A stretch of 64,000 nucleotides of DNA from Beroe forskalii (Eukaryota; Ctenophora; Nuda; Beroida; Beroidae), in assembly GCA_011033025.1 (NCBI GenBank), contig WFMF01000311.1:129835-193834 (forward strand), read 5' to 3'. Positions within the stretch are counted from its first letter, which is position 1; the number at the start of each line of letters is the position of its first letter. Below are positions 1-64,000 of this stretch, piece by piece. The notes beneath the pieces are model-generated. The model was not told the origin of the DNA and searched no databases. It saw only the letters and a program-made list of their open reading frames with translations. The translations under genes were made by a program, and so were the position numbers.

Positions 1-1008
1 CCACCTGCTATGTCTGTAGTCACCTGCTATGTCTGTAGCCACCTGCTATGTCTGTAGACACCTGCTATGTCTGTAGCCACCTGCTATGTCTGTAGCTACC
101 TGCTATGTCTGTAGCCACCTGCTATGTCTGTACCACCTGCTATGTCTGTACCACCTGCTATGTCTGTAGTCACCTGCTGGTGTCTGTAGGCCACCTGCTG
201 TGTCTGTATCGACACCTGCTATGTCTGTAGCCACCTGCTATGTCTGTAGCCACCTGCTATGTCTGTAGCCACCTGCTATGTCTGTAGACACCTGCTATGT
301 CTGTAGCCACCTGCTATGTCTGTAGCCACCTGCTATGTCTGTAGCCACCTGCTATGTCTGTAACCACCTGCTATGTCTGTAACCACCTGTTATGTCTGTA
401 GCCACCTGCTATGACTGTAGTCACCTGCTATGTCTGTATCCACCTGCTATGTCTGTATCCACCTGCTATGTCTGTATCCACCTGCTATGTCTGTAGCCAC
501 CTGCTATGTCTGTAGACACCTGCTATGTCTGTAGTCACCTGCTATGTCTGTACCACCTGCTATGTCTGTAGCCACCTGCTGTGTCTGTACCACCTGCTAT
601 GTCTGTAGCCACCTGCTATGACTGTAGTCACCTGCTATGTCTGTAGCCACCTGCTATGTCTGTAGCCACCTGCTATGTCTGTAGCCACCTGCTATGTCTG
701 TAGCCACCTGGTTATGTCTGTAGCCACCTGCTATGTCTGTAGCCACTATGTCTGTGTTACTATGTCTGTAGCCACCTGCTATGTCTGTAGCCACCTGCTA
801 TGTCTGTAGCCACCTGCTGTGTCTGTATCCACCTGCTATGTCTGTAGACACCTGCTATGTCTGCAGCCACCTGCTATGTCTGTAGCCACCTGCTATGTCT
901 GTAGCCACCTGCTGTGTCTGTAGTCACCTGTTATGTCTGTAGTCACCTGCTATGTCTGTAGCCACCTGCTATGTCTGTAGCCACCTGCTATGTCTGTAGC
1001 TACCTGCT
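1..1008. repeat. 19-bp minisatellite array
   Basis: About 50 copies of a unit close to CACCTGCTATGTCTGTAGC run from the window edge to about 1008, with single-base changes and a few 1-3 base indels at the join (TAGC, TAGA, TAGT, TAC, TATC). The array continues beyond the window. There is no long open frame because the indels shift phase. Confidence 0.97.
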
Positions 1009-2095
1009 TGTTTCTGCTATCAACGTCCATTATAGTAGTCCAACTTTATCAGAATTAGTGAAAGATGTTTGCTACTATTATCGACGGCGTATTAGCTTAC
1101 CCACAGGTTTCGCGCGCAATTCATACCAATGCGCTATTCGGCGGTCGTAATTTGCGGCCGGCGGCCGCGCGCGACGCGCGCAGCATTTAGCTACGCATGG
1201 ATGCTGTATCCACCAATTTCATGATAAAATTGATTTTTTTTGCAATTTCTGGCCAAAATAACATATAATCAATGATACTCATTTTATTTTTTGTGATTTT
1301 CATCAATTTCCTCTTTAGTTGATTAAAGTTCAAAATTCGAATTTTCAAAATTTTATTTGGGAGCCGCGCAATTTCATATGGATCACACAGTTATTAATTC
1401 GAGCGCTAGCCAAATCTTCCTTTTGAAGTGAAGCAACATTGCTGCATTTCTCTTGTGTGCTGTTTCAGTGATGTGTCACGAGTCAGCTCGTGTACCAGGC
1501 GTCCAGGCCTTGACATCATGATTATAATTATATTCCTTTACGTTGATTTTAAACTGGACAATCCTTATGAATTCACTTAATTGTTTATCTGTTATTCTAG
1601 TCTTTATTTATTCTGTTTCCCGACCAGCGCAATTTTCATATTTGCTGCCTTTCAGGGCAATGCGTTTTGGTTACAAACTCTTACCTAATTTATATTCTCG
1701 ACTACGTAATGCCTTTGGCACTGGTGCTGAGGATTTGACACTTTTCGATGAGCTAATCAAGACTGGCCTATATTGAAACGTAGACTACAACATAATGTGG
1801 TTTTATGGTTGCATTGACTAATTAATTGATAACATCGACTCCTCGCATTTACCTTAATTCATTTCCCAGCCTTTAGGATGACATCGAGATTCGAGAACTT
1901 GTGACAACTTTGTATTTGTTTGAATTTTCTGAATTTTGACTGTAGGTACTATGTATAGCTGATTCCAGTATTTTGTTTTATTCATGGAGGTATATGATTA
2001 TGAATTATTTGATTATCCAGTGTTATTTCCCTTTCCAAGTTTCCTTTCCTTGCTTATCCAGTTAGGCACATTATTACCCTGCAGTGTAATTACTA
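1009..2095. other. intergenic, no gene seen
   Basis: AT-rich sequence with one GC-rich patch at about 1135-1190 containing overlapping GGCCGGCGGCC and GCGCGCGACGCGCGC palindromes. I see no exon with splice sites and no recognisable repeat end. Confidence 0.6.
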
Positions 2096-2099
2096 TACG

Positions 2100-2255
2100 A
2101 ATTTTTGAGCAATATTAATCATGTAATATCACCGTACCCAGCAGTTGAATTACTGTTCAAGTGTGTAATTACTATACCTCAACTGTTGAATTACTATTCA
2201 AGTGTTGAATTACTATTCCCAGCTGTTGAATTACTACTGTTGAATTACTACCAAA
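2100..2255. repeat. short tandem repeat, TGTTGAATTACTATTC-like
   Basis: Six to seven imperfect copies of a unit of about 19-22 bases built on GTTGAATTACTATTCAAG. Spacing is irregular and the last copies shorten to about 16 bases. Confidence 0.8.
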
Positions 2256-3362
2256 TTTTCTGAAACGGCCATTCGCACGATTCTAACCTATTTGCTATCT
2301 CTGTGCGGATGTAAATAGGAGAATAATAAGCTCCCATGATATCTGTTATCGCACTTTTCATATTACAAAACGATTCGATATAATCTATTCTTAACCGTAT
2401 ATATATACTGTAAAACAAGATAAAATAGCGATAAGGAGCACAAAATGTTCGGTACGATGTATGTAATATTCTTAATGGCACATCCGGTAGCACAAGATAA
2501 AGTAAATATCAGTACAATTTATAAAATACGATATATCTAAACGATATTATGGGGCAACACAAGATTAAATAGATAGAAGGAACACTATCGTATACACTAT
2601 ACACCTAAATGGCGCCACTCAGACGGGCTTGATAACTCCATCCGTGTTTCAATGTTTATTTATCTAGTGTTAGAGATATAACGCAGACTTGTGGCATGCA
2701 TAATATAGGGTGTATTGCTCCGTTTGTATCAATTTCAATTACATTATTTCTGTGCGCTGTCATTTCTATCTGTCAGCGTTCGTTACTTATTTTAGATCGG
2801 GATGAAGATAATGATTATGGTGCAAAACTTATTCATATTGTTCAACTGAGGAGTACATACATACATTTTGATGCACTACATTCACATGTGAGCTGACTAC
2901 ATTCACATGTGATCGTGTTTTTCTTTAAGGAAAGATTCTATACGAGATCCGCATAAGATTGCAGCTCTCGAGTCAGTTGTTATTAATAATGTTTGTGGTG
3001 TGAATTGTTTTTCTTTTCGACTGAGGACTTAACTTTCATGATTCATGTTTTTATGGCAATGAAAGATCATAACAAAATTTTTGTAAAGTACATATACATA
3101 CACTACGTCATACACTTACAGTATGTATCAATGCTGGGCGCTGGTATCATTTGGACTTTGGAGTTTTGAACTTATTCGCTGAATTGACCCCGATACGATG
3201 ATGATGCGATTCTGACTTTTACAAATCACTGGCAAATTTGTCCAAAATTCTCATCTGTTTCAATTATGAAATAGTGTACCCATTATTCATAAAACATTGA
3301 GTTCGAATGCTTAAGTTTCAAACCGTCTACTTTGATTGATGCGTATATGGCAGGGTAATAAT
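2256..3362. other. intergenic, nothing recognised
   Basis: AT-rich sequence. Short open frames occur on both strands but none has a domain signature or good splice context. A 17-base direct repeat around TACATTCACATGTGA occurs near 2877 and 2898. Confidence 0.5.
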
Positions 3363-3528
3363 ACAGTAAATACACACTTGGGTGTGTAGAATTACCGTAA
3401 TTGCACTCGCAAGCTCGTGCAATTACTCAATAAATGCACTCGCAAGCTCGTGCATTTATTGCATGAATTCCACTCGCAAGCTCGTGGAATTAATGTGGTA
3501 ATTACACACCCAAGTGTGTATTTACCGT
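3363..3528. mobile_element. nested-hairpin foldback element
   Basis: Outer inverted arms of about 32 bases (3363-3396 and 3497-3528; core ACACACTTGGGTGTGT) enclose three perfect or near-perfect hairpins at about 3397-3426, 3429-3460 and 3466-3492. All three hairpins share the core CACTCGCAAGCTCGTG but have different outer stems: TAATTG, AATAAATG and AATTC, each matched on the other side. No open frame. No clear target-site duplication, although TA-rich sequence flanks both ends. Confidence 0.85.
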
Positions 3529-3529
3529 A

Positions 3530-4983
3530 TATATATCATTAGCTCCGTGTTTTCAATCCTTTAAAGCAGTGGATACTGGACTCAGAATAATTGTTTGATA
3601 TAAACCATACCTGTTTGCAATTTCCAGTCAATTTCGTTGACGTGCTTAATATTAAAAGTTCCCTTCGAGTTGAAATTGATGCAACATGGTCACAAAATGC
3701 ACAGCATTCAGTTTAAGTTTTTCTCCTCGATGTTCCCGGCAACAGGGATAATAAATTTGCTTTAGGCATGCTGCATTCCCACCGACTATTTTAGGTTGAA
3801 CTTGTTACTAGAAATATCTGTGTTTTAATACAACTACAGTTTCATATACAAATTGCCTTCATCTAAAAATTATCGAATAGCTTGCACAGTCTCCGGGTAT
3901 TCATATATGAATGTCCGCAGACTGGTGAAAGTCTTTCTTCTTTCATGCAAACCTCTTGTCCTCCCTGAGGTTATATTATGTTTCCTCTTGAACGTACAGG
4001 ACATTGCTATTGAGACGAATGTGATTATACAGCCAAGATTTAGATTGATTCCGTAGTCCGGTGAGCTGTGCTTGATGGTCGGTTCTTCCGCCTCGTCTCT
4101 CACATAAAGACTAGCTTATATAACATCAAATTGGAAATTAAATAGTACTGTGTGAGCATCAATTGTCAAACGCAAGGAAACATTTCCAATAGACAGAGGG
4201 TATAAAGCCAACTTTCGTCGTAGTACTAATGAGTGTCTAAGTGCCTAACCATGGTGAACTCAGTGTAGCTCCTTGCTGTACGGCATGTTAAACAAGGAAT
4301 CGAAACTGAGGGGCTCCGTACATGACATTGCTATTGCGACGAATGTGATTATACAGCCAAGATTTAGATTTCACGACCCTTGGCCTCTGCACACAGCTTT
4401 TAACCAAACCCATATCTGACTCTATTATCCCTGTTCGGCTGACCACATCTACGACTCACAGCTATAAACCATGGTATTATATTTTGCCCCCTTCTGAAAA
4501 TTCTGGCTTCCTCACATTGATGGCTCCTTGTCACCTTTCTAACCCCTCCTCACTTGATTACCCCGGAATTTCTGTAACTCATGACATTTCTACTTTTCTA
4601 GTCCGTTTTAATTCCGTTCCTAACTTATCATTATAACAATAAATTTTTAGCATGGATAAATCTCAGTTTAACACGTGAACGACAACAGAGGACTCGTTGA
4701 ATGACTTAGTGGAGTGACAGAAGATCGTATGGTTAATGATAAGCAGGGGCCTAAAAAGTAAGAAGGTAATGACTTATTTGAATTTTGACTATTGAGAATT
4801 AACTGGTCAATATAGGAAGAAGTATGATACAGTATCTTTGATATGCTTGAAGTGGACCACCCTTGACCCTGCTAAGCTACCCAGACTGTCGCCCGGTGTG
4901 GGTTGAATTGATATTTTGGAAGAGGATGGGAACGCCCTTTAGTTTTAGGCCCCAGAGGATATAGAAAATCGAAAAGGACCCTA
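3530..4983. other. intergenic, with one duplicated segment
   Basis: A segment of about 45 bases ending in AGCCAAGATTTAGATT occurs at about 4000-4045 and again at 4322-4368, so an internal duplication has happened. No coding exon is supported. Confidence 0.5.
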
Positions 4984-5340
4984 GAGGGGTGCCACTGTCC
5001 CAAATGTCCCTAACTCAAAAAAGTGGATTGGGACAGGACAAATGGGACATTTGGGACAAATGAGACATTTGGGACAAATGACAATTGGGACGGAGAAAAT
5101 GGGACAATTGGGACAGAGAAAAGTGACTTCAACTGGTAAAATGGGACAATTGGGACAATGGGACAATTGGGACACATGAAACAGAAAAAAGGGACTTGAA
5201 AAGTGAATTGGGACAAGGAAAAATGTGACATTTGGGACAAATGTGACATTTGGGACAAACGGGACATTTGGGACAAATGTGAAATTTGGTACAAATGTGA
5301 CATTTTGGACAAATGTGACATTTGGGTGGAATATGACATT
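4984..5340. repeat. GGGACAATTGGGACA minisatellite with hairpin head
   Basis: The left end reads CACTGTCCCAAATGTCCC then a short spacer (AACTCAAAAAAGTGGATT) and GGGACAGGACAAATGGGACA, so it can fold on itself. It is followed by about 20 units of 12-18 bases of the type GGGACAATTGGGACAAATG. It shares its head with the termini of the element at 6602-8832 and with the array at 52340-52665. Confidence 0.85.
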
Positions 5341-5344
5341 AAAG

Positions 5345-6370
5345 ACTGAGATAAATGGGTCTCAAATGGTTGTGTTTGTGAGCAGCATTTAAGCATTATT
5401 TTCCTGACAACATATTATGATATGCTAGTAGAATGCCAATCAGCCTCCTTGGATGGCATGGCCTCTTCCACCAGGTACTCCCTCATTTTTTACTTTTTTA
5501 GTGGTGCCCCACTGGGGTTTTCGATCAAAAGATAATTCTATTTCTGTAAAACTATTTCTGTAATTTTCTTTAATTTCTTAACTTCTATTTATTTTTTAAA
5601 GAAAGTGTTACTTTGTTTTGATAGATTTTGGCAAGGATAGAACCCAAAGACCAAACAGTGTTCATTCAGGGCAGCTGTCCATTGATTTCAGCTCTAAGAG
5701 TGTAATATACTGTGCTGTTAATTTCATTATTAACTTGAAAATGGATTAATGCTACTTTATTTCCTTGTCCATAGCCATAATGAAACAATATTTCAATGAA
5801 ACAATATTTCAATATTTTACAACAGTACAGGCCAGCATTTGCACCATTGATTTTATCTCAATTAAAAGTGATTAGAACTTTAATCTAAAATTGCTAATGA
5901 AAGCCCTCTTAAATCATATTTAATTGATAAGAAACAACATATTATTGTGATTTAATAATTTAAAAATACTTAATATACATACATTGTGATCTATTTGTCT
6001 AATGTGTTGGCCAAAAGCCGATTGCAGAATAAAGAAAGTCACAAGTCAAAAACAGCAAGCACAAGCAATTGTGTATTTTTCATTTGATCAATTCATTTGA
6101 TTGAGGCAGAACAATGCAGCCAGAATCCTTTCATTTTCAAGGTTTTGCTCCTATTCCAACTTTCCAACCAAAGGATCCAAGTTATTAAGCCAGTGGTGGG
6201 CATTGGTAATATAAGGAAGTGTAATCTATACTTTACCTATTTTCCCAAGACTTCATTGCAATGGAAAGCTTCTTATTTAACCCTCCCACACATTTTTCTG
6301 TATGCTCGGCTGAGTGAACCATGTGGCTGCATAAGCTTGAGATACCAAGATATCTTTCACCCTTAGCTCA
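5345..6370. other. intergenic, nothing recognised
   Basis: AT-rich DNA. An 89-codon open frame at 6097-6366 (+) has no domain signature I recognise and ends at a repeat, so I do not call it a gene. Confidence 0.45.
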
Positions 6371-6371
6371 G

Positions 6372-6452
6372 TTGGAATGGTAGGGAATCAAACCCGGAAT
6401 CTTTTTGATCACAAGCCAGACTAGAAACCATTTCACCAACTGACTGCATTAA
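6372..6452 (-). mobile_element. tRNA-like SINE head
   Basis: On the minus strand an A-box-like AGTCAGTTGGTGAAATGG (plus positions 6428-6445) is followed about 35 bases later by a B-box-like CCGGGTTTGATTCC (6384-6397), the spacing of a tRNA promoter. The middle, AGTCTGGCTTGTGATCAAAAA, is shared with 51685-51705. A second, oppositely oriented A-box-like TAGCTCAGTTGG lies at 6364-6375. The acceptor stem does not pair well, so a SINE remnant is more likely than a working tRNA gene. Confidence 0.55.
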
Positions 6453-6601
6453 TCAAAGATCTTGGCACATTCTAACAAATTAAAATGAGGCACCAAAAAT
6501 GATATGGTGTAATGAAAGCTTACACTGTGACACTAGGCACACAGACTTGCCAATTTGGTTGAATGAATTTGAAAGGCACCCAATGCTACCCAAACCTTAA
6601 G

Positions 6602-8832
6602 AGGGGTGAATGGGGGGATGCACTGTCCCAATTGTCCCAAACTCATGAAAAAAGTGGATTGGGACAGGAACAATTGGGACAGATGGGACATTTGGGACAA
6701 ATGGGACAATTGAGACGAAAGTGACAGAGAGAACCGGGGGAGATTCAGGTACTAAGTTGCAGACACAGGGCCGACGATCCTGCATTTTGGCCTTTTTTTG
6801 AGTTGAGACCACCCACCTGTATTTTGGTACCTGGGTACTAAGTGGTTTTGGCATAAAAAATTAAGACACCCACCCTAAATTTAAGTTTTTGGAGCAGTTC
6901 CAGAATAGAAAATTTAATTCCAGACTCTGGTAGTACAAAGGAATCTGAAAAAGTGCTATTTGAGTATTTGATATTGAAATAGGCACAATTACAATAGTTT
7001 CAATCATCATACAACTGAACTCCTCATTTATTTTGTGCCAGGCAAAGTTGAAATTCGTGCCCACTGCCCTGCAAAATAACCTTGTGGGAAAACATCTTCC
7101 CACAGTTATAAGCAATTTTTTATGCTCTTTGGTATATTTTGGATTTATTTTGTCCATTGAAGGCTTACTCATAACCAATTGACCCAAGCTCTCCCTTCCA
7201 TTTCATTCCCTTCATTCCTTTTTTATAAAGCCCTAGCCCCTACATTTGGGTGCGTCGATTATTGTTGTTTTTTTGAGATAATCATGATGGTGGAATGTTT
7301 TTGTTGCTTCATCTGTAATCTGGTTCTAAAATGACTCTGGTAGCAGTTTTTGAGAACAAAACTGAAGTTTCATGGTTGAACCAGTCATATGATATTTTAG
7401 CACGTCATGCTTTTCCAAGTGAAGTTAGAGGTGATTCTTTATCTTTACCTACAATCTTTCGAAATAGAGGGTATTCCAGCTTGTTTTTAGCTCTGAAAAC
7501 CCTAACAGTATCCGAAAACTTTGATTGGGCCCAAGCCAAAAGCATAGAATCAAAATTTCGGATTTTGATCGCGTGACTTAGATCACATGATCATGAAAAT
7601 TAATAAAATGCGTTTTTTAATGTTTACATATTATGAACTTTAGATACTGCAATCGTTTTGTCAAAATATATAATAATTAATTTGCGACCTGATAGTGATG
7701 AAGTTAAATTTTCCATTTCGGCTAAGGGGACGAGAACGAAAATGCTTAATATGGTCACGTGACTAGCTAAGAATTGCCCTAAAATCGCCACTTTAATGAT
7801 TCCACTCGAAACTTTTGGATCTTTATCAAGGTTTCATAGCCATTTAGCACTTAGGTGTGTTGGTAAAGTACCTACGTCCTTACAGGATTTATGGGTGACT
7901 ACACCATGTTCGAAGTTTTGTGACCATCTTTGTAGCTTGCACAGCTCATTACACATTGAAAATGTAAGTTTCAATTCATGTGAGTACTCGCCATACGAAA
8001 GCACTAGGTATTCGTAAGAATGAGATATTACAGAATACAAATGTTCATTGTACAAACAAAATTGTTAAATGTTTACAGAATGTTTGGTGGCCAGGTAGCT
8101 CAGTCAGTCATTAATAAGCGTCGGATTTAGCAATCGAGAAGTTGCTGTTCCCGCTCATTCTAATTTTGTGCTAACGTGAGTGTTGTTTGGCTCCAAAATG
8201 TATCGCATTATCTAATTAATGTGTGATCAGGCAGAAAATTAAATTTTGGAGATGAATTTCCCGCAGTTTACGGGGAAAAGTAAATATTTCACACTCTGAT
8301 ACTACGAAATCAGTAGATATCGACGTATTTTAGTACCAAGGTACCAACTGATTTTTCAAATTCCAGCTGATGACCACGTATTTTAGTACCCAGGTACTAA
8401 ACGACATTCGAGGGAAAAATAGACCCACCCACCGGCCCTGTGTCTGCAACTTAGTACCCGAATCTCCCCCGAGAGAACTAGGGCTCAAATGATTTTGAGT
8501 GGCAGTTAAGTGTTTTTTGTCTCAGCCTGTTTCATTGCAGCACTTGAGCTGCATTGCAACTGCCACTGTCTTATTCCTATCATAAGTTTTAGGATAGGGA
8601 AGTGGGAACACTTAACGACTGCAAAAAAACACAACCAAAATATGTACCTAGTATAGTAGTATGAATATAACTTTCATTTCAATGATATATAAACTTGGAT
8701 CAATGTAAAAATGATAAATGTTTGTTTGTCCCAAATGTCCCAGTTGTCCCAATCGTCCAAAAAAACAGTCCCAAACTCAAAAAAGTAAATTGGGACAGGG
8801 ACAATTGGGACAGTGACACTCCACCCCCCCCA
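6602..8832. mobile_element. 2.2-kb foldback element with minisatellite arms
   Basis: The outer ends are inverted copies: GCACTGTCCCAATTGTCCC near 6622 matches the reverse complement of the segment ending near 8815. Inside these are further inverted pairs: 6730-6775 with 8428-8472 (GCAGACACAGGGCC and GGCCCTGTGTCTGC) and 6818-6845 with 8383-8408 (GGTACCTGGGTACTAA type). TAAG flanks both sides (6598-6601 and 8833-8836). The flanks rejoin into the dispersed repeat seen intact near 60800-60930, which acts as an empty site. The 1.5-kb centre (about 6870-8300) encodes no recognised transposase; a SINE-like head lies inside at 8086. Confidence 0.75.
8086..8160 (+). mobile_element. tRNA-like SINE head
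   Basis: GTAGCTCAGTCAGT (8095-8108) matches a tRNA A box, and GTTGCTGTTCCCGCTC (8141-8156) is a degraded B box at about the right distance. The stem pairing is poor, so this is a decayed tRNA-derived sequence within the foldback element. Confidence 0.45.
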
Positions 8833-8935
8833 TAAGATGATGTGTTAGTTTCATAAGCTTCAAGTTCATTTAGGGATTTAAGTTCATCATTAGTCCTGTG
8901 TAGGGAATTCAAAGCTTCACTACAATTTTTTGAAG
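8833..8935. repeat. dispersed repeat, right part of a split copy
   Basis: TTTCATAAGCTTCAAGTTCA and the following AAGTTCATCATTAGTC and GGAATTCAAAGCTTCA are shared with 60850-60935. The left part of the same copy ends at 6601 (GGCACCCAATGCTACCC, compare 60818-60835), so one repeat has been opened by the foldback insertion. Confidence 0.7.
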
Positions 8936-9266
8936 AAACCCATTGAAACTTGGTAGTTATGTTATTGGGCATCAAACAAAAATTTTGATTGGACGGATTT
9001 TTGACTAAGGCATCAGAAGTAAAAATATGGTTTTTGAAAGTTGGCACCTGTCCTAACTCCAAAAAATGATATAATTAATGACAATATTCAAATTTCAAAA
9101 GCTTATATTGTCACTTCTGAGGCCTAATTCGAAAATCAGTCCAATCAAAAGTTATGTTTTATGCCCTTATGCCCTAGAACATACTATGTACTGATTTTTA
9201 ATAGTTTTCCTCTTAAAATGTAGATGACTTTTAAAGTTGATTCTCGGCAAAGCACATTAGAAGTTC

Positions 9267-11368
9267 ATAATAATAATAATAAAGCACACATTTTTAACCC
9301 GCTTAACCATAATTAAGAAACTTAATTCTCTAGGCATCTAAGCGGTAACTGTTAAGTGACATTTCGCATCCTTTTGGATCCTTTTCAAGAACATTGAATC
9401 ACAAATGAGCATTATGGTAACATAAAACATTAAATCTAGTAGAGTATGCATTTTTCTTCCAGAAAATTAAAATTCTAAGTCAATCATGTTTTGCACATCA
9501 TCAATATTGTCTGAAAAAGCACATCTGAAAAAGTATGTTTTCAATGCAATTTTGAAGGCTTCAATATCTGACATTGACCGTAAACGATAAGGAAGATTGT
9601 TCCATATCTCAGGAGCAGCCACACTGAATGCTCCAGAAGTCTTAATACGCTTAGGTATAGAAGGATGTTCTAGAAGATAGAAGTCATTGTCTGCTCTGAC
9701 AGAATGGGAATTGACTTGTCTGATGGATAAAAGGTTGGTCAAATAGCCAGGAGCAATGTTATTGATGCATCTGAAGGCCAGTAGTGCCACTTTATATTTG
9801 ATCCTAAAAGCTACTGGGAGGAAATGAAGCTTCTTTAAGAAAGGTGACATAGGCTGGAATCGCTCTTTCCCTTTAAGACCAAATATAAATTTTACAGCAG
9901 CATTCTGAATTTTTTGTAACTTTGCCAACTGTATATGTGAAAGGGCAAGGTAAGTGCTATTACAGTTGTCAATAAAAGAATGGATGCAAGAATGAACTAA
10001 TTGTATTTTCAAGTTCAATGACAGTTTACTCCCGATACGACCCAGCTTTCTTAAGTTTTCATAGCACGTTTGGGATACTTTTCTGATTTGGGTGTCAAGT
10101 GACAGGTGCTCATCAAACCAAAATCCAAGGTTCTTTGATTCCACAGATGGTGTAATTTCACATTGGGTGAGGAGGAAGGAATGTTGAGGTGGATATGGTG
10201 AGAAGGGAGAGTAAAACTCCATTATTTCAGTCTTTTCATCATTCATTTTGAGGTAATTGGCAGCCATCCATACTTTTATGTCATTAAAACACTTTTGAAG
10301 ATGATCCAGGTTTATTGAGAATCCAACTTTGGGACTGAATTCGAAATAAATCTGGGTATCATCAGCATAGAGATGTATTGAGAAGTTATACTTTTTGGCA
10401 AGATATTGAAGACCTTCTGTATAGAGGATGAAAAGTAAAGGACCAAGAATTGACCCCTGTGGGACACCAATATCAAGGGATTCTTTTTCAGATAAAGATC
10501 CATTGATATTGACTTGAAATGTTCGTTCTGATAAGTATGACCTCAGCCAGTCAATAATTATGCCACTGAAATTGTACACATCCTGAAGCCGTCTGATAAG
10601 ATACTGGTGATTGACAGTATCAAAGGCTGCTGATAAATCCAAAAGCATAAGACATACATGATTCTGTTTGTCCATTGCAATAAGAACATCATTATGTATC
10701 TTGATTACAGCTGTTTCACAGCTATGATCTTTCCTATATCCTGATTGGAGTTGAGGAAAAAGACCTTGTGTTGTGATGTGTTCAGTTATTTGCAAGTGTA
10801 CACATTTCTCAATTACTTTTGATAGAAATGAAAGATTGCTAACTGGTCTGTAGTTAGCAAGCACATCTGAGTCTAAGTTGTGTTTTTTGAGGAGAGGGCG
10901 AATGATGGCTGTCTTCATCTGCTCAGGGAAGCATCCAGTCTGAAGAGATATATTCACAATTTTGGTGATAAGAGGAAGAAGTTCATCTGTACAATTTTTC
11001 AAGATCCAAGTTGGAATAGGATCTAATGAACATGACTTTGTGCCCATGGTTTTAAGAACATCCTTTATATCAGATGGCAAAAGAAGTCTGAAATAACTGG
11101 CAGAGCTTTCAGTAGCATCCCCTGGTCTCAAGTTGTTTCCAGAATTACTATTACATTCAGATGACTCCGATATATCTGCATATATTTTACTAACTTTGTC
11201 TGAGAAGAAGTCTTTCAAGTTATTTGCAGTCTCAGTATCAGATGTACCTTTAGGAAGCTTTTTCTTGACAAATTCCTTGTCCAATAATGAGTTAATGATC
11301 CTGTATGTGGCCTTGGCATTACCTTTAGCATCTGACAGTTTTCCTGCGAAGTAATTATGTCTGGGCAT
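9267..11368 (-). mobile_element. CR1/L2-type LINE, 5'-truncated
   Basis: The 3' end is the (TAA)n run at 9267-9283, typical of CR1/L2-group elements that end in a short microsatellite instead of poly(A). The 5' end of homology is near 11368, just before the RT linker, so the endonuclease domain is missing. It abuts a second (TAA)n run at 11371-11396, which may be the tail of an older element on the same strand into which this one inserted. Confidence 0.85.
9467..11368 (-). CDS. LINE reverse transcriptase (family A), intact frame
   Basis: Open frame of about 633 residues from the linker to the stop; the 16 codons before it are read from the (TAA)n microsatellite and are not LINE protein. RT motifs are in order: NYRPVSNLSFLSK near residue 190, LDLSAAFDTVNH near 260, GVPQGSILGPLLF near 317 and the catalytic YADDTQIY near 350. 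The C-terminal thumb ends with EIWNNLPYRLRSM and FKIALKTYFF. No endonuclease domain is present. The frame has no stop or frameshift, unlike its relative at 33.4-35.3 kb, which suggests a younger copy. It copies LINE RNA into DNA at nicked targets; this truncated copy cannot do so by itself if the endonuclease is required. Confidence 0.9.
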   Translation of the reverse strand: MPRHNYFAGKLSDAKGNAKATYRIINSLLDKEFVKKKLPKGTSDTETANNLKDFFSDKVSKIYADISESSECNSNSGNNLRPGDATESSASYFRLLLPSDIKDVLKTMGTKSCSLDPIPTWILKNCTDELLPLITKIVNISLQTGCFPEQMKTAIIRPLLKKHNLDSDVLANYRPVSNLSFLSKVIEKCVHLQITEHITTQGLFPQLQSGYRKDHSCETAVIKIHNDVLIAMDKQNHVCLMLLDLSAAFDTVNHQYLIRRLQDVYNFSGIIIDWLRSYLSERTFQVNINGSLSEKESLDIGVPQGSILGPLLFILYTEGLQYLAKKYNFSIHLYADDTQIYFEFSPKVGFSINLDHLQKCFNDIKVWMAANYLKMNDEKTEIMEFYSPFSPYPPQHSFLLTQCEITPSVESKNLGFWFDEHLSLDTQIRKVSQTCYENLRKLGRIGSKLSLNLKIQLVHSCIHSFIDNCNSTYLALSHIQLAKLQKIQNAAVKFIFGLKGKERFQPMSPFLKKLHFLPVAFRIKYKVALLAFRCINNIAPGYLTNLLSIRQVNSHSVRADNDFYLLEHPSIPKRIKTSGAFSVAAPEIWNNLPYRLRSMSDIEAFKIALKTYFFRCAFSDNIDDVQNMIDLEF

Positions 11369-11370
11369 AC

Positions 11371-11396
11371 AATAATAATAATAATAATAATAATAA
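11371..11396. repeat. (AAT)n microsatellite
   Basis: About nine AAT units directly upstream of the LINE's truncated 5' end. Confidence 0.9.
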
Positions 11397-13459
11397 GTGC
11401 AATTTATACACCGCAATTAAGCTTCAAGCCTATACTCAGCAGTGTTCAATAATTTAAAAACTGATACTTAAGTTTCTAAAAAATGCTACGGAAAGATAAA
11501 AACCTACGAAATTAATTCGTTGTAAAAATGGATAAGGGAAAGCATTGGATAAATTAATTCCTAGAAATAAAAGCTTATAAAAACCCTACAACATAAAGCC
11601 AGATTCAAATAACTAAATTTGGAAATAAACAATTCGTTAGTTTAACATAATAGTTACTTGACAAAATAACTTGTACCCTCAAAAACTGATACATACTGAT
11701 TGAACTTATTTACAATTAAAACATGAAGAATAATATAAAAAACAAACATAAATAAAGTTGGATTGCAAAGCATGTTAATAACATAATTAAAAAACTGTCA
11801 ATAAATAATTCAGTAGGTCATAGATAAAACTACGACAATAACATAATAAATAATTTAAGTTACATTTAAAAACAATGTATTGCAATTAAAAACAGGCAAT
11901 AATAACAGGCAATCACACAATTTTAAGAAACTGTTCAAAAAAACTTTGGCTTGGAACATTTTTATGGGGTAGCTGGCATTCTCTACCCAGTGGAATAATA
12001 TGAGGAATGTTGGAGCAACAATCCCAGCCAAAATTTGTCCAAATCGAAGCAAAAAAGCCCATTTAGGTTGACAGAAACTTGATATTAATATTTGGCTATT
12101 TTACGCCGCGCAATTATTATCATGGTCTCAACTCGCTAGTTTTGATAAAGGAGCAATTTTCAAACTGCGTCAGAATCCAATCAACGCGCACAAAACGCGC
12201 ATCATTCATTCCTAAAAAAGCTACCAGGATCCTAATCTAGCCAAAATATTCCCAAACTAGCTGCCAGACTCCAAAAGTAGCCAGGGACTCCTAAAATCCG
12301 CTGCAAGGATTCCATTGCTTGTTTATACATCCAGGAACTCATTATATCAACTTTTTGTCGTGAAGCAGTGTTTTTGTGATTCATTGGAATGTGGGAACCT
12401 TATCAGCCATATGGCTCAATATGTTTTGAAATAATGTACTTAGCAAGGTTGACTTCGAGGTCCCTGTTTGGATAGTGAAATCCCTTATGACGCAAAAAGG
12501 CATTTTTGCTACTTTATGACTCCATGATAGTATAAATTATAATGAACGTGCAGCTCTTTGCATTATATCGCCCGAGTTCCAAGCTTAATTTAATGGATTG
12601 AGTAGTGTTGCGCGCGCTGACGCGCGCAAACACACTCACTAATAACATTACTTGCTTTGCATACGAAGTAACCTCCGCAGAACGGGTAGGCTACTCTCAG
12701 CCCAGGACATCTCCGGCAGTCGGGTGGCCTGAAAAACCACCCAGGAGTTCACACCCTTTGCCTAGTGTACTAGGGATAGTCTCCATGCTCAGCATGGCTG
12801 CCACCGGCCTGGTTGATTAAACCGACTGTGGCCGTTTTACTAAGACTAAGAACCTCCGCAGAACTTCCATCTTTGCCTGATACATACTAATGCGCGGCGC
12901 ATGTAGTGAAAAGAAAGTGATTTCACATTATTCCATTTGTATCTGTTATTTCGTAACGTCATCGTCTCATGTTGCCTAGTGAAGACATGTAATTCAACGC
13001 TATCGAGAATGAAATCATGACTGAAGTAGTCTTAGACACGCCGCTAGACAGAAAAAAAGCCGTTTTTCCCGCGAAATCCCCATTCCCAGCCACTTATAAA
13101 AATTATTCCACTGGGATTCTCTATCAATAAGAACTAAAACCCAAAAACTGACCTCAGATCCCCAACCTCCTTAATTATGTGACTTGTGAATATATGAGGT
13201 CATGGAAATACCTGATTTGTCCTGTATATTATTAAGTTATTAGATTATTGGAAAGTTAGTATGCTGATGTTAGATAAGTGACAATCTGTAATTATGTAGT
13301 GATTAGTGATACCATTCAGGTTGGGAAGCAAGATATGATGCAAATACTAGGAGATATTTCTTCATAAACCATTCTACACAAAAAACACAGTGGAATGATC
13401 CCAGGATTGCTATTTATGAGGAACAACAGCGAAAGGTCCCTAGAAAAATATCATGTTAA
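11397..13459. other. intergenic, old repeat remnants
   Basis: AT-rich to 12060, where the minus strand near 11855-12052 faintly resembles a LINE C-terminus but too weakly to call. A GCGCGCGCTGACGCGCGC hairpin lies at about 12609-12628. No exon upstream of the CUE gene could be confirmed. Confidence 0.4.
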
Positions 13460-13462
13460 TTA

Positions 13463-13622
13463 GGGATCGTTCACATATCACGTAATCACCAAGGGGGAGG
13501 AGGAGTTCCGAATGATTACGTTACATGTTATTGTGACAAATACAACTACTGTAAACTTGATTACGAAGGGGAGGGGGGTTAAATTCGGCCAAAAATTGAT
13601 TTCGTAATATGTGAACGATCCC
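13463..13622. mobile_element. 160-bp MITE with TTA target duplication
   Basis: Terminal inverted repeats GGGATCGTTCACATAT at the left and ATATGTGAACGATCCC at the right continue for about 25 bases with few mismatches. TTA flanks both ends (13460-13462 and 13623-13625). The TWA duplication and short size fit a PIF/Harbinger-type non-autonomous element. No coding capacity. Confidence 0.85.
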
Positions 13623-13806
13623 TTACATCATTAGGCTGATATACATATCATACATAAAATCATGTTATTGAGTTATTGTAGACTTGTGAGCACTCAAAAA
13701 GTGATATTGAATATTCACTTTAATAGTTTATAGTAAATAAAATTTCTGATTAAAATATCTGCAAAGGTATTTCTAGGTTTAAAATAAATTGCTTGCAAAT
13801 TTCTAG

Positions 13807-16357
13807 GCCCAAACTGGGAATACACAGTTACATGAACAAGGAGAAGAAGCAGGACAAAGACGCCAAGAAGAACAAAGGCGGCAAGAAGAAGAAAGGCAAG
13901 AAGAGATGGAAGCAAGACAAGAAGAAGAACGAAGACGGCAGCGTGAGGAAAGGCAACGAGAAGAAGACCAACTCCTGGAGGAAGAAAGGTTGTTATATTT
14001 ATATACAATTCATAAATCTGATGTATTGATTTGTACCTAATACTCGTACATTTTATAATAGCCACTGAAATTATACAGAATTTCAATTTAAATATATGCT
14101 AGGTATAAATATATCTATTAAACTCATCATTGGTAGGGAACGGGAGCAGGAAGACCAGGCTAGGGACGAAGAGCAATATGAGTGAGTATATTGGATTATC
14201 TTCAGTAGTAGTGCAATCATTTGTGATAAATGTTGAAAGTGAAAATTGCAAGTGATCACAAATACAATCAAAGCCAACTCATAGCTTTCTTTTATTTCAG
14301 TTTCGAAGTTAATCTTGATGATGCCGACTTCGGTCCCAGTGCCCAGGAGATGCTTGCAATAAGGGAGAGTATGCAAGAGAAGTACTCTATGCTAGATGAG
14401 GATGTGGTTAGGATGGCTCTTGAAGCTTGTAGGTGGGATGTTGATATGGCAAGCAGCGTGTTAGAGGAACAGAAGGAAGAGCGGGAGAGAGTAAGATTCC
14501 CACTGTTCTTAGTATTTTGTTTTTATGAAAGTATGAAGATTAAGGTGTTAGGGCTTTAGCAGTACGCAAGAGCTATACCTACTGGCCCTTTTTGTTATAC
14601 AGAGATTCTCCTTGCCCTAAGCATACTACTGTTGTATTTATTACCTATATACTAATTTACCGACTATCATTCTAACCTGTCCAATCAAACTTTGGTACAA
14701 TTGATTGCATTACAAGCCTGACAACATCCCCTGATTGCAGGAAGATGCTCGAAGGCGGGCGATCATGCAAAGAATGATGGCTGAAGAAGCAGACACACGG
14801 ACTCCACCAGCCCCTGTTGACGAGGACTTCAACATATTCTCTGATGAAGAGGCAGCAGAGGAGGTAACAATGTCATGTTCGAATCAAAGGTGTTTGGAAG
14901 TCTTCAAATGAAGCACAGCATCAATATATTATTATAGCATTATGATAGCACTACAATGGGTATTTGCCGCCAAATTAGTTATATCACTCTGGATCCTCCC
15001 AGCTGACAGCTCAGAGCAAAACTTGGCTTTAATCAACTTGTGAAGTTCATACTTGAATTGCCTTATCCTCGTTCGATATAAGAATAACTCCAATGTGAGT
15101 AATAACATGTCCCCTATGCCAAATGCACCTAATTGATTATTTCTATTGAAATGTAATAAGTAATTTCAGTAATTAGGGTTATATTGTAACAGGCTCTAAA
15201 CTCAACATTCAATAATCGACAGATGTATACAATCTTGGCATAACAGAGACATTTGTTTGATATCTACATAAAAATGCAGATGCCAGCCCATACACCTGTA
15301 CAGTGTACATTATGTTCCCATACATAATATCATAGCAATCATTAGTAACATATTGTCCTCAGCAAGCCAGTGACGTAGCAGATGACGAAGAAGAGGTAAT
15401 TGTTTTTCTTTGTTTATGTTTACTCGCTTTGTTTTCTCCTGAAGTTCTGAGTTTCACTTTTCTCATTCGAGAGTTCGAGGTTCACGACAAACCACTCCAG
15501 AATGTAAAAGTGTAGTTGTTGGAACTATGGAGATATCAAACACTTTGCACTTATAAAGTACCCATCCGAAGATATTGAGATAATTCTGTAAAATAGTCTA
15601 CTGTAATAGTGTAATGTTCTTTAGTTCTGCAAGCATTTTGCTTGTCTTGAAGTGTTGATCAATGACCATCTTGGTGGTGTGTGACTCTCTGTCCTCTCTT
15701 TCAGGACGAGGATGCTGTTGAATTAGCCCGCCAAGTTGCAGCTCGTGAAGCTGCTGCTGATGCTGAACGAGACAGGAAGTTCCAAAGACACCTGGATAAA
15801 GCAAAGAGGAGGGAGGAACGGGAAGCTAGGAAGAAGAAAAAGAAGAAAGACACTGGTTCTAGACAGCGAGCTGAGCCTAGCAGACCAAGCAAGGCAGAGA
15901 GGAGTACTGATAAGCCGGTTTATGTGTCCGGCTATGCTAAAGGGTTCGACCCAAGTCTAGCTAACGGTAGAAACCCTCAACTTGCCTTGGGAGTTGGTAG
16001 CTTGGCATTGGGGAGAGACAAAACGCTGGCCAAAGGTATCTGTCATGATTCTTATTTACAAATAACCAGTAACTCAATGAGGTCATTGATTATTACTGTA
16101 GGGTGGAGCAAATTTATTTATTTTATTATTTTTAAGTAGATTATTATGTGACAGCGAACGAACGAATGATGAATTCCTCTCATTTACCTTCACTCCACGT
16201 CTTTGCAGGGTGTGATGCATCCTTGGCAGTGGGTGCCAACAAAGACCTTGCTGCTGGCAGGAACCCTCAGCTTGTTGGCAGAGAAGCTAACCTAGCTGTA
16301 GGCAGGGATGTGGCATTGGCTCGTGGCCGGAATCCTGACCTTGTCCAGTGTCGCTAA
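13807..16357 (+). CDS. CUE-domain protein with C-terminal LAxGR repeats (5' end missing)
   Basis: Exons join in one frame with GT/AG sites: 13807-13988, 14137-14181, 14301-14490, 14741-14863, 15363-15395, 15705-16035, 16209-16357 (stop TAA). The first visible exon starts after TTTCTAG in phase 0, so upstream exons are missing; about 350 residues are covered. Order of features: a Glu/Arg/Gln-rich coiled coil (first two exons); a CUE/UBA-like helical domain in exon 14301-14490 (EKYSMLDEDVVRMALEACRW, then DVDMASSVLEE), the kind of fold that binds ubiquitin; an acidic linker (FNIFSDEEAAEE); a charged helix with a KKKKKK run; then about ten 7-9-residue repeats of the type DPSLANGRNPQLALG. I do not recognise the whole architecture. 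The intracellular, ubiquitin-related role is inferred from the CUE-like part only. Confidence 0.75.
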
Positions 16358-17141
16358 AGACTGAAGAAGCATTGTACATATAATGTACGATACAATGAGA
16401 TGACTGATGTACATAATTAAGTAATTATAATGGAGTAACTTTTAAGGTCAATTATTAGTACAAGTATTCATTCATTCATTCCAACCAAGTAACTTGATTA
16501 TCCAACAAAATATTGGCCTGCAAGTTTCAAGCATTCTCTAAAAAGCTGGATTCAGCAATGTTTCTGTTTCTTATTTAACTAAGGAAGGGAAATTTTTCAG
16601 AAATCATTATATGATAAAGGTTTTTATTTTGGAGATGGCACCGACTATCGGGATATTGATGTTTGATAGTTTGATCAAATCATCAAAGTCTGATAAAACA
16701 CTCAAAGAACATTAGTTCTACATTTCATTACTGCGTAGCGCCATAAATTTGACTGACATCAAGTGGAAATCTAAATACTGAATACAATACACCTCAGTTT
16801 CTGTTGGATTTTATCATTATACGTTGATAATTTTCTGGATTTTATACATGAAACATAATATATTATGAACTTGGTTAGTTAATTTCTTGTAATTTTGTAA
16901 ATACATTTTTCTTATTTTGAGTGGAACACTTTAATCTAAGTTTACAAGTTTATCATATTAAACATGCAATATAAAATGAAGCCAAATTGTAAACTTTCAT
17001 TTCATTTCATTTGTTGTACTAGCAATTGTTTTTTGAACCGCATTGAATTATTATCTATTCCTGCCTGTAACTAAATAACAGTACTCCCTCCCACACGCAG
17101 GTCTGGCGACCCTCGTTATGTTCAAGGTTTATATATAATAC
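16358..17141. other. 3' flank of the CUE gene, nothing else recognised
   Basis: AT-rich. No clear polyadenylation signal decides the transcript end. Confidence 0.4.
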
Positions 17142-19545
17142 TAGCAGGCCCGGTGGGCCTGCTATAACATAGCTCACTCGGCGGCGCTACGCGCCGCCTC
17201 GTTCGCAAATTCTTACCAAAAGCCAGCCGAATGATGTTAGGTTGATAGGAACCGAAGTTGCCGAAGTGTGTTGTTTAATGGCGCATAGGTGAATGGCAAT
17301 GTCACCCTATGTTACCCTATCCACGCCGCACGCGTGGGTAGGGTAAGACTTAATGAGTAACGCATTGCATTTGACTGATGTTGCCGTGAATCATTCTTTT
17401 TTCGCATACTGATTACGGCTGCGTAAGAATTGGAAAATTCCTTTTCCAGAATAATTCCCCGTCACCTTTGTCTTATAGCGTACAACGATACAAACTTGGA
17501 TGATAGATGGTTTTAATGCACGCTCGCCGGACAACGTCCATTGACAAAACATGTTTTCTAATGATGATAAACGTTTACTAAGGAATAGGAACTTGACATT
17601 GATTAAACATTTCAAAATAAAAGATATCTAGGCCAATAGGCCATGCGTGACGCGCGCTCATACTAAGCGCAGCAAAATCAAATTCATTATCTAACGCCGC
17701 GCATTTTCTCTTCAAGTATGTTACTCAATCTCAAATAACTTTGCAACAAATAGAGCCGCGCGCAGAGTTTCAGCGCGCAAAATTAAAATGCGCGCTCGTT
17801 TTGTTCATTTCGTTAGTTCAACAATTTTGTTTCCCTTACGTTTACGTGAAGTGCTCTGAGTCGAAGTTTACTTTTTGAACCTACCATTTATTTAAAAACA
17901 CGCCGAGACCGACTTACGGACATTGCTCGATGCGAATTTATTTCATCAGTTGAACTCTACTGCTCAGAGATTATTTTCGTAATAATTTCCTACTTTCCTA
18001 AACTTCCAATAACTGTCGTCCTAAATATTCCTACATGCCTCATGAACAACAAATTTAAAAACATCAACATTTAAAAGCAACATCTCGACTGCAGCTTAAA
18101 ACACTTACGTAATGGTAACACTACTTTACGAAATACTTTATGTTGCACGTGCGCAATTATCCAACTCCATAGCAACAGCACCTCATTTCTCCCTTTTGCC
18201 TTCGTTTCTCTTGATATTTTCTTGGCAAGCTCAAATTTAATTCGGTGCGGAAGCACAAACATAATTCACGTGCTCTTACGAAATTATTATTAACTTATTA
18301 AGATACTTTTTACGAGCAAAATCTATTCAAAGCTATTTTGCACTGTAATTCCTTGTTAAACGAATACTGCAACTTGCATGGTTGCCAAACCGAGCATGGA
18401 AGGGATATCTGAAAAGCTGAAATTTACCTTTTCATGTAGGTAATGGTAACATTTGTGCCCACTGCTAAAGCAAATATCAGTTTTGTAATCTTTCAATAAG
18501 TTCTTTTCTTCGAGATTGTTTGGATTTAGAGTTGAACATTTTACAATTATTGTGGTTTTATTGTGTAGGTAATAATCTGGTAGAGTGTTCTAGTTATGAT
18601 ATGCCATGATTATTTACGTTACATCATCTTTATATTCTTGTTTCTATCTATTCGGTTAGAATCAAATTCAATGTATTTGATTTAATCTACTAATTAAAAT
18701 TTAAAACTACAATGGTCAATGTATGATTGAAATAATGATCTTGATTTCTCACCATTTTTGTTTTAATATTATGCTTCCGTCTTCCTGTGTATTTCAGAGG
18801 TCGATGTGATTCATCTGACCATCTGTGTCCAGTTACTAGTTACATCCTTATCCCTTATATAGGAATAGAATAGATTGAAAAACGATGTTATTCGAGATCC
18901 AAGTAAGCCTATTTTAGATAGTTTTGTTGTTCACACCTATGAATTAACTGGTGTTAATTGACAGTCTTTACTTCTTCACTCTAATCTTCTAATAAAGCTC
19001 ACTTGTTTGCAATACTAAATCATCTGTCATCTGTGTTGATCCATGTGAAATGTCAAATTGTGCGTAAAAAATCATCATGCGTAAAACATATAATTTATAT
19101 TGATGAATATGTAAGTGTATAATTCCCGCCCTGGCCAGGGCGGTAACCCCCCGCGGTAATAAAAAAGACTGGCCAGGGTATATATTAGACGAACGAGTGT
19201 CACAGGGTGATAGCATCTTATATATAAAGTAAATTCACACGTGAATAATGTTTGTCTGTGCGGGCGCACACCATTAAATTTGAGCTTGCCAAGTAAATAT
19301 CAAGAGAAACAAAGGCAAAAGGGAGAAATCGAGGCGCCGTTGCTATGGAAACCAATTTTCGCACGTGCAGATGATAATCAGTTCTTTGAGAGTGCTTTCT
19401 GATACGTTGTTGACTGCTGCATTGTAGCGTTTGAAAGAACGGTGTGTTTACTGTTTTTCAAATGAAATTCAAGATCTGAAGATAGAGGACGGGTATGGCT
19501 AGCATCGAACGAGGTGGCGCGAAGCCCAACGGGCCTGCTAGTAAG
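17142..19545. mobile_element. 2.4-kb inverted-repeat element with ACTAGCAGGCCCG ends
   Basis: The left end ACTAGCAGGCCCGGTGGGCC and the right end GGGCCTGCTAGT are inverted copies, and the next bases (CGCC..CCTCGTTCG type) also match in reverse. A second inverted pair lies inside: 18140-18280 with 19235-19375, about 130 bases at high similarity (TTGAGCTTGCCAAG on the right arm). The left arm is about 830 bases longer than the right, so it probably carries an insertion. The left terminus recalls Helitron 5' ends that begin TATATAATACTAGC, but two inverted ends argue for a foldback or two opposed copies. No transposase frame. Confidence 0.6.
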
Positions 19546-19589
19546 ATATAAGATTAATAATATATAATATCATGATAATTGGGAGCAAA

Positions 19590-20425
19590 TTTAAAACGAT
19601 GAGATCTCAAGAACGGGAAATGGTAGAGCCATGATCGAGGTCAGGTTTTGTTGATCTAAGATGGGAAAATGTTATAGGCTATAAGAGAAGTTCTGGTGAC
19701 GTCATTTTCACGTCACTATGACGTCATCAACTTGAAATTTGATTGCTTTTTAGCGAAAATAGGCTAATTTCGAGTGCATTTTTCACCAAGAAGGAAAGGA
19801 GATAGCGGTCTGATTTTTCAGAATGATTTTTAACTGCCACTAACAACGAAGGTGATACGCCGCTCCATTTAGCATGCAAGGTTACAACCGCATCTCTATT
19901 TTAATATAATGCTGTTATGTGGTGTGTCAGTGAGTTAGTGATTAGTAACGAGGGATATTTCCGTCCTGGCAAGGACGGCAACCCCCTCACAGTAAGAAAA
20001 AAAAACAAAAAAAAAGAAAAAAAAAAACTTGCGTTTGAAAAGGGTGAAGGAAGCATCTGAGAGCTTTGCAACCTATCTTAAACGATTCCTCGTCAAATTT
20101 TACGTAGGAGTCGACCCCTCTCGAGTGAATGCGTATACCAAAATCTCGAGATATCCTCCCCTCGAACGTAACCTTGCCAGGACACTATACTTACAAGAAA
20201 TAGTTGGGAATATTTATATACTTACTTATATACTTATAGCTGATAATTTAGGACCAAATTTGAATCGCTGAGATATCGAGAACCACAAATGGTAGAGCCT
20301 TGATCGAGGGCGGGTTTTTTCAGCTAAGATGAAATTGTGGCTTAGGCTATATAGGAAGTTTTGCGGATCGATTTTTTGCTGTTATGACGTCATCAAAATC
20401 GATTAAATCACGATTTTTAGCGAAA
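19590..20425 (+). repeat. two direct copies of a degenerate dispersed repeat
   Basis: 19590-19775 and 20255-20425 align over about 170 bases: ATGGTAGAGCC, TGATCGAGG and TGACGTCATCA appear in the same order, followed by TTTTTAGCGAAAA. Between them lie a CCGTCCTGGCAAGGACGG hairpin near 19960 and an A-rich run at 19986-20028. No coding frame. Confidence 0.65.
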
Positions 20426-20429
20426 AACG

Positions 20430-21775
20430 TAATTTTGGACCACTTTGAAGCATTGTATCTGAAAAGTTTTCTACCGCGTCATGTTTTCCCGCTTATGTAG
20501 CATCAAGACCTCGAGATTTAGCCACAAAAGAAGTTTCATGGTGATTGGTGAAAAAATGAGGTCGTGGGGGGCCTCCAAAAATCGAGGATCTTTACTAGGC
20601 CAAAATATGGTGACATTGAGCATCTATATCTCAGCTCACCAACATTGCTCCATCTTTTCCAGGCGTATCAATGTTATTTCTCAATCAAATATCAAGGGTA
20701 AAAAGTTTCAAGTCTTCCCGATTTAAGGAGAAGGTGGTGGCCCCTCAAAACGTAAATTTGAGCCGCGCGAAGAAGTCGAAAATTTGGCTAAGTCCAATTT
20801 CAGGCCGAATTCCAAAAGTGCAGGGCTGTTGTGCTATACGATAGTGACTGAATCAACATTTTGATTTACTTGGTACTCGAATAGAACAAGAAATGGCCAA
20901 TGGAAATGAAGGGCACGTGAGTTCACGTGGACGTTTTGTAGAAATTAGGCAAATTTGAAATTTGAGTCTTAAGACCGAATTTTCGACTTGATTTGATTGA
21001 AACAAGTCACAATGCAATAGACAAAAACCTCTTACAATTAAAAGGCGGCGCCCCTGTGACTCTGTGAGGGGGTTGCTATGACGACCGCTTGCGGTTTTGT
21101 CTGAGGTTAGTATATTAGTGTGGTGCAAAATTTTGGGATTTTTCGAAAAAACTACCAAAAGTTTGTCTACCAAATTCCAAAATAACTGTGCCTAAATCTT
21201 TAAATTAATCGCCAACCTCAATGTTGGGTGCAACATTTGTGGATTTTTTTTGCGAAAAATTCTAAAAAATTAAAAAGCACCGGAATTAAAATCTTAAAAT
21301 GAAAATGCAAATATCCCTCGTAATGCACTATTCAAAATTTTACTTGTTGTCATGGCATGAACCATAGGAACGACTATTTTCTAGTTCAAAGCTAAAATAG
21401 TGTATTACTTAGTTCCAATTCCCGGTCCTTGCTGTTCCTGACTCTTGCCGAGACATGTGTCATTAAGTTGTCAATTCACTGTTGAAATTATAAAACAGTA
21501 ACTTATATTTTAGTCCATCCTCATAATTGATTGAAAAAGTTATACAGTTACGAGCAGACTTTCAGTGCATGAATTTATACTTTTCTACGTGGTTCTGTGT
21601 TGCAGGGCACCAATGAACAATATTTGTTAACAAAAATACAATCTCAAGGTCTTGCTAAAAGGTACGTCTATGTTTTGACTTTTCGATGAAAATTATTGCA
21701 TGAATGCTTGCTCTGTTGATCATCAATGAGATGATCAGTTTCCTAATCATGTATTCATCACTGTTTATTGATACT
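20430..21775. other. intergenic, nothing recognised
   Basis: Probably the continuation of the degenerate repeat on its left. Small open frames have no domain signature. Confidence 0.4.
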
Positions 21776-22600
21776 AAAAGGTGGAACCACCCGAAACGAC
21801 CCGAAACCACCCGAAACCACCCAACCCACCCGAAACCACCCCCGAAACCACCCAACATAACTCCGAAACCACCCGAAACCACCCGAAACCACCCGAAACC
21901 ACCCGAAACCACCCGAAACCACCCGAAACCATCCGAAACCACCCAACCACGCGAAACCACCCAACCCACCCAACCCAGCCAACGGTGGGTTGGGTGGTTT
22001 CGGGTGATTTCGGGTGGTTTCGGGTCACTCACATTTAAGTAATATTTTGGGTCGTTTCGGGCTGGTTTCGGGCTGGTTTCGGGATGGTTTCGAAATTTTT
22101 GCATAAATTGGGGAACTTAAAACACCGAAACGACCCAAAACGACCCAACCCACCCGAAACCACCCAAAACCACCCGAAACCAAACCACACCCAAAATTCA
22201 TATTTTGGGTTGGTTCGTTGGGTTGGGTCGTTCCAAACAAAGGTAAAATTTTGGCTCGTTTCAAAATTTTTGCATAAATTGGGGAATTCTAACCACCAAA
22301 ATGACCCAAAACGACCCAACCCACCTGAAACTATCCAAAATCCATATTCTGGGTGGGTTCGGGTGGTTTCAGGTAGTTCAAATTTAAGTAAAATTTTGGT
22401 TCGTTTTGAGCTAGTTTCGAAATTTTTTGCGTAAATTGGGGTATTCAAACCACCTGAAACCAGCCGATTCCACACAAAATATGAATTATGCACTTTGTGC
22501 TGTTTCGTATGGTTTCGAAACAGCCCGAAACAACCCAAAACAACCCACAACAATCCGAAACCACCCAAACGATGAATTTTGGGTTATGGTGGACTGACGG
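21768..22600. repeat. GGTTTCGGGT foldback minisatellite, left copy
   Basis: 21781-21980 is about 19 copies of a 10-bp unit ACCCGAAACC (with ACCCAACCC variants). At about 21985 the strand flips and the unit reads GGTTTCGGGT to 22085. Beyond that a longer unit of about 155-180 bases repeats three times, marked by TTTTTGCATAAATTGGGG near 22097, 22268 and TTTTTTGCGTAAATTGGGG near 22420. The outer flank TTGATACTAAAAGGTGGAAC at 21768 is the reverse complement of the flank at 24847. Confidence 0.9.
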
Positions 22601-24714
22601 TTTCTAAACTGGCAATTGTGATCATATCAATCATTCTCCTCCGATATGTACATTTTGATACTCTGTCGATTTTACGTTAACTTAGTGTGTAGGTACCATT
22701 ACTCCAATCTCCATTATATGATGCATAGCTCTGTTACCAAATAGAATGAGGAAATTTGGTAACTTTCCGAAATTTAATGATCACATGCAATGATGAATCA
22801 TGAACTGATCATGTGCCACGTGCAATGTGCATGGATTACGTTTACGAGCACAATTGCATGGAAGTAGTGGCATAAAGCTCTGCAAATTCTCAAATATTAC
22901 GTAGTCATAGACCAGAGATTGTGAGACATCTGAAATCCGAAATTTATATCAACGGCCGTGCTGAAATTCAGCTTGCTGTAGGTACGATATAAGTTATTGG
23001 ATCATGCTGAAAATCAAAGAGAGGCTTGCAAAAGAGATGAAATATCACACACAAACTCGTCCACTCGTTAGGTATAGTTTTTTATTTTGTTACAATTACA
23101 TGCGCTGTTTCTTAATTAGTTAATTGCCAAAACCTCGATACCATGTCCGTATTACCCGACATACAATTCAAGGGCTGCCTGTAATAACTTATCATTGCAC
23201 AATACACAAGTAACATTTGATACACGTCTGTAAGTGTACATTGTGGGGATTTCTATAGTCCCACCGCCCACGTGATTATATATCAAGTAACATTAACAAC
23301 AAAATATAATGTTGGAATGTAGTATTTGAACATTTTCATAAAGGTGAATAAGATGAATAAGATGAACGTACGGTCGAATTACATGCAAAAGGTGAATATA
23401 AGTGCACGGGCCGTCTGAGCAATGAAAGTACTGTAATGCAACGAAATGAAGGATTCTTACGCAACCAATGACACATTCGCGATATTTCCCTAACTGCCGC
23501 TGAACTTGCCCGGGCATGTTATGCGTCGCGCGCGAAAAATAGGCGCAAGAATTGTTACTGTTACTGACAGTGTCAGGGGCATATTGTTCGTGTGGGACTT
23601 ACTATTTGTGCGCGATGTTACCCTCGGCAAAATCTTCCATCATTTCAAACAAATGTCAGATGTTTCGTTGTGAATTATATTTTGAATGTTTTAATGAATC
23701 AGAATTTGCACACTCGGGCTCAAGTAAAGTGATGCAATCATCATAAGTGATAGTGTTGTTTTAAGAACATTTTGGGTCAAAAAAGTGTTACCACGCATGG
23801 TTTTCAAAAGTTCAAAGCACCTTTGCTCCTTTACTCTTTTACAGTAAAACTTCTCAAACGTTGAATGGTCGTTTGGTTTGCCGTAGACTACAGCCCCAGT
23901 GTGGACGATTTTCTTTACAAGAACTACCTATTTCTCTGTAGATTAAAACCACCATATATGCAATTACCCGGCCACTGAGGATCTTTCGTGAGCCATTTCA
24001 CCCTTTCAACTTATTTTACAATCTGATGCTTCTGACCTATGATTTATGAAGATACATATCAATAACGAGCTAGGCCGTCGGGCTCGTTCTTCGTAGCTCA
24101 AGCTGCCACAGGTCATCAATAAGTCAATACACGTCTTGTTCCTGATTAACGATTTTAAGTCGAGCTCAGTGTTCAACCCATGTTAATAGTGATAATATAA
24201 TAATGCTGTTATTTCTCCGAACCTCGCTCTTGCATTGAATAGTCGTTGTATTTTGCCACAAGAACTTTCTGTTGGTTTTAAAATTCTTTGAAGATTTATA
24301 CTCAAACTTTCAACATTTCCTTTCTAGAAGGGTAAATCTCTCAAATAAGCTCCCGAGAATGATAGGTATTGGATAATGGATATATCACAGTCAATTCATT
24401 GGCCCAGACTATTATTCAGTGTCACATGAATATAAAATCTGCCGCAAAATTCGCTCTCCAGGTATTATACATATTATTGATACACGTATGGATTGGGTCA
24501 CGCTGAATTTGAGCAGAGCCGTGGACACTGGACATATCCATGAGGAATCTCAATTCTTACTTGCACACACGAAGTGAAATAGCCCATGTCAGTGTCAACT
24601 GTGCAACATGCTGGAGGATGGAAGTCACGCTACTGATACTGTACTACAGTTATACCATCCGAATTGGAAACTTTTGCCATGGGCTTTCCTTGAATTCACA
24701 GTGTATCGGGTTGA
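22601..24714. other. spacer between two inverted arrays, nothing recognised
   Basis: About 2.1 kb of single-copy-looking AT-rich DNA. No exon is supported on either strand. Confidence 0.45.
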
Positions 24715-25545
24715 TTCACGTGGGTTGGGTGGTTTCGGGTGGGTTGGGTGGTTTCGGTGGGTTGGGTGGTTTCAGGTGGTTTCGGGTGGTTTCGGGGCTA
24801 TATTGGGTGGTTTCGGGTGGGTTGGGTGGTTTCGGGTGGTTTCGGGTGGTTCCACCTTTTAGTATCAACGAAAATGTTGTAACAGAGGTGCTACACTTTT
24901 AGACGATAATCAGATTTTCCAACCTTATCCAGACCAATTGAAAAATTTATTGACAGGCAATAGTATCAACAGTCGAAACTGGGTGGTTTCGGGTGGGTTG
25001 GGTGGTTCTGGGAAGGTTGGGTGGTTCCGGGAAGGTTGAGTGGTTTCAGGTGGGTTCGGTGGTTTCGGGTGGATTCGGTGGTTTTGGGTGGTTTCGGGTG
25101 TTTTGGGTGGTTTCGGGTGGGTTGGGTGGTTTCGGGTGGGTTGGGTGGTTTCGGGTGGGTTGGTGGTTTCGGTGGGTTGGGTGGTTTCGGGTGGGTTGGG
25201 TGGTTTCGGGTGGGTTGGGTGGTTTCGGGTGGGTTGGGTGGTTTCTGGTGGGTTGGGTGGTTTCGGGTGGGTTGGGTGGTTTCAGGTGGTTTCGGGTCGT
25301 CCCACATTTTAGTTAAATATCAGCTGGTTTCGGGCTGGTTTCGGGCTGGTTTCGGGCTGGTTTCGTATTTTTTGACAAAATGTTATAGTAAAAACAATGT
25401 TTTTGGGTGGTTTCGGGTGGGTTGGGTGGTTTCGGGTGGGTTGGGTGGTTTCGGGTGGGTTGGGTGGTTTCGGGTGGTTTCAGGTGGTTTCGGGTGGTTT
25501 CAGGTGGTTTCGGGGCTATATTGGGTGGTTTCGGGGTGGTTTGAC
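24715..25545. repeat. GGTTTCGGGT minisatellite, right copies
   Basis: Three blocks (24718-24852, 24980-25300, 25405-25545) of GGTTTCGGGTGGGTTGGGT, mixing 10- and 19-bp units. The first block ends with GGGTGGTTCCACCTTTTAGT, the inverted form of the left edge at 21768. The second is followed by GGCTGGTTTCGGGCTGGTTT, as at 22060. Open frames rich in GWFRVVSGG are only the repeat read in three phases. Confidence 0.9.
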
Positions 25546-25559
25546 CGTCAGAACTATTA

Positions 25560-26049
25560 GATGTACGCCGTACCTCATTTTCATCTGTAAGAAAATAAGA
25601 ATAGACGCAACAAACGGATTGATAACTTAATAAATGTAAAATCTTTAAGGCAGCTGGATTGTGTGACTTGTGTATCTCAAGGCGTGTAAACTAACTTCCT
25701 AGAATTTTTGGTCTGACTCACCCCAGAGGTTCGGAAAGCCTTCTCATTTTGTTCCACAAATATCTTCAAATGCTCTTATTCGCAGAATAAAAGCAATGAA
25801 AACAACTTAAATGACACCAAAACTATAAAAGTATAAACTTTGTGCACATAAACGTATCTTCGATGTAAATTGTCGGTAGCCGAAGCCCGAAGTGTTTTTG
25901 ATGAATTTTGATATTCAAGATTTCAGCCTTCAAAAACCAGGGTATCGGGTGCCAGAGGGGTGGAAAATCACCCCAAACCTTTCCAAACTTGTATATTCTG
26001 TTTGAAGGCGTCTATACAATGCCGAAATAATGGAAAAATTACGTACAAT
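25560..26049. other. intergenic, nothing recognised
   Basis: Sequence between the minisatellite and the poly(T) run that marks the 3' end of the L1/Tx1-type LINE. Confidence 0.45.
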
Positions 26050-26672
26050 TCGTTTTTTTTTTTTTTTTTTTTTAAACCTCAGTGTCCCAAAATCACTATC
26101 AGATTTCAGATGGCCACAAACTGACCGCACAGAAGCACAACCCCTGTCAGCAACTAAGAGTGCTCTAGCATCAGAGGTTATGCTCCCCGCGGAGCAGCGT
26201 GGGAATGGCCAGGAGCCACCCATCTCAAAAGTGGTGATTTTTGAATAGGACAAAGAGTATTCCACGCTACCACCACACTCGAGGCCCGGGCTGGGGCCAT
26301 GTCATCAAGACTAAGTCTAGTTAACACACTAACACGGTGTTAGCGGCACTGCAAGAACAGAGGTGGGCATTGGGCAACCTGCATGGAGATACTCTTGCAA
26401 CATAAAATATAAGAGAACTCACCCAGAAAAATGGAATCAAAAAGAAAATGAATAATGAATTAATGTAATTGGTGAATATGAAGTGGAAAAAAACGAAAAG
26501 AAAAGCTGAAAAGGACAAATATGATAGCTCTATGACCGGCTCAACAGAGTAAATAGTACAATATAACTTAATAAGGAATAGAAGCTGACAAGAAGAATAA
26601 TAAAGACACTTGCAGGGCCTGGCCAAGCAAATCAGGATATCATCCCTGCCTCTTCTAAGGCGGTTCTAACTG

Positions 26673-27050
26673 CTAGCCTGTCTCCCCGCAATTCACAAGT
26701 CTTACCCAATTTTTGAAATTTATCCAGTCTAGGGGCTTTTGATATTGAAACTGCTTACTAATATACCATTTTGAAACCATGTTGATGTAGTTAATAATGG
26801 AGTTATCGTGATTACAAGTAATAAAGAAGTAATTATTCCGATCACGATAGTTGTTGTCTAATTTCATTGTTATAAAAGTGTTCAGTCTGGACTTAAAGGA
26901 GAGAGTATGTGGGCACTGGAGGAAGATATGATCCAGTGTCTCAAGGTTTATTTGACACTGACAGCAGCGGACTCACTTTGTCTATATTCATCTTAAACCT
27001 CATGTATCTACTTGTCAATATTCTCATAAGGAGCTTATATTGGAATTGTA
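26673..27050 (-). pseudogene. L1/Tx1 LINE ORF2 C-terminal part
   Basis: Reading down from 27050: FQYKLLMRILTSRYMRFKM, then a 1-base frameshift, then CCQCQINLETLDHIFLQC, the C-x2-C...H-x4-C pattern at the end of L1-like ORF2. It continues to a stop at 26673. It lies in the same orientation as the RT at 29.1-31.4 kb and supplies the end that RT lacks. Confidence 0.7.
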
Positions 27051-28911
27051 TAAGTTTATAGTTGATAGTTGTTTAGCTGACAAGAAGAAAGAACTGTTCT
27101 ACAAATCGAAATTGTCAAGCTATGATAATTCTCAGAAAAGTCTCTACAACTTTGTAAACACATTTCTAGATCAAACTCCTAGCATAACTCTTCCTGATAA
27201 AGACTCCCTTCAAACGGTTGTGAATGACTTTAACACTTTCTTCAGTGAAAAAATTGATAAAATACACCTCAATTTCCCCAAATTGAGCGACGAAAATAGT
27301 CCATCAACAAGTGATTTTCTTCCAGGAACAGTACTCAGTGACTTTGAACCTACTACTGTTGATGAAATTCTTGAAATCATTGAGGAAACTAAGATCAAGA
27401 CATCAACAAATGACCCATTACCTGCATTTATCATTGAAGACAATCTGCATGATCTACTTCCAGTGATATGTAACATTGTTAATAGCTCCTTATCATGTGG
27501 CAGCATTGATGGTGAGAAAACAGCGCACCTGACACCACTAATCAAACATCCATCCCTGGATAGTTCATGCCCAAAGAACTATAGACCAATATCTAATCTA
27601 TCTTTCATTTCGAAACTCATTGAAAGGATTGTTCTCAGGAGATTAAACAAGCACTTGACAGCAAATAATCTTCATGAACCTCTTCAATCTGCTTACAAAA
27701 AGTTCCACAGCTGTGAAACTCTTTTGATTAGAATTGTCAATGATATCTTAATTGCCAGCGATGAGAATAAAGGCACCATTGTTATGTTATTGGATCTCAG
27801 TGCAGCTTTTGATACTGTGTACCATCCCAAATTGATAAAAGTACTGAAAGAAGAAATTGGAATAGATGGTACAGCTTTAAAATGGTTCAAGAGCTTTATC
27901 TGTGGTCGCTGTCAAAAGGTTAAAGTAGATGGTTATGAATCTGAAGAGATCATTATAAAGTTTGGAGTGCCTCAGGGTTCAGTGTTAGGCCCAGTTCTCT
28001 TCAACATCTATATAAGGTCTATATATCAAACTATCAAAGATGTATCGTTTTTGGTTCATGGGTTTGCTGACGACCACCAAGTATATAAGTCATTCTTGAG
28101 AGAGCAAGAACACAAAATCCTTGTGAAAGAACTGCCATTATGTTTCACTGCCATTGACAAATGGATGGCAAGCCACTATCTTCAGCTTAATCCTGGAAAG
28201 ACTGAGATAATTGTCTTTGGCAAGCCCAAACTTCTATCTGAACTGAAAATTCATGGGACATTCCTAACTCCTTCAACTTGTATTAGATTTGTTTCAACTG
28301 CAAAAAGTTTAGGATTTACTCTGGACTCTAAACTGAGTATGACTTCTCAGATAATGAAATTGAAGAAAAATTGTTTCAGAATGATGAGAAAAATTGCAGC
28401 AATGAAACGATTCCTCACGAAGAATCAGTGTGAAACTCTTATTCATGCACTTGTTTTCTCCAGTCTTGATTACTGCAATTCTTTGTATTATGGGATCAGT
28501 TCAAGTAACATGAAGCAACTACAGATGATACAAAATCGTGCTTGTAGGATCCTCCTTGGACTCAAGAAAACTGAATCTGTCAATGACCATCTTCAAGAGT
28601 TGCATTGGCTAAGAGTTCAGGAGAGAATCGAATTCAAGGTTATTTTGTTAACATTCAAATGCTTGAATAGTCTTGCTCCATCCTATCTGTCTGATACATT
28701 GCAATACAACAACATCAGTGGAAGTCGCACTCCAACACTTAAACAGACTTCATTTAAATCAGCCGCTGGTAGTCAATCTTTCACTTCTAGTGCGCCTACT
28801 CTTTGGAACAAACTCCCATCTGAACTTAAAGAATGTACTGATATTGGGATTTTTAAGAACAAACTTAAGACCTTTTTATTCAAGAAAAGTTTTAATATCA
28901 CAACCAATTGA
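27050..28911 (+). CDS. LINE reverse transcriptase (family B), intact frame
   Basis: About 620 residues. NYRPISNLSFISKL lies near residue 180, LLDLSAAFDTVYH near 250, FGVPQGSVLGPVLF near 308 and the catalytic motif FADDHQVY near 342, where family A has YADDTQIY. The C-terminus has LWNKLPSELKEC and FKNKLKTFLFKKSF. There is no endonuclease domain; the protein begins in the linker before RT (FYKSKLSSYDNSQKSLYNFV). Same family as 59383-60600 (shared FGVPQGSVLGPVLFNIYIRS and ADDHQ). The first few codons of the open frame (27040-27050) probably belong to the host element. Confidence 0.9.
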
Positions 28912-29110
28912 AAATTAATTAAATATACATTGGAGAACATTTTGATTATGATGCTTTGAATCAACATGCCTTATGCATGTTTTTTTGAAATTTTGATTTA
29001 AATGTTTCTTTCCAGCTCTAATAGACAGCTGTGCATAAAGGGTTAGTTTTAACTTCTTTCGTTGCTGTCTTTAAGCCACCATAGTTTATTATTATTATTA
29101 TTATTATTTA
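27050..29110 (+). mobile_element. CR1/L2-type LINE (family B) inserted in the L1/Tx1 LINE
   Basis: The RT frame is followed by a 3' UTR of about 170 bases and an (ATT)n tail at 29088-29110. Both flanks are parts of the same minus-strand L1/Tx1 LINE. I could not find a clear target-site duplication. Confidence 0.8.
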
Positions 29111-30302
29111 TGTCGGACTTATCAAGGGTTTTACACCAGTCTTTGAGTGGAGTGAGACAATCTGGATTGTGACTAATGGTGATAAGCTCCCTAAAATATT
29201 GTCCCTTTAAAGGGCCTTCACGCACCCTGTTTGTTATCATAGATAGATTCGTCTCCATGTTCAACACTCCTGGTGTATTATGTATCCTAAAGAACTCTTT
29301 AATCGCCCACTTTATCATGGTGTACTCGCTCTCAGAGATGCTATCAGGTGGTACATTCCACTTAGCGCAGAGTTCACTGAGTGACAAGAGAGTAGGAGGG
29401 TTTTGGAGTTTTAAGAATTGTGAAAGATAGAGAACCCCGCTGCCGATAAGCGTATCATTCCATAGAGGCTTTTTCCACGCCCCAGTGATCACCTTACTAC
29501 CCCAAACACAGTGATCAATCCCACTGCCAGATTTACCCGCAGTTTTATTTTTCAACCCGCAAACACAATTCAACATATCAATTAAAAATTTTCCTGTAGG
29601 CTTCGCTCTATAATTTTCAATAGAAATTAATGGATAGTTAGGGTAACGAAGCTGGTTGACTATGAGATCCTTCCATAGATGGCTAAAGGAGTTATCAAAA
29701 ATTTTACCAATTACGGATAATTTAAGACTAAGGATGAAGTCATCAATGTTGAACAGTCCTAGACCCCCCTGACGTGACTGAGTCACCACATCTCTCCTAA
29801 TTTTGTCCCTTTTACTACCCCATAGGAAGTTAAAGATAATGGTATTCAGCTTATTTATGATCGTTGGATGGGGTCTAGGTAATGGAACTATGACATAAAC
29901 AATTTGAGACAGAATAAGTGACTTGATAATTGTGACTTTCCCAAAGAGGGTTAGATCTCTCTTACTCCATATCTCAGCCCAGGACTTCGCCTTTTCGAGT
30001 TTACCGGTGTAGTTAAATTCTACAATTTCCTCCACAGAACTCTTGTTACTAAAGGTAATACCCAGAGCCGTGAAGGAGCTCTTAAGAAACTCATCTCCAA
30101 ACTTCGCCTTTAAATCCCTTAAAAGGTTTAAGTTATACTGCGACTTGCCCAATGGGACGCAACACGTCTTTCCTACATTGGGGTTACAACCCGAGTGGAG
30201 CCCGAAGCTCTTTAGTTCTCGAATAACTGCATCAACTGTATGGAAATTTGCTTGGAGAAATATATCAGTGTCGTCTGCGAACAGGCTTAAGAGAATATCC
30301 AC
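29088..30302 (-). pseudogene. L1/Tx1 LINE ORF2, RT second half
   Basis: The frame continues from the RT part at 30339 across one in-frame TGA (in the codons after SNKL). It begins in the catalytic palm with LLSLFADDTDIFLQ and runs through VGKTCCVPLG and ITFSNKSSVEE to SLILSQIVYVIVPLPRP. A run of Asn codons at the end (29088-29110) is the (ATT)n tail of the inserted LINE read in reverse, not LINE protein. Confidence 0.8.
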
Positions 30303-30338
30303 CCCATCAATCTTAATACCGTTGACAACTTGACATAA

Positions 30339-31382
30339 TCAGAGTTTATTAGAGACGACTTGGGCTACTAAAAGAAACAGGAGGGGTGAGAGGGGGCTTC
30401 CCTGATGAAGTCCTCTCAAAAGATAAATTGGACTACTTAGATGCCCATTGACATTAATTGCATAAGACATACACCCGTGGAACGCAACTTTTATTAGTTT
30501 AATAAGATACTCACCAATTCCCATTGCCTCCAGTACTTTAAATAGAAAACCGTGCTCAATCGAGTCGAAGGCCTTTTCGAAGTCGACTTGAAGCAGCAGC
30601 CCTTCATCATTGGGATGTTGATTGAAGTGCTCTAGGACTAAGCTCATCAGGATGAGATTGTCTGATGCGCTTTTCCCAGCTTGGAACCCTGCTTGAGCTT
30701 TATCAATGAGGTGTGGGATAGTTTTGATCAGCCTGTTCTTAATAACATGAGTAAAGATCTTATAATCTACGTTTAGTAGCGTAATAGGTCTCCAGTTCTT
30801 AATAAAACATAGTTCAGGAGGAGATTTGGGTTTGGGTAAAAGAGTTAGAATACCAATACGTTGCGAGGGCGTCATTGTCCCCCTGGAAATCGACTCAGTA
30901 AATGAGTTATAAACAATTTCTCTAATTTCGGGCCAAAATTCTTTATAAAATTCCGCTGAGAGTCCATCCCAGCCGGGGGATTTATTACATTTAAGTTTAC
31001 TTGTAACGTGATCCAACTCGGTAATAGTAATATCTTCATTAATATCGTCTGAAATAGAAGGATCCAGAACTCTTAAGTTGCTACTATGAATGTAATCATT
31101 GATCCCTGCAGTGATGGGGTTAGTGGAGGAGTAGAGCTTCTGGTAAAATGATACCACATGATTGGATATCTCCTGCTGATCGAACAGGACATCCCTGCCA
31201 GGAGTGATCAACTTGTTAATAGTTTTCTTCTTACCATGGAATTTCTCCAGCCCAAAGAAATACTTCGTTGATCTCTCACCCTCCTCCATCCACTGCACCC
31301 GGGATCTCGTGATAATTCCCTGAACATCCTGGTTAATGATAGAGTTGAGCTCAATCTCAAGGTCAAATAATTTCTTACGCAA
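30339..31382 (-). pseudogene. L1/Tx1 LINE ORF2, RT first half
   Basis: About 347 residues. It starts with the conserved SRVQWMEEGERSTKYFFGLE, followed by KSPGWDGLSAEFYKEFWPEI, NWRPITLLNVDYKIFTHVIK, LQVDFEKAFDSIEHGFLF and LHQGSPLSPLLFLL. These are L1-like rather than CR1-like RT motifs. It is joined to the endonuclease part by a 1-base frameshift near 31415 and cut from the second half by one TGA, so the copy is dead but only mildly decayed. Confidence 0.85.
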
Positions 31383-31384
31383 GT

Positions 31385-32425
31385 TATCGTCTGTAATGAA
31401 ATCTGGAGTATCCTTAATACTTTAATACCACCGATCTCCTGTTCAATACAGACCCTCCTGGAACCACGATTTTTCTTCATATTGCTACCATATCTTATAG
31501 CATAATCCTTCACCCTGAATTTAATGGTGTCCCAGAGACCAGAGTAAGAATCATAACTAGAGTTAGAGATGTCATTTATGAGATTTCTTACACCCTCCTT
31601 GAATACCTCATGCTGTAGTAAAGAGTTATTCAGCTTCCAGTACCCCCTACCATGGCGGATAGTAGACCCCTGGATATTCAGAGAGATGTAGCTATGGTCT
31701 GAACTGTAGCCATGGCTGATGTCAGAGGTACACACTGGGAAATTAATCAGATTAACGTCCACAAGGAAGAAGTCAAGACGTGTAGATGTCTTGTACTGCT
31801 TTAAATTGAAGTGTGTATACACACGATCATCACCTCTAGTCAATCTGAAAACATCGCTAAACCCATAATCATTTATCATATCATTAAGAAATTTCTGTGA
31901 CCTGTGACTGGCGTGACTGGATGCACCTCCCATCTTGTCAAGAGAATTATTTAACACGGCATTCCAGTCACCTGCCAGAATCACGTAGTCATTCCTTGAG
32001 CGACCAAGGGTTTCTAGGAACACATCTTTAAGGAATTCTACATCGTCATTGTTTGGGCTGTAAACATTCACTAGACAATAATTCATTGAGTCATATTCTA
32101 TTTCCAACAAGGTAGCTCTTCCTACGACAATATCAATTTTCTTATTAACTTTGACCTTAATTTTATTTTTTAACAGTACTATAACCCCGGTGGAGTTGGA
32201 AGCTCCATGGTTGAAAAGGACCTCACCTCCCCAGTCCCTCCTCCACGCCGACTCAGAACTAGGCGTGGAGTGGGTCTCCTGTAAGAAGATATCCTCCTCG
32301 GGCTTTGACTTAAGCCAAGTTAATACCGATCTTCTTTTAGATGGACATCCTAGCCCATTGCAGTTAAAAGAACCTATTTTCAAGCCCGGACACGCCCCTG
32401 TGTCTGTGTTACTCCCCCCGTCCAT
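31385..32425 (-). pseudogene. L1/Tx1 LINE ORF2, AP-like endonuclease domain
   Basis: The domain starts KIGSFNCNGLGCPSKRRSVL and carries DIFLQETHST (metal-binding Glu), NVYSPNNDDVEF, VILAGDWNAVLNN, RLDFFLVDVNL and YSSDHSYISL (catalytic His). This is the apurinic-like endonuclease that nicks the target for target-primed reverse transcription. True homology ends near 31415, where the frame shifts; codons past that in this frame are noise. Confidence 0.85.
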
Positions 32426-32449
32426 TGTACAGCTTATTGTTATATTCGT

Positions 32450-32815
32450 TGGCCGGATTTATAGTAGAGCAGAGATTCAATATGTCCACAAAACAAAAAA
32501 GGGAAACTAGGCACCCTACAAACCAAAAACAAAACCTAGAAAATGAAGGAGCTGAAAAAAGTGAGTAAGAGAGGAAAGCCAGTGTGAGAAAAAAAAGGAC
32601 ATAAAATTGTAGATAGCCGAAAAATTATGCATATAATCCAGGGATAATATCTCAGTAGAAATAGTATAAAATTGTAGAAAATGGTACGTCAAGCTCTGCA
32701 CCATCTACGCACTAATTAATAATTGGTACACAATCATCATGTATACCTAACCATCTAAGGTAATGATGTAAGAGAGTAGTACAAGTACATTAAAAAACAA
32801 ACCAAGGAGATATCC
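32450..32815. other. sequence upstream of the L1/Tx1 LINE
   Basis: Probably LINE 5' UTR and flank. No separate gene seen. Confidence 0.35.
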
Positions 32816-33003
32816 TGTTTTTTTGTTTTCTCCTTTTTCTTCTTTTCTTTCTTCTTTTTAAACTTTTTCCCTTTTTCTTCTTTTTTTTCTTTTTTTTTTC
32901 TTTTTTTTTTCTTTTTTTTTCTTTTGTTCCTTTTTTGTTCCTTTTTTTTCCTTTTTTTTTCCTTTTTTCTTTTTTTAATCCTTTTTTAGGTGTTTTTTTT
33001 TCA
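32816..33003. repeat. polypyrimidine tract of about 190 bases
   Basis: Almost pure T with scattered C. Read on the minus strand it gives a Lys-rich open frame that is an artefact of A/G codons. Confidence 0.9.
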
Positions 33004-33215
33004 TTGATGCTCACGGGCTGGGGCCATGAGCTACTCTGTCTCACACCCCCTTGGCAGCTGAGGCTAAGTAAGACCTTAAGACAGTCTCTCACCGTAGCAT
33101 GGCGTTTCTAAATGAGAGGAGATCCTCCAGTGTCGAACTGTCGACAAACTGAGAACTGTTAGCTACGCTCCCTTATAGTTATGCCGTATACACAGGCTAT
33201 GCAGCGTGAGGTTAT

Positions 33216-35280
33216 ATAAATAATAATAAATTAAAGTTTTTCTTACACGCTTAGACATTGTCAAATAGATATCAGAGAGGGAAATATTCTAGCCATTTAA
33301 GCGTGACAACCTTCGAAAGCTAAAAACACAGATCACAAGAGTGTCACAGTTCCCACATATGTGCAAATTAACTCTGAAAAACTAAAACATAACAAAATCT
33401 AACTTTTATGAGCAAATTCCATTGAATGCAATTTCAAAATAAAAAGTTTTCAGACACTTTTTAAATTCTGAAATCTCAGGGATGCTTCTAATTGAATAAG
33501 GTAAACTATTCCAAATTCTCGGGCCATTATATTTAAATGCAGCTTCAGTTCTAGAAAAATTAGGCTTAGGAGGAATTTTCAGAAGGAAAAAGTCATTGTC
33601 TAATCTAACACTGACTCTTTTTGTGTCCCGTACTGATATAAGATCACTCAAATATTTAGGAGCAAGATTGTTAACACATTTAAATACTAAAAGAGCTGTC
33701 TTAAATTTCACTCTATAAAGAACAGGCAGAAAATGAAGTTCTTTCAAGTAAGGGCTTATTGATGTCCATTTTCTTTTACCAGTTAGCTTGCATATGAACC
33801 TGACTGCGTTATTCTGAATCTTTTGAAGCTTTTGGAGATTTTTCTCAGTGATGATAGCATAAGAGGAATTACAATAGTCAATCATGGAAAGAATATGAGC
33901 ATGAACTAACTGAACCTTTAGGTCATGTGTAAGTCTTGCTCCTATACGCTTGATATTCCTTAAGTTCAGGTAACAAATTTGCGAAATATGGTTGATTTGA
34001 TCTTCCATACTCAGCCTGTGGTCAAAATAAAATCCAAGGTTCTTAGTAGCTAACACAGGGGAAACAGATACCTTTGAAGCAGATTCACTCAAATCAAGGG
34101 ATTCAATTGGACTAACATAATACCCAATATCTATGAATTCTGTCTTATCATCATTGAGCTTCAGAAAATTCCTAGTCATCCAGGCTTTGACCTCACCAAA
34201 ACATTGCTTAATACCAGTGAGGTCAGGTGAGGGACTGTTTACATCAAAAGAAAAATAAATCTGAGTGTCATCTGCATAGAGATGAACTGATAGACCATAT
34301 TTAGAGATAATTTCTTCTAGGTCTTTTGTATACAAAATGAACAGTAAGGGTCCTAGAATGGATCCTTGTGGCACCCCTATTTCAAGAGGACATTCAGTTG
34401 AGAAGATTCCATTGATCATAACCTTAAACTTTCTATTTGACAAATATGATCTAATCCAATTATAAACGATTCCAGAAATACCATACTTGAGTTGCAGCTT
34501 ACCAAGGAGAAGTTTGTGATTGATCGTATCAAATGCTGCACTCAAATCTAGAAGTAAAGGACAACATTTTCTTTTTTGTCCAACATAAGAAGAATATCAT
34601 TCTGAATCTTGAGCACAGCAGTTTCACAGCTATGGAATCTTCTGTAAGCAGATTGGAAATTACTAAAGAGCATGTTATCCTCGATGTGTTTCACAAGCTG
34701 GTTGTGCACAACTTTTTCCAGAAGTTTTGAGATGTAAGGCAAGTTGCTGATGGGCCTATAGTTGTTCAAAACATCATGATCTAGATTGGCTTTTTTAAGA
34801 CTTGGTCTTACTACAGCTGTTTTGAAGGATTCAGGGAAATATCCAGTCTTGAGGGATTCATTCACAATGTAGTGTAGAACTCTGATCAGCTCTGGTAGGC
34901 ATTGCTTAAAGAGCCACACAGGGATGGCATCTAGTGTACAAAACTTTTCAGGAAGATTTTTGGCTAATTCAAGAACTTCTTCAGCTGAGACTTCCTGGAA
35001 TGCAGAAAAGCGAACTGATGCAGCACACGCTCCAGAGTCAGTGGTATTTTGAGCAGAGTTGAGTCCATCAATATTTTCTTCAATGTTTGAGTAGATTGAC
35101 TTAACCTTGTTATCAAAGAAAGAACTAAAGTTTTCAGCAATTGTTATATCATCCTTTGCATTAGGCAATTTTCCAGTACCAACTTCACGATCAAGGAGCT
35201 GATTTATGACCTTATATGTTCCTTTGGTATCACCCTTTACAACAGATAGTCTTTTGTCAAAATATGTATTCCTTCTCTGA
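33216..35280 (-). mobile_element. CR1/L2-type LINE (family A), 5'-truncated
   Basis: The 3' end is a short TAA-rich run at 33216-33232. The 5' end is exact: at 35280/35281 LINE sequence joins sequence that matches, in reverse, the signal-peptide exon at 47230-47283. The element therefore entered a second copy of that exon, in the same orientation as the exon. Confidence 0.8.
33406..35280 (-). pseudogene. LINE reverse transcriptase (family A), one frameshift
   Basis: Two frames, 35280-34548 and 34545-33406, join at one missing base near 34555 inside ENVVL..LDLSAAFDTINH. The first holds the linker (NTYFDKRLSVVKGDTKGTYK) and NNYRPISNLPYISKLLEKV. The second holds GVPQGSILGPLLFILYT, the catalytic YADDTQIYFSF and the C-terminal RIWNSLPYSIRSI and FKKCLKTFYFEIAF. 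Closest relative in the window is the LINE at 9.3-11.4 kb; both start at nearly the same residue before RT. Confidence 0.88.
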
Positions 35281-36162
35281 TCACAGTAAAAGTGATCGTT
35301 CCAACGGTAGTAGCACACACATAGTAAACATCTTGGTGCTCTTCAGTGTTCCTTAAACTTACGGGATGGGGTTAGTGATAGAAGGATTTATTAGATCACA
35401 TTGAATTGATAACATGAAGTACTGGCGAGTTATTTGTTATGGTTCAGCAGTAATACTATCTTCCTTACAAGACACATTTCAAAGGCATGAAATTTTGAGA
35501 TTTTTCGAAAAAATTCCCATATTTTTGTGCCTACAAAATCTCAATAGGTATGAAATCTTCATCATTTGTTAACAAGTAATTTTTCAAGTAATTTTCAAGT
35601 AATTTTCAAATATAATTTGTAACAAATGCATTGTTATTCAAATCATACACACTCAGAAGTATGTTAATGGGTGTTGAGTAGGTGATGCGATGATAAGTTG
35701 AGCTTGATTCAGATGTTAATTGAGCCTAGGATATCAAGGTGATTAGTGGTTCATAGGAAGGCGTGAGCAGTGAGTGACAAAGATGAAGTGCCTGAGTCAC
35801 TGTGCTGAAACAGAGAAAGGGGCGAAGCAAGGGGGAGAGCAATAGTGAGAAAGGGGGTTGGGGTGGGGTGGGTTGGGGTAAGGACTAGGGGATAGAACAC
35901 CTGAAATCAAACAGAGGTCAACGTAGTGTGGCGGGAAGTGAGGCGGGATGGTGAAGAGGGTGCTGAGAAGCAAGGGGCGAAGAGCAAGCAGAATATTCGA
36001 AAAAATGTACTCAAATTTCGTAACCCCAAAATTTCGATCCCTATTAGTATTGCTCCATACAGTAAATTTATCTCGTAAGACACTCGGTTTTACTTAATAT
36101 TCAGATAAGGAAACTAGCACTTGAATTCGGGCATCAAACTGTAGAATAACTGTAACATTAAA
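35281..36162 (-). pseudogene. inverted copy of the nested gene's promoter and first exon
   Basis: The reverse complement matches 46810-47283 almost base for base, except for an extra segment of about 415 bases at 35574-35990 (starting with four AGTAATTTTCA-like repeats). The coding part begins ATGTTTACTATGTGTGTGCT as in the nested gene, but one base is missing (CTACTACCGTTGG against CTACTACTCGTTGG). This shifts the frame to a stop after 16 codons, just where the LINE joins. Confidence 0.85.
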
Positions 36163-37347
36163 CTCCGCGTATTAGAAATTGGCGGACTGCTTGGTGACTC
36201 TTCGAGCTGCCGCGCACGTGACCAGCGCGTGACGTAACATGGGCCAATCAGAGGGCAGTAGGAGACGCTGGACGCGCGCGCAACTCAGCGCGTTCTCAGA
36301 GACAGATAGTCCTCGAACGCAGGACAATTCATCCGCTGAAAGGTACTCACGAATTAGAGACAGGACGGCAGAGGACCTGAGGTATAGTGATTCCACCATA
36401 TCCCAAACTCTACTCCAACGTATATCAAGTATAAGTACTTTGGCTTTGCTTGTTGGAACACTCGACTTTACTGCCAAGCGGGACAAAATATGAGAGAGAA
36501 ATGAGCTTCAAGTTGATCAAGAAGCATATCTCATCTTTCAAGTAGTCTCCACGTGGGAGATAATGCAACTGTTTTCTGATGCGATGTTTTTCCAATCATA
36601 TATCCTGTATAATAATATTTCCTTGTGTTTGAAGAATCATGACAGATCTGGATATTGTTAAAATCTTATGCTGTAAAAATTTGGAGCTGTTGTACCTTGT
36701 CTACCTTCAAATAGTCTGATCACCGTCTGATATCCAAAAAGCAAATTTGAAAGCTTGTTTATCATTAATTTATGCTCATTAAACTGAGTAATCACATTGA
36801 GGTACAAATAACGACGGAGAGACAAGGCTGCATAGATTGGCTGCCAGAGCCTGTTTCATAATAAGAAACACTATTATTGAACGTGTTGAAGTCCGACAAA
36901 TTGTCTTGATTATGCTTTACCTACATAGTAATTCGAAAAGCATGCTATAAGCATCAACACAACAATCTTAAATTTACACCATGTATCATTTCAGGTAACC
37001 CGACGATCGTCAGGTGGAACAAATACAGTGATCGGCTTACCAGGAATCGAAGTTCATGATCATGCCGCACCGCTGAGATTATTTGAAAATTTGAATTTAT
37101 TCCTGAGCTCTGATTTTGTCAAAGCTTATAGCCCCGATAAAAATATTTCCTTGTGTTTCGATCCAAATGAGATTTACTAGAAGTGGCACAAAATCATAAA
37201 TTTGGTCGCTAAAACAGTAGCATTTTGGCTTGTTAACATCCCAAAAGCAATTTAAAAGATTTTGGGCACTCACAATGCGTTGATATAAGCCTGTTGTTCA
37301 GTTTAAAACAACATAATCATGATTTCAGGCGACTCGCATTCTACCGT
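36163..37347. other. no confirmed gene; candidate micro-exon at 37041-37072 (-)
   Basis: The 32-base stretch 37041-37072 on the minus strand is preceded by TAATCTCAG and followed by GTAAGC. It would take phase 1 from the last confirmed TECPR1-like exon and end in phase 0, encoding AVRHDHELRFL. This is a guess from splice signals only. The rest shows nothing recognised. Confidence 0.25.
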
Positions 37348-38198
37348 CGGAATAGTCTTGAACTATTCCGACACGACCGGCTGGCCGGCCGGCTAGCCGG
37401 CCGGCTAGTCAATCAGCCGGTCGGCTAGCCGCCCGGCTTGCCAGTTAGCCGGCGGCTAGCCAACCGGCCAGCCGGCCGGCTAGCCGGTTAGCCGGCCGGC
37501 TAGTCAATCAGCCGGTCGGCTAGCCGCCCGGCTAGCCGCCCGGCTAGCCTCCCGGCTTGCCAGTTAGCCGGCCGGCTAGCCGGTCGGCTAGCCGATGAGC
37601 CAACCTGATCAGTCCGTGTCACATGAGATACGTAAGTGACCGATGTTACTATTCTGTAGGAAGTATTTTCATCCTGCAATCAGTCATATTCACGTAACAC
37701 ACGTAAGTGAATGCGATCCCAAGTAGGAGAGCGATGTTCTCATCTTGACAAGGCATTACATGACGCGAGATACGTAGGTATACCGCGAGAACACGTTAAC
37801 CCACTGAAGTACCGACTGAGAGGCAGTCCTGAAAATTTGGATACGCTGATTTCGAATATTTTGCTCTTAATACTGTCAGATGCCCGAGAAGGAAGGCAAA
37901 CGAAGGTTTGGAGAAGGAAGGCAAAGGGGTGTTGGACTGTTGGAGTAGGGGTTAGCCGGCCGGCTAACCGGCTGGCCGGTCGGCTAGCCGGTTGGCTCAC
38001 CGGCTAGCCGACCGGCTAACCGACCGGCTAGCCGCCCGGCTAAATGGCAATTCGGGCGGCTAGCCGACCGGCTGATTGACTAGCCGGCCGGCTAGCCGGT
38101 TGGCTCACCGGCTGGCCGGCCGGCTAGCCGACCGGCCAGCCGGCCGGCTAACTGGCTAGCCGGCCGGCCAGCCGGTCGTGTCGGAATAGTTCAAGACT
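37348..38198. mobile_element. GGCTAGCCGGCC foldback element
   Basis: The left end AGTCTTGAACTATTCCGACA and the right end GTCGGAATAGTTCAAGACT are exact inverse copies. They are followed inward by arms of GC-rich units such as GGCTAGCCGGCCGGC (37370-37605 and 37950-38180). The centre, about 37610-37945, is unique. The left tip also forms its own hairpin (CGGAATAGT-cttga-ACTATTCCG, 37348-37370). The right tip lies 8 bases from a TECPR1-like 5' splice site. No target duplication seen. Confidence 0.85.
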
Positions 38199-38206
38199 GC
38201 CCTGAC

Positions 38207-39170
38207 CTGAACTTGAAGGTAATTTCTCTCCACTGACTACACAGCATTCCCCCTTCCCATCCCCCTCTTCAGATTCCTCATCCTCCTCCTCCTCTTCGCT
38301 GTCTTTAAACATATCGTCCGGCTCACAGAAGTTGCAATCTGATGGTCTGGAATACCTCAAGTTAGATGCGTCAAAAATATAACATCGCAAATTTACTAAT
38401 TAAGTTGCAACTTGCTCCTTCTTAAGTTCTTAAAAGGAGAAATACCATTTATCGTAGAATAGTTGGAACTTAGAAGATGGGAAACTGAAAAAAAACCTTA
38501 AGAATCATCACATTCTCAATGAAATCTTTTGCACAAATGCGGAGGAATGGGGCTTCGACCGCCCAAGCTGGTTGATTGATTTATGAAATTGCCGGTTTCA
38601 ATGTCAGAGCAACGTTTTGTCTCGCTTCACAACTGTCCCGTTTGGAAAAATGCCAGAGCAACGGCACAAAACCGAACAAATTTTTCCTGAATACTTGTTT
38701 TAAAGCTAAACAACTATATGAGCAGCAGACAAACGGTAACATCATCCCCCCCCCCAAATAAAGCTATTGTCTGACCCTCAATAAAGCTATTTTTTGACCC
38801 CCTCCAAATAAAGCTATTGTCTGACCCCCCAATAAAGCTATTGTCTGAGCCCCCCCAAATAAAGCTACTGTCTGACCCCCCCAATAAAGCTATTGTCTGA
38901 CCCCCCCCCCCAAATAAAGCTACTGTCTGACCCCCCCCCCAAATAAAGCTATTGTCTGACCCCCCCCAATAAAACTATTGTCTGACCCGGGATAGAGGGA
39001 AGCATCGACAGGGAGGGTGTACTGAGTCTTCATTGAGAGCAGGGAGAGGTTGCTCTCACTCGGCGGGATGCCCCCACTCACATAGTCCCTGGGCAGGATA
39101 GGGGGAGGTGGAAACCTCTCCTCTTCTCCTGCTACCTCTGCCTTATCATTGCTGTGCTTCAAGCTAGGGT
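38207..39170 (-). CDS. TECPR1: TECPR1-like exons 11-12, acidic linker
   Basis: Exon 11 (39170-38987) is Ser/Pro-rich (ERFPPPPILPRDYVSGG, SNLSLLSMKTQYTLP). Exon 12 (38346-38207) is acidic (FKDSEEEEEDEESEEGDGKG). TECPR1 has a long low-complexity linker at this place. Phases 1, 2 and 1 agree at all joins. Sequence alone is less diagnostic than in the blades. Confidence 0.65.
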
Positions 39171-42100
39171 CTGAGGAAATTGCAGATAAAATGGTTGCAG
39201 ATGAAAAGTAATCAACAACATATCTGTTACGACGAAACATGTGCTGAGAAAACAGTTGAAGAAACCCTCAGATTACTGTTTTCTTTTACTTCTTTCAGTT
39301 CATTTCTGAAAGCTGAAATCTAAAGTTTGGCCGATTGGGCTGAAACTTGCAAGACCTAAATGAGACATTAGTGACGTCAGAATTCCGAAACAACCCTCTT
39401 TTCGTCTTTTGTGTGGGCTGAAAAGTACATTTATGACCAAACCTTCGATATCCTGCCATGACTGTCCGTTGATTTGAGTTGGTGTTATGTCCGTTCTGTT
39501 TATTATTTTGTTGTCCTTATCTAGGCCCCACACCTGAAAGAGTCAATCAATGTTGGAATGAAATCCGCATTGAATTGTTAGTGATGCCACCAAGACCGTT
39601 AGACGGTTGGTAGTTCTCCTTTATTCTGCTTTCCTGCGGTAAAATCCAGCCCAGCGGGTTAGGGTCACTCGACCTGGCGAAGATATCGATTTCTTGAGAC
39701 CCCCTAATCTCTGCAAAACGTCCATATTTTTCACCTCACGACACTTGATTTCCCAGTCCTAACTATAACCCTAACCTAACCCAACGCCTAAACCTTTTTC
39801 CCCAACCCAGACCCTAACCTTTGCCTTGAGTTGAAAAGAATCATGAGGTGAAAAGAATCGTGAGGTGAAAAGAATCGTGGGGTGAAAAATATCGTGATAG
39901 TGGTCCGTCCGATCCGCCAAGTCCCACGCGCGGCGTGCGCGCGCGTTCCATGCTTATTTGCGCGCTACAGTCCTCAAATGTATGATCGCGCATTCCAGAT
40001 TTCGCCTGGAGGAAGTTGAATCCAGTAGATGTTCGAGCTCAAAATTGTCACAAAGATTACCGGTCAGCGCGTACGTAGCTCAACACAAGCAACCCGATAC
40101 GTAACGCTGTTTCCAAGAAAATACAAAACTGAGATATTAAGTTTCACTTGCATTTTACCAACCAAGGGCAGAAGTGTCATGTATTTATGTTGTGGTAATT
40201 CGCAGTGATATGACGTCATACATTCATATCATAATGTCAATACTTGACATAGTAAAAGCCACAGATCGAAGAGTGGGAGGAGACAGAGAGAGAAGGAAAG
40301 AGCCCTCCAGGCTCCAGCGGTACAGACATGGTGATACTTTAATTAACGGAATCAGACGGAATTCATATAAAGTTCTTGTAAAAATTGTGACAAAAATCTA
40401 AATAAACCTCAACCGGCTTCATGTAAAAATTGTGACGATTTTGTGACAATAATGCCCGAACACCTTCTCGTTGAATCAGCTGTAGATGCTTAGATGTTCG
40501 AGCTCAAAATTGTCACAAAAATGTGGTTGATGCCAATTTAGCTTTGCAATGAGTTAATTGACCTTTTTGATGAACTCTCGTACTACTTTGGTGATTATTG
40601 CAAAATGCAAGTACCTGGTTTTCGGGTCCGCAGGACAGGGATTTGAAGAATATCACCTCTCCTGGATTGAGGATCATGTGTATCCACTTGGAGGTGGAGT
40701 GGGTGTCGTGCCTATCTGTCAGTAGGAGTGTGTTGTGCACATGTACCTCACTCCCCTTGTGGAAAAATACCTGGGAAGGTTTGTGTTGGGGTGATGACAA
40801 TTTTTGGATCATGACCTGATTAACTGACAGTATCATCGTGCTCAGTATCATCGTGTATTTAATCTACAAAGCTCAGTACAGAAGTGTAGCGGTGTAACCC
40901 TTTCATATCTCTGTGTTATAAATGGTAAATTCAGTTTACACAAGCACTCATTCATAGTAGTCAGGGATGAATTGGTCCAATATCTAAATCCGTTGGCTTT
41001 GAATGTTAAAAGCGATTTAGCAACTGGATATGTTATTTAAGACACTAAGGAAGCTAACTTGACTTGTCGACAATTTTGTATCAGCCGACCACACCCTTTT
41101 TTGACCGCGCCCATTTTGCACGTAGGAAAATATCCATAACTTCGGTTTCTTTTGGAGTTGAGAACAAATGTTCCACCTTAAAATGACCGCAATGGCCTCA
41201 TTATGCCAGGCGGATGATGGTTCCAAAGCCCTAGAACCTTCCGTTTTCGAGTTACAGCCCAAAAACTGATTTTACGTCACTCGCGAGGAAGCGCCTTGTG
41301 AAAAATGTAACTTTCGTTCCTTTTGGAGTTGAGAGCAAACCAACCACCTTAAAATGATCGCAATCAACACATTATGTCATTATAGGGGGTAGGTAACAGT
41401 ACTGAAGCCCTGGGATTTTCTGTTTTGGAGTAATAACTCAATAGAAAAAGAATTTTATTAGCTTCAAGGCATAATACACATCTTTCAACTCGAAGCATAC
41501 CCATATCAGCTCTTAGCATACCCCTCTCATTCTCGCAGCATACCACTATCAACCCATAACAAACCCCAATCAACCCACCACACACCCCATCAACCCATAA
41601 CACACCCCTATCAACTCATAACACACCGCTATCAACTCATAACACACCCCTATCAACTCACAACATTCCCCTCTCAACTCATAAAACACCCCTATCAACT
41701 CACAACATACCCCTATCAACTCATAACACACCCCTATCAACCCATTACACACCGCTTCCAACTCAAAACATACCCCAATCAACTCATAACACACCCCCAC
41801 CAAGCCATCGACTCTTAGCTATTACTACTAAACGGGGGATGGATCCACAAGAGATCCAAACAGAGTCTCCAGCACGGAACCTCCCCCTAGGAGGTCCCTG
41901 TTGCCAGGGCTACTGTGGATGGCAACAAGTCCTTACCCCCGTATGGATTGATTGGGGTATGTTATGGGTTAAGAGGGGCATGTTACGAGTTGATAGGGGT
42001 GTGCTAGGAGTTGATAGGTGTATGTTATGAGTCATAACATACACCTATCAACACATAGCACACCCATATCAACTCGTAACATACACCTCTTAACTCATAA

Positions 42101-45100
42101 CATACCCCAAATCAATCGAAAACATACCCCTATCCACTCTTAGCATACCTGTCTCAGCTCATAACATACCCCATCACCCCAATCAACTCATAACATACCC
42201 TAATCAACTCGTAAGAAACCCCTGTCGACTCATGACACACCTCTATATCAACTCATAAAACTATAACATATCATAATCAACTCATAACATACCCCTATCA
42301 ACTCGTAGCATATCCCTCTCAACTTGTAGCAACTAGCATACACTCTCAACTCAGAACATACCTCTTTCGACGGTTAACATACCCCAATAAACACACAACA
42401 CATCCCTGTCAACTCATAACATACCCCAATCCACTCATTACCCAGCCCTATCACTCTATCAGTAATACTGTTAGGGTTGAGTTATGAGTTGAGAGGGGTA
42501 TGCTATGAGTTGATTGGAGTATTTCATGTGATGATATAAGGGGTATGCTACGAGTTGAGAGGGGTGTGTTATGAGTTGATAGGGGTGTGTTACGAGTTGA
42601 GAGGGGTGTGTTACGAGTTGAGAGGGGTGTGTTACGAGTTGAGAGGGGTGTGTTATGAGTTGAGAGGGGTGTGTTACGAGTTGAGAGGGGTGTGTTACGA
42701 GTTGAGAGGGGTGTGTTATAAGTTGAGAAGGGTGACTCATGAGTGGAGAGGGGTTGGTTATGAGTAGATTGGGATAAGGTATAAGTTGATAGGGGACAGG
42801 GGACAGGGGTATGTTACAAGTCGAAAGGGGTGTGGTATGAGATTATTGGGGCATGGTTTGCGTTTAGAGGGGTATGCTACGAGTTGATTGGGGTGTGCAA
42901 TGACTTGATAGGGGTGTGTTATGACGTGATTAGGGTGTTTTATGATTAAATAGGGGCATGTTAAGAGTTGACAACGGTACGCTATTACTTGATAGTGGTA
43001 TGCTATGAGTTGAAAGGGGTGTGTAATGAGTTGATTGGGGTTTGTTATGAGTTGATAGGGGTATGTTATGAAATGATAGAGGTGTGTTTTGAGTTGATAG
43101 GGGTGTTTAAGAGTTGAGAGGGGAATGTCATGAGTTGATAGGGGTATGCCATGAGATGACAGGGGCGTGTTATGAGTTAATAGGGGTAATGGTATGTTAT
43201 GAGTTGATAGGGATATGCTAAGAGTTGATAGGGGTATGCTATGATTTCATTGGGGCGTGTTATGAGTTGACTTGATTAGGGTATGTAATGCGTTGATTGG
43301 GGTATGTTATTGTTATGAGTTGATAGCGGCGTTGGGTGTGTAATGAGTTGATAGGGGTGTTTTATGAGTTGAGAGGGGAATGTTGTGAGTTGATAGGGGT
43401 GTGTTATGAGTTGATAGGGGTGTGTTATGAGTTGATAGGGGTGTTTTAGGAGTTGATTGGGGTATGCTTTGAGTTGAGAGGGGTGCGTTATGAGTTGATA
43501 GGGGTGTGTTGTGAGTTGATAGGGGTGTGTTATGAGTTGATAGGGGTGTGTAATGAGTTGATAGGGTGTGTACTGTGTGGTGAGTTGATTGGGGTTTGTT
43601 ATGAGTTGATAGTGGTATGCAACGAGAATGAGAGGGGTATGCTAAGAGCTGATATGGGTATATATTATGCCTTGTAGCTAATAAAAAAGCCCCCTGCCAG
43701 ATTAGAACAACGCCACACTAGGTATTGAATTCGCCACACTATATAAATAATCGCATTGTTAAGATTATATTCGCCACAGGCCACACCCTATGCGTTAATT
43801 TTCTAAGAATGCGTGTAAAGTGATGGGTAATATTCGCCACACTAGCATTATATTCGCCAAAGTGGTCGCGAGTTTATGAATACACGCAATGCTAAGGAAA
43901 TATTCGCCTGTTATATAAACAATATTCGTAGACTATTTTTCGCTGTGCTATGAAAATATTCGCCTACTAGGTAACACATTTATTATTACAGAATATTTCG
44001 CCGTGTTAGGAAAGTATTCGCCTATTGGGTAACACATTCATTCTTAGAGAATATTTCGCCGTGTTTGGAAAATATTCGCCAGTTGGATATCAAATTTCTT
44101 CTTGGAAAACATTTCGCCGTCTTAATAAAATATTCGCCGTATGTTATGATAACATGTACACTAAATTACACACATCAACCCCACCCTGACCTTGATTCAC
44201 ATCTGTACAAAATGTGTTCTTACTTGACTCCTGAAATTTTTCTATTTCATATTACGGTATGAGCAGATGATGTATTGATGTACACAAAGTTGCACTTAGC
44301 AATACAGACCAACTGTGTGTAATGTAAATTCAAGCATTTATACTTTTCAGATTAAACACATCATAATGTCATATTGGGTCGTTATAGCCCAACGGAGAAC
44401 CCGTTTTCATATCATCATGGGGGCATAACATAGCGAGGTTTAGAACATAGGAACCAGATTGACTACGAGGGGAGAGTGACTTAGAAGCAGTATTGGGATT
44501 GGGAGAGCTCGGCTTAGTTTGGCGTGAAAGAGCCCAACTTAGTATTGGGGATCCTAACTTAGTCTGGGGAGCCCGAATTTATATGACCAATGGAGGAGCC
44601 CGACTTAGTATCATATGGATCCCGACCTACCATCATGGGCAGTCCGAGTCAGTATGTGGAGCCAGACTTGCCGACAGAATTAAAGTGACATAGTGACTTA
44701 ATATAAGGAGCCCGCCTCATCTATTATGGGGAGCCCAACCCAGTATCATGGGGAACCGCAACTTACTTACTTAGTACTTTATTATGCACTACATTTGTTA
44801 ACCCAAACTAGTATAGGGTAGCCCAGGTTAGTATTCAGTGAATTAGTATGGGGAAGCCGACTCATTGTGGGAGCTATAACGAGCTGTGTCGTTATTGCTC
44901 CCACAATGACTGAAATCATAACGATTTCAGTCATTGTGGGAAAATCTCCCATATCCTGGTCAAAAAAACCCATATCCTGGTCTATAACATAATTATATAG
45001 GTCATTATCTGTGTTCTATCTAATGACGTTCAAATGAATTTAACAGCACATAAGCCAAGTGATAAAAGTTTTATCTGATCTTAACTGGCCTTTAATTCAA

Positions 45101-48100
45101 TCGGCCCCACTCTTACCGGCCATTTTTTTAACCGGCCTTTTGGACAAAAATTTCAGAGTTGTTTTTGTCCTTAAGCCGGTTAAATAACGGCCAATAAGGT
45201 ATATATACAACCACGAAATTTGGTGAAATTGCCAGTGTTATAAATCAATTTCATCGTTCATTTTTCGCCAAAATCACGTCTGGAGAAGGCCGACTTGTCG
45301 CCACGCTGAGCGTGACAGATCAGCAGTGTTCTGCCACTGGGCAATAATTACATAATTGTAATATCCCAATTCTGCAGAAAGGGGAGCCCGGATTAGTATT
45401 AAAGTATTAAGTGGAAGCGCAACTTAGCATGGGGGAGCCTTAACATTCATTAACTTAATCAAATACTCAAATAATCAAATAATCAATTAATGCTAAGTTG
45501 GACTCCCACTTACTAAGTCGGGCTCCCCGGTCCCCCAAACAGAGTTGGATCGCACTAACAAAGTTAGGCTCCCCAGACTAATTCAGCCTCCTATACTAAT
45601 TCAGGCTCCTCATACTATTACTAAGTTGGGCTCCCTCATACTAAGTCGGGCACCCCGGTACTATGTTCGGCTCCCACATACTAAGTCGGGTGTCCCCATG
45701 GCCCATATAATTATTCAGCCAGGCTCAATAACGACCCATACAATTTGAAGCTTTAGACAATAAAACACAATCATAATATATTGAAATTTTAAAACTTTAA
45801 AATATATTCGAATTTCATGAAGACTGACAGGAAGACAAAGAATCATTCATCTCAAATCCTGGACATATCCCAGGATAGGCGTCATCATCATCGTCATTCT
45901 TCATCACAGTCCGCTTATCACTCCTTGACATCTACAGCTCTTTTATACCAGTAAGGCGGTCTCATGAACACCAGCAGAAGGGTGGTTAGGAGAAGGGAGA
46001 ACTTAAGGACCTGGAACAAACTCCGGGCTACCATGGATCTCTTCTTAGATTGGTCTGCAGTAGCTGACATGGTGACTCCTATGAAGGGAAATTATAATCT
46101 CCTTTGAAATACCTGTTGAATACTTATTAAATACTTGCCGACTTGAATACTTAAATACTTGCCGACTATTTGATATTTTGATAATACCTATCGAATACTT
46201 ATAATACCCAATGCAAAATCTAGCAAACAAAGCAAACAAACACAGAATCTCTGGTTGCAACGCCCTCTCAAGCCCTGCCTCTAGATCACCAAACCCCCTC
46301 AATGGCTAAATTCCCTAATAACAAACAGCCCCAAATGGCTGAGCTCACGCTCGTGAAGTGAAAAGCTCCCAGTGTGTAAGCTAGCTGCGTCCCCTTTCAA
46401 TGCTGGGGCTAAGAGTTTTTCTCCTTGCTTTGTCAAACTATTCCACATAATAATCAAAATAAAACATAATAATGTGTGGGGTGAAAAATAAGTCTCCCTA
46501 ATAATCAAAATAAAACATAATAATGTGTGGGGTAAGAAATAAGTCTCCCTACTCTCACGTGTTTCCTTTGTCAGCAAATGAAAAGAAAACATCGATTCAG
46601 ATTCCACGCTTTCACCCATAAAAGCAAACAACGCCCATATTTTGAAACATTCAAAACTCCCCTCACAATGTTGGCTCCAAGACTTTAATTCAGTAACTTT
46701 CTTTGCTGAATATTATTATTACTTTTTAAAACCTCCACACCACATGCACACGTGTGTATAGCTTGAGCTTATTGCTAGTTATTATTATCAATTCGTTTGT
46801 CACAGTTTGCTTAATGTTACAGTTATTCTACAGTTAGATGCCCGAATTCAAGTGCTAGTTTCCTTATCTGAATATTAAGTAAAACCGAGTGTCTTACGAG
46901 ATAAATTTACTGTATGGGGCAATACTAATAGCGATCGAAATTTTGGGGTTACGAAATTTGAGTACATTTTTTCGAATATTACGTCATGTTAACGAATGAT
47001 GAAGATTTCATACCTATTGGGATTTTGTAGGCACAAAAATAGGGGAATTTTTTCGAATAATCTCAAAATTTCATGCCTTTGAAATGTGTCTCGTAAGAAA
47101 GATAGTATTACTGCTTTACCATAACAAATAACTCGCCAGTACTTCATGTTATCAATTCAATGTGATCTAATAAATCCTTCTATCACTAACCCCATCCCGT
47201 AAGTTTAAGGAACACTGAAGAGCACCAAGATGTTTACTATGTGTGTGCTACTACTCGTTGGAACGATCACTTTTACTGTGACCTCGGGGCAGGACACCAT
47301 CGAATGTCTCAAAGCAGCGCACAATGGACTCAACTTCGTGTGGGATGATAGCCTGGATGCGATTCCTGACTCCCGCGATCGGGTGAGGAATTGGTCAGGT
47401 TATATAACCTCACCTAACTCTAGGCTAACCCTAGCCTTAATTATATTTCCTCAGGCATGACCAAATAAGTGCAAATTCGGTCTTTTTTTAAATTTTAACG
47501 GAGAAATTCAAATAACGTTGGAAATCACTTTGGACATAGACACATCAATCCTCCTGACATATAACCCATTGGATGGTATTCCAGGCCATCTTGACGCTCA
47601 TTATCCGTGGAACCTGTGAAGACTACATGCGGCAACCCCTTGCACTGATTCACACCCACGGTACAAACCCCCATGTGAAGTGTTTGTTGCACGAGGACGT
47701 GGCAGAGAGCATGATCACATGCAGATATCAGTTCCAATACAAGGAGGGGACCTGGAACTATGACGATGCTTCTGATCATAGGTCAGATGACGAGATATTG
47801 CAGTGCCTGATTAATGGCCAATCTGCGCTGGGCATCCCTTGGGACTTTGAATTGGCTGTCAAATCCGACATTGCAATGTCCTCTAGCTCCCAAATGGAAG
47901 TGCTTCTGTCACTAGCAGTCCTGGGCTCGTGTGAGAAGTATCTGACACAACCACTCCTCCAACCTGTAGCCCAGCTGGGCAAAGAGGGCACCCAGACAAT
48001 GATGTGTGCCCCTATGGACAAGGCCAAGGAGGATATGCTCTTCTGCGTCTACAAGTTCCAATACAAGGGAGAACACCTCAGCTAAACCCAGGATCTGTGA

Positions 48101-51100
48101 AGCATTCATTATATTGCAATACTTGCTGTTGAATAATACCTAAAAGTTTTCTTTCGTTCTGAAAAATTGTGTTTGATGTCTTATAATTCAGGTACAAAAT
48201 GTGAACCATATCTAAACATCCCAAGAAGTGGTAAGGCTTCTAATGTACCTCATTTCGGAGTTTCATTTGGCAATAGGTACTCCTAAAATCTCAACAGGTT
48301 TTAGATTAGGTATCATCATGTAAGTAGGGTGTCATAATTATTGGCGCGGCGCTATTTTTGCACGGAAATTCTGCCCAATTAGACATCTTGCAGTTGCCAT
48401 ATCTTCTGATTTATCAAATCCAGTGATCTTCATTTCATCCGAAAGAAAACACATTAATCTTGAACCCAGTACAAGTTTGAAGCTGTTCCTATCAATATTA
48501 GGAAGCGAGATACCTTATTACACGAAATTAAGAGATCTACTACTAAACGGGGGATGGATCTACAAGAGATCCAAACAGAGTCCCCGGCACGGGACCTTCT
48601 GCTCGGAGATCACTAAATTAAGGTGATCGACTCGAATTTCACCTTAATTTAGTGCTCCTTAATTTCTGCCCTTCTTATTTTCATTACACCCTCTTTCTGT
48701 AACCTTAATTTTTGACAACACATCCAATTTGTCACTAAGTATAGCTCTAAAAAGAATAGAACGATTCGAAATCTAAATTGAAATAAAGGATAAATTAAAT
48801 TTTCTTCTAATTCTTTTGCTGGTTCTGTGTTCTGATCAATTTCGATCAAATCATCGCAGCTTGAGACGTGAACCGTTTGATTCATCTTGACTTGATGTCT
48901 TACAATATCTCAATATTGATTTTGAGTGCGGCGGAAGGAGCGCTGTACAAGGCGGCAGCCGACGTCTGTGTGCGGAGTATCAGTAATTTGAAGCTGACTG
49001 CTGTCTCTCAGATACCAGATCATGAAAAAGATGCTAAGTTTGAGGACCCCAGAAATGGGGTCTTGTCCCATTGCTCATTTTCTGGGCATTTTAGAGCATA
49101 ATGATAATATGTGTTAACAATTCGTATATAAACAATATGATGATTTTGATTCATCTGAGCTATTGGAAATTCTTTTTTATTGAGTTATAACTCCAAAACA
49201 GAAGATCCCAGGGCTTCAGTACTGTTACCTACCCCCTATAATGTGTTGATTGTGGTCATTTTAAGGTGGTTGGATTGCTCTCAACTCCAAAAGGAACGAA
49301 AGTAACATTTTTCACAAGGCGCTTCCTCGCGAGTGACGTAAAATCATTTTTTGGGCTGTAACTCGAAAACGGAACGTCCTAGGGCTTTGGAACCATCATC
49401 CGCCTGGCATAATGTGTCCATTGCGGTCATTTTAAGGTGGAACATTTGTTCTCAACTCAAAATTGTCGACAAGTCACGTTAGCTTCCTTAGGGTCTTAAA
49501 TAACATATCCAGTTGCTAAATCGCTTTTAACATTCAAAGCCAACGGATTTCCATTTCACCCCTGACTATAGATAATGTAACAGTTATGTAAAACAGTAGA
49601 TCGTACATAATAGGAATTCATGATGCCTGAAAACTCAAGGTCTAAAATGGGTTATCAGTTGTGGTAGGGTGCTTAAGCACCACAAAGAATGTTGCATAAT
49701 ACACGGATTGATGTAACCTGAAACACCTACCCTTCCCTTGCAGTCAATCATCCAGACACTGTCTGCAGACACGGCAATTGATGTGGGGTAGATGTCTGAC
49801 ATGCCGCCCACCGACACCACTATCTCCAACCAGTCTGTGCCTGTTAATGAGGTTATCATTGCTACTTGAAACTATTCAAGTCAATTTGCTATCAATCATC
49901 GCATCTAAATTATTCTTTCTCGTTCAAGTGTACATACATAACATGGCAAATATACTTTTGCTTATTGCACAGAATTGCTCTCATTATAACCTCATAACGA
50001 GTGATAACAAGAAATGAGGCTCACACGATTTTCTCTCTGTCACTTATTCGAGTTATAGATGCTTTATCATGTCTCACCGTACAAGTTGTCACTGTCTCAC
50101 TTATTGGAGTTAGGTATTGATAGCATTATCATGTCTCACCGTACAAGTTGTCGCTGTCTCACTTATTCGGGTTAGGTATTGATAGCATTATCATGTCTCA
50201 CCGTACAAGTTGTCACTGTCAATGCCAGTCCGTGTGATGAGTTCCCCCTGAGTGGTGATTCCCCACAGCTGTCCCCGCGGACCCACACTTAACTTGGCTA
50301 TCTTGAAGTCTGGCTGACACACCTCCACCCAACTGGGAAAAGTCACGTGTTACAAGAGTATTCATAGTCGAAGTAAAATGCAGTTTGGAAATCAGCTCTT
50401 AGTATAATATCACATTTCGTGTTTATTTTTGTACGTCACGTCCCATGGCAAGTTCTGAAGAGCGCACGACATTTCTTACGATCCTATATTAGTAAGGTTG
50501 CTCATTTCACGTGAAAACTCGAGATGCCCGTCCTGTTCCCATTCTAATTCGTGTAAAATCTTCAAAATCACATTTTAGAGTAACGGTTCTTACTTAGATA
50601 TATTTTAAAAGTTTTAACTTACTCGTCTCCCTCTGGGTTTATTCCGCTGATGTTAGTCCGCACATAAACACGGCACTCCTTAGAAACCCCCCAAACACAA
50701 ACAGGCCAGCCCTCACCACCTGCACATAGTATCATAACACGTTGGGGCAGGGGTCAGGCAAACTTACTTGGGGGTGCGAAAATAGGGAGATTTTTCGTGA
50801 AATCCCCAAATTTCGTTCCACGTAAACATTTCTGGTTTGGTAATTATACGAGGCAGAAATCAATCTAATCAAACTATAACAGTATACTTAAGTACTAAGC
50901 AGCACTCTCAACACATCAATAGACTCAGTAACATTATACAATTCAGTATCCAAATAATAATCTAAAAAACAAGAAATCTACTTACCTGGTAACATAGTCC
51001 CACCCGCCGCCACGTCAAGAAACTTAATTTCACTTGGAATGTGAGCCCATGCTCCCATCTTATTGTACCTGAATGAGAAGTTATAGCTCCTTTGCAATTT

Positions 51101-54013
51101 GAGGATAGCAAATTTATCAAGCTTTCAGAAATCATATGGAATATTGGGCTATCTATATCTTTATCGAGATATACCTACGCGTGTGGCGATATTGGCCTAT
51201 ATAACTATTGTTATAACTGCAATGCTTCTAGCTCAAGACTCACTCGTAGTACTTTGCAAGTCGTTTGCGCCTGACGTAGGAAGTTCCTGTGTTCTGGAAG
51301 GAGAAAGCGGAGGTGAAGTTAGTAGCGTACTGCCAGCCGTCTTTGTCTGTGGGAACACCTTCTATGTTCCTATCCACACGCCTGTGGGTCAATGAGACAT
51401 GATAAACATATTATGCGTCACAGTGTCCTTTCCAGGGCCTCACTTTTATACTTTTATTCAGATATCAAATTTGCATCAACGCTCGATTAACCTTCTCAGC
51501 AATGATAATTCAGCCACTCGTACGCTAAGAATTTAATGATTTTTTTCGGGTCTGACGTTACCAATATTAGAACATTAATCTTGTAATTAGATGGCAGCAT
51601 ATATTTCTATTTCTATGTGCAATTATCAGGTTGGAATCAGAGTATCTATACACTATACAATTGTTAGCTGGCGTAATGGTAAAGAGTCTGGCTCGTGATA
51701 AAAATTACCTCTAGTCTAAAGAGCCACATTTCGAGATATAATAGTTAATGGGTAGCTACTCATTCCATCTTCGCTACAATGAGAAGCTACCCATTGCAGC
51801 AGAGATGGAATACACTTCCTTAATAACCGTCACTGGCTTAATAAAACTTGATTTCCTCAATTCCTTTCATTGGCCTCACAGCTATTGGAATAGAAGTAAA
51901 AACTTGTAAATGAAAAGTATGTATTATCTATAACATCTATATAGGTAATAAATTATGATAATATGTTTAGTCATATTAAATTTTTAACTTCACTACTTAG
52001 ATGTCATCTCCATTCGAGTACATGAAACTAACCAGACACTATCTGAGGCCCAATGCTGCGAGAGCTTTCTCTTGGGGACCCCATCTTCCCTGGCGACATT
52101 TTTCCATCCTCCCACCAAGTTCCACCTCTCCCACTCAAATTCATAGTCCTGCAGAGTGCAGGGCAGCGTAAAGATATTATACTGTTAAACAAGCAGTGTA
52201 GTTTGAGGTTACTTAGCCCACATTTCAATTTTTCTGCTGCTTCCGGAGGAAGGTTACTCAATCCATTTTACCAAGATACTGACTTCTAGTAAGTTCTTAG
52301 CCAATATGAGGGATATGTGAAATGTGAAATATGCTAATTGGCGAAACAGATAAAATGGGTATGTCCGTTTTGTCCTTTTTGTCCGATTTCCAAGGCAAAC
52401 AAATCAGGCACAACAGACAAATCGGACAAAACAGACAAATCGGACAAAACAGACAAATTAGACAAAACGGACATGTCCGTTTTGTCCTTTCTGTCTACTT
52501 TAAAAAAGCAGACAACGCGGACAAAGTGGAAAAACCAGACAAAACAGCCTGTCTGATTAGTCCGTTTTGTCTTATTGGTCAGTTTTTTATGTGTCAGGTG
52601 TCTCATTCTTACTTTTTTCAAATTTCTGGACAAAATGCTAAAACGGACAGTGACACCCCCTACAATAAAATAGTTACTATCATTTATACAGAAAATTTCA
52701 GGACATCAGTCTTAACATTTCACATGACTTTTAAGCGGGAAGATTACCTGGAATCTAATAGGCAAATCACACTCCTTCACAAATAGGTGGACATGGTATT
52801 CAAAGTCAACACCCCAGACACAAGTTGATGTAGCATCTATCATGTTGAAGGTGACTCCTGGTGGAGTATGGACTTGCCGCCAATTCTCCTGATAAATTGA
52901 AGCATGAAAATTTTATATGCTGAATACTGTGAGAATTGAATTGAAATGTATGCATTGGATATAAATAGAATTGTTGGACCCCGATATGTCATCTGTACCG
53001 ATATGTCACCCGAAGTGTAATCAGTATACCACGTTTTATTACTTCATGTATCCGACACACGACTAATTTGATTAACTACAGACACTACTTCAGGTGACAA
53101 ATCCGTGTGGCTTCAAAAAACTCAAACACCAGTTTGTCATCCTTGTACCGATTTGTCACTAGAAGTTGAAGTGAACCTCATATAATGAAATATACACTAT
53201 TGCATGGAAATTTCATGGAAGGTTTCCTCCTGCATTCCATGTTTGTGCCTGGATAGCATGATTCTTTATCGATCTTCATATCACAGAATAACATAGAGAT
53301 TAATTTAGGGTAACTTATGATAAAGATACCTTGCAATAGTGTAGGTATATTTTATTATATGAAGTTCACTTCAACTTCTAGTGACAAATCGGTACGAGGA
53401 TGACAAACTGGTGTTTGAGTTTTTTGAATCCGCACCGATTTGTCACCTGAAGTAGAGTCTGCAGCCAATCAAATTAGTCGTCTGTCGGCTACATGAAGTA
53501 AGAACACGTGGTATATTGATTACACTTCAAGTGACAAATCGGTACGCGTGACATATCGGGGTCTAACAACAATCAACTGCCAACACCTTGATGAAAGAAT
53601 CAAGATTCATTTGCCATATTGGCCCATATTCAACTAGCCCTCACCTTATAACTTTATCAGGACCAAAACAAAGGTTATTTCCACAGGGGTGGTTAAAAGG
53701 TTTGCTAAAGTAAAGCCAATTAAAATAGTAATTTAATGGCCAAGGTTGATTTAGGTCCAATGAAATTTTCAGAGTGTAAAATTTTTGATTTAATGACTGT
53801 TTAAAAAATGTCAAGAAGATTAGTTAATTAGTTAAAAAGGTTCAAAATGATTCAATATTTATCAATAAGGCCAGTTGAAAATGAGGTTGGCTGATTTACT
53901 ACTGAAATAAACAAACTTACATGTCTGTTCTTTGTTGCAATGTGAGAGAATCCTTTGCATCTCCATGGTATTGATCCACTATCAAGAGCCCATATGTCTT
54001 GACCAAGGATCAT
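38207..54013 (-). CDS. TECPR1: TECPR1-like tectonin/dysferlin-domain protein (C-terminal half not found)
   Basis: Twelve exons share one frame with GT/AG junctions, in order: 54013-53921, 52888-52748, 52148-52033, 51381-51244, 51068-50986, 50719-50623, 50332-50202, 49840-49731, 40770-40615, 39533-39443, 39170-38987, 38346-38207. They total 1480 bases, about 493 codons, ending in phase 1. Tectonin repeats (VWGVSKECRVYVRTNISGIN, QLWGITTQGELITRTGI, VWGLDKDNKIINRTDITPTQ) surround a dysferlin-type segment (DKDGWQYATNF...SYVRRKRL), the order found in TECPR1. In vertebrates TECPR1 is a lysosome/autophagosome tether and membrane-damage sensor; that role here is inferred. The vertebrate protein is about 1165 residues, so the PH domain and second propeller should lie to the left but were not found. 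Intron 8 is about 9 kb and carries another gene and two foldback elements. Confidence 0.85.
38741..38990. repeat. 27-bp minisatellite made of the exon 11 splice donor
   Basis: Nine units of AATAAAGCTATTGTCTGACC plus a C run of varying length. On the minus strand each unit reads GGGTCAGACAATAGCTTTAT; the unit nearest exon 11 is its actual exon/intron junction (CCCGG|GTCAGA). Confidence 0.92.
39443..40770 (-). CDS. TECPR1: TECPR1-like exons 9-10
   Basis: Exon 9 (40770-40615) completes the blade begun in exon 8: VFFHKGSEVHVHN, TSKWIHMILNPGEVIFFKSL, SCGPENQ. Exon 10 (39533-39443) continues directly with VWGLDKDNKIINRTDITPTQ and INGQSWQDIE. The match across a 9-kb intron in phase 0 is the strongest evidence that the two halves are one gene. 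Confidence 0.82.
39540..40610. other. TECPR1-like intron 9 contents
   Basis: Contains degenerate CCCTAA-like sequence at about 39765-39830, three 18-bp units of GGTGAAAAGAATCGTGA at 39845-39895, a GC-rich GCGCGGCGTGCGCGCGCG stretch near 39928, and a direct repeat GATGTTCGAGCTCAAAATTG at 40030 and 40494. Confidence 0.6.
40986..41452. repeat. dimeric repeat, left copy
   Basis: Two diverged tandem halves of about 190 bases, each with CTTTTGGAGTTGAGA...ACCTTAAAATGA.CGCAAT and ending near a CTGTTTTGGAGT or CCGTTTTCGAGT motif. The whole dimer is repeated in reverse at 49169-49551. Confidence 0.85.
41453..43687. mobile_element. foldback element with 21-bp minisatellite arms
   Basis: The left arm (41453-42460) is built of CATAACACACCCCTATCAACT units and the right arm (42470-43687) of the inverse, AGTTGATAGGGGTGTGTTATG. 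The tips match over at least 100 bases in reverse: TTTTATTAGCTTCAAGGCATAATA at 41453 (written here as one terminal motif in two parts: TTTTATTAGCTTC and AAGGCATAATA) against the end at 43687. It sits directly after the dimeric repeat. A short unrelated segment at 41825-41940 interrupts the left arm. The 21-bp unit is a multiple of three and so gives false repeat-protein frames (YELRGVC). Confidence 0.85.
41825..41881 (+). repeat. 57-bp direct repeat with 48541-48598
   Basis: ACTAAACGGGGGATGGATC followed by CAAGAGATCCAAACAGAGTC is found at both places in the same orientation with about five differences. Confidence 0.85.
43700..44150. repeat. ATATTCGCC repeat array
   Basis: At least 12 AATATTCGCC or ATTCGCCACAC motifs. 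The last part is three units of about 72 bases (AATATTTCGCCGTGTT...GGTAACACATT). It fills the gap between two foldback elements. Confidence 0.8.
44373..45742. mobile_element. foldback element with GGAGCCCGACTTAGTAT arms
   Basis: The tips TATTGGGTCGTTATAGCCC (44373) and AATAACGACCCATA (45727-45740) are inverse. The left arm carries GGAGCCCGACTTAGTAT-type units on the plus strand (44500-44850, 45385-45445); the right arm carries ATACTAAGTCGGGCTCCC units (45490-45700). The centre holds three strong hairpins: TCATTGTGGGAGC...GCTCCCACAATGA (about 44863-44910), GACTGAAATC-ATAAC-GATTTCAGTC (44909-44933) and TTAACCGGCC...AAGCCGGTTAA (45127-45183). No open frame. Confidence 0.8.
45745..46805. other. 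intron 8 spacer with a 56-bp tandem duplication
   Basis: 46443-46555 is two copies of TAATCAAAATAAAACATAAT-GTGTGGGG-type sequence. Near 46110-46200, GAATACTT and TACTTGCCGACT repeat several times. No gene seen. Confidence 0.6.
46810..47229 (+). promoter_or_regulatory. 5' flank of the nested gene, duplicated at 35.3-36.2 kb
   Basis: About 420 bases upstream of the ATG are conserved almost unchanged in the inverted copy at 35327-36162. It probably includes the promoter and 5' UTR; I see no clear TATA box at a usual distance. The call as promoter rests on position only. Confidence 0.4.
47230..48085 (+). CDS. secreted protein with two four-cysteine domains, nested gene
   Basis: Exons 47230-47382 and 47585-48085 (stop TAA) join in phase 0 across a 202-bp GTGAGG...TTCCAG intron, giving 217 residues. 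A signal peptide is clear (MFTMCVLLLVGTITFTVTSG). Residues about 23-107 and 127-215 are two copies of one domain: ECLKAAHNGLNFVWD matches QCLINGQSALGIPWD, GTCEDYMRQPL matches GSCEKYLTQPL, and ITCRYQFQYKEG matches LFCVYKFQYKGE. Each copy has four cysteines at like positions, so two disulfides per domain are likely. I do not recognise the family. The gene lies in intron 8 of the TECPR1-like gene on the opposite strand. Its promoter and first exon exist as a broken inverted copy at 35.3 kb. Secretion is inferred from the signal peptide; its function is unknown. Confidence 0.82.
48090..48540. other. 3' flank of the nested gene
   Basis: AT-rich, no further exon seen. Confidence 0.4.
48541..48598 (+). 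repeat. 57-bp direct repeat with 41825-41881
   Basis: Same ACTAAACGGGGGATGGATC core; flanks differ except for the following GATC-rich bases. It is followed by a hairpin (CACTAAATTAAGGTGA / TCACCTTAATTTAGTG, 48610-48655). Confidence 0.8.
49169..49551. repeat. dimeric repeat, right (inverted) copy
   Basis: Reverse complement of 40986-41452, lacking the roughly 60-base stretch at 41087-41150 of the left copy. Both copies lie in intron 8 of the TECPR1-like gene. Confidence 0.85.
49731..51381 (-). CDS. TECPR1: TECPR1-like exons 4-8
   Basis: Exon 4 (51381-51244) completes the dysferlin segment (GWQYATNF, VRRKRLAKYYE). Exons 5-8 (51068-50986, 50719-50623, 50332-50202, 49840-49731) encode tectonin blades: KMGAWAHIPSEIKFLDVAAG, GINPEGDEWVEVCQPDF, KLSVGPRGQLWGITTQGE and TDWLEIVVSVGG...SVWMIDCKGR. 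Phases are 2, 1, 2, 1, 0 and all agree. Confidence 0.88.
50060..50222. repeat. 62-bp repeat carrying the exon 7 splice donor, three copies
   Basis: CATGTCTCACCGTACAAGTT recurs with 62-base spacing. On the minus strand each copy reads AACTTGTACG then GTGAGAC, so the true donor (GT at 50201-50200) is repeated at 50139-50138 and 50077-50076 inside the intron. Using a downstream copy would add 62 or 124 bases and change the frame. Confidence 0.9.
51663..51720 (+). mobile_element. tRNA-like SINE head, partial
   Basis: TTAGCTGGCGTAATGGTA resembles an A box and AGTCTGGCTCGTGATAAAAA matches the middle of the minus-strand element at 6372-6452. No B box is left. Confidence 0.4.
52033..52888 (-). CDS. 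TECPR1: TECPR1-like exons 2-3
   Basis: Exon 2 (52888-52748) has TSTCVWGVDFEYHVHLFV and ends LPIRFQ; exon 3 (52148-52033) has YEFEWERWNLVGGW and ends SQHWASDSVW across the next splice. The spacing of W-x-W-type motifs matches the start of the dysferlin domain in TECPR1. The intron between holds the GACAAATCGGAC array. Confidence 0.85.
52340..52665. repeat. GACAAATCGGACAAAACA array with inverse tips
   Basis: Starts ATGTCCGTTTTGTCC and ends AAAACGGACAGTGACACCCC. The end shares GGACAGTGACAC and a C run with the right tip of the element at 6602-8832. Internal units of 18 bases (ACAGACAAATCGGACAAA) run on one strand and TGTCCGTTTTGTC on the other. It lies in intron 2 of the TECPR1-like gene. Confidence 0.8.
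52977..53566. mobile_element. 590-bp palindrome, foldback element
   Basis: Arms 52977-53213 and 53330-53566 are inverse copies over about 235 bases with few differences; the loop is about 115 bases. The tips read GGACCCCGATATGTCA and TGACATATCGGGGTCT. Each arm contains GTGACAAATCGGTAC-type motifs three times. No open frame and no certain target duplication. It lies in intron 1 of the TECPR1-like gene. Confidence 0.88.
53570..53920. other. intron 1 remainder
   Basis: AT-rich, nothing else recognised. Confidence 0.4.
53921..54013 (-). CDS. TECPR1: TECPR1-like exon 1
   Basis: 31 codons from ATG at 54013 (MILGQDIWALDSGSI) to a GTAAGT donor. An upstream ATG at 54020 is out of frame. IWALDS fits the start of the first tectonin blade, and the phase matches exon 2. 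This is the least certain of the 12 exons because it is short. Confidence 0.6.
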
Positions 54014-54372
54014 GGTTCATTGCTAACTCAAATATAAAGATTTGCTGCTCAAGCCAATCAATACCATCTGTATCTCAGATGCCAGGTTCTAGGCAATTTC
54101 AGCACCATATTATAGCAAGGTGGCAGCTGACTGACACCTAATTTTATTGTTTGTGTTCATCTGTATCATAATAAACTTAACAACACTACTTATTACAATC
54201 AAATTCCGGATGCTTATGATTACAGCACAGAGATCCTGAAGACGAATTTTGACTTATGTTTTCTGTAAGTCATTTTCGAAACTATTAGTAGATAGTGTGG
54301 TGTTGTTGTCATAGGCTTGAATCAATGTTGGTTATTTTGACTTTTACAAAATGAACAGTCTGATTGAATATC

Positions 54373-54765
54373 ATAATAAACATATTTGAATTAAAAAGAA
54401 AACTTTCTTCAAGACATCAATCTGCAAGACAATAAACATATAACAACAATTTAAGAATAAATCCTTTAAAACACATCGATCTGCAAGACTTTTCTCCAAC
54501 TTTGGACTTGAACTTTGACACGATTTCTTGAGAAATACTATGTAAGAACAGCTAAATCCAAATGAGTCACACCTAGATGATTGGTGTGCAGGCATCTTCA
54601 GTCCAATACCTACCTCAGCTTTCGGGGTGTTTAAATTGTGAGAGCTTTTTATGAGGTAGGCCCCCCAGCAGTCACCCCCTGGTACCAGGGTGAAGCACGG
54701 TCAAGTGCAGTGACCACCTGCCTGATTGAAACTGATTAGAGGTCTTTAATAAACATAATATTCAA
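54373..54765. repeat. dispersed repeat copy
   Basis: AAGAATAAATCCTTTAAAAC, GGACTTGAACTTTGACAC, TCAGTCCAATACCTACCTCA and GTGACCACCTG occur in the same order as in 60585-61300. It begins about 360 bases upstream of the TECPR1-like start codon. Confidence 0.85.
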
Positions 54766-54769
54766 TGTG

Positions 54770-56695
54770 TTCCTTCATGAAATCAAGTGAACACAACTTT
54801 GTGAATGAAACTCAACGTTGATAATGAATAAAATGATTTTAATAATTTCACACAACCATGCTAATCTACTGACAGTTTCAGAATTACACACTTGCATCGT
54901 TGGCCATTGATTGATTGAACCACAACTCATACATTGAAAAACACACGAAAATGCTTGCAGGGACATAGAAATAGAAATAGAAATAGAATAAATTATGGTA
55001 TTAAACCATCACACTTCCTTTCATTATATCAAAACATTAGCTTCCACTAAAAACACACCTTTTAACCCAGGTGTCCATTTATTCAAAAATTTATTCAAAA
55101 ATTTATTCAAAAATTTATTCAACAAGAATTGCGCCTGCAGGCTAAATTATTGTTTGTCCCGTTGCCTCGTTTTGCAGGCGCTTTATTTCCCTCTCCAACG
55201 TACTTGAATTAACGCTACAAGACGTAATGGCACGTGGGTGAATTCTGTCCGATACACGTGCCAAATCATTGCGCTGCTCCCCCCCAATTCGTAGAACTCT
55301 TTGTAGATTTGGCCATTTTGTTTGCCCGCCATTTCATTACGTATAGTGCCATTTTTGTTACGCATCATCCTTTCTTTCTTTATTTGATGTCAATCGATAT
55401 CGCATGACAAACCATACTACCATAGTACTATTGTTGCAATTTATGGTTCATGTTGCATCACACCGTCCCTTTACATGATTTCATGAAGTCAAGACTTGGA
55501 AAAGAATTAATAGGTACTTCGAACTGCTCAAGATTGACGATTCTGATATGATAACCGAGACAAATTTTTCATCGGAAGCCATGGTCATCATTGCTTGCAC
55601 TCAAATTGCTCATTGTAAATTGTTTCTACAAGATCACTTGAAATCCAATAAGATATTGATGAGGAATTCTGTGACAGCGGGTCAGTTGATAGATAATAGA
55701 TTTTTCACCCGACTTATCCACAGGCCTTGGCCAAGTCTTATCATTGAAATTAATCAAGCAAGTTTAAAAAAGGAATCAAAATTTTCTAGGTCAGGATCAC
55801 CGGAGCATTGAACCCAAATAGCTGTAAGCTAGCTGCTGTGAGAACTGCACACGATGCCACTACACCAAATTGAGAAACTACACCGGCGCGAGTGATTTTA
55901 TAAAGGAGCAGTTGGTTAATGCACCTTGTGCCTGTAATGGTACGTTGTTGACGAAATCTCCCTCAAATATGTGGAAATCTCTCTCAAATTTGTGGACATC
56001 TCCCTCAAATTTTGTGGACATATCTCCCTCGGACTTTCCGGGCACTTTCCAGAAATTACAGTAGTTGTATTGCAAATCTGGACCTGCTATGCACATATCC
56101 TATATCTCATCTTCCCAAACACGATCTCTGCTAACCCTCTCATAAAGTAAAGTAAAGTAAAGTAAGTATAATGGTATTAAACCATCTCTAATTGCATACC
56201 CAATTGATCAATATCAAATATTAACAATTATTTAGCACCATTTCACTCCAGTGCCCATTTCATAGTAACATTAATAAAAAGCAATTTTACAGTAAATAAA
56301 TAAGAAGAAGAAGTTATTCAATGTGATAAAATTAAATTTAACTTCCACAATGACAAAATATCAAAATTGATAAAAACACTGAAAAGCCAGTAAAAATAGT
56401 TAGTCAAATAAACATGGTCAAATAATACCAAAAGGTAAAACCAAAAGGTAATACCAAAAGGTAAAACAAAAACGCAATTGGACTTTGGAGAGGGAAAAAA
56501 TTTATCCAAAATTCAATATTTATTCATATATTGTAAAAATACACTAAAAATATTTGAATTACAAATAAAAATTTCTTCAAGACAACAATTCAATTCATCA
56601 ATATGCATAGGCAGAATGCTACATACATTTTCACAATGATGTTCACACAAATCATTTCACAATGATTTTCAAATGAATATTGAATGTACTCGACG
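54770..56695. other. intergenic with small tandem repeats
   Basis: Holds 13-bp ATTCAAAAATTT repeats (55080-55123), about four 22-bp CTCCCTCAAATTTGTGGACA units (55963-56033), an (AAAGT)n run (56145-56167) and AAAAGGTAATACC units (56425-56470). 56540-56600 is a partial copy of the dispersed repeat. No gene seen. Confidence 0.6.
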
Positions 56696-56738
56696 GACGT
56701 TGCCCCGTCTATTTCTTCTGACTGGATGACCGGGCGAG

Positions 56739-56810
56739 GTTGCAAAGTGACGTCCAAATGTGGAACGTTGCGCCGCGCGCGAGGGTAGGGTAACTATAAC
56801 ATCCTACCAT
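56739..56810. repeat. solo arm of the TAGGATGTTACCC MITE
   Basis: CAAAGTGACGTCCAAATGTG through GAGGGTAGGGTAAC matches the right arm of the element at 56884-57060; ACTATA is inserted before ACATCCTAC. Confidence 0.8.
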
Positions 56811-56883
56811 GAATGTACCACACAATACAACTAAACATTCAAGTTAAAAGGGTAAACACCTGTGTAAGTTTTTCAGTTACAGT

Positions 56884-57060
56884 CGTAGGATGTTACCCTA
56901 CCCTCGCGCGCGCGGCGCAACGTTCCACATTTGGACGTCACTTTGCGCCAACAACAAGTCAGAAGAAAGGGACGGACATCGCCCGTCGAAGTTACAGTTG
57001 CAAAGTGACGTCCAAATGTGGAACGTTGCGCCGCGCGCGAGGGTAGGGTAACATCCTACG
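56884..57060. mobile_element. 177-bp MITE with 5-bp target duplication
   Basis: Arms of about 64 bases are inverse and nearly identical (CGTAGGATGTTACCCTACCC at the tip, then a CGCGCG-rich stretch and GTTCCACATTTGGACGTCAC). The loop is about 50 bases. ACAGT flanks both sides (56879-56883 and 57061-57065). No coding capacity. Confidence 0.92.
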
Positions 57061-57375
57061 ACAGTTGATCAATGATTCAATACCAAGTGAACAATTGACT
57101 ATATCTACTACTACTATTGACTATATCAATCTTGACATGATCTTGAATTGCCTGCGGAGTAAATTGGACATGGAGATGAGTGGATTGATATTATTCATAA
57201 ATTCAATGTTATAGCTGAAGTGGCCACTGGCCAGAATGCCACATTGCCACCTCTCTTGCACGAGAGTCTTTTTTGCGAGCGGCGTCGGATTTACTAAATT
57301 ATTTTTGTTCTAACCAGATCCATAATTTTACGCAACGCGCGCCGCCGCGCCGCGCTTTCACTTTCAGCTTTGCTT

Positions 57376-57575
57376 CGTAGGATGTTACCCTACCCTCGCG
57401 CGCCCGGCGCAACGTTCCACATTTAATTTGGACGTTGTAGGATGTTACCCTACCCTCCGCCGCGCACGCAAGGTTTTCCGCGGGGAGTATGCAACACGAC
57501 CCTCCAAACCTCCGAGTGTTGCGCGCAGGGATGGGAGAAATCCATCAAATTTGGACGTCACTTTGCGCCCGTCGA
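57376..57575. repeat. further TAGGATGTTACCC arm copies
   Basis: Two arms in the plus orientation start at 57376 and 57436; the second runs on into a partial copy ending TTTGGACGTCACTTTGCGCC at about 57569. They sit in a CpG-rich stretch. Confidence 0.75.
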
Positions 57576-57701
57576 CGCCTTGCTCCAACGACGCGACGCC
57601 TCTGGTTAGAAGAAGCTTCCCTGCCCTAACTGGCCTGGGGTCCTGATTGAGCGCACAGAGTGCGCACTGCGCGGCGCGGCAAGCGCTAATCGACACCTTC
57701 C

Positions 57702-57981
57702 TAAGCCCGCATAGGTTTGTGTACGCGCGTGGCGCTCCTGTTCTGAGGAAGCGCGCCGCGCAATGCAAACAGGAATATACGTGTTTAGCAAATCGGGTCA
57801 GTCATCCATATAAACGGGAGCCTTCATTATCTATGACAATGACGTCACTCAAAAAATATAATTAAGCGCATCTAGCGCTTTAAGCAGTATTGCTAAACAC
57901 GTATATCCCTGTGTGGCTCGCGCGGCGCGCTTCCCCAGCACAGGGGAAGCGCGCGGCGCGTACACACACCTATGCGGGCTT
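57702..57981. mobile_element. 280-bp inverted-repeat element
   Basis: GCCCGCATAGGTTTGTGTAC (57702) pairs with GTACACACACCTATGCGGGC (57961-57980), and ATATACGTGTTTAGCAA (57773) pairs with TTGCTAAACACGTATAT (57891). GC-rich segments with GGAAGCGCGC lie in both arms. Confidence 0.75.
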
Positions 57982-58005
57982 TAGCAGTAAGGTTAGGGTT
58001 CTGGT

Positions 58006-58085
58006 CAGGGTCAGGATTTGTAAGGTTTAGGATAAGGATTAAGGTTAGGGTCTTGGTTAGGGCAATGGTTAGGTTTAGGATACAG
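58006..58085. repeat. degenerate GGTTAGGG-like repeat
   Basis: Several GGTTAGGG and GGTTTAGG words in 80 bases; resembles an interstitial telomere-type sequence but is far from perfect. Confidence 0.5.
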
Positions 58086-58199
58086 AAAAATTGACGTTTA
58101 GATCTGTGACGTCACTCAGAGCCGTTTATATGGGAGACATACCGCAAATCGACACCCCTGGTTAGGGGAAGAAGCTTCCGTTTATATATGAGAGACCAA

Positions 58200-59104
58200 C
58201 CCTATTGAGTTAATCAAATCATATCATTTATGCGAATAAATGTGAATAGTAGGCTAATCTTCAGTGTAAACTTTGTACAATTATACCAAAAGGATCAATA
58301 TTCATGTTCAAAAAATGTATCAAGTGGCCGAATCGGCGAATCACTAAGCAGCTAATTTAATACAACAGACTGTTTTATGAATCACTGTTTTATTTGAAAT
58401 TAGTAACAGGTGTGCAATGCAACGTGCAATTCAAGACAAAAGATATATATTCAACAATTTTGTCTCCACAATGGCTAACTTTTTAATTTTTGTTATTTAA
58501 TGGTGTTTTAGTTTATGCCATTATTTTGTTCTCTGGTTGTTAAGTTAATTTATGGTTAATAACATGATTATAACTCATATGTCAGGGCACTGTATTAAGT
58601 AATACTGTATTTTACTATAGAATACTGTATTGTTCTTGTCTGACGTTGACAGACCCTCTCCAGAATCAGCACCACGCGTCAGCGGGTCATACATCATACA
58701 ACAATATTGTTCTACATATTCAAATTGTAAAGAAAACTTTCTTCTACAAAGCTGAGGTAGGTATTGGACTGATGGTGTGACTCACTAAGATCCTACTGCC
58801 CTCCACATTGCATTACTTAAAGGGATCATGTTTTTGTTCTAGTATGGAGTTGGAGATTAGAGAAAAGTCTTGGAGATTGATGTCTTATTGTCTTGAAGCT
58901 AGATTTCTTTTTAATTCAATTATATAGTCTTCTGCATCTTTTTGGTTTCTAATTTCAATGAACAAATGGATGATTAAAATTTTTACAGCACAATAACATG
59001 ATATATTTTTTTCATGCTATGAACTATTTGTTTGATGTGATTGGTCACTGATGCAGTGAAGCAAACAATTTGCAATAAGGAATCAACCCACACTATACAT
59101 ATAT
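58200..59104. other. intergenic with an inverted dispersed-repeat fragment
   Basis: 58712-58795 matches the dispersed repeat in reverse (CTGAGGTAGGTATTGGACTG). The rest is AT-rich with no gene seen. Confidence 0.55.
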
Positions 59105-60600
59105 CAAGTAAATAATAAATAAATAAATATTGGCAATTATAAAGCACTTCTTTTAAGCAAGCTTTCACACAGAAGTGCTTGAACCATATCAGTCAAAATA
59201 GATTAAATCAAAAGTTGAAAATCCTAAAAAATCTAAAAGGGGAAATCTCAAGATGAAAAATCCTTAAAATCTAAAGGGGAAACATCAATAAATTACTTAT
59301 CCCAATACATATTACCATAAAAGCGAAAGGTTATAAGATATTTTAAAGCCATAAAGTTTATCGTATATTTATGATTTTAAATCTAAGCTATCAGCTTTTT
59401 AATTTCAAAGTCAGAAGCATTGAACAAATGAGTTTTGAGTAAAGATTTAAATGATTCAACATCACTGGCTGACACTACATGATTTGGGAGTCTATTCATT
59501 AACTTAGGGCCTATGACACTGAAGCTCCTACTTCCATACAATGATCGGAAAGTGGGTACAATGAGTTTAATGGAATGACCGTGATGAGAGTAAACAAACA
59601 GTTCTTGCAGATATTGAGGTGACTGTCCAATGATTGACTTGTAAGATAAAAGTGCCAGCTTGAAAATCACTCGTTTCTTAATGCTCAGCCAGTGCAGGTC
59701 ATTCAGATCATTTTCCATATGGTCATGTTTGTATTTGCCCATAACGGTTTTGGCACACGCATTCTGAATCATTTGAAGTTGTGAGGTTAGCTTCTCTGAG
59801 ATACCAAAATATAGACCATTACAATAGTCGAGACATGAAACAACCAGAGAGTTAACAATTATCTTGAGTTGGTCTTTTGTCAAGAGAAAGCGGATTTTAT
59901 TGATATTCCGTATTGTCCTAAAGCACTTTTTCTTCAGTTCTGTGACTTGTTTATTGAGAGTAAGCCCAGAGTCAAAGAATACACCAAGGTTCCTGAAATT
60001 GGACACAAACCTTATTGTCATACCAGATGGAAAATTAAGTCCACCAATTCCAATTTCATTCAGAGTCCTTCTGTTACCCAGTATTGCAATTTGGGTCTTG
60101 GATCCATTTAACTGTAGATAATAATGATCCATCCAACACTTAACCTTTTCGAAACACCTTTGAAGTTCATAAACAAGTACAATACTCTGTAAGGATGACT
60201 TGAAAGATAGCATAATCTGATGATCATCTGCATAGCCCTCAATGGAAAATCCTAATTTCTGAACAAAACTGTAAATTGACCTTATGTATATGTTGAAGAG
60301 TACAGGTCCAAGCACTGATCCCTGTGGAACACCAAATTTAATGATGATCTCTGCTGAAACTGTATCTCCAACTCTAACTCTTTGTGTCCTCCCAGTAAGA
60401 AAACTTTGGAACCAACACAGCACTGTGCCTCGTAAGCCTATTTCATGCTTCAGTATATTTAGAAGCAGTCCATGATCCACTGTATCAAATGCTGCTGATA
60501 AGTCAAGCATCATCATCACTGTGCAACTCTTTTCATCACTTGCAACCAGTAAATCATTCCAAATCCTAATAAGCAGAGTATCAACAATTAAAGAATAAAT
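59105..60600 (-). mobile_element. CR1/L2-type LINE (family B), 5'-truncated
   Basis: The 3' end is an (AAAT)n run near 59107-59132. The 5' break is near 60590, where the sequence passes into the dispersed repeat (AAGAATAAATCCTTTAAAAC). Confidence 0.8.
59383..60590 (-). CDS. LINE reverse transcriptase (family B), partial but open
   Basis: About 400 residues from SDEKSCT upstream of LDLSAAFDTVDHG through FGVPQGSVLGPVLFNIYIRS and the catalytic GYADDHQIMLSF to the C-terminal FKSLLKTHLFN. It lacks everything before RT motif 2 and so begins later than the related copy at 27 kb. No stop or frameshift in the remaining frame. Confidence 0.88.
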
Positions 60601-61320
60601 CCTTTAAAACACATCAATCTGCAAAACTTTGGGATAAAAATTTAGCCATCTTTGTACAGTCATGCCACAGAACTTTCCAACAGCTCTTTCCTAAGTCTTT
60701 GCCAGGATCCAAACGATATTCCTTCATCAGAGATCCAGACCAATCCAAACATTAAACAAATCATTATTAGAGCAAAAATGATATGGGGCCATGTTGTGGG
60801 GTTGAATGCATTTGATGGGTGCCCAATGCTCCCCTAACCACTAGATGGTGTTTTAGTTTCATAAGCTTCAAGTTCACTCAGGAATTTAAGTTCATCATTA
60901 GTCTTTGTCCAGTGTAAGGAATTCAAAGCTTCATCCTGTCAAACTAGATTGAAAGATCAAGACTGGACTTGAACTTTGACACAATTTCTTGAGAAATCAT
61001 TAGTCTTTGTTCAGTGTAAGGAATTCAAAGCTTCATCCTGTCAAACTAGATTGAAAGATCAACTCTGGACTTGAACTTTGACACAATTTCTTGAGAAATT
61101 CTATGTAAGAACAGCCAAATCCAAATGAGTCACACCCAAATGAGTGGTGTGCAGGCAACATCAGTCCAATACCTACCTCAGATTTTGAGATGTTTAAATT
61201 GTGAGAGCTCTTATGAGGTAGGCCCCCAGCAGTCACCCTATGTTACCAGGGTATAGCACTGTCATTTGCAGTGACCACCTGAAACAGATTAGAGGTCTTT
61301 AACACAGCCATCAAGAAATT
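60590..61320. repeat. dispersed repeat with internal tandem duplication
   Basis: Longest copy of the family. A segment of about 108 bases (CATTAGTCTTTG...CTTGAGAAAT) is present twice, at about 60895-61000 and 61001-61100. 60800-60860 preserves the uninterrupted site that the 6602-8832 element split. Confidence 0.85.
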
Positions 61321-61324
61321 AACT

Positions 61325-61821
61325 AATTAAGAAGCACACTTGGTGAAGAGCAGTTGATGGATCCTGGGGTTTTGTAATCCTGGGGACTGGGGTTTTGTAA
61401 CCCACACTATACTATGGTTAAACACCATTAATTATTCTATTTCTATTTACACCATGAATTATTTGCTTTTGAATTGAATTATTATTTTGTCCAACAGCAA
61501 TTTGCTCTGTTGCTTTTGTAAAATTGTGCTCTTAATCAATAGTGAATTTATGATTGATTTTGGAAGGTACTGACATTGTTTGATTATTAAAATTAATTTA
61601 ACAATTGAACTCTGCTATAGACATCAATTGCTGCCCAACCTACATATTATATGCATGCCCCAGATCATGAATTTCAAAATCGAAAACAGCAACATTTAAA
61701 AAAGCAACTCTACAGCTTCCACTAATGTTATATTTTTTTAATTATCTTGCTTAATTTCTTTGTCATACTCATATTATACCATGTATTAAATTCTAACTTC
61801 CTTCTCATTATTATTTGAGTT
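61325..61821. other. 5' flank of the neurexin-like gene
   Basis: AT-rich; no TATA box or CpG cluster I would call. Confidence 0.4.
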
Positions 61822-62545
61822 ATGAAGCTCTTGGTGATTATGGCATCTCTGGTATTTCTTGTCAGATGTGAGAAGACTTTTTTTGAATCTCCTAACACTT
61901 ACATTCAATATCGACATTGGGTTGTGAGTGAAAGAGGAATTTTAATGTTCTATTTCCGGACATTCAAACCAAATGCTCTATTGCTTTATACTGATGGTGG
62001 TTCAGGTTCTAATGACTTCTTGAAACTACAGCTTATAAATGAAAAGTTGGTGGTACACACCAATTTTGGTAGTGGAACTGAAACATTTGAGCTTGGAGAA
62101 AAGCTTTCCAATGGTGTTTTTCACTCTGTTCAAATCAACATTGAGGCTGGTCTGTTGACTGTATATTTAGATCAAACATTCAGCAAGGAGAAACAATTTG
62201 ACAACTCTGCAGCTGACAATATCCTTCAAATACAAACTGCTGTTTTCATTGGTGGAGTTAACAAATTCTACACAACTGAAACAGTTGAGAAAGATTTAGC
62301 CTTAGAACCAAGATTCACTGGATGCATTAAGGGACTCAAATTTACAAGAACTGATGGAGAAACTTTTGGGATCCCAAATGTTGAGAATGAAGAGGGTACT
62401 AAAGATGGCTGTGGAGAAACTTCCTGTGATAGCCTGTCCTTTACGGATTCCTGCAAGAATGGTGGGCGGTGTGAAGCACAAATTGATGGGAGTTACAAGT
62501 GCAACTGTGAAAGAACTGGATATTCTGGAGAAAAGTGCACTACAG
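61822..62545 (+). CDS. neurexin-like first coding exon: signal peptide, LamG, EGF
   Basis: One exon of 724 bases from ATG to a GTATGT donor in phase 1, usual for extracellular modules. Residues 1-16 are a signal peptide (MKLLVIMASLVFLVRC). Residues about 20-190 are a laminin G domain: LLLYTDGGSGSNDFLKLQL, VHTNFGSG, FHSVQINIEAGLLTVYLD, FIGGV and the end FTGCIKGLKF. Residues about 198-241 are an EGF-like domain (SCKNGGRCEAQ, YKCNCERTGYSGEKC). LamG then EGF right after the signal peptide is the start of alpha-neurexin, a presynaptic adhesion receptor; other LamG/EGF proteins are possible. Open frame past 62545 is intron. Later exons lie outside the window or were not recognised. Confidence 0.85.
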
Positions 62546-62699
62546 GTATGTTTTGTCTGGTGTTTTGTCAGGTGTTTTTCTGTTATTTGTAAATTTCTTG
62601 TTATTACCTTACATGAATAGAAAACCCACTGTCTATTGGATACATAAAGACACAATTTCAATGGAAAACTTTTACATAAATACAAAAAATGTGCACTCA
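62546..62699. other. intron of the neurexin-like gene
   Basis: AT-rich, begins GTATGTTTTG. Confidence 0.5.
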
Positions 62700-62870
62700 G
62701 TGTGAAACATTTAAGAAGAGTTTGAAGACATATTACTTTGACCTAGCATTTTCTAAAATAGAATGATTCTTTGCTATATATATATTCTTGCTCGTATTGT
62801 ATTCCTAACCTAGTCAGCAAGTTTTTTCCAGGGCACGCTTAAATGACTAGAGTTCTTCCCCCACTGCGAT
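62700..62870 (+). mobile_element. LINE 3' end fragment (family A)
   Basis: 62710-62766 encodes FKKSLKTYYFDLAFSKIE and a stop, matching the C-terminus of the family A LINEs (FKKCLKTFYFEIAF at 33.4 kb). Only the last 20 codons and 3' UTR remain. Confidence 0.6.
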
Positions 62871-62924
62871 ATTAACTTAACTATGTCTAAGCGTGGAATA
62901 AATGTTTTGATGTATTTATTTAAA

Positions 62925-63090
62925 TGTGCCCCCAATAGTCTTAAATTCGAGGAATAGCCTTAAATTTGGCCACAGTGTGCCCTCAATGTGCAAAGAGTTT
63001 TTCCCTCGGTGTGCTTGCCCTCAGTGTGAACCCAGTGTGCCTCATGCCCTCAGTGTCATGTGCCCTCGGTGTGCCCTCGGTACCAAGTTA
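62925..63090. repeat. GTGCCCTCAGT short tandem repeat
   Basis: About ten words of GTGCCCTC(A/G)GT with spacers of 0-20 bases, within the presumed intron of the neurexin-like gene. Confidence 0.75.
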
Positions 63091-63094
63091 TCAT

Positions 63095-64000
63095 GTCACG
63101 CCTTTTCTACTCAATACATAAGATAACCATAAGTGCCATAGAATTAAATGTTCAACCTTTGAAAAATAAGATGTTATAATTTATCCAATTGACTGTACGT
63201 CCAACTGACTATATGTCTAATAAAAGAGAAAACCCAAGTTCGTTTTTTTAGTGTTTCACTATGGGGTCCCCTTCGTCAATGCGATGAAGTACAAGCAATC
63301 AAGTTCAACAGGGTTTTCTGGCTATTATTTAATTCAAAGAGGTACTTTGGAGACATCAAGACATGTACCAATAAATGCCACAAAAAAAGCCAAAACCCCA
63401 GTGCAAAACATCGTTACTGATAACTGACTACAGAGTTGACGTTTTGTGACCATTTCATGGCTTTCTATATTATATGTTTTATACTTATTAGTAAAATTGG
63501 ACGCTCATGCATATCACTTAGCAATGTAATGGAGTTATGGAGGTATCTGCACCATACTTATTGTCACTGGAGTGGTGTGATAATTCTATAATGGTTTTCA
63601 AGCCAGTTATGTCACAATGTACCAACATTTAACCACTAGTTTCATGAGCTGTTTCAAAGTGCACCCTTTTCACAACACTCACTATAAATGTTCCTTCTAT
63701 TGAGTTGACACTTGAAATTGATCTCCCTTGCCTTTGGAACAACCCCACCGAAACCACCAGCGGATAGCTTCCACTACTGAACCGGCTGAGTTTAAGGTGG
63801 TTATGTGACCATTAGTCGAGACATATGGGGCAGGGGGTAGGGGATCCGTTTAATACATGTAACTACTGTACTAACTATTGTTTCAAATACCCATATTATA
63901 TAACAACGCCATGTACCTACCACCATAATAACTTAATGATATATGCTGTGTTCCCATTCTGTTAAAGTTTGAGGGCATGAACCGTTACATGGCGTTTGTA
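63095..64000. other. presumed intron, nothing recognised
   Basis: A trace of LINE-like sequence (LPCLWNNPTETT near 63725) is too short to call. No LamG or EGF exon found. Confidence 0.4.

Follow-up and report, generated by a model that had tools for sequence, protein, structure and literature searches.

The window, meaning the whole stretch of 64,000 nucleotides from the contig WFMF01000311.1 of Beroe forskalii, holds a series of inverted structures, here labelled E1 to E11 (Table 1). They are real, since a minus-strand self-comparison recovers them at or near the places where the initial annotation had put them. Under tighter limits (E <= 1e-10 and under 4 kb between the arms), positions 1-60000 gave 11 inverted clusters, and a control of one dinucleotide shuffle per 10-kb piece of the same positions gave none. 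Some of the extents first proposed needed correction: E1 forms one end of an element that is longer, E4 is a transposon followed by a further array, and E6 lies within a transposon of its own.

Table 1. Features of the window, in order of position
Feature	Positions	Strand	Description
E1	3361..3533	.	three hairpins of CACTCGCAAGCTCGTG-type palindromes; outer end of a longer repeated element
E2	4993..8821	.	arms of 9/18-bp GGACAAATGGGACATTTG units at 4993-5340, 6613-6726 and 8725-8821
Imperfect palindrome	8967..9166	.	no tandem unit; from self-comparison and cluster scan
E3	17141..19541	.	inverted ends CTAGCAGGCCCG; arms 18144-18272 / 19238-19369; no tandem unit
E4 transposon	21766..24870	.	arms of 10-bp units AACCACCCGA; tip (CG)TTGATACTAAAAGGTGG
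Extra array of E4-type units	24976..25542	-	beyond the right tip of E4
E5, non-autonomous Merlin	37351..38201	.	arms of palindromic CCGGCTAGCCGG units; tip GGCAGTCTTGAACTATTCCGACACG
Transposon carrying E6	40958..49568	.	tip TAGTCAGGGRTGAA; 3-bp TSD TAG
E6, 21-bp minisatellite	41464..43687	.	orientation alternates +, -, +, -
E7	44463..45700	.	weak inverted arms, degenerate 18-25-bp units; inside the interruption of the E6 transposon
E8	52361..52656	.	9/18-bp GGACAAAACAG units; right tip TGTCACTGTCC
E9, foldback of 597 bp	52972..53568	.	tip TGTTRGACCCCGATATGTCA; window TSD AGAAT/ACAAT
E10	56756..57424	.	GC-rich stretch in inverted and direct copies; no tandem unit
E11	57697..57981	.	GC-rich arms in inverted orientation, lying within or next to an element that is very abundant

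Inverted clusters and tandem arrays

Such structures also occur elsewhere in the genome, where their absence had been the point to check: 20 pieces of 10 kb from other contigs, chosen at round positions on contigs of at least 430 kb and not strictly a random draw, held 21 inverted clusters in 200 kb, compared with the 11 in 60 kb of the window (p = 0.14 for the difference in density). TRF arrays make up more than 30% of the arms in four of the 11 window clusters (E1, E4, E5 and E6), and tandem arrays account for about 59% of the bases in arms, compared with 10% in the rest of the sample, a link that is partly trivial because palindromic units match themselves in inverted orientation. The repeat units are unrelated between families and have lengths of 9, 10, 12, 16, 18 and 21 bp; helical phasing of the units as a general rule was thus rejected, since lengths of 9, 12, 16 and 18 bp are found as well as 10 and 21.

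Foldback transposons with fixed tips and their partly resolved neighbours

Dispersed copies, fixed tips and TSDs identify E4, E5, E6 and E9 as foldback transposons, as the initial annotation had supposed for the whole set; they are dispersed genome-wide, mostly as non-autonomous copies. E4 has long inverted arms whose tandem units run in opposite directions: of its left-arm 10-mers, a share of 0.69 recurs in the right arm once that arm is reverse-complemented, and 0.00 in the unreversed right arm. Its tip has 157 exact matches in the genome (reversed control 0), and for the 100 of these 157 tips that were listed, the pairs spanning no more than 10 kb comprise 25 facing inward and 0 facing outward. 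The TSD is 10 bp long and exact in all ten pairs, which fits the 8-11-bp TSDs of Mutator and Phantom; the window copy has none. The MULE transposase (PF10551) gave 46 matches, none of them inside the 25 E4 pairs listed, a list outside which 57 of the 157 tips lie. Out of 394 candidate places, the left arm recurs with 82-100% identity at the 40 that were scored, the window among them. Since these copies have the same arm, the arrays are mostly inherited with the element.

The ends of E5 consist of about 200 bp of palindromic units each, and of its left-arm 10-mers a share of 0.71 recurs in the reverse-complemented right arm and 0.55 in the unreversed one; the unit itself being palindromic, the direction of the array has no meaning. 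The tip GGCAGTC, with the terminal 5'-GG of Merlin, occurs at 87 places with at most one mismatch (reversed control 0). In 19 copies the 8-bp TSD, a size within the 8 or 9 bp of Merlin, was exact in 11, had one mismatch in three and was not recognisable in five, with nine distinct sites represented; the window copy has no TSD, and the first three bases of its left tip are changed. Moreover, six of the 35 genome matches to the Merlin-type transposase PF12762 lie inside 29 E5 tip pairs, where 0.0075 would be expected, and the domain was found in one piece read separately (E = 1.1e-8). From these domain matches, E5 belongs with a predicted DDE transposase of the IS1016/IS1595 type. The copies range in length from 96 bp to 7.6 kb, forming a size series. 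Three that share flanks and TSD measure 132, 132 and 96 bp, and these loci, we assume, may be duplicates of a larger segment. Lack of coding capacity, ascribed to all elements at the outset, holds for the window copies and fails for the longer E5 copies elsewhere, which enclose transposase domains.

E6 likewise has long inverted arms with tandem units opposite in direction (share of left-arm 10-mers 0.56 against the reverse-complemented right arm, 0.00 against the unreversed one), and a 3-bp TSD is present in five of five readable copies. Its transposon is interrupted by about 5.5 kb at 43689-49169, which holds E7; for the interruption at 43662-49166, one open frame among those of at least 65 aa was scanned with Pfam and gave no match. 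The arm comparison of E7 is weak, the corresponding shares being 0.08 and 0.00. The E6 unit is also found in long arrays away from the ends of its transposon, many of them one-directional among the matches listed.

In E9 inverted arms are present, and the repeated motif, the 12-bp CCGATTTGTCAC, stands in four spaced copies per arm rather than in tandem (shuffles gave at most 1), lying in each arm at distances of 9 and 26 bp from the tip. The tip has 50 matches with at most one mismatch (reversed control 0), and the 5-bp TSD is exact in seven of 12 evaluable pairs, at six distinct sites; L023 and L061, which have no readable left tip, are not in this count, and for L025, which has two possible left tips, the TSD was taken from the outer one. 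Arm identity in four E9 copies is 0.90-0.97 within a copy, and between copies averages 0.92 for the same side and 0.93 for opposite sides; homogenisation of both arms within a copy was not seen in these four. The sequence TTAGACCCC lies near the tip in both L008 and E9.

The remaining elements, E1, E2, E3, E7, E8, E10 and E11, are resolved in part. E1 was rejected as a stand-alone foldback, since conservation in other genome copies extends past its left side into the longer element, whose repetitive portion can be followed leftward to 2070 or beyond (a C355 copy matches 2070-3533 of the window). E1 itself is found with 96-100% identity at 40 places scored of 324 candidates, window included; its flanks are TA-rich and the TSD is unreadable. 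In the region of E11, 57795-57889 and 57978-58140 adjoin in other genome copies. E2 and E8 have in common the tip TGTCACTGTCC and GGACAAA-type units, contrary to the initial annotation, in which the unit differed in every element, and may be two branches of one family. Its figure of at least five elements with opposite-direction tandem arms was also generous: E4 and E6 are clear cases, while the units of E5 are palindromic, E7 is weak and the motif of E9 is spaced.

Origin of the inverted arms

TSD size reflects the transposase. TSDs of 3, 5, 8 and 10 bp together with unrelated tips therefore point to different transposases, and E4, E5, E6 and E9 are, as judged from their sequences, at least four unrelated cut-and-paste lineages, of which three have arms that are true tandem arrays. 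We consider it probable that the window is an ordinary stretch with several unrelated transposon families, whose TIRs carry repeats of a motif and whose units are putative extra binding sites, drifting in number. In each of the four delimited families a short motif recurs within the TIRs, as tandem arrays in E4, E5 and E6 and as four spaced copies per arm in E9, so that one arm mirrors the other. The units could serve as extra transposase-binding sites by analogy with Galileo, and their number might rise and fall by slippage, by unequal exchange or when one hairpin-forming arm is copied from the other. Against a role in binding, the E6 array begins about 500 bp from the transposon end, which is far for a binding site, and the E6 unit also makes up long arrays elsewhere. 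Other points that weigh against the model are that a transposase was identified for E5 alone of the four families, that a TSD is missing from the window copies of E4 and E5 and unrecognisable in five of 19 E5 copies, and that E9 has spaced motifs in place of an array. The foldback architecture seems to have more than one origin within this genome. More tentatively, a lineage-wide tendency, lying in the repair machinery or in selection on transposon ends, might independently have made the ends into inverted minisatellites in at least three transposase lineages; these would be a Merlin, a 3-bp-TSD family and a 10-bp-TSD family, and probably more.

Less likely than extra binding sites, though a serious competitor, is a genome-wide habit of repair or replication that turns any transposon ends into inverted minisatellites, either by template switching in hairpins or by abortive gap repair after excision, so that the units would have no role in transposition. 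The unrelated units of many lengths, the array length that varies among E5 copies at one site and the long E6 arrays away from transposon ends all favour it, but the E4 arrays are mostly inherited, the E9 motif stands at the same distances from either tip, as expected of a binding site, and the E9 arms of the four copies compared are no more alike within a copy than between copies, which is contrary to frequent inter-arm copying. The shared plan, the tip and unit type common to E2 and E8, and the TTAGACCCC of L008 and E9 could suggest one large diversified foldback family, which the initial annotation had offered as one of two explanations; this is very improbable given four lineages with differing TSDs and unrelated tips, and a Merlin transposase in E5, the one family tested for it. 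The same lineages also speak against its other explanation, a local process peculiar to the region, and although cluster density is nominally higher in the window, the difference is the p = 0.14 given above and every element searched has dispersed copies, so that this process is contradicted by dispersal and scarcely credible. Equally remote is an artefact, since misassembly cannot be the source of dispersed copies with exact TSDs, and self-matching arrays that are not foldbacks, to which the palindromic units of E5, L004, L007 and L014 (self reverse-complement 8-mer share 0.29-0.63) would lend themselves and by which the link between arrays and inverted repeats is inflated, do not account for the opposite-direction units of E4, E6, L010 and L016.

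Relation to known foldback elements

Foldback arms have been described as convergent on the basis of scattered examples across species. Here unrelated families with many copies, exact TSDs and one Merlin size series are found in one genome, and a comparison of these families in unit, tip and copy structure could show whether arm growth stems from the transposase's need for more binding sites or from slippage at hairpin-prone ends. The lineage-wide tendency, if true, would provide natural replicates for how foldback arms arise, and the concentration of arrays in inverted arms has a bearing on minisatellites as well.

Galileo, of the P superfamily in Drosophila, is similar in having long TIRs with internal tandem repeats, many copies consisting of two arms only, and very variable arm length (PMC3688188, PMC3573991), and its transposase domain binds repeats in these long arms (PMC3688188). 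It differs in its 7-bp TSDs (PMC3573991), those here being 3, 5, 8 and 10 bp, and in the units of about 210 bp in the F subfamily of D. mojavensis, compared with 10-21 bp here. E4 resembles Foldback, Phantom, Tm1 and Tetris, mostly of the Mutator superfamily, in its composite inverted repeats with short tandem motifs (about 14 bp in Tm1) and 8-10-bp TSDs (PMC3169594, PMC4079207), whereas E5, E6 and E9 differ from them in TSD size and no Mutator transposase was found in the E4 pairs listed. E5 shares with Merlin the terminal GG, the 8-bp TSD and the IS1595-type DDE domain; some Merlin families are reported to have internal tandem repeats, which, unlike those of E5, are not described as foldback arms in the text drawn on (PMC8101967), and a literature search for Merlin together with foldback gave one paper, a review that mentions each once. 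Foldback elements and their convergence are already known, and what looks new is the co-occurrence of several foldback lineages in one genome, together with a Merlin foldback.

Inverted structures in the window and elsewhere in the genome

Minus-strand self-comparison of the window (G000:C372:129835-193834; assembly of 216 Mb, 1134 contigs) shows inverted structures at or near the places where the initial annotation had put foldback elements. Under a strict definition of a cluster (E ≤ 1e-10, arms separated by less than 4 kb), 60 kb of the window contains 11, and a control with one shuffle of each 10-kb piece contains none. Tandem arrays were detected by TRF in the inverted-arm elements E4 (10 bp), E5 (12/20/32/44 bp), E6 (21 bp) and E2 and E8 (9/18 bp), together with weaker ones in E7. 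The proposal that tandem units run in opposite directions in the two arms holds for E4 and E6, but not for E5, whose unit is palindromic, E9, which has spaced motifs, or E3, E10 and E11, whose inverted arms lack tandem units. In addition, E1 forms the outer terminus of a longer element present in at least 40 copies, E2 and E8 have a common tip and related units, and E10 and E11 are inside or next to a highly abundant element (the query gave 4359 first-look candidates). One of the several different LINE reverse-transcriptase frames in the window also encodes an endonuclease domain. The reverse-transcriptase frames and a Laminin-G/EGF frame suggest that the DNA comes from an animal.

A local process producing inverted minisatellites, one of the two origins suggested initially, is not borne out, as twenty 10-kb pieces from other contigs of the same genome hold comparable clusters (21 in 200 kb; density compared with the window, p = 0.14). 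Clusters with arms more than 30% tandem number 8 of 21 elsewhere and 4 of 11 in the window. Tandem sequence makes up 59% of arm bases elsewhere and 62% in the window, against 10% and 6% of other bases, respectively, a link that is partly trivial because palindromic units match themselves inverted.

Positions of features in the window (bare numbers), in fetched pieces (L) and in a contig (C2) of the same genome
Feature	Position	Remarks
Inverted cluster (example)	L004:3382-4040	
Inverted cluster (example)	L007:261-421	
Inverted cluster (example)	L008:4156-5215	unrelated in sequence to E5; both palindromic arrays, repeat lags 12/20/32/44 bp
Inverted cluster (example)	L010:3640-5684	
Inverted cluster (example)	L014:1-851	
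Very abundant inverted element	L004:662-1174; 57795-58140	GACGTCACTC near both ends; internal TTAGGG-like repeats
19-bp minisatellite	1-1008	CCACCTGCTATGTCTGTAG, ~53 copies, continues to window edge
26-bp array	38748-38988	C-runs, CCCCCCCAAATAAAGCTATTGTCTGA, ~9 copies; close to E5, on its outside
58-bp array	43898-44138	ATATTCGCC motifs; just within E6 interruption
Open frames	47209-48085	E6 interruption; signal-peptide-like start; longest frame without Pfam match
Inverted pair	35281-36161; 46811-47281	97-98% identical, ~11 kb apart; one in E6 interruption
E6-unit array	C2:462360-469987	~7.6 kb filled by the unit, two opposite directions
LINE reverse-transcriptase frame	9467-11416	
LINE reverse-transcriptase frame	26962-28911	
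LINE reverse-transcriptase frame	30339-32458	
LINE reverse-transcriptase frame	33406-35342	
LINE reverse-transcriptase frame	59383-60603	
Laminin-G/EGF frame	61819-62592	

Tips, arms and target-site duplications of E4, E5, E6 and E9

The E4 tip TTGATACTAAAAGGTGG has 157 exact occurrences in the genome (reversed control, 0). Among the 100 tips listed of these, there are 25 inward pairs (median 3569 bp) and no outward pair within 10 kb, and none of 46 matches to the Mutator-like transposase falls inside the inward pairs. All ten fetched pairs have a perfect 10-bp target-site duplication (TSD) outside CGTTGATACTAAAAGG, one of them with TG replacing CG at one end. The left arm matches, in part only at some places, with 82–100% at 40 scored places of 394 candidates, the window included. 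In the window copy the left CG is changed to TA, an extra array reaches 25542, and the 10-bp duplication was looked for and is absent.

The E5 tip GGCAGTCTTGAACTATTCCGACACG occurs 87 times with at most one mismatch (control, 0), forming 29 inward pairs that span 96 to 7654 bp. Of the 19 copies for which both tips were available, 11 carry an exact 8-bp TSD (at 9 distinct sites), 3 carry one with a single mismatch, and 5, including the window copy, lack it. Moreover, a piece enclosed by the copy on contig C720 matches PF12762, the Merlin-type transposase domain (E = 1.1e-8), and 6 of the genome's 35 matches to this domain lie within the 29 pairs, where uniform placement predicts 0.0075. The copies on C187, C324 and C714 have common flanks and TSD and lengths of 132, 132 and 96 bp; thus, if they are duplicates of one insertion, the array was altered afterwards. 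Two copies on C492 (L030, L035) have a common left flank and different right flanks, as recombination between E5 copies would give.

The 21-bp array of E6 belongs to a transposon with the left end TAGTCAGGG, which six of the seven other fetched copies also have, the seventh being cut short; the window copy has an interruption of about 5.5 kb. All five readable copies have 3-bp TSDs (TAG in the window copy; CTG, TAA, TAT and TTG in the others), a count that leaves out a sixth copy, on C187, with unreadable tips. Elsewhere, among the matches listed, the unit occurs in long arrays that match from the array start only, many of them one-directional (40 scored of 599 candidates).

E9 has 47 genome matches (40 scored of 109 candidates) and 50 tips with at most one mismatch (control, 0). 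Both tips are present in 12 of 14 examined copies, and 7 of these carry an exact 5-bp TSD, at 6 distinct sites. In 3 more, including the window copy, the TSD differs by one mismatch (two of the three have common flanks), and the other 2 have none. The motif CCGATTTGTCAC recurs four times per arm (at most two mismatches), with places 9 and 26 bp from the tip among them, and never more than once in 500 shuffles.

Number of lineages and comparison with known elements

It is established that the transposase determines TSD size, as stated in the relevant part of PMC4079207. The TSDs of 3, 5, 8 and 10 bp and the unrelated tips therefore mean that E4, E5, E6 and E9 represent at least four transposon lineages, three with tandem-array arms, which contradicts for these elements the other suggested origin, one diversified foldback family. 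The arm units are putative transposase-binding sites that probably undergo slippage. Foldback architecture in different superfamilies, perhaps convergent, is already described in sections of PMC3573991, PMC3169594, PMC4079207 and PMC3688188, so this kind of structure is known. What looks new is the presence of several foldback lineages together in one genome, as well as a Merlin element with foldback arms, for which no paper was found in the open-licence collection searched. The features that the Merlin passages of PMC8101967 give, namely a terminal GG, a TSD of 8–9 bp and an IS1595-type domain, are all present in E5.
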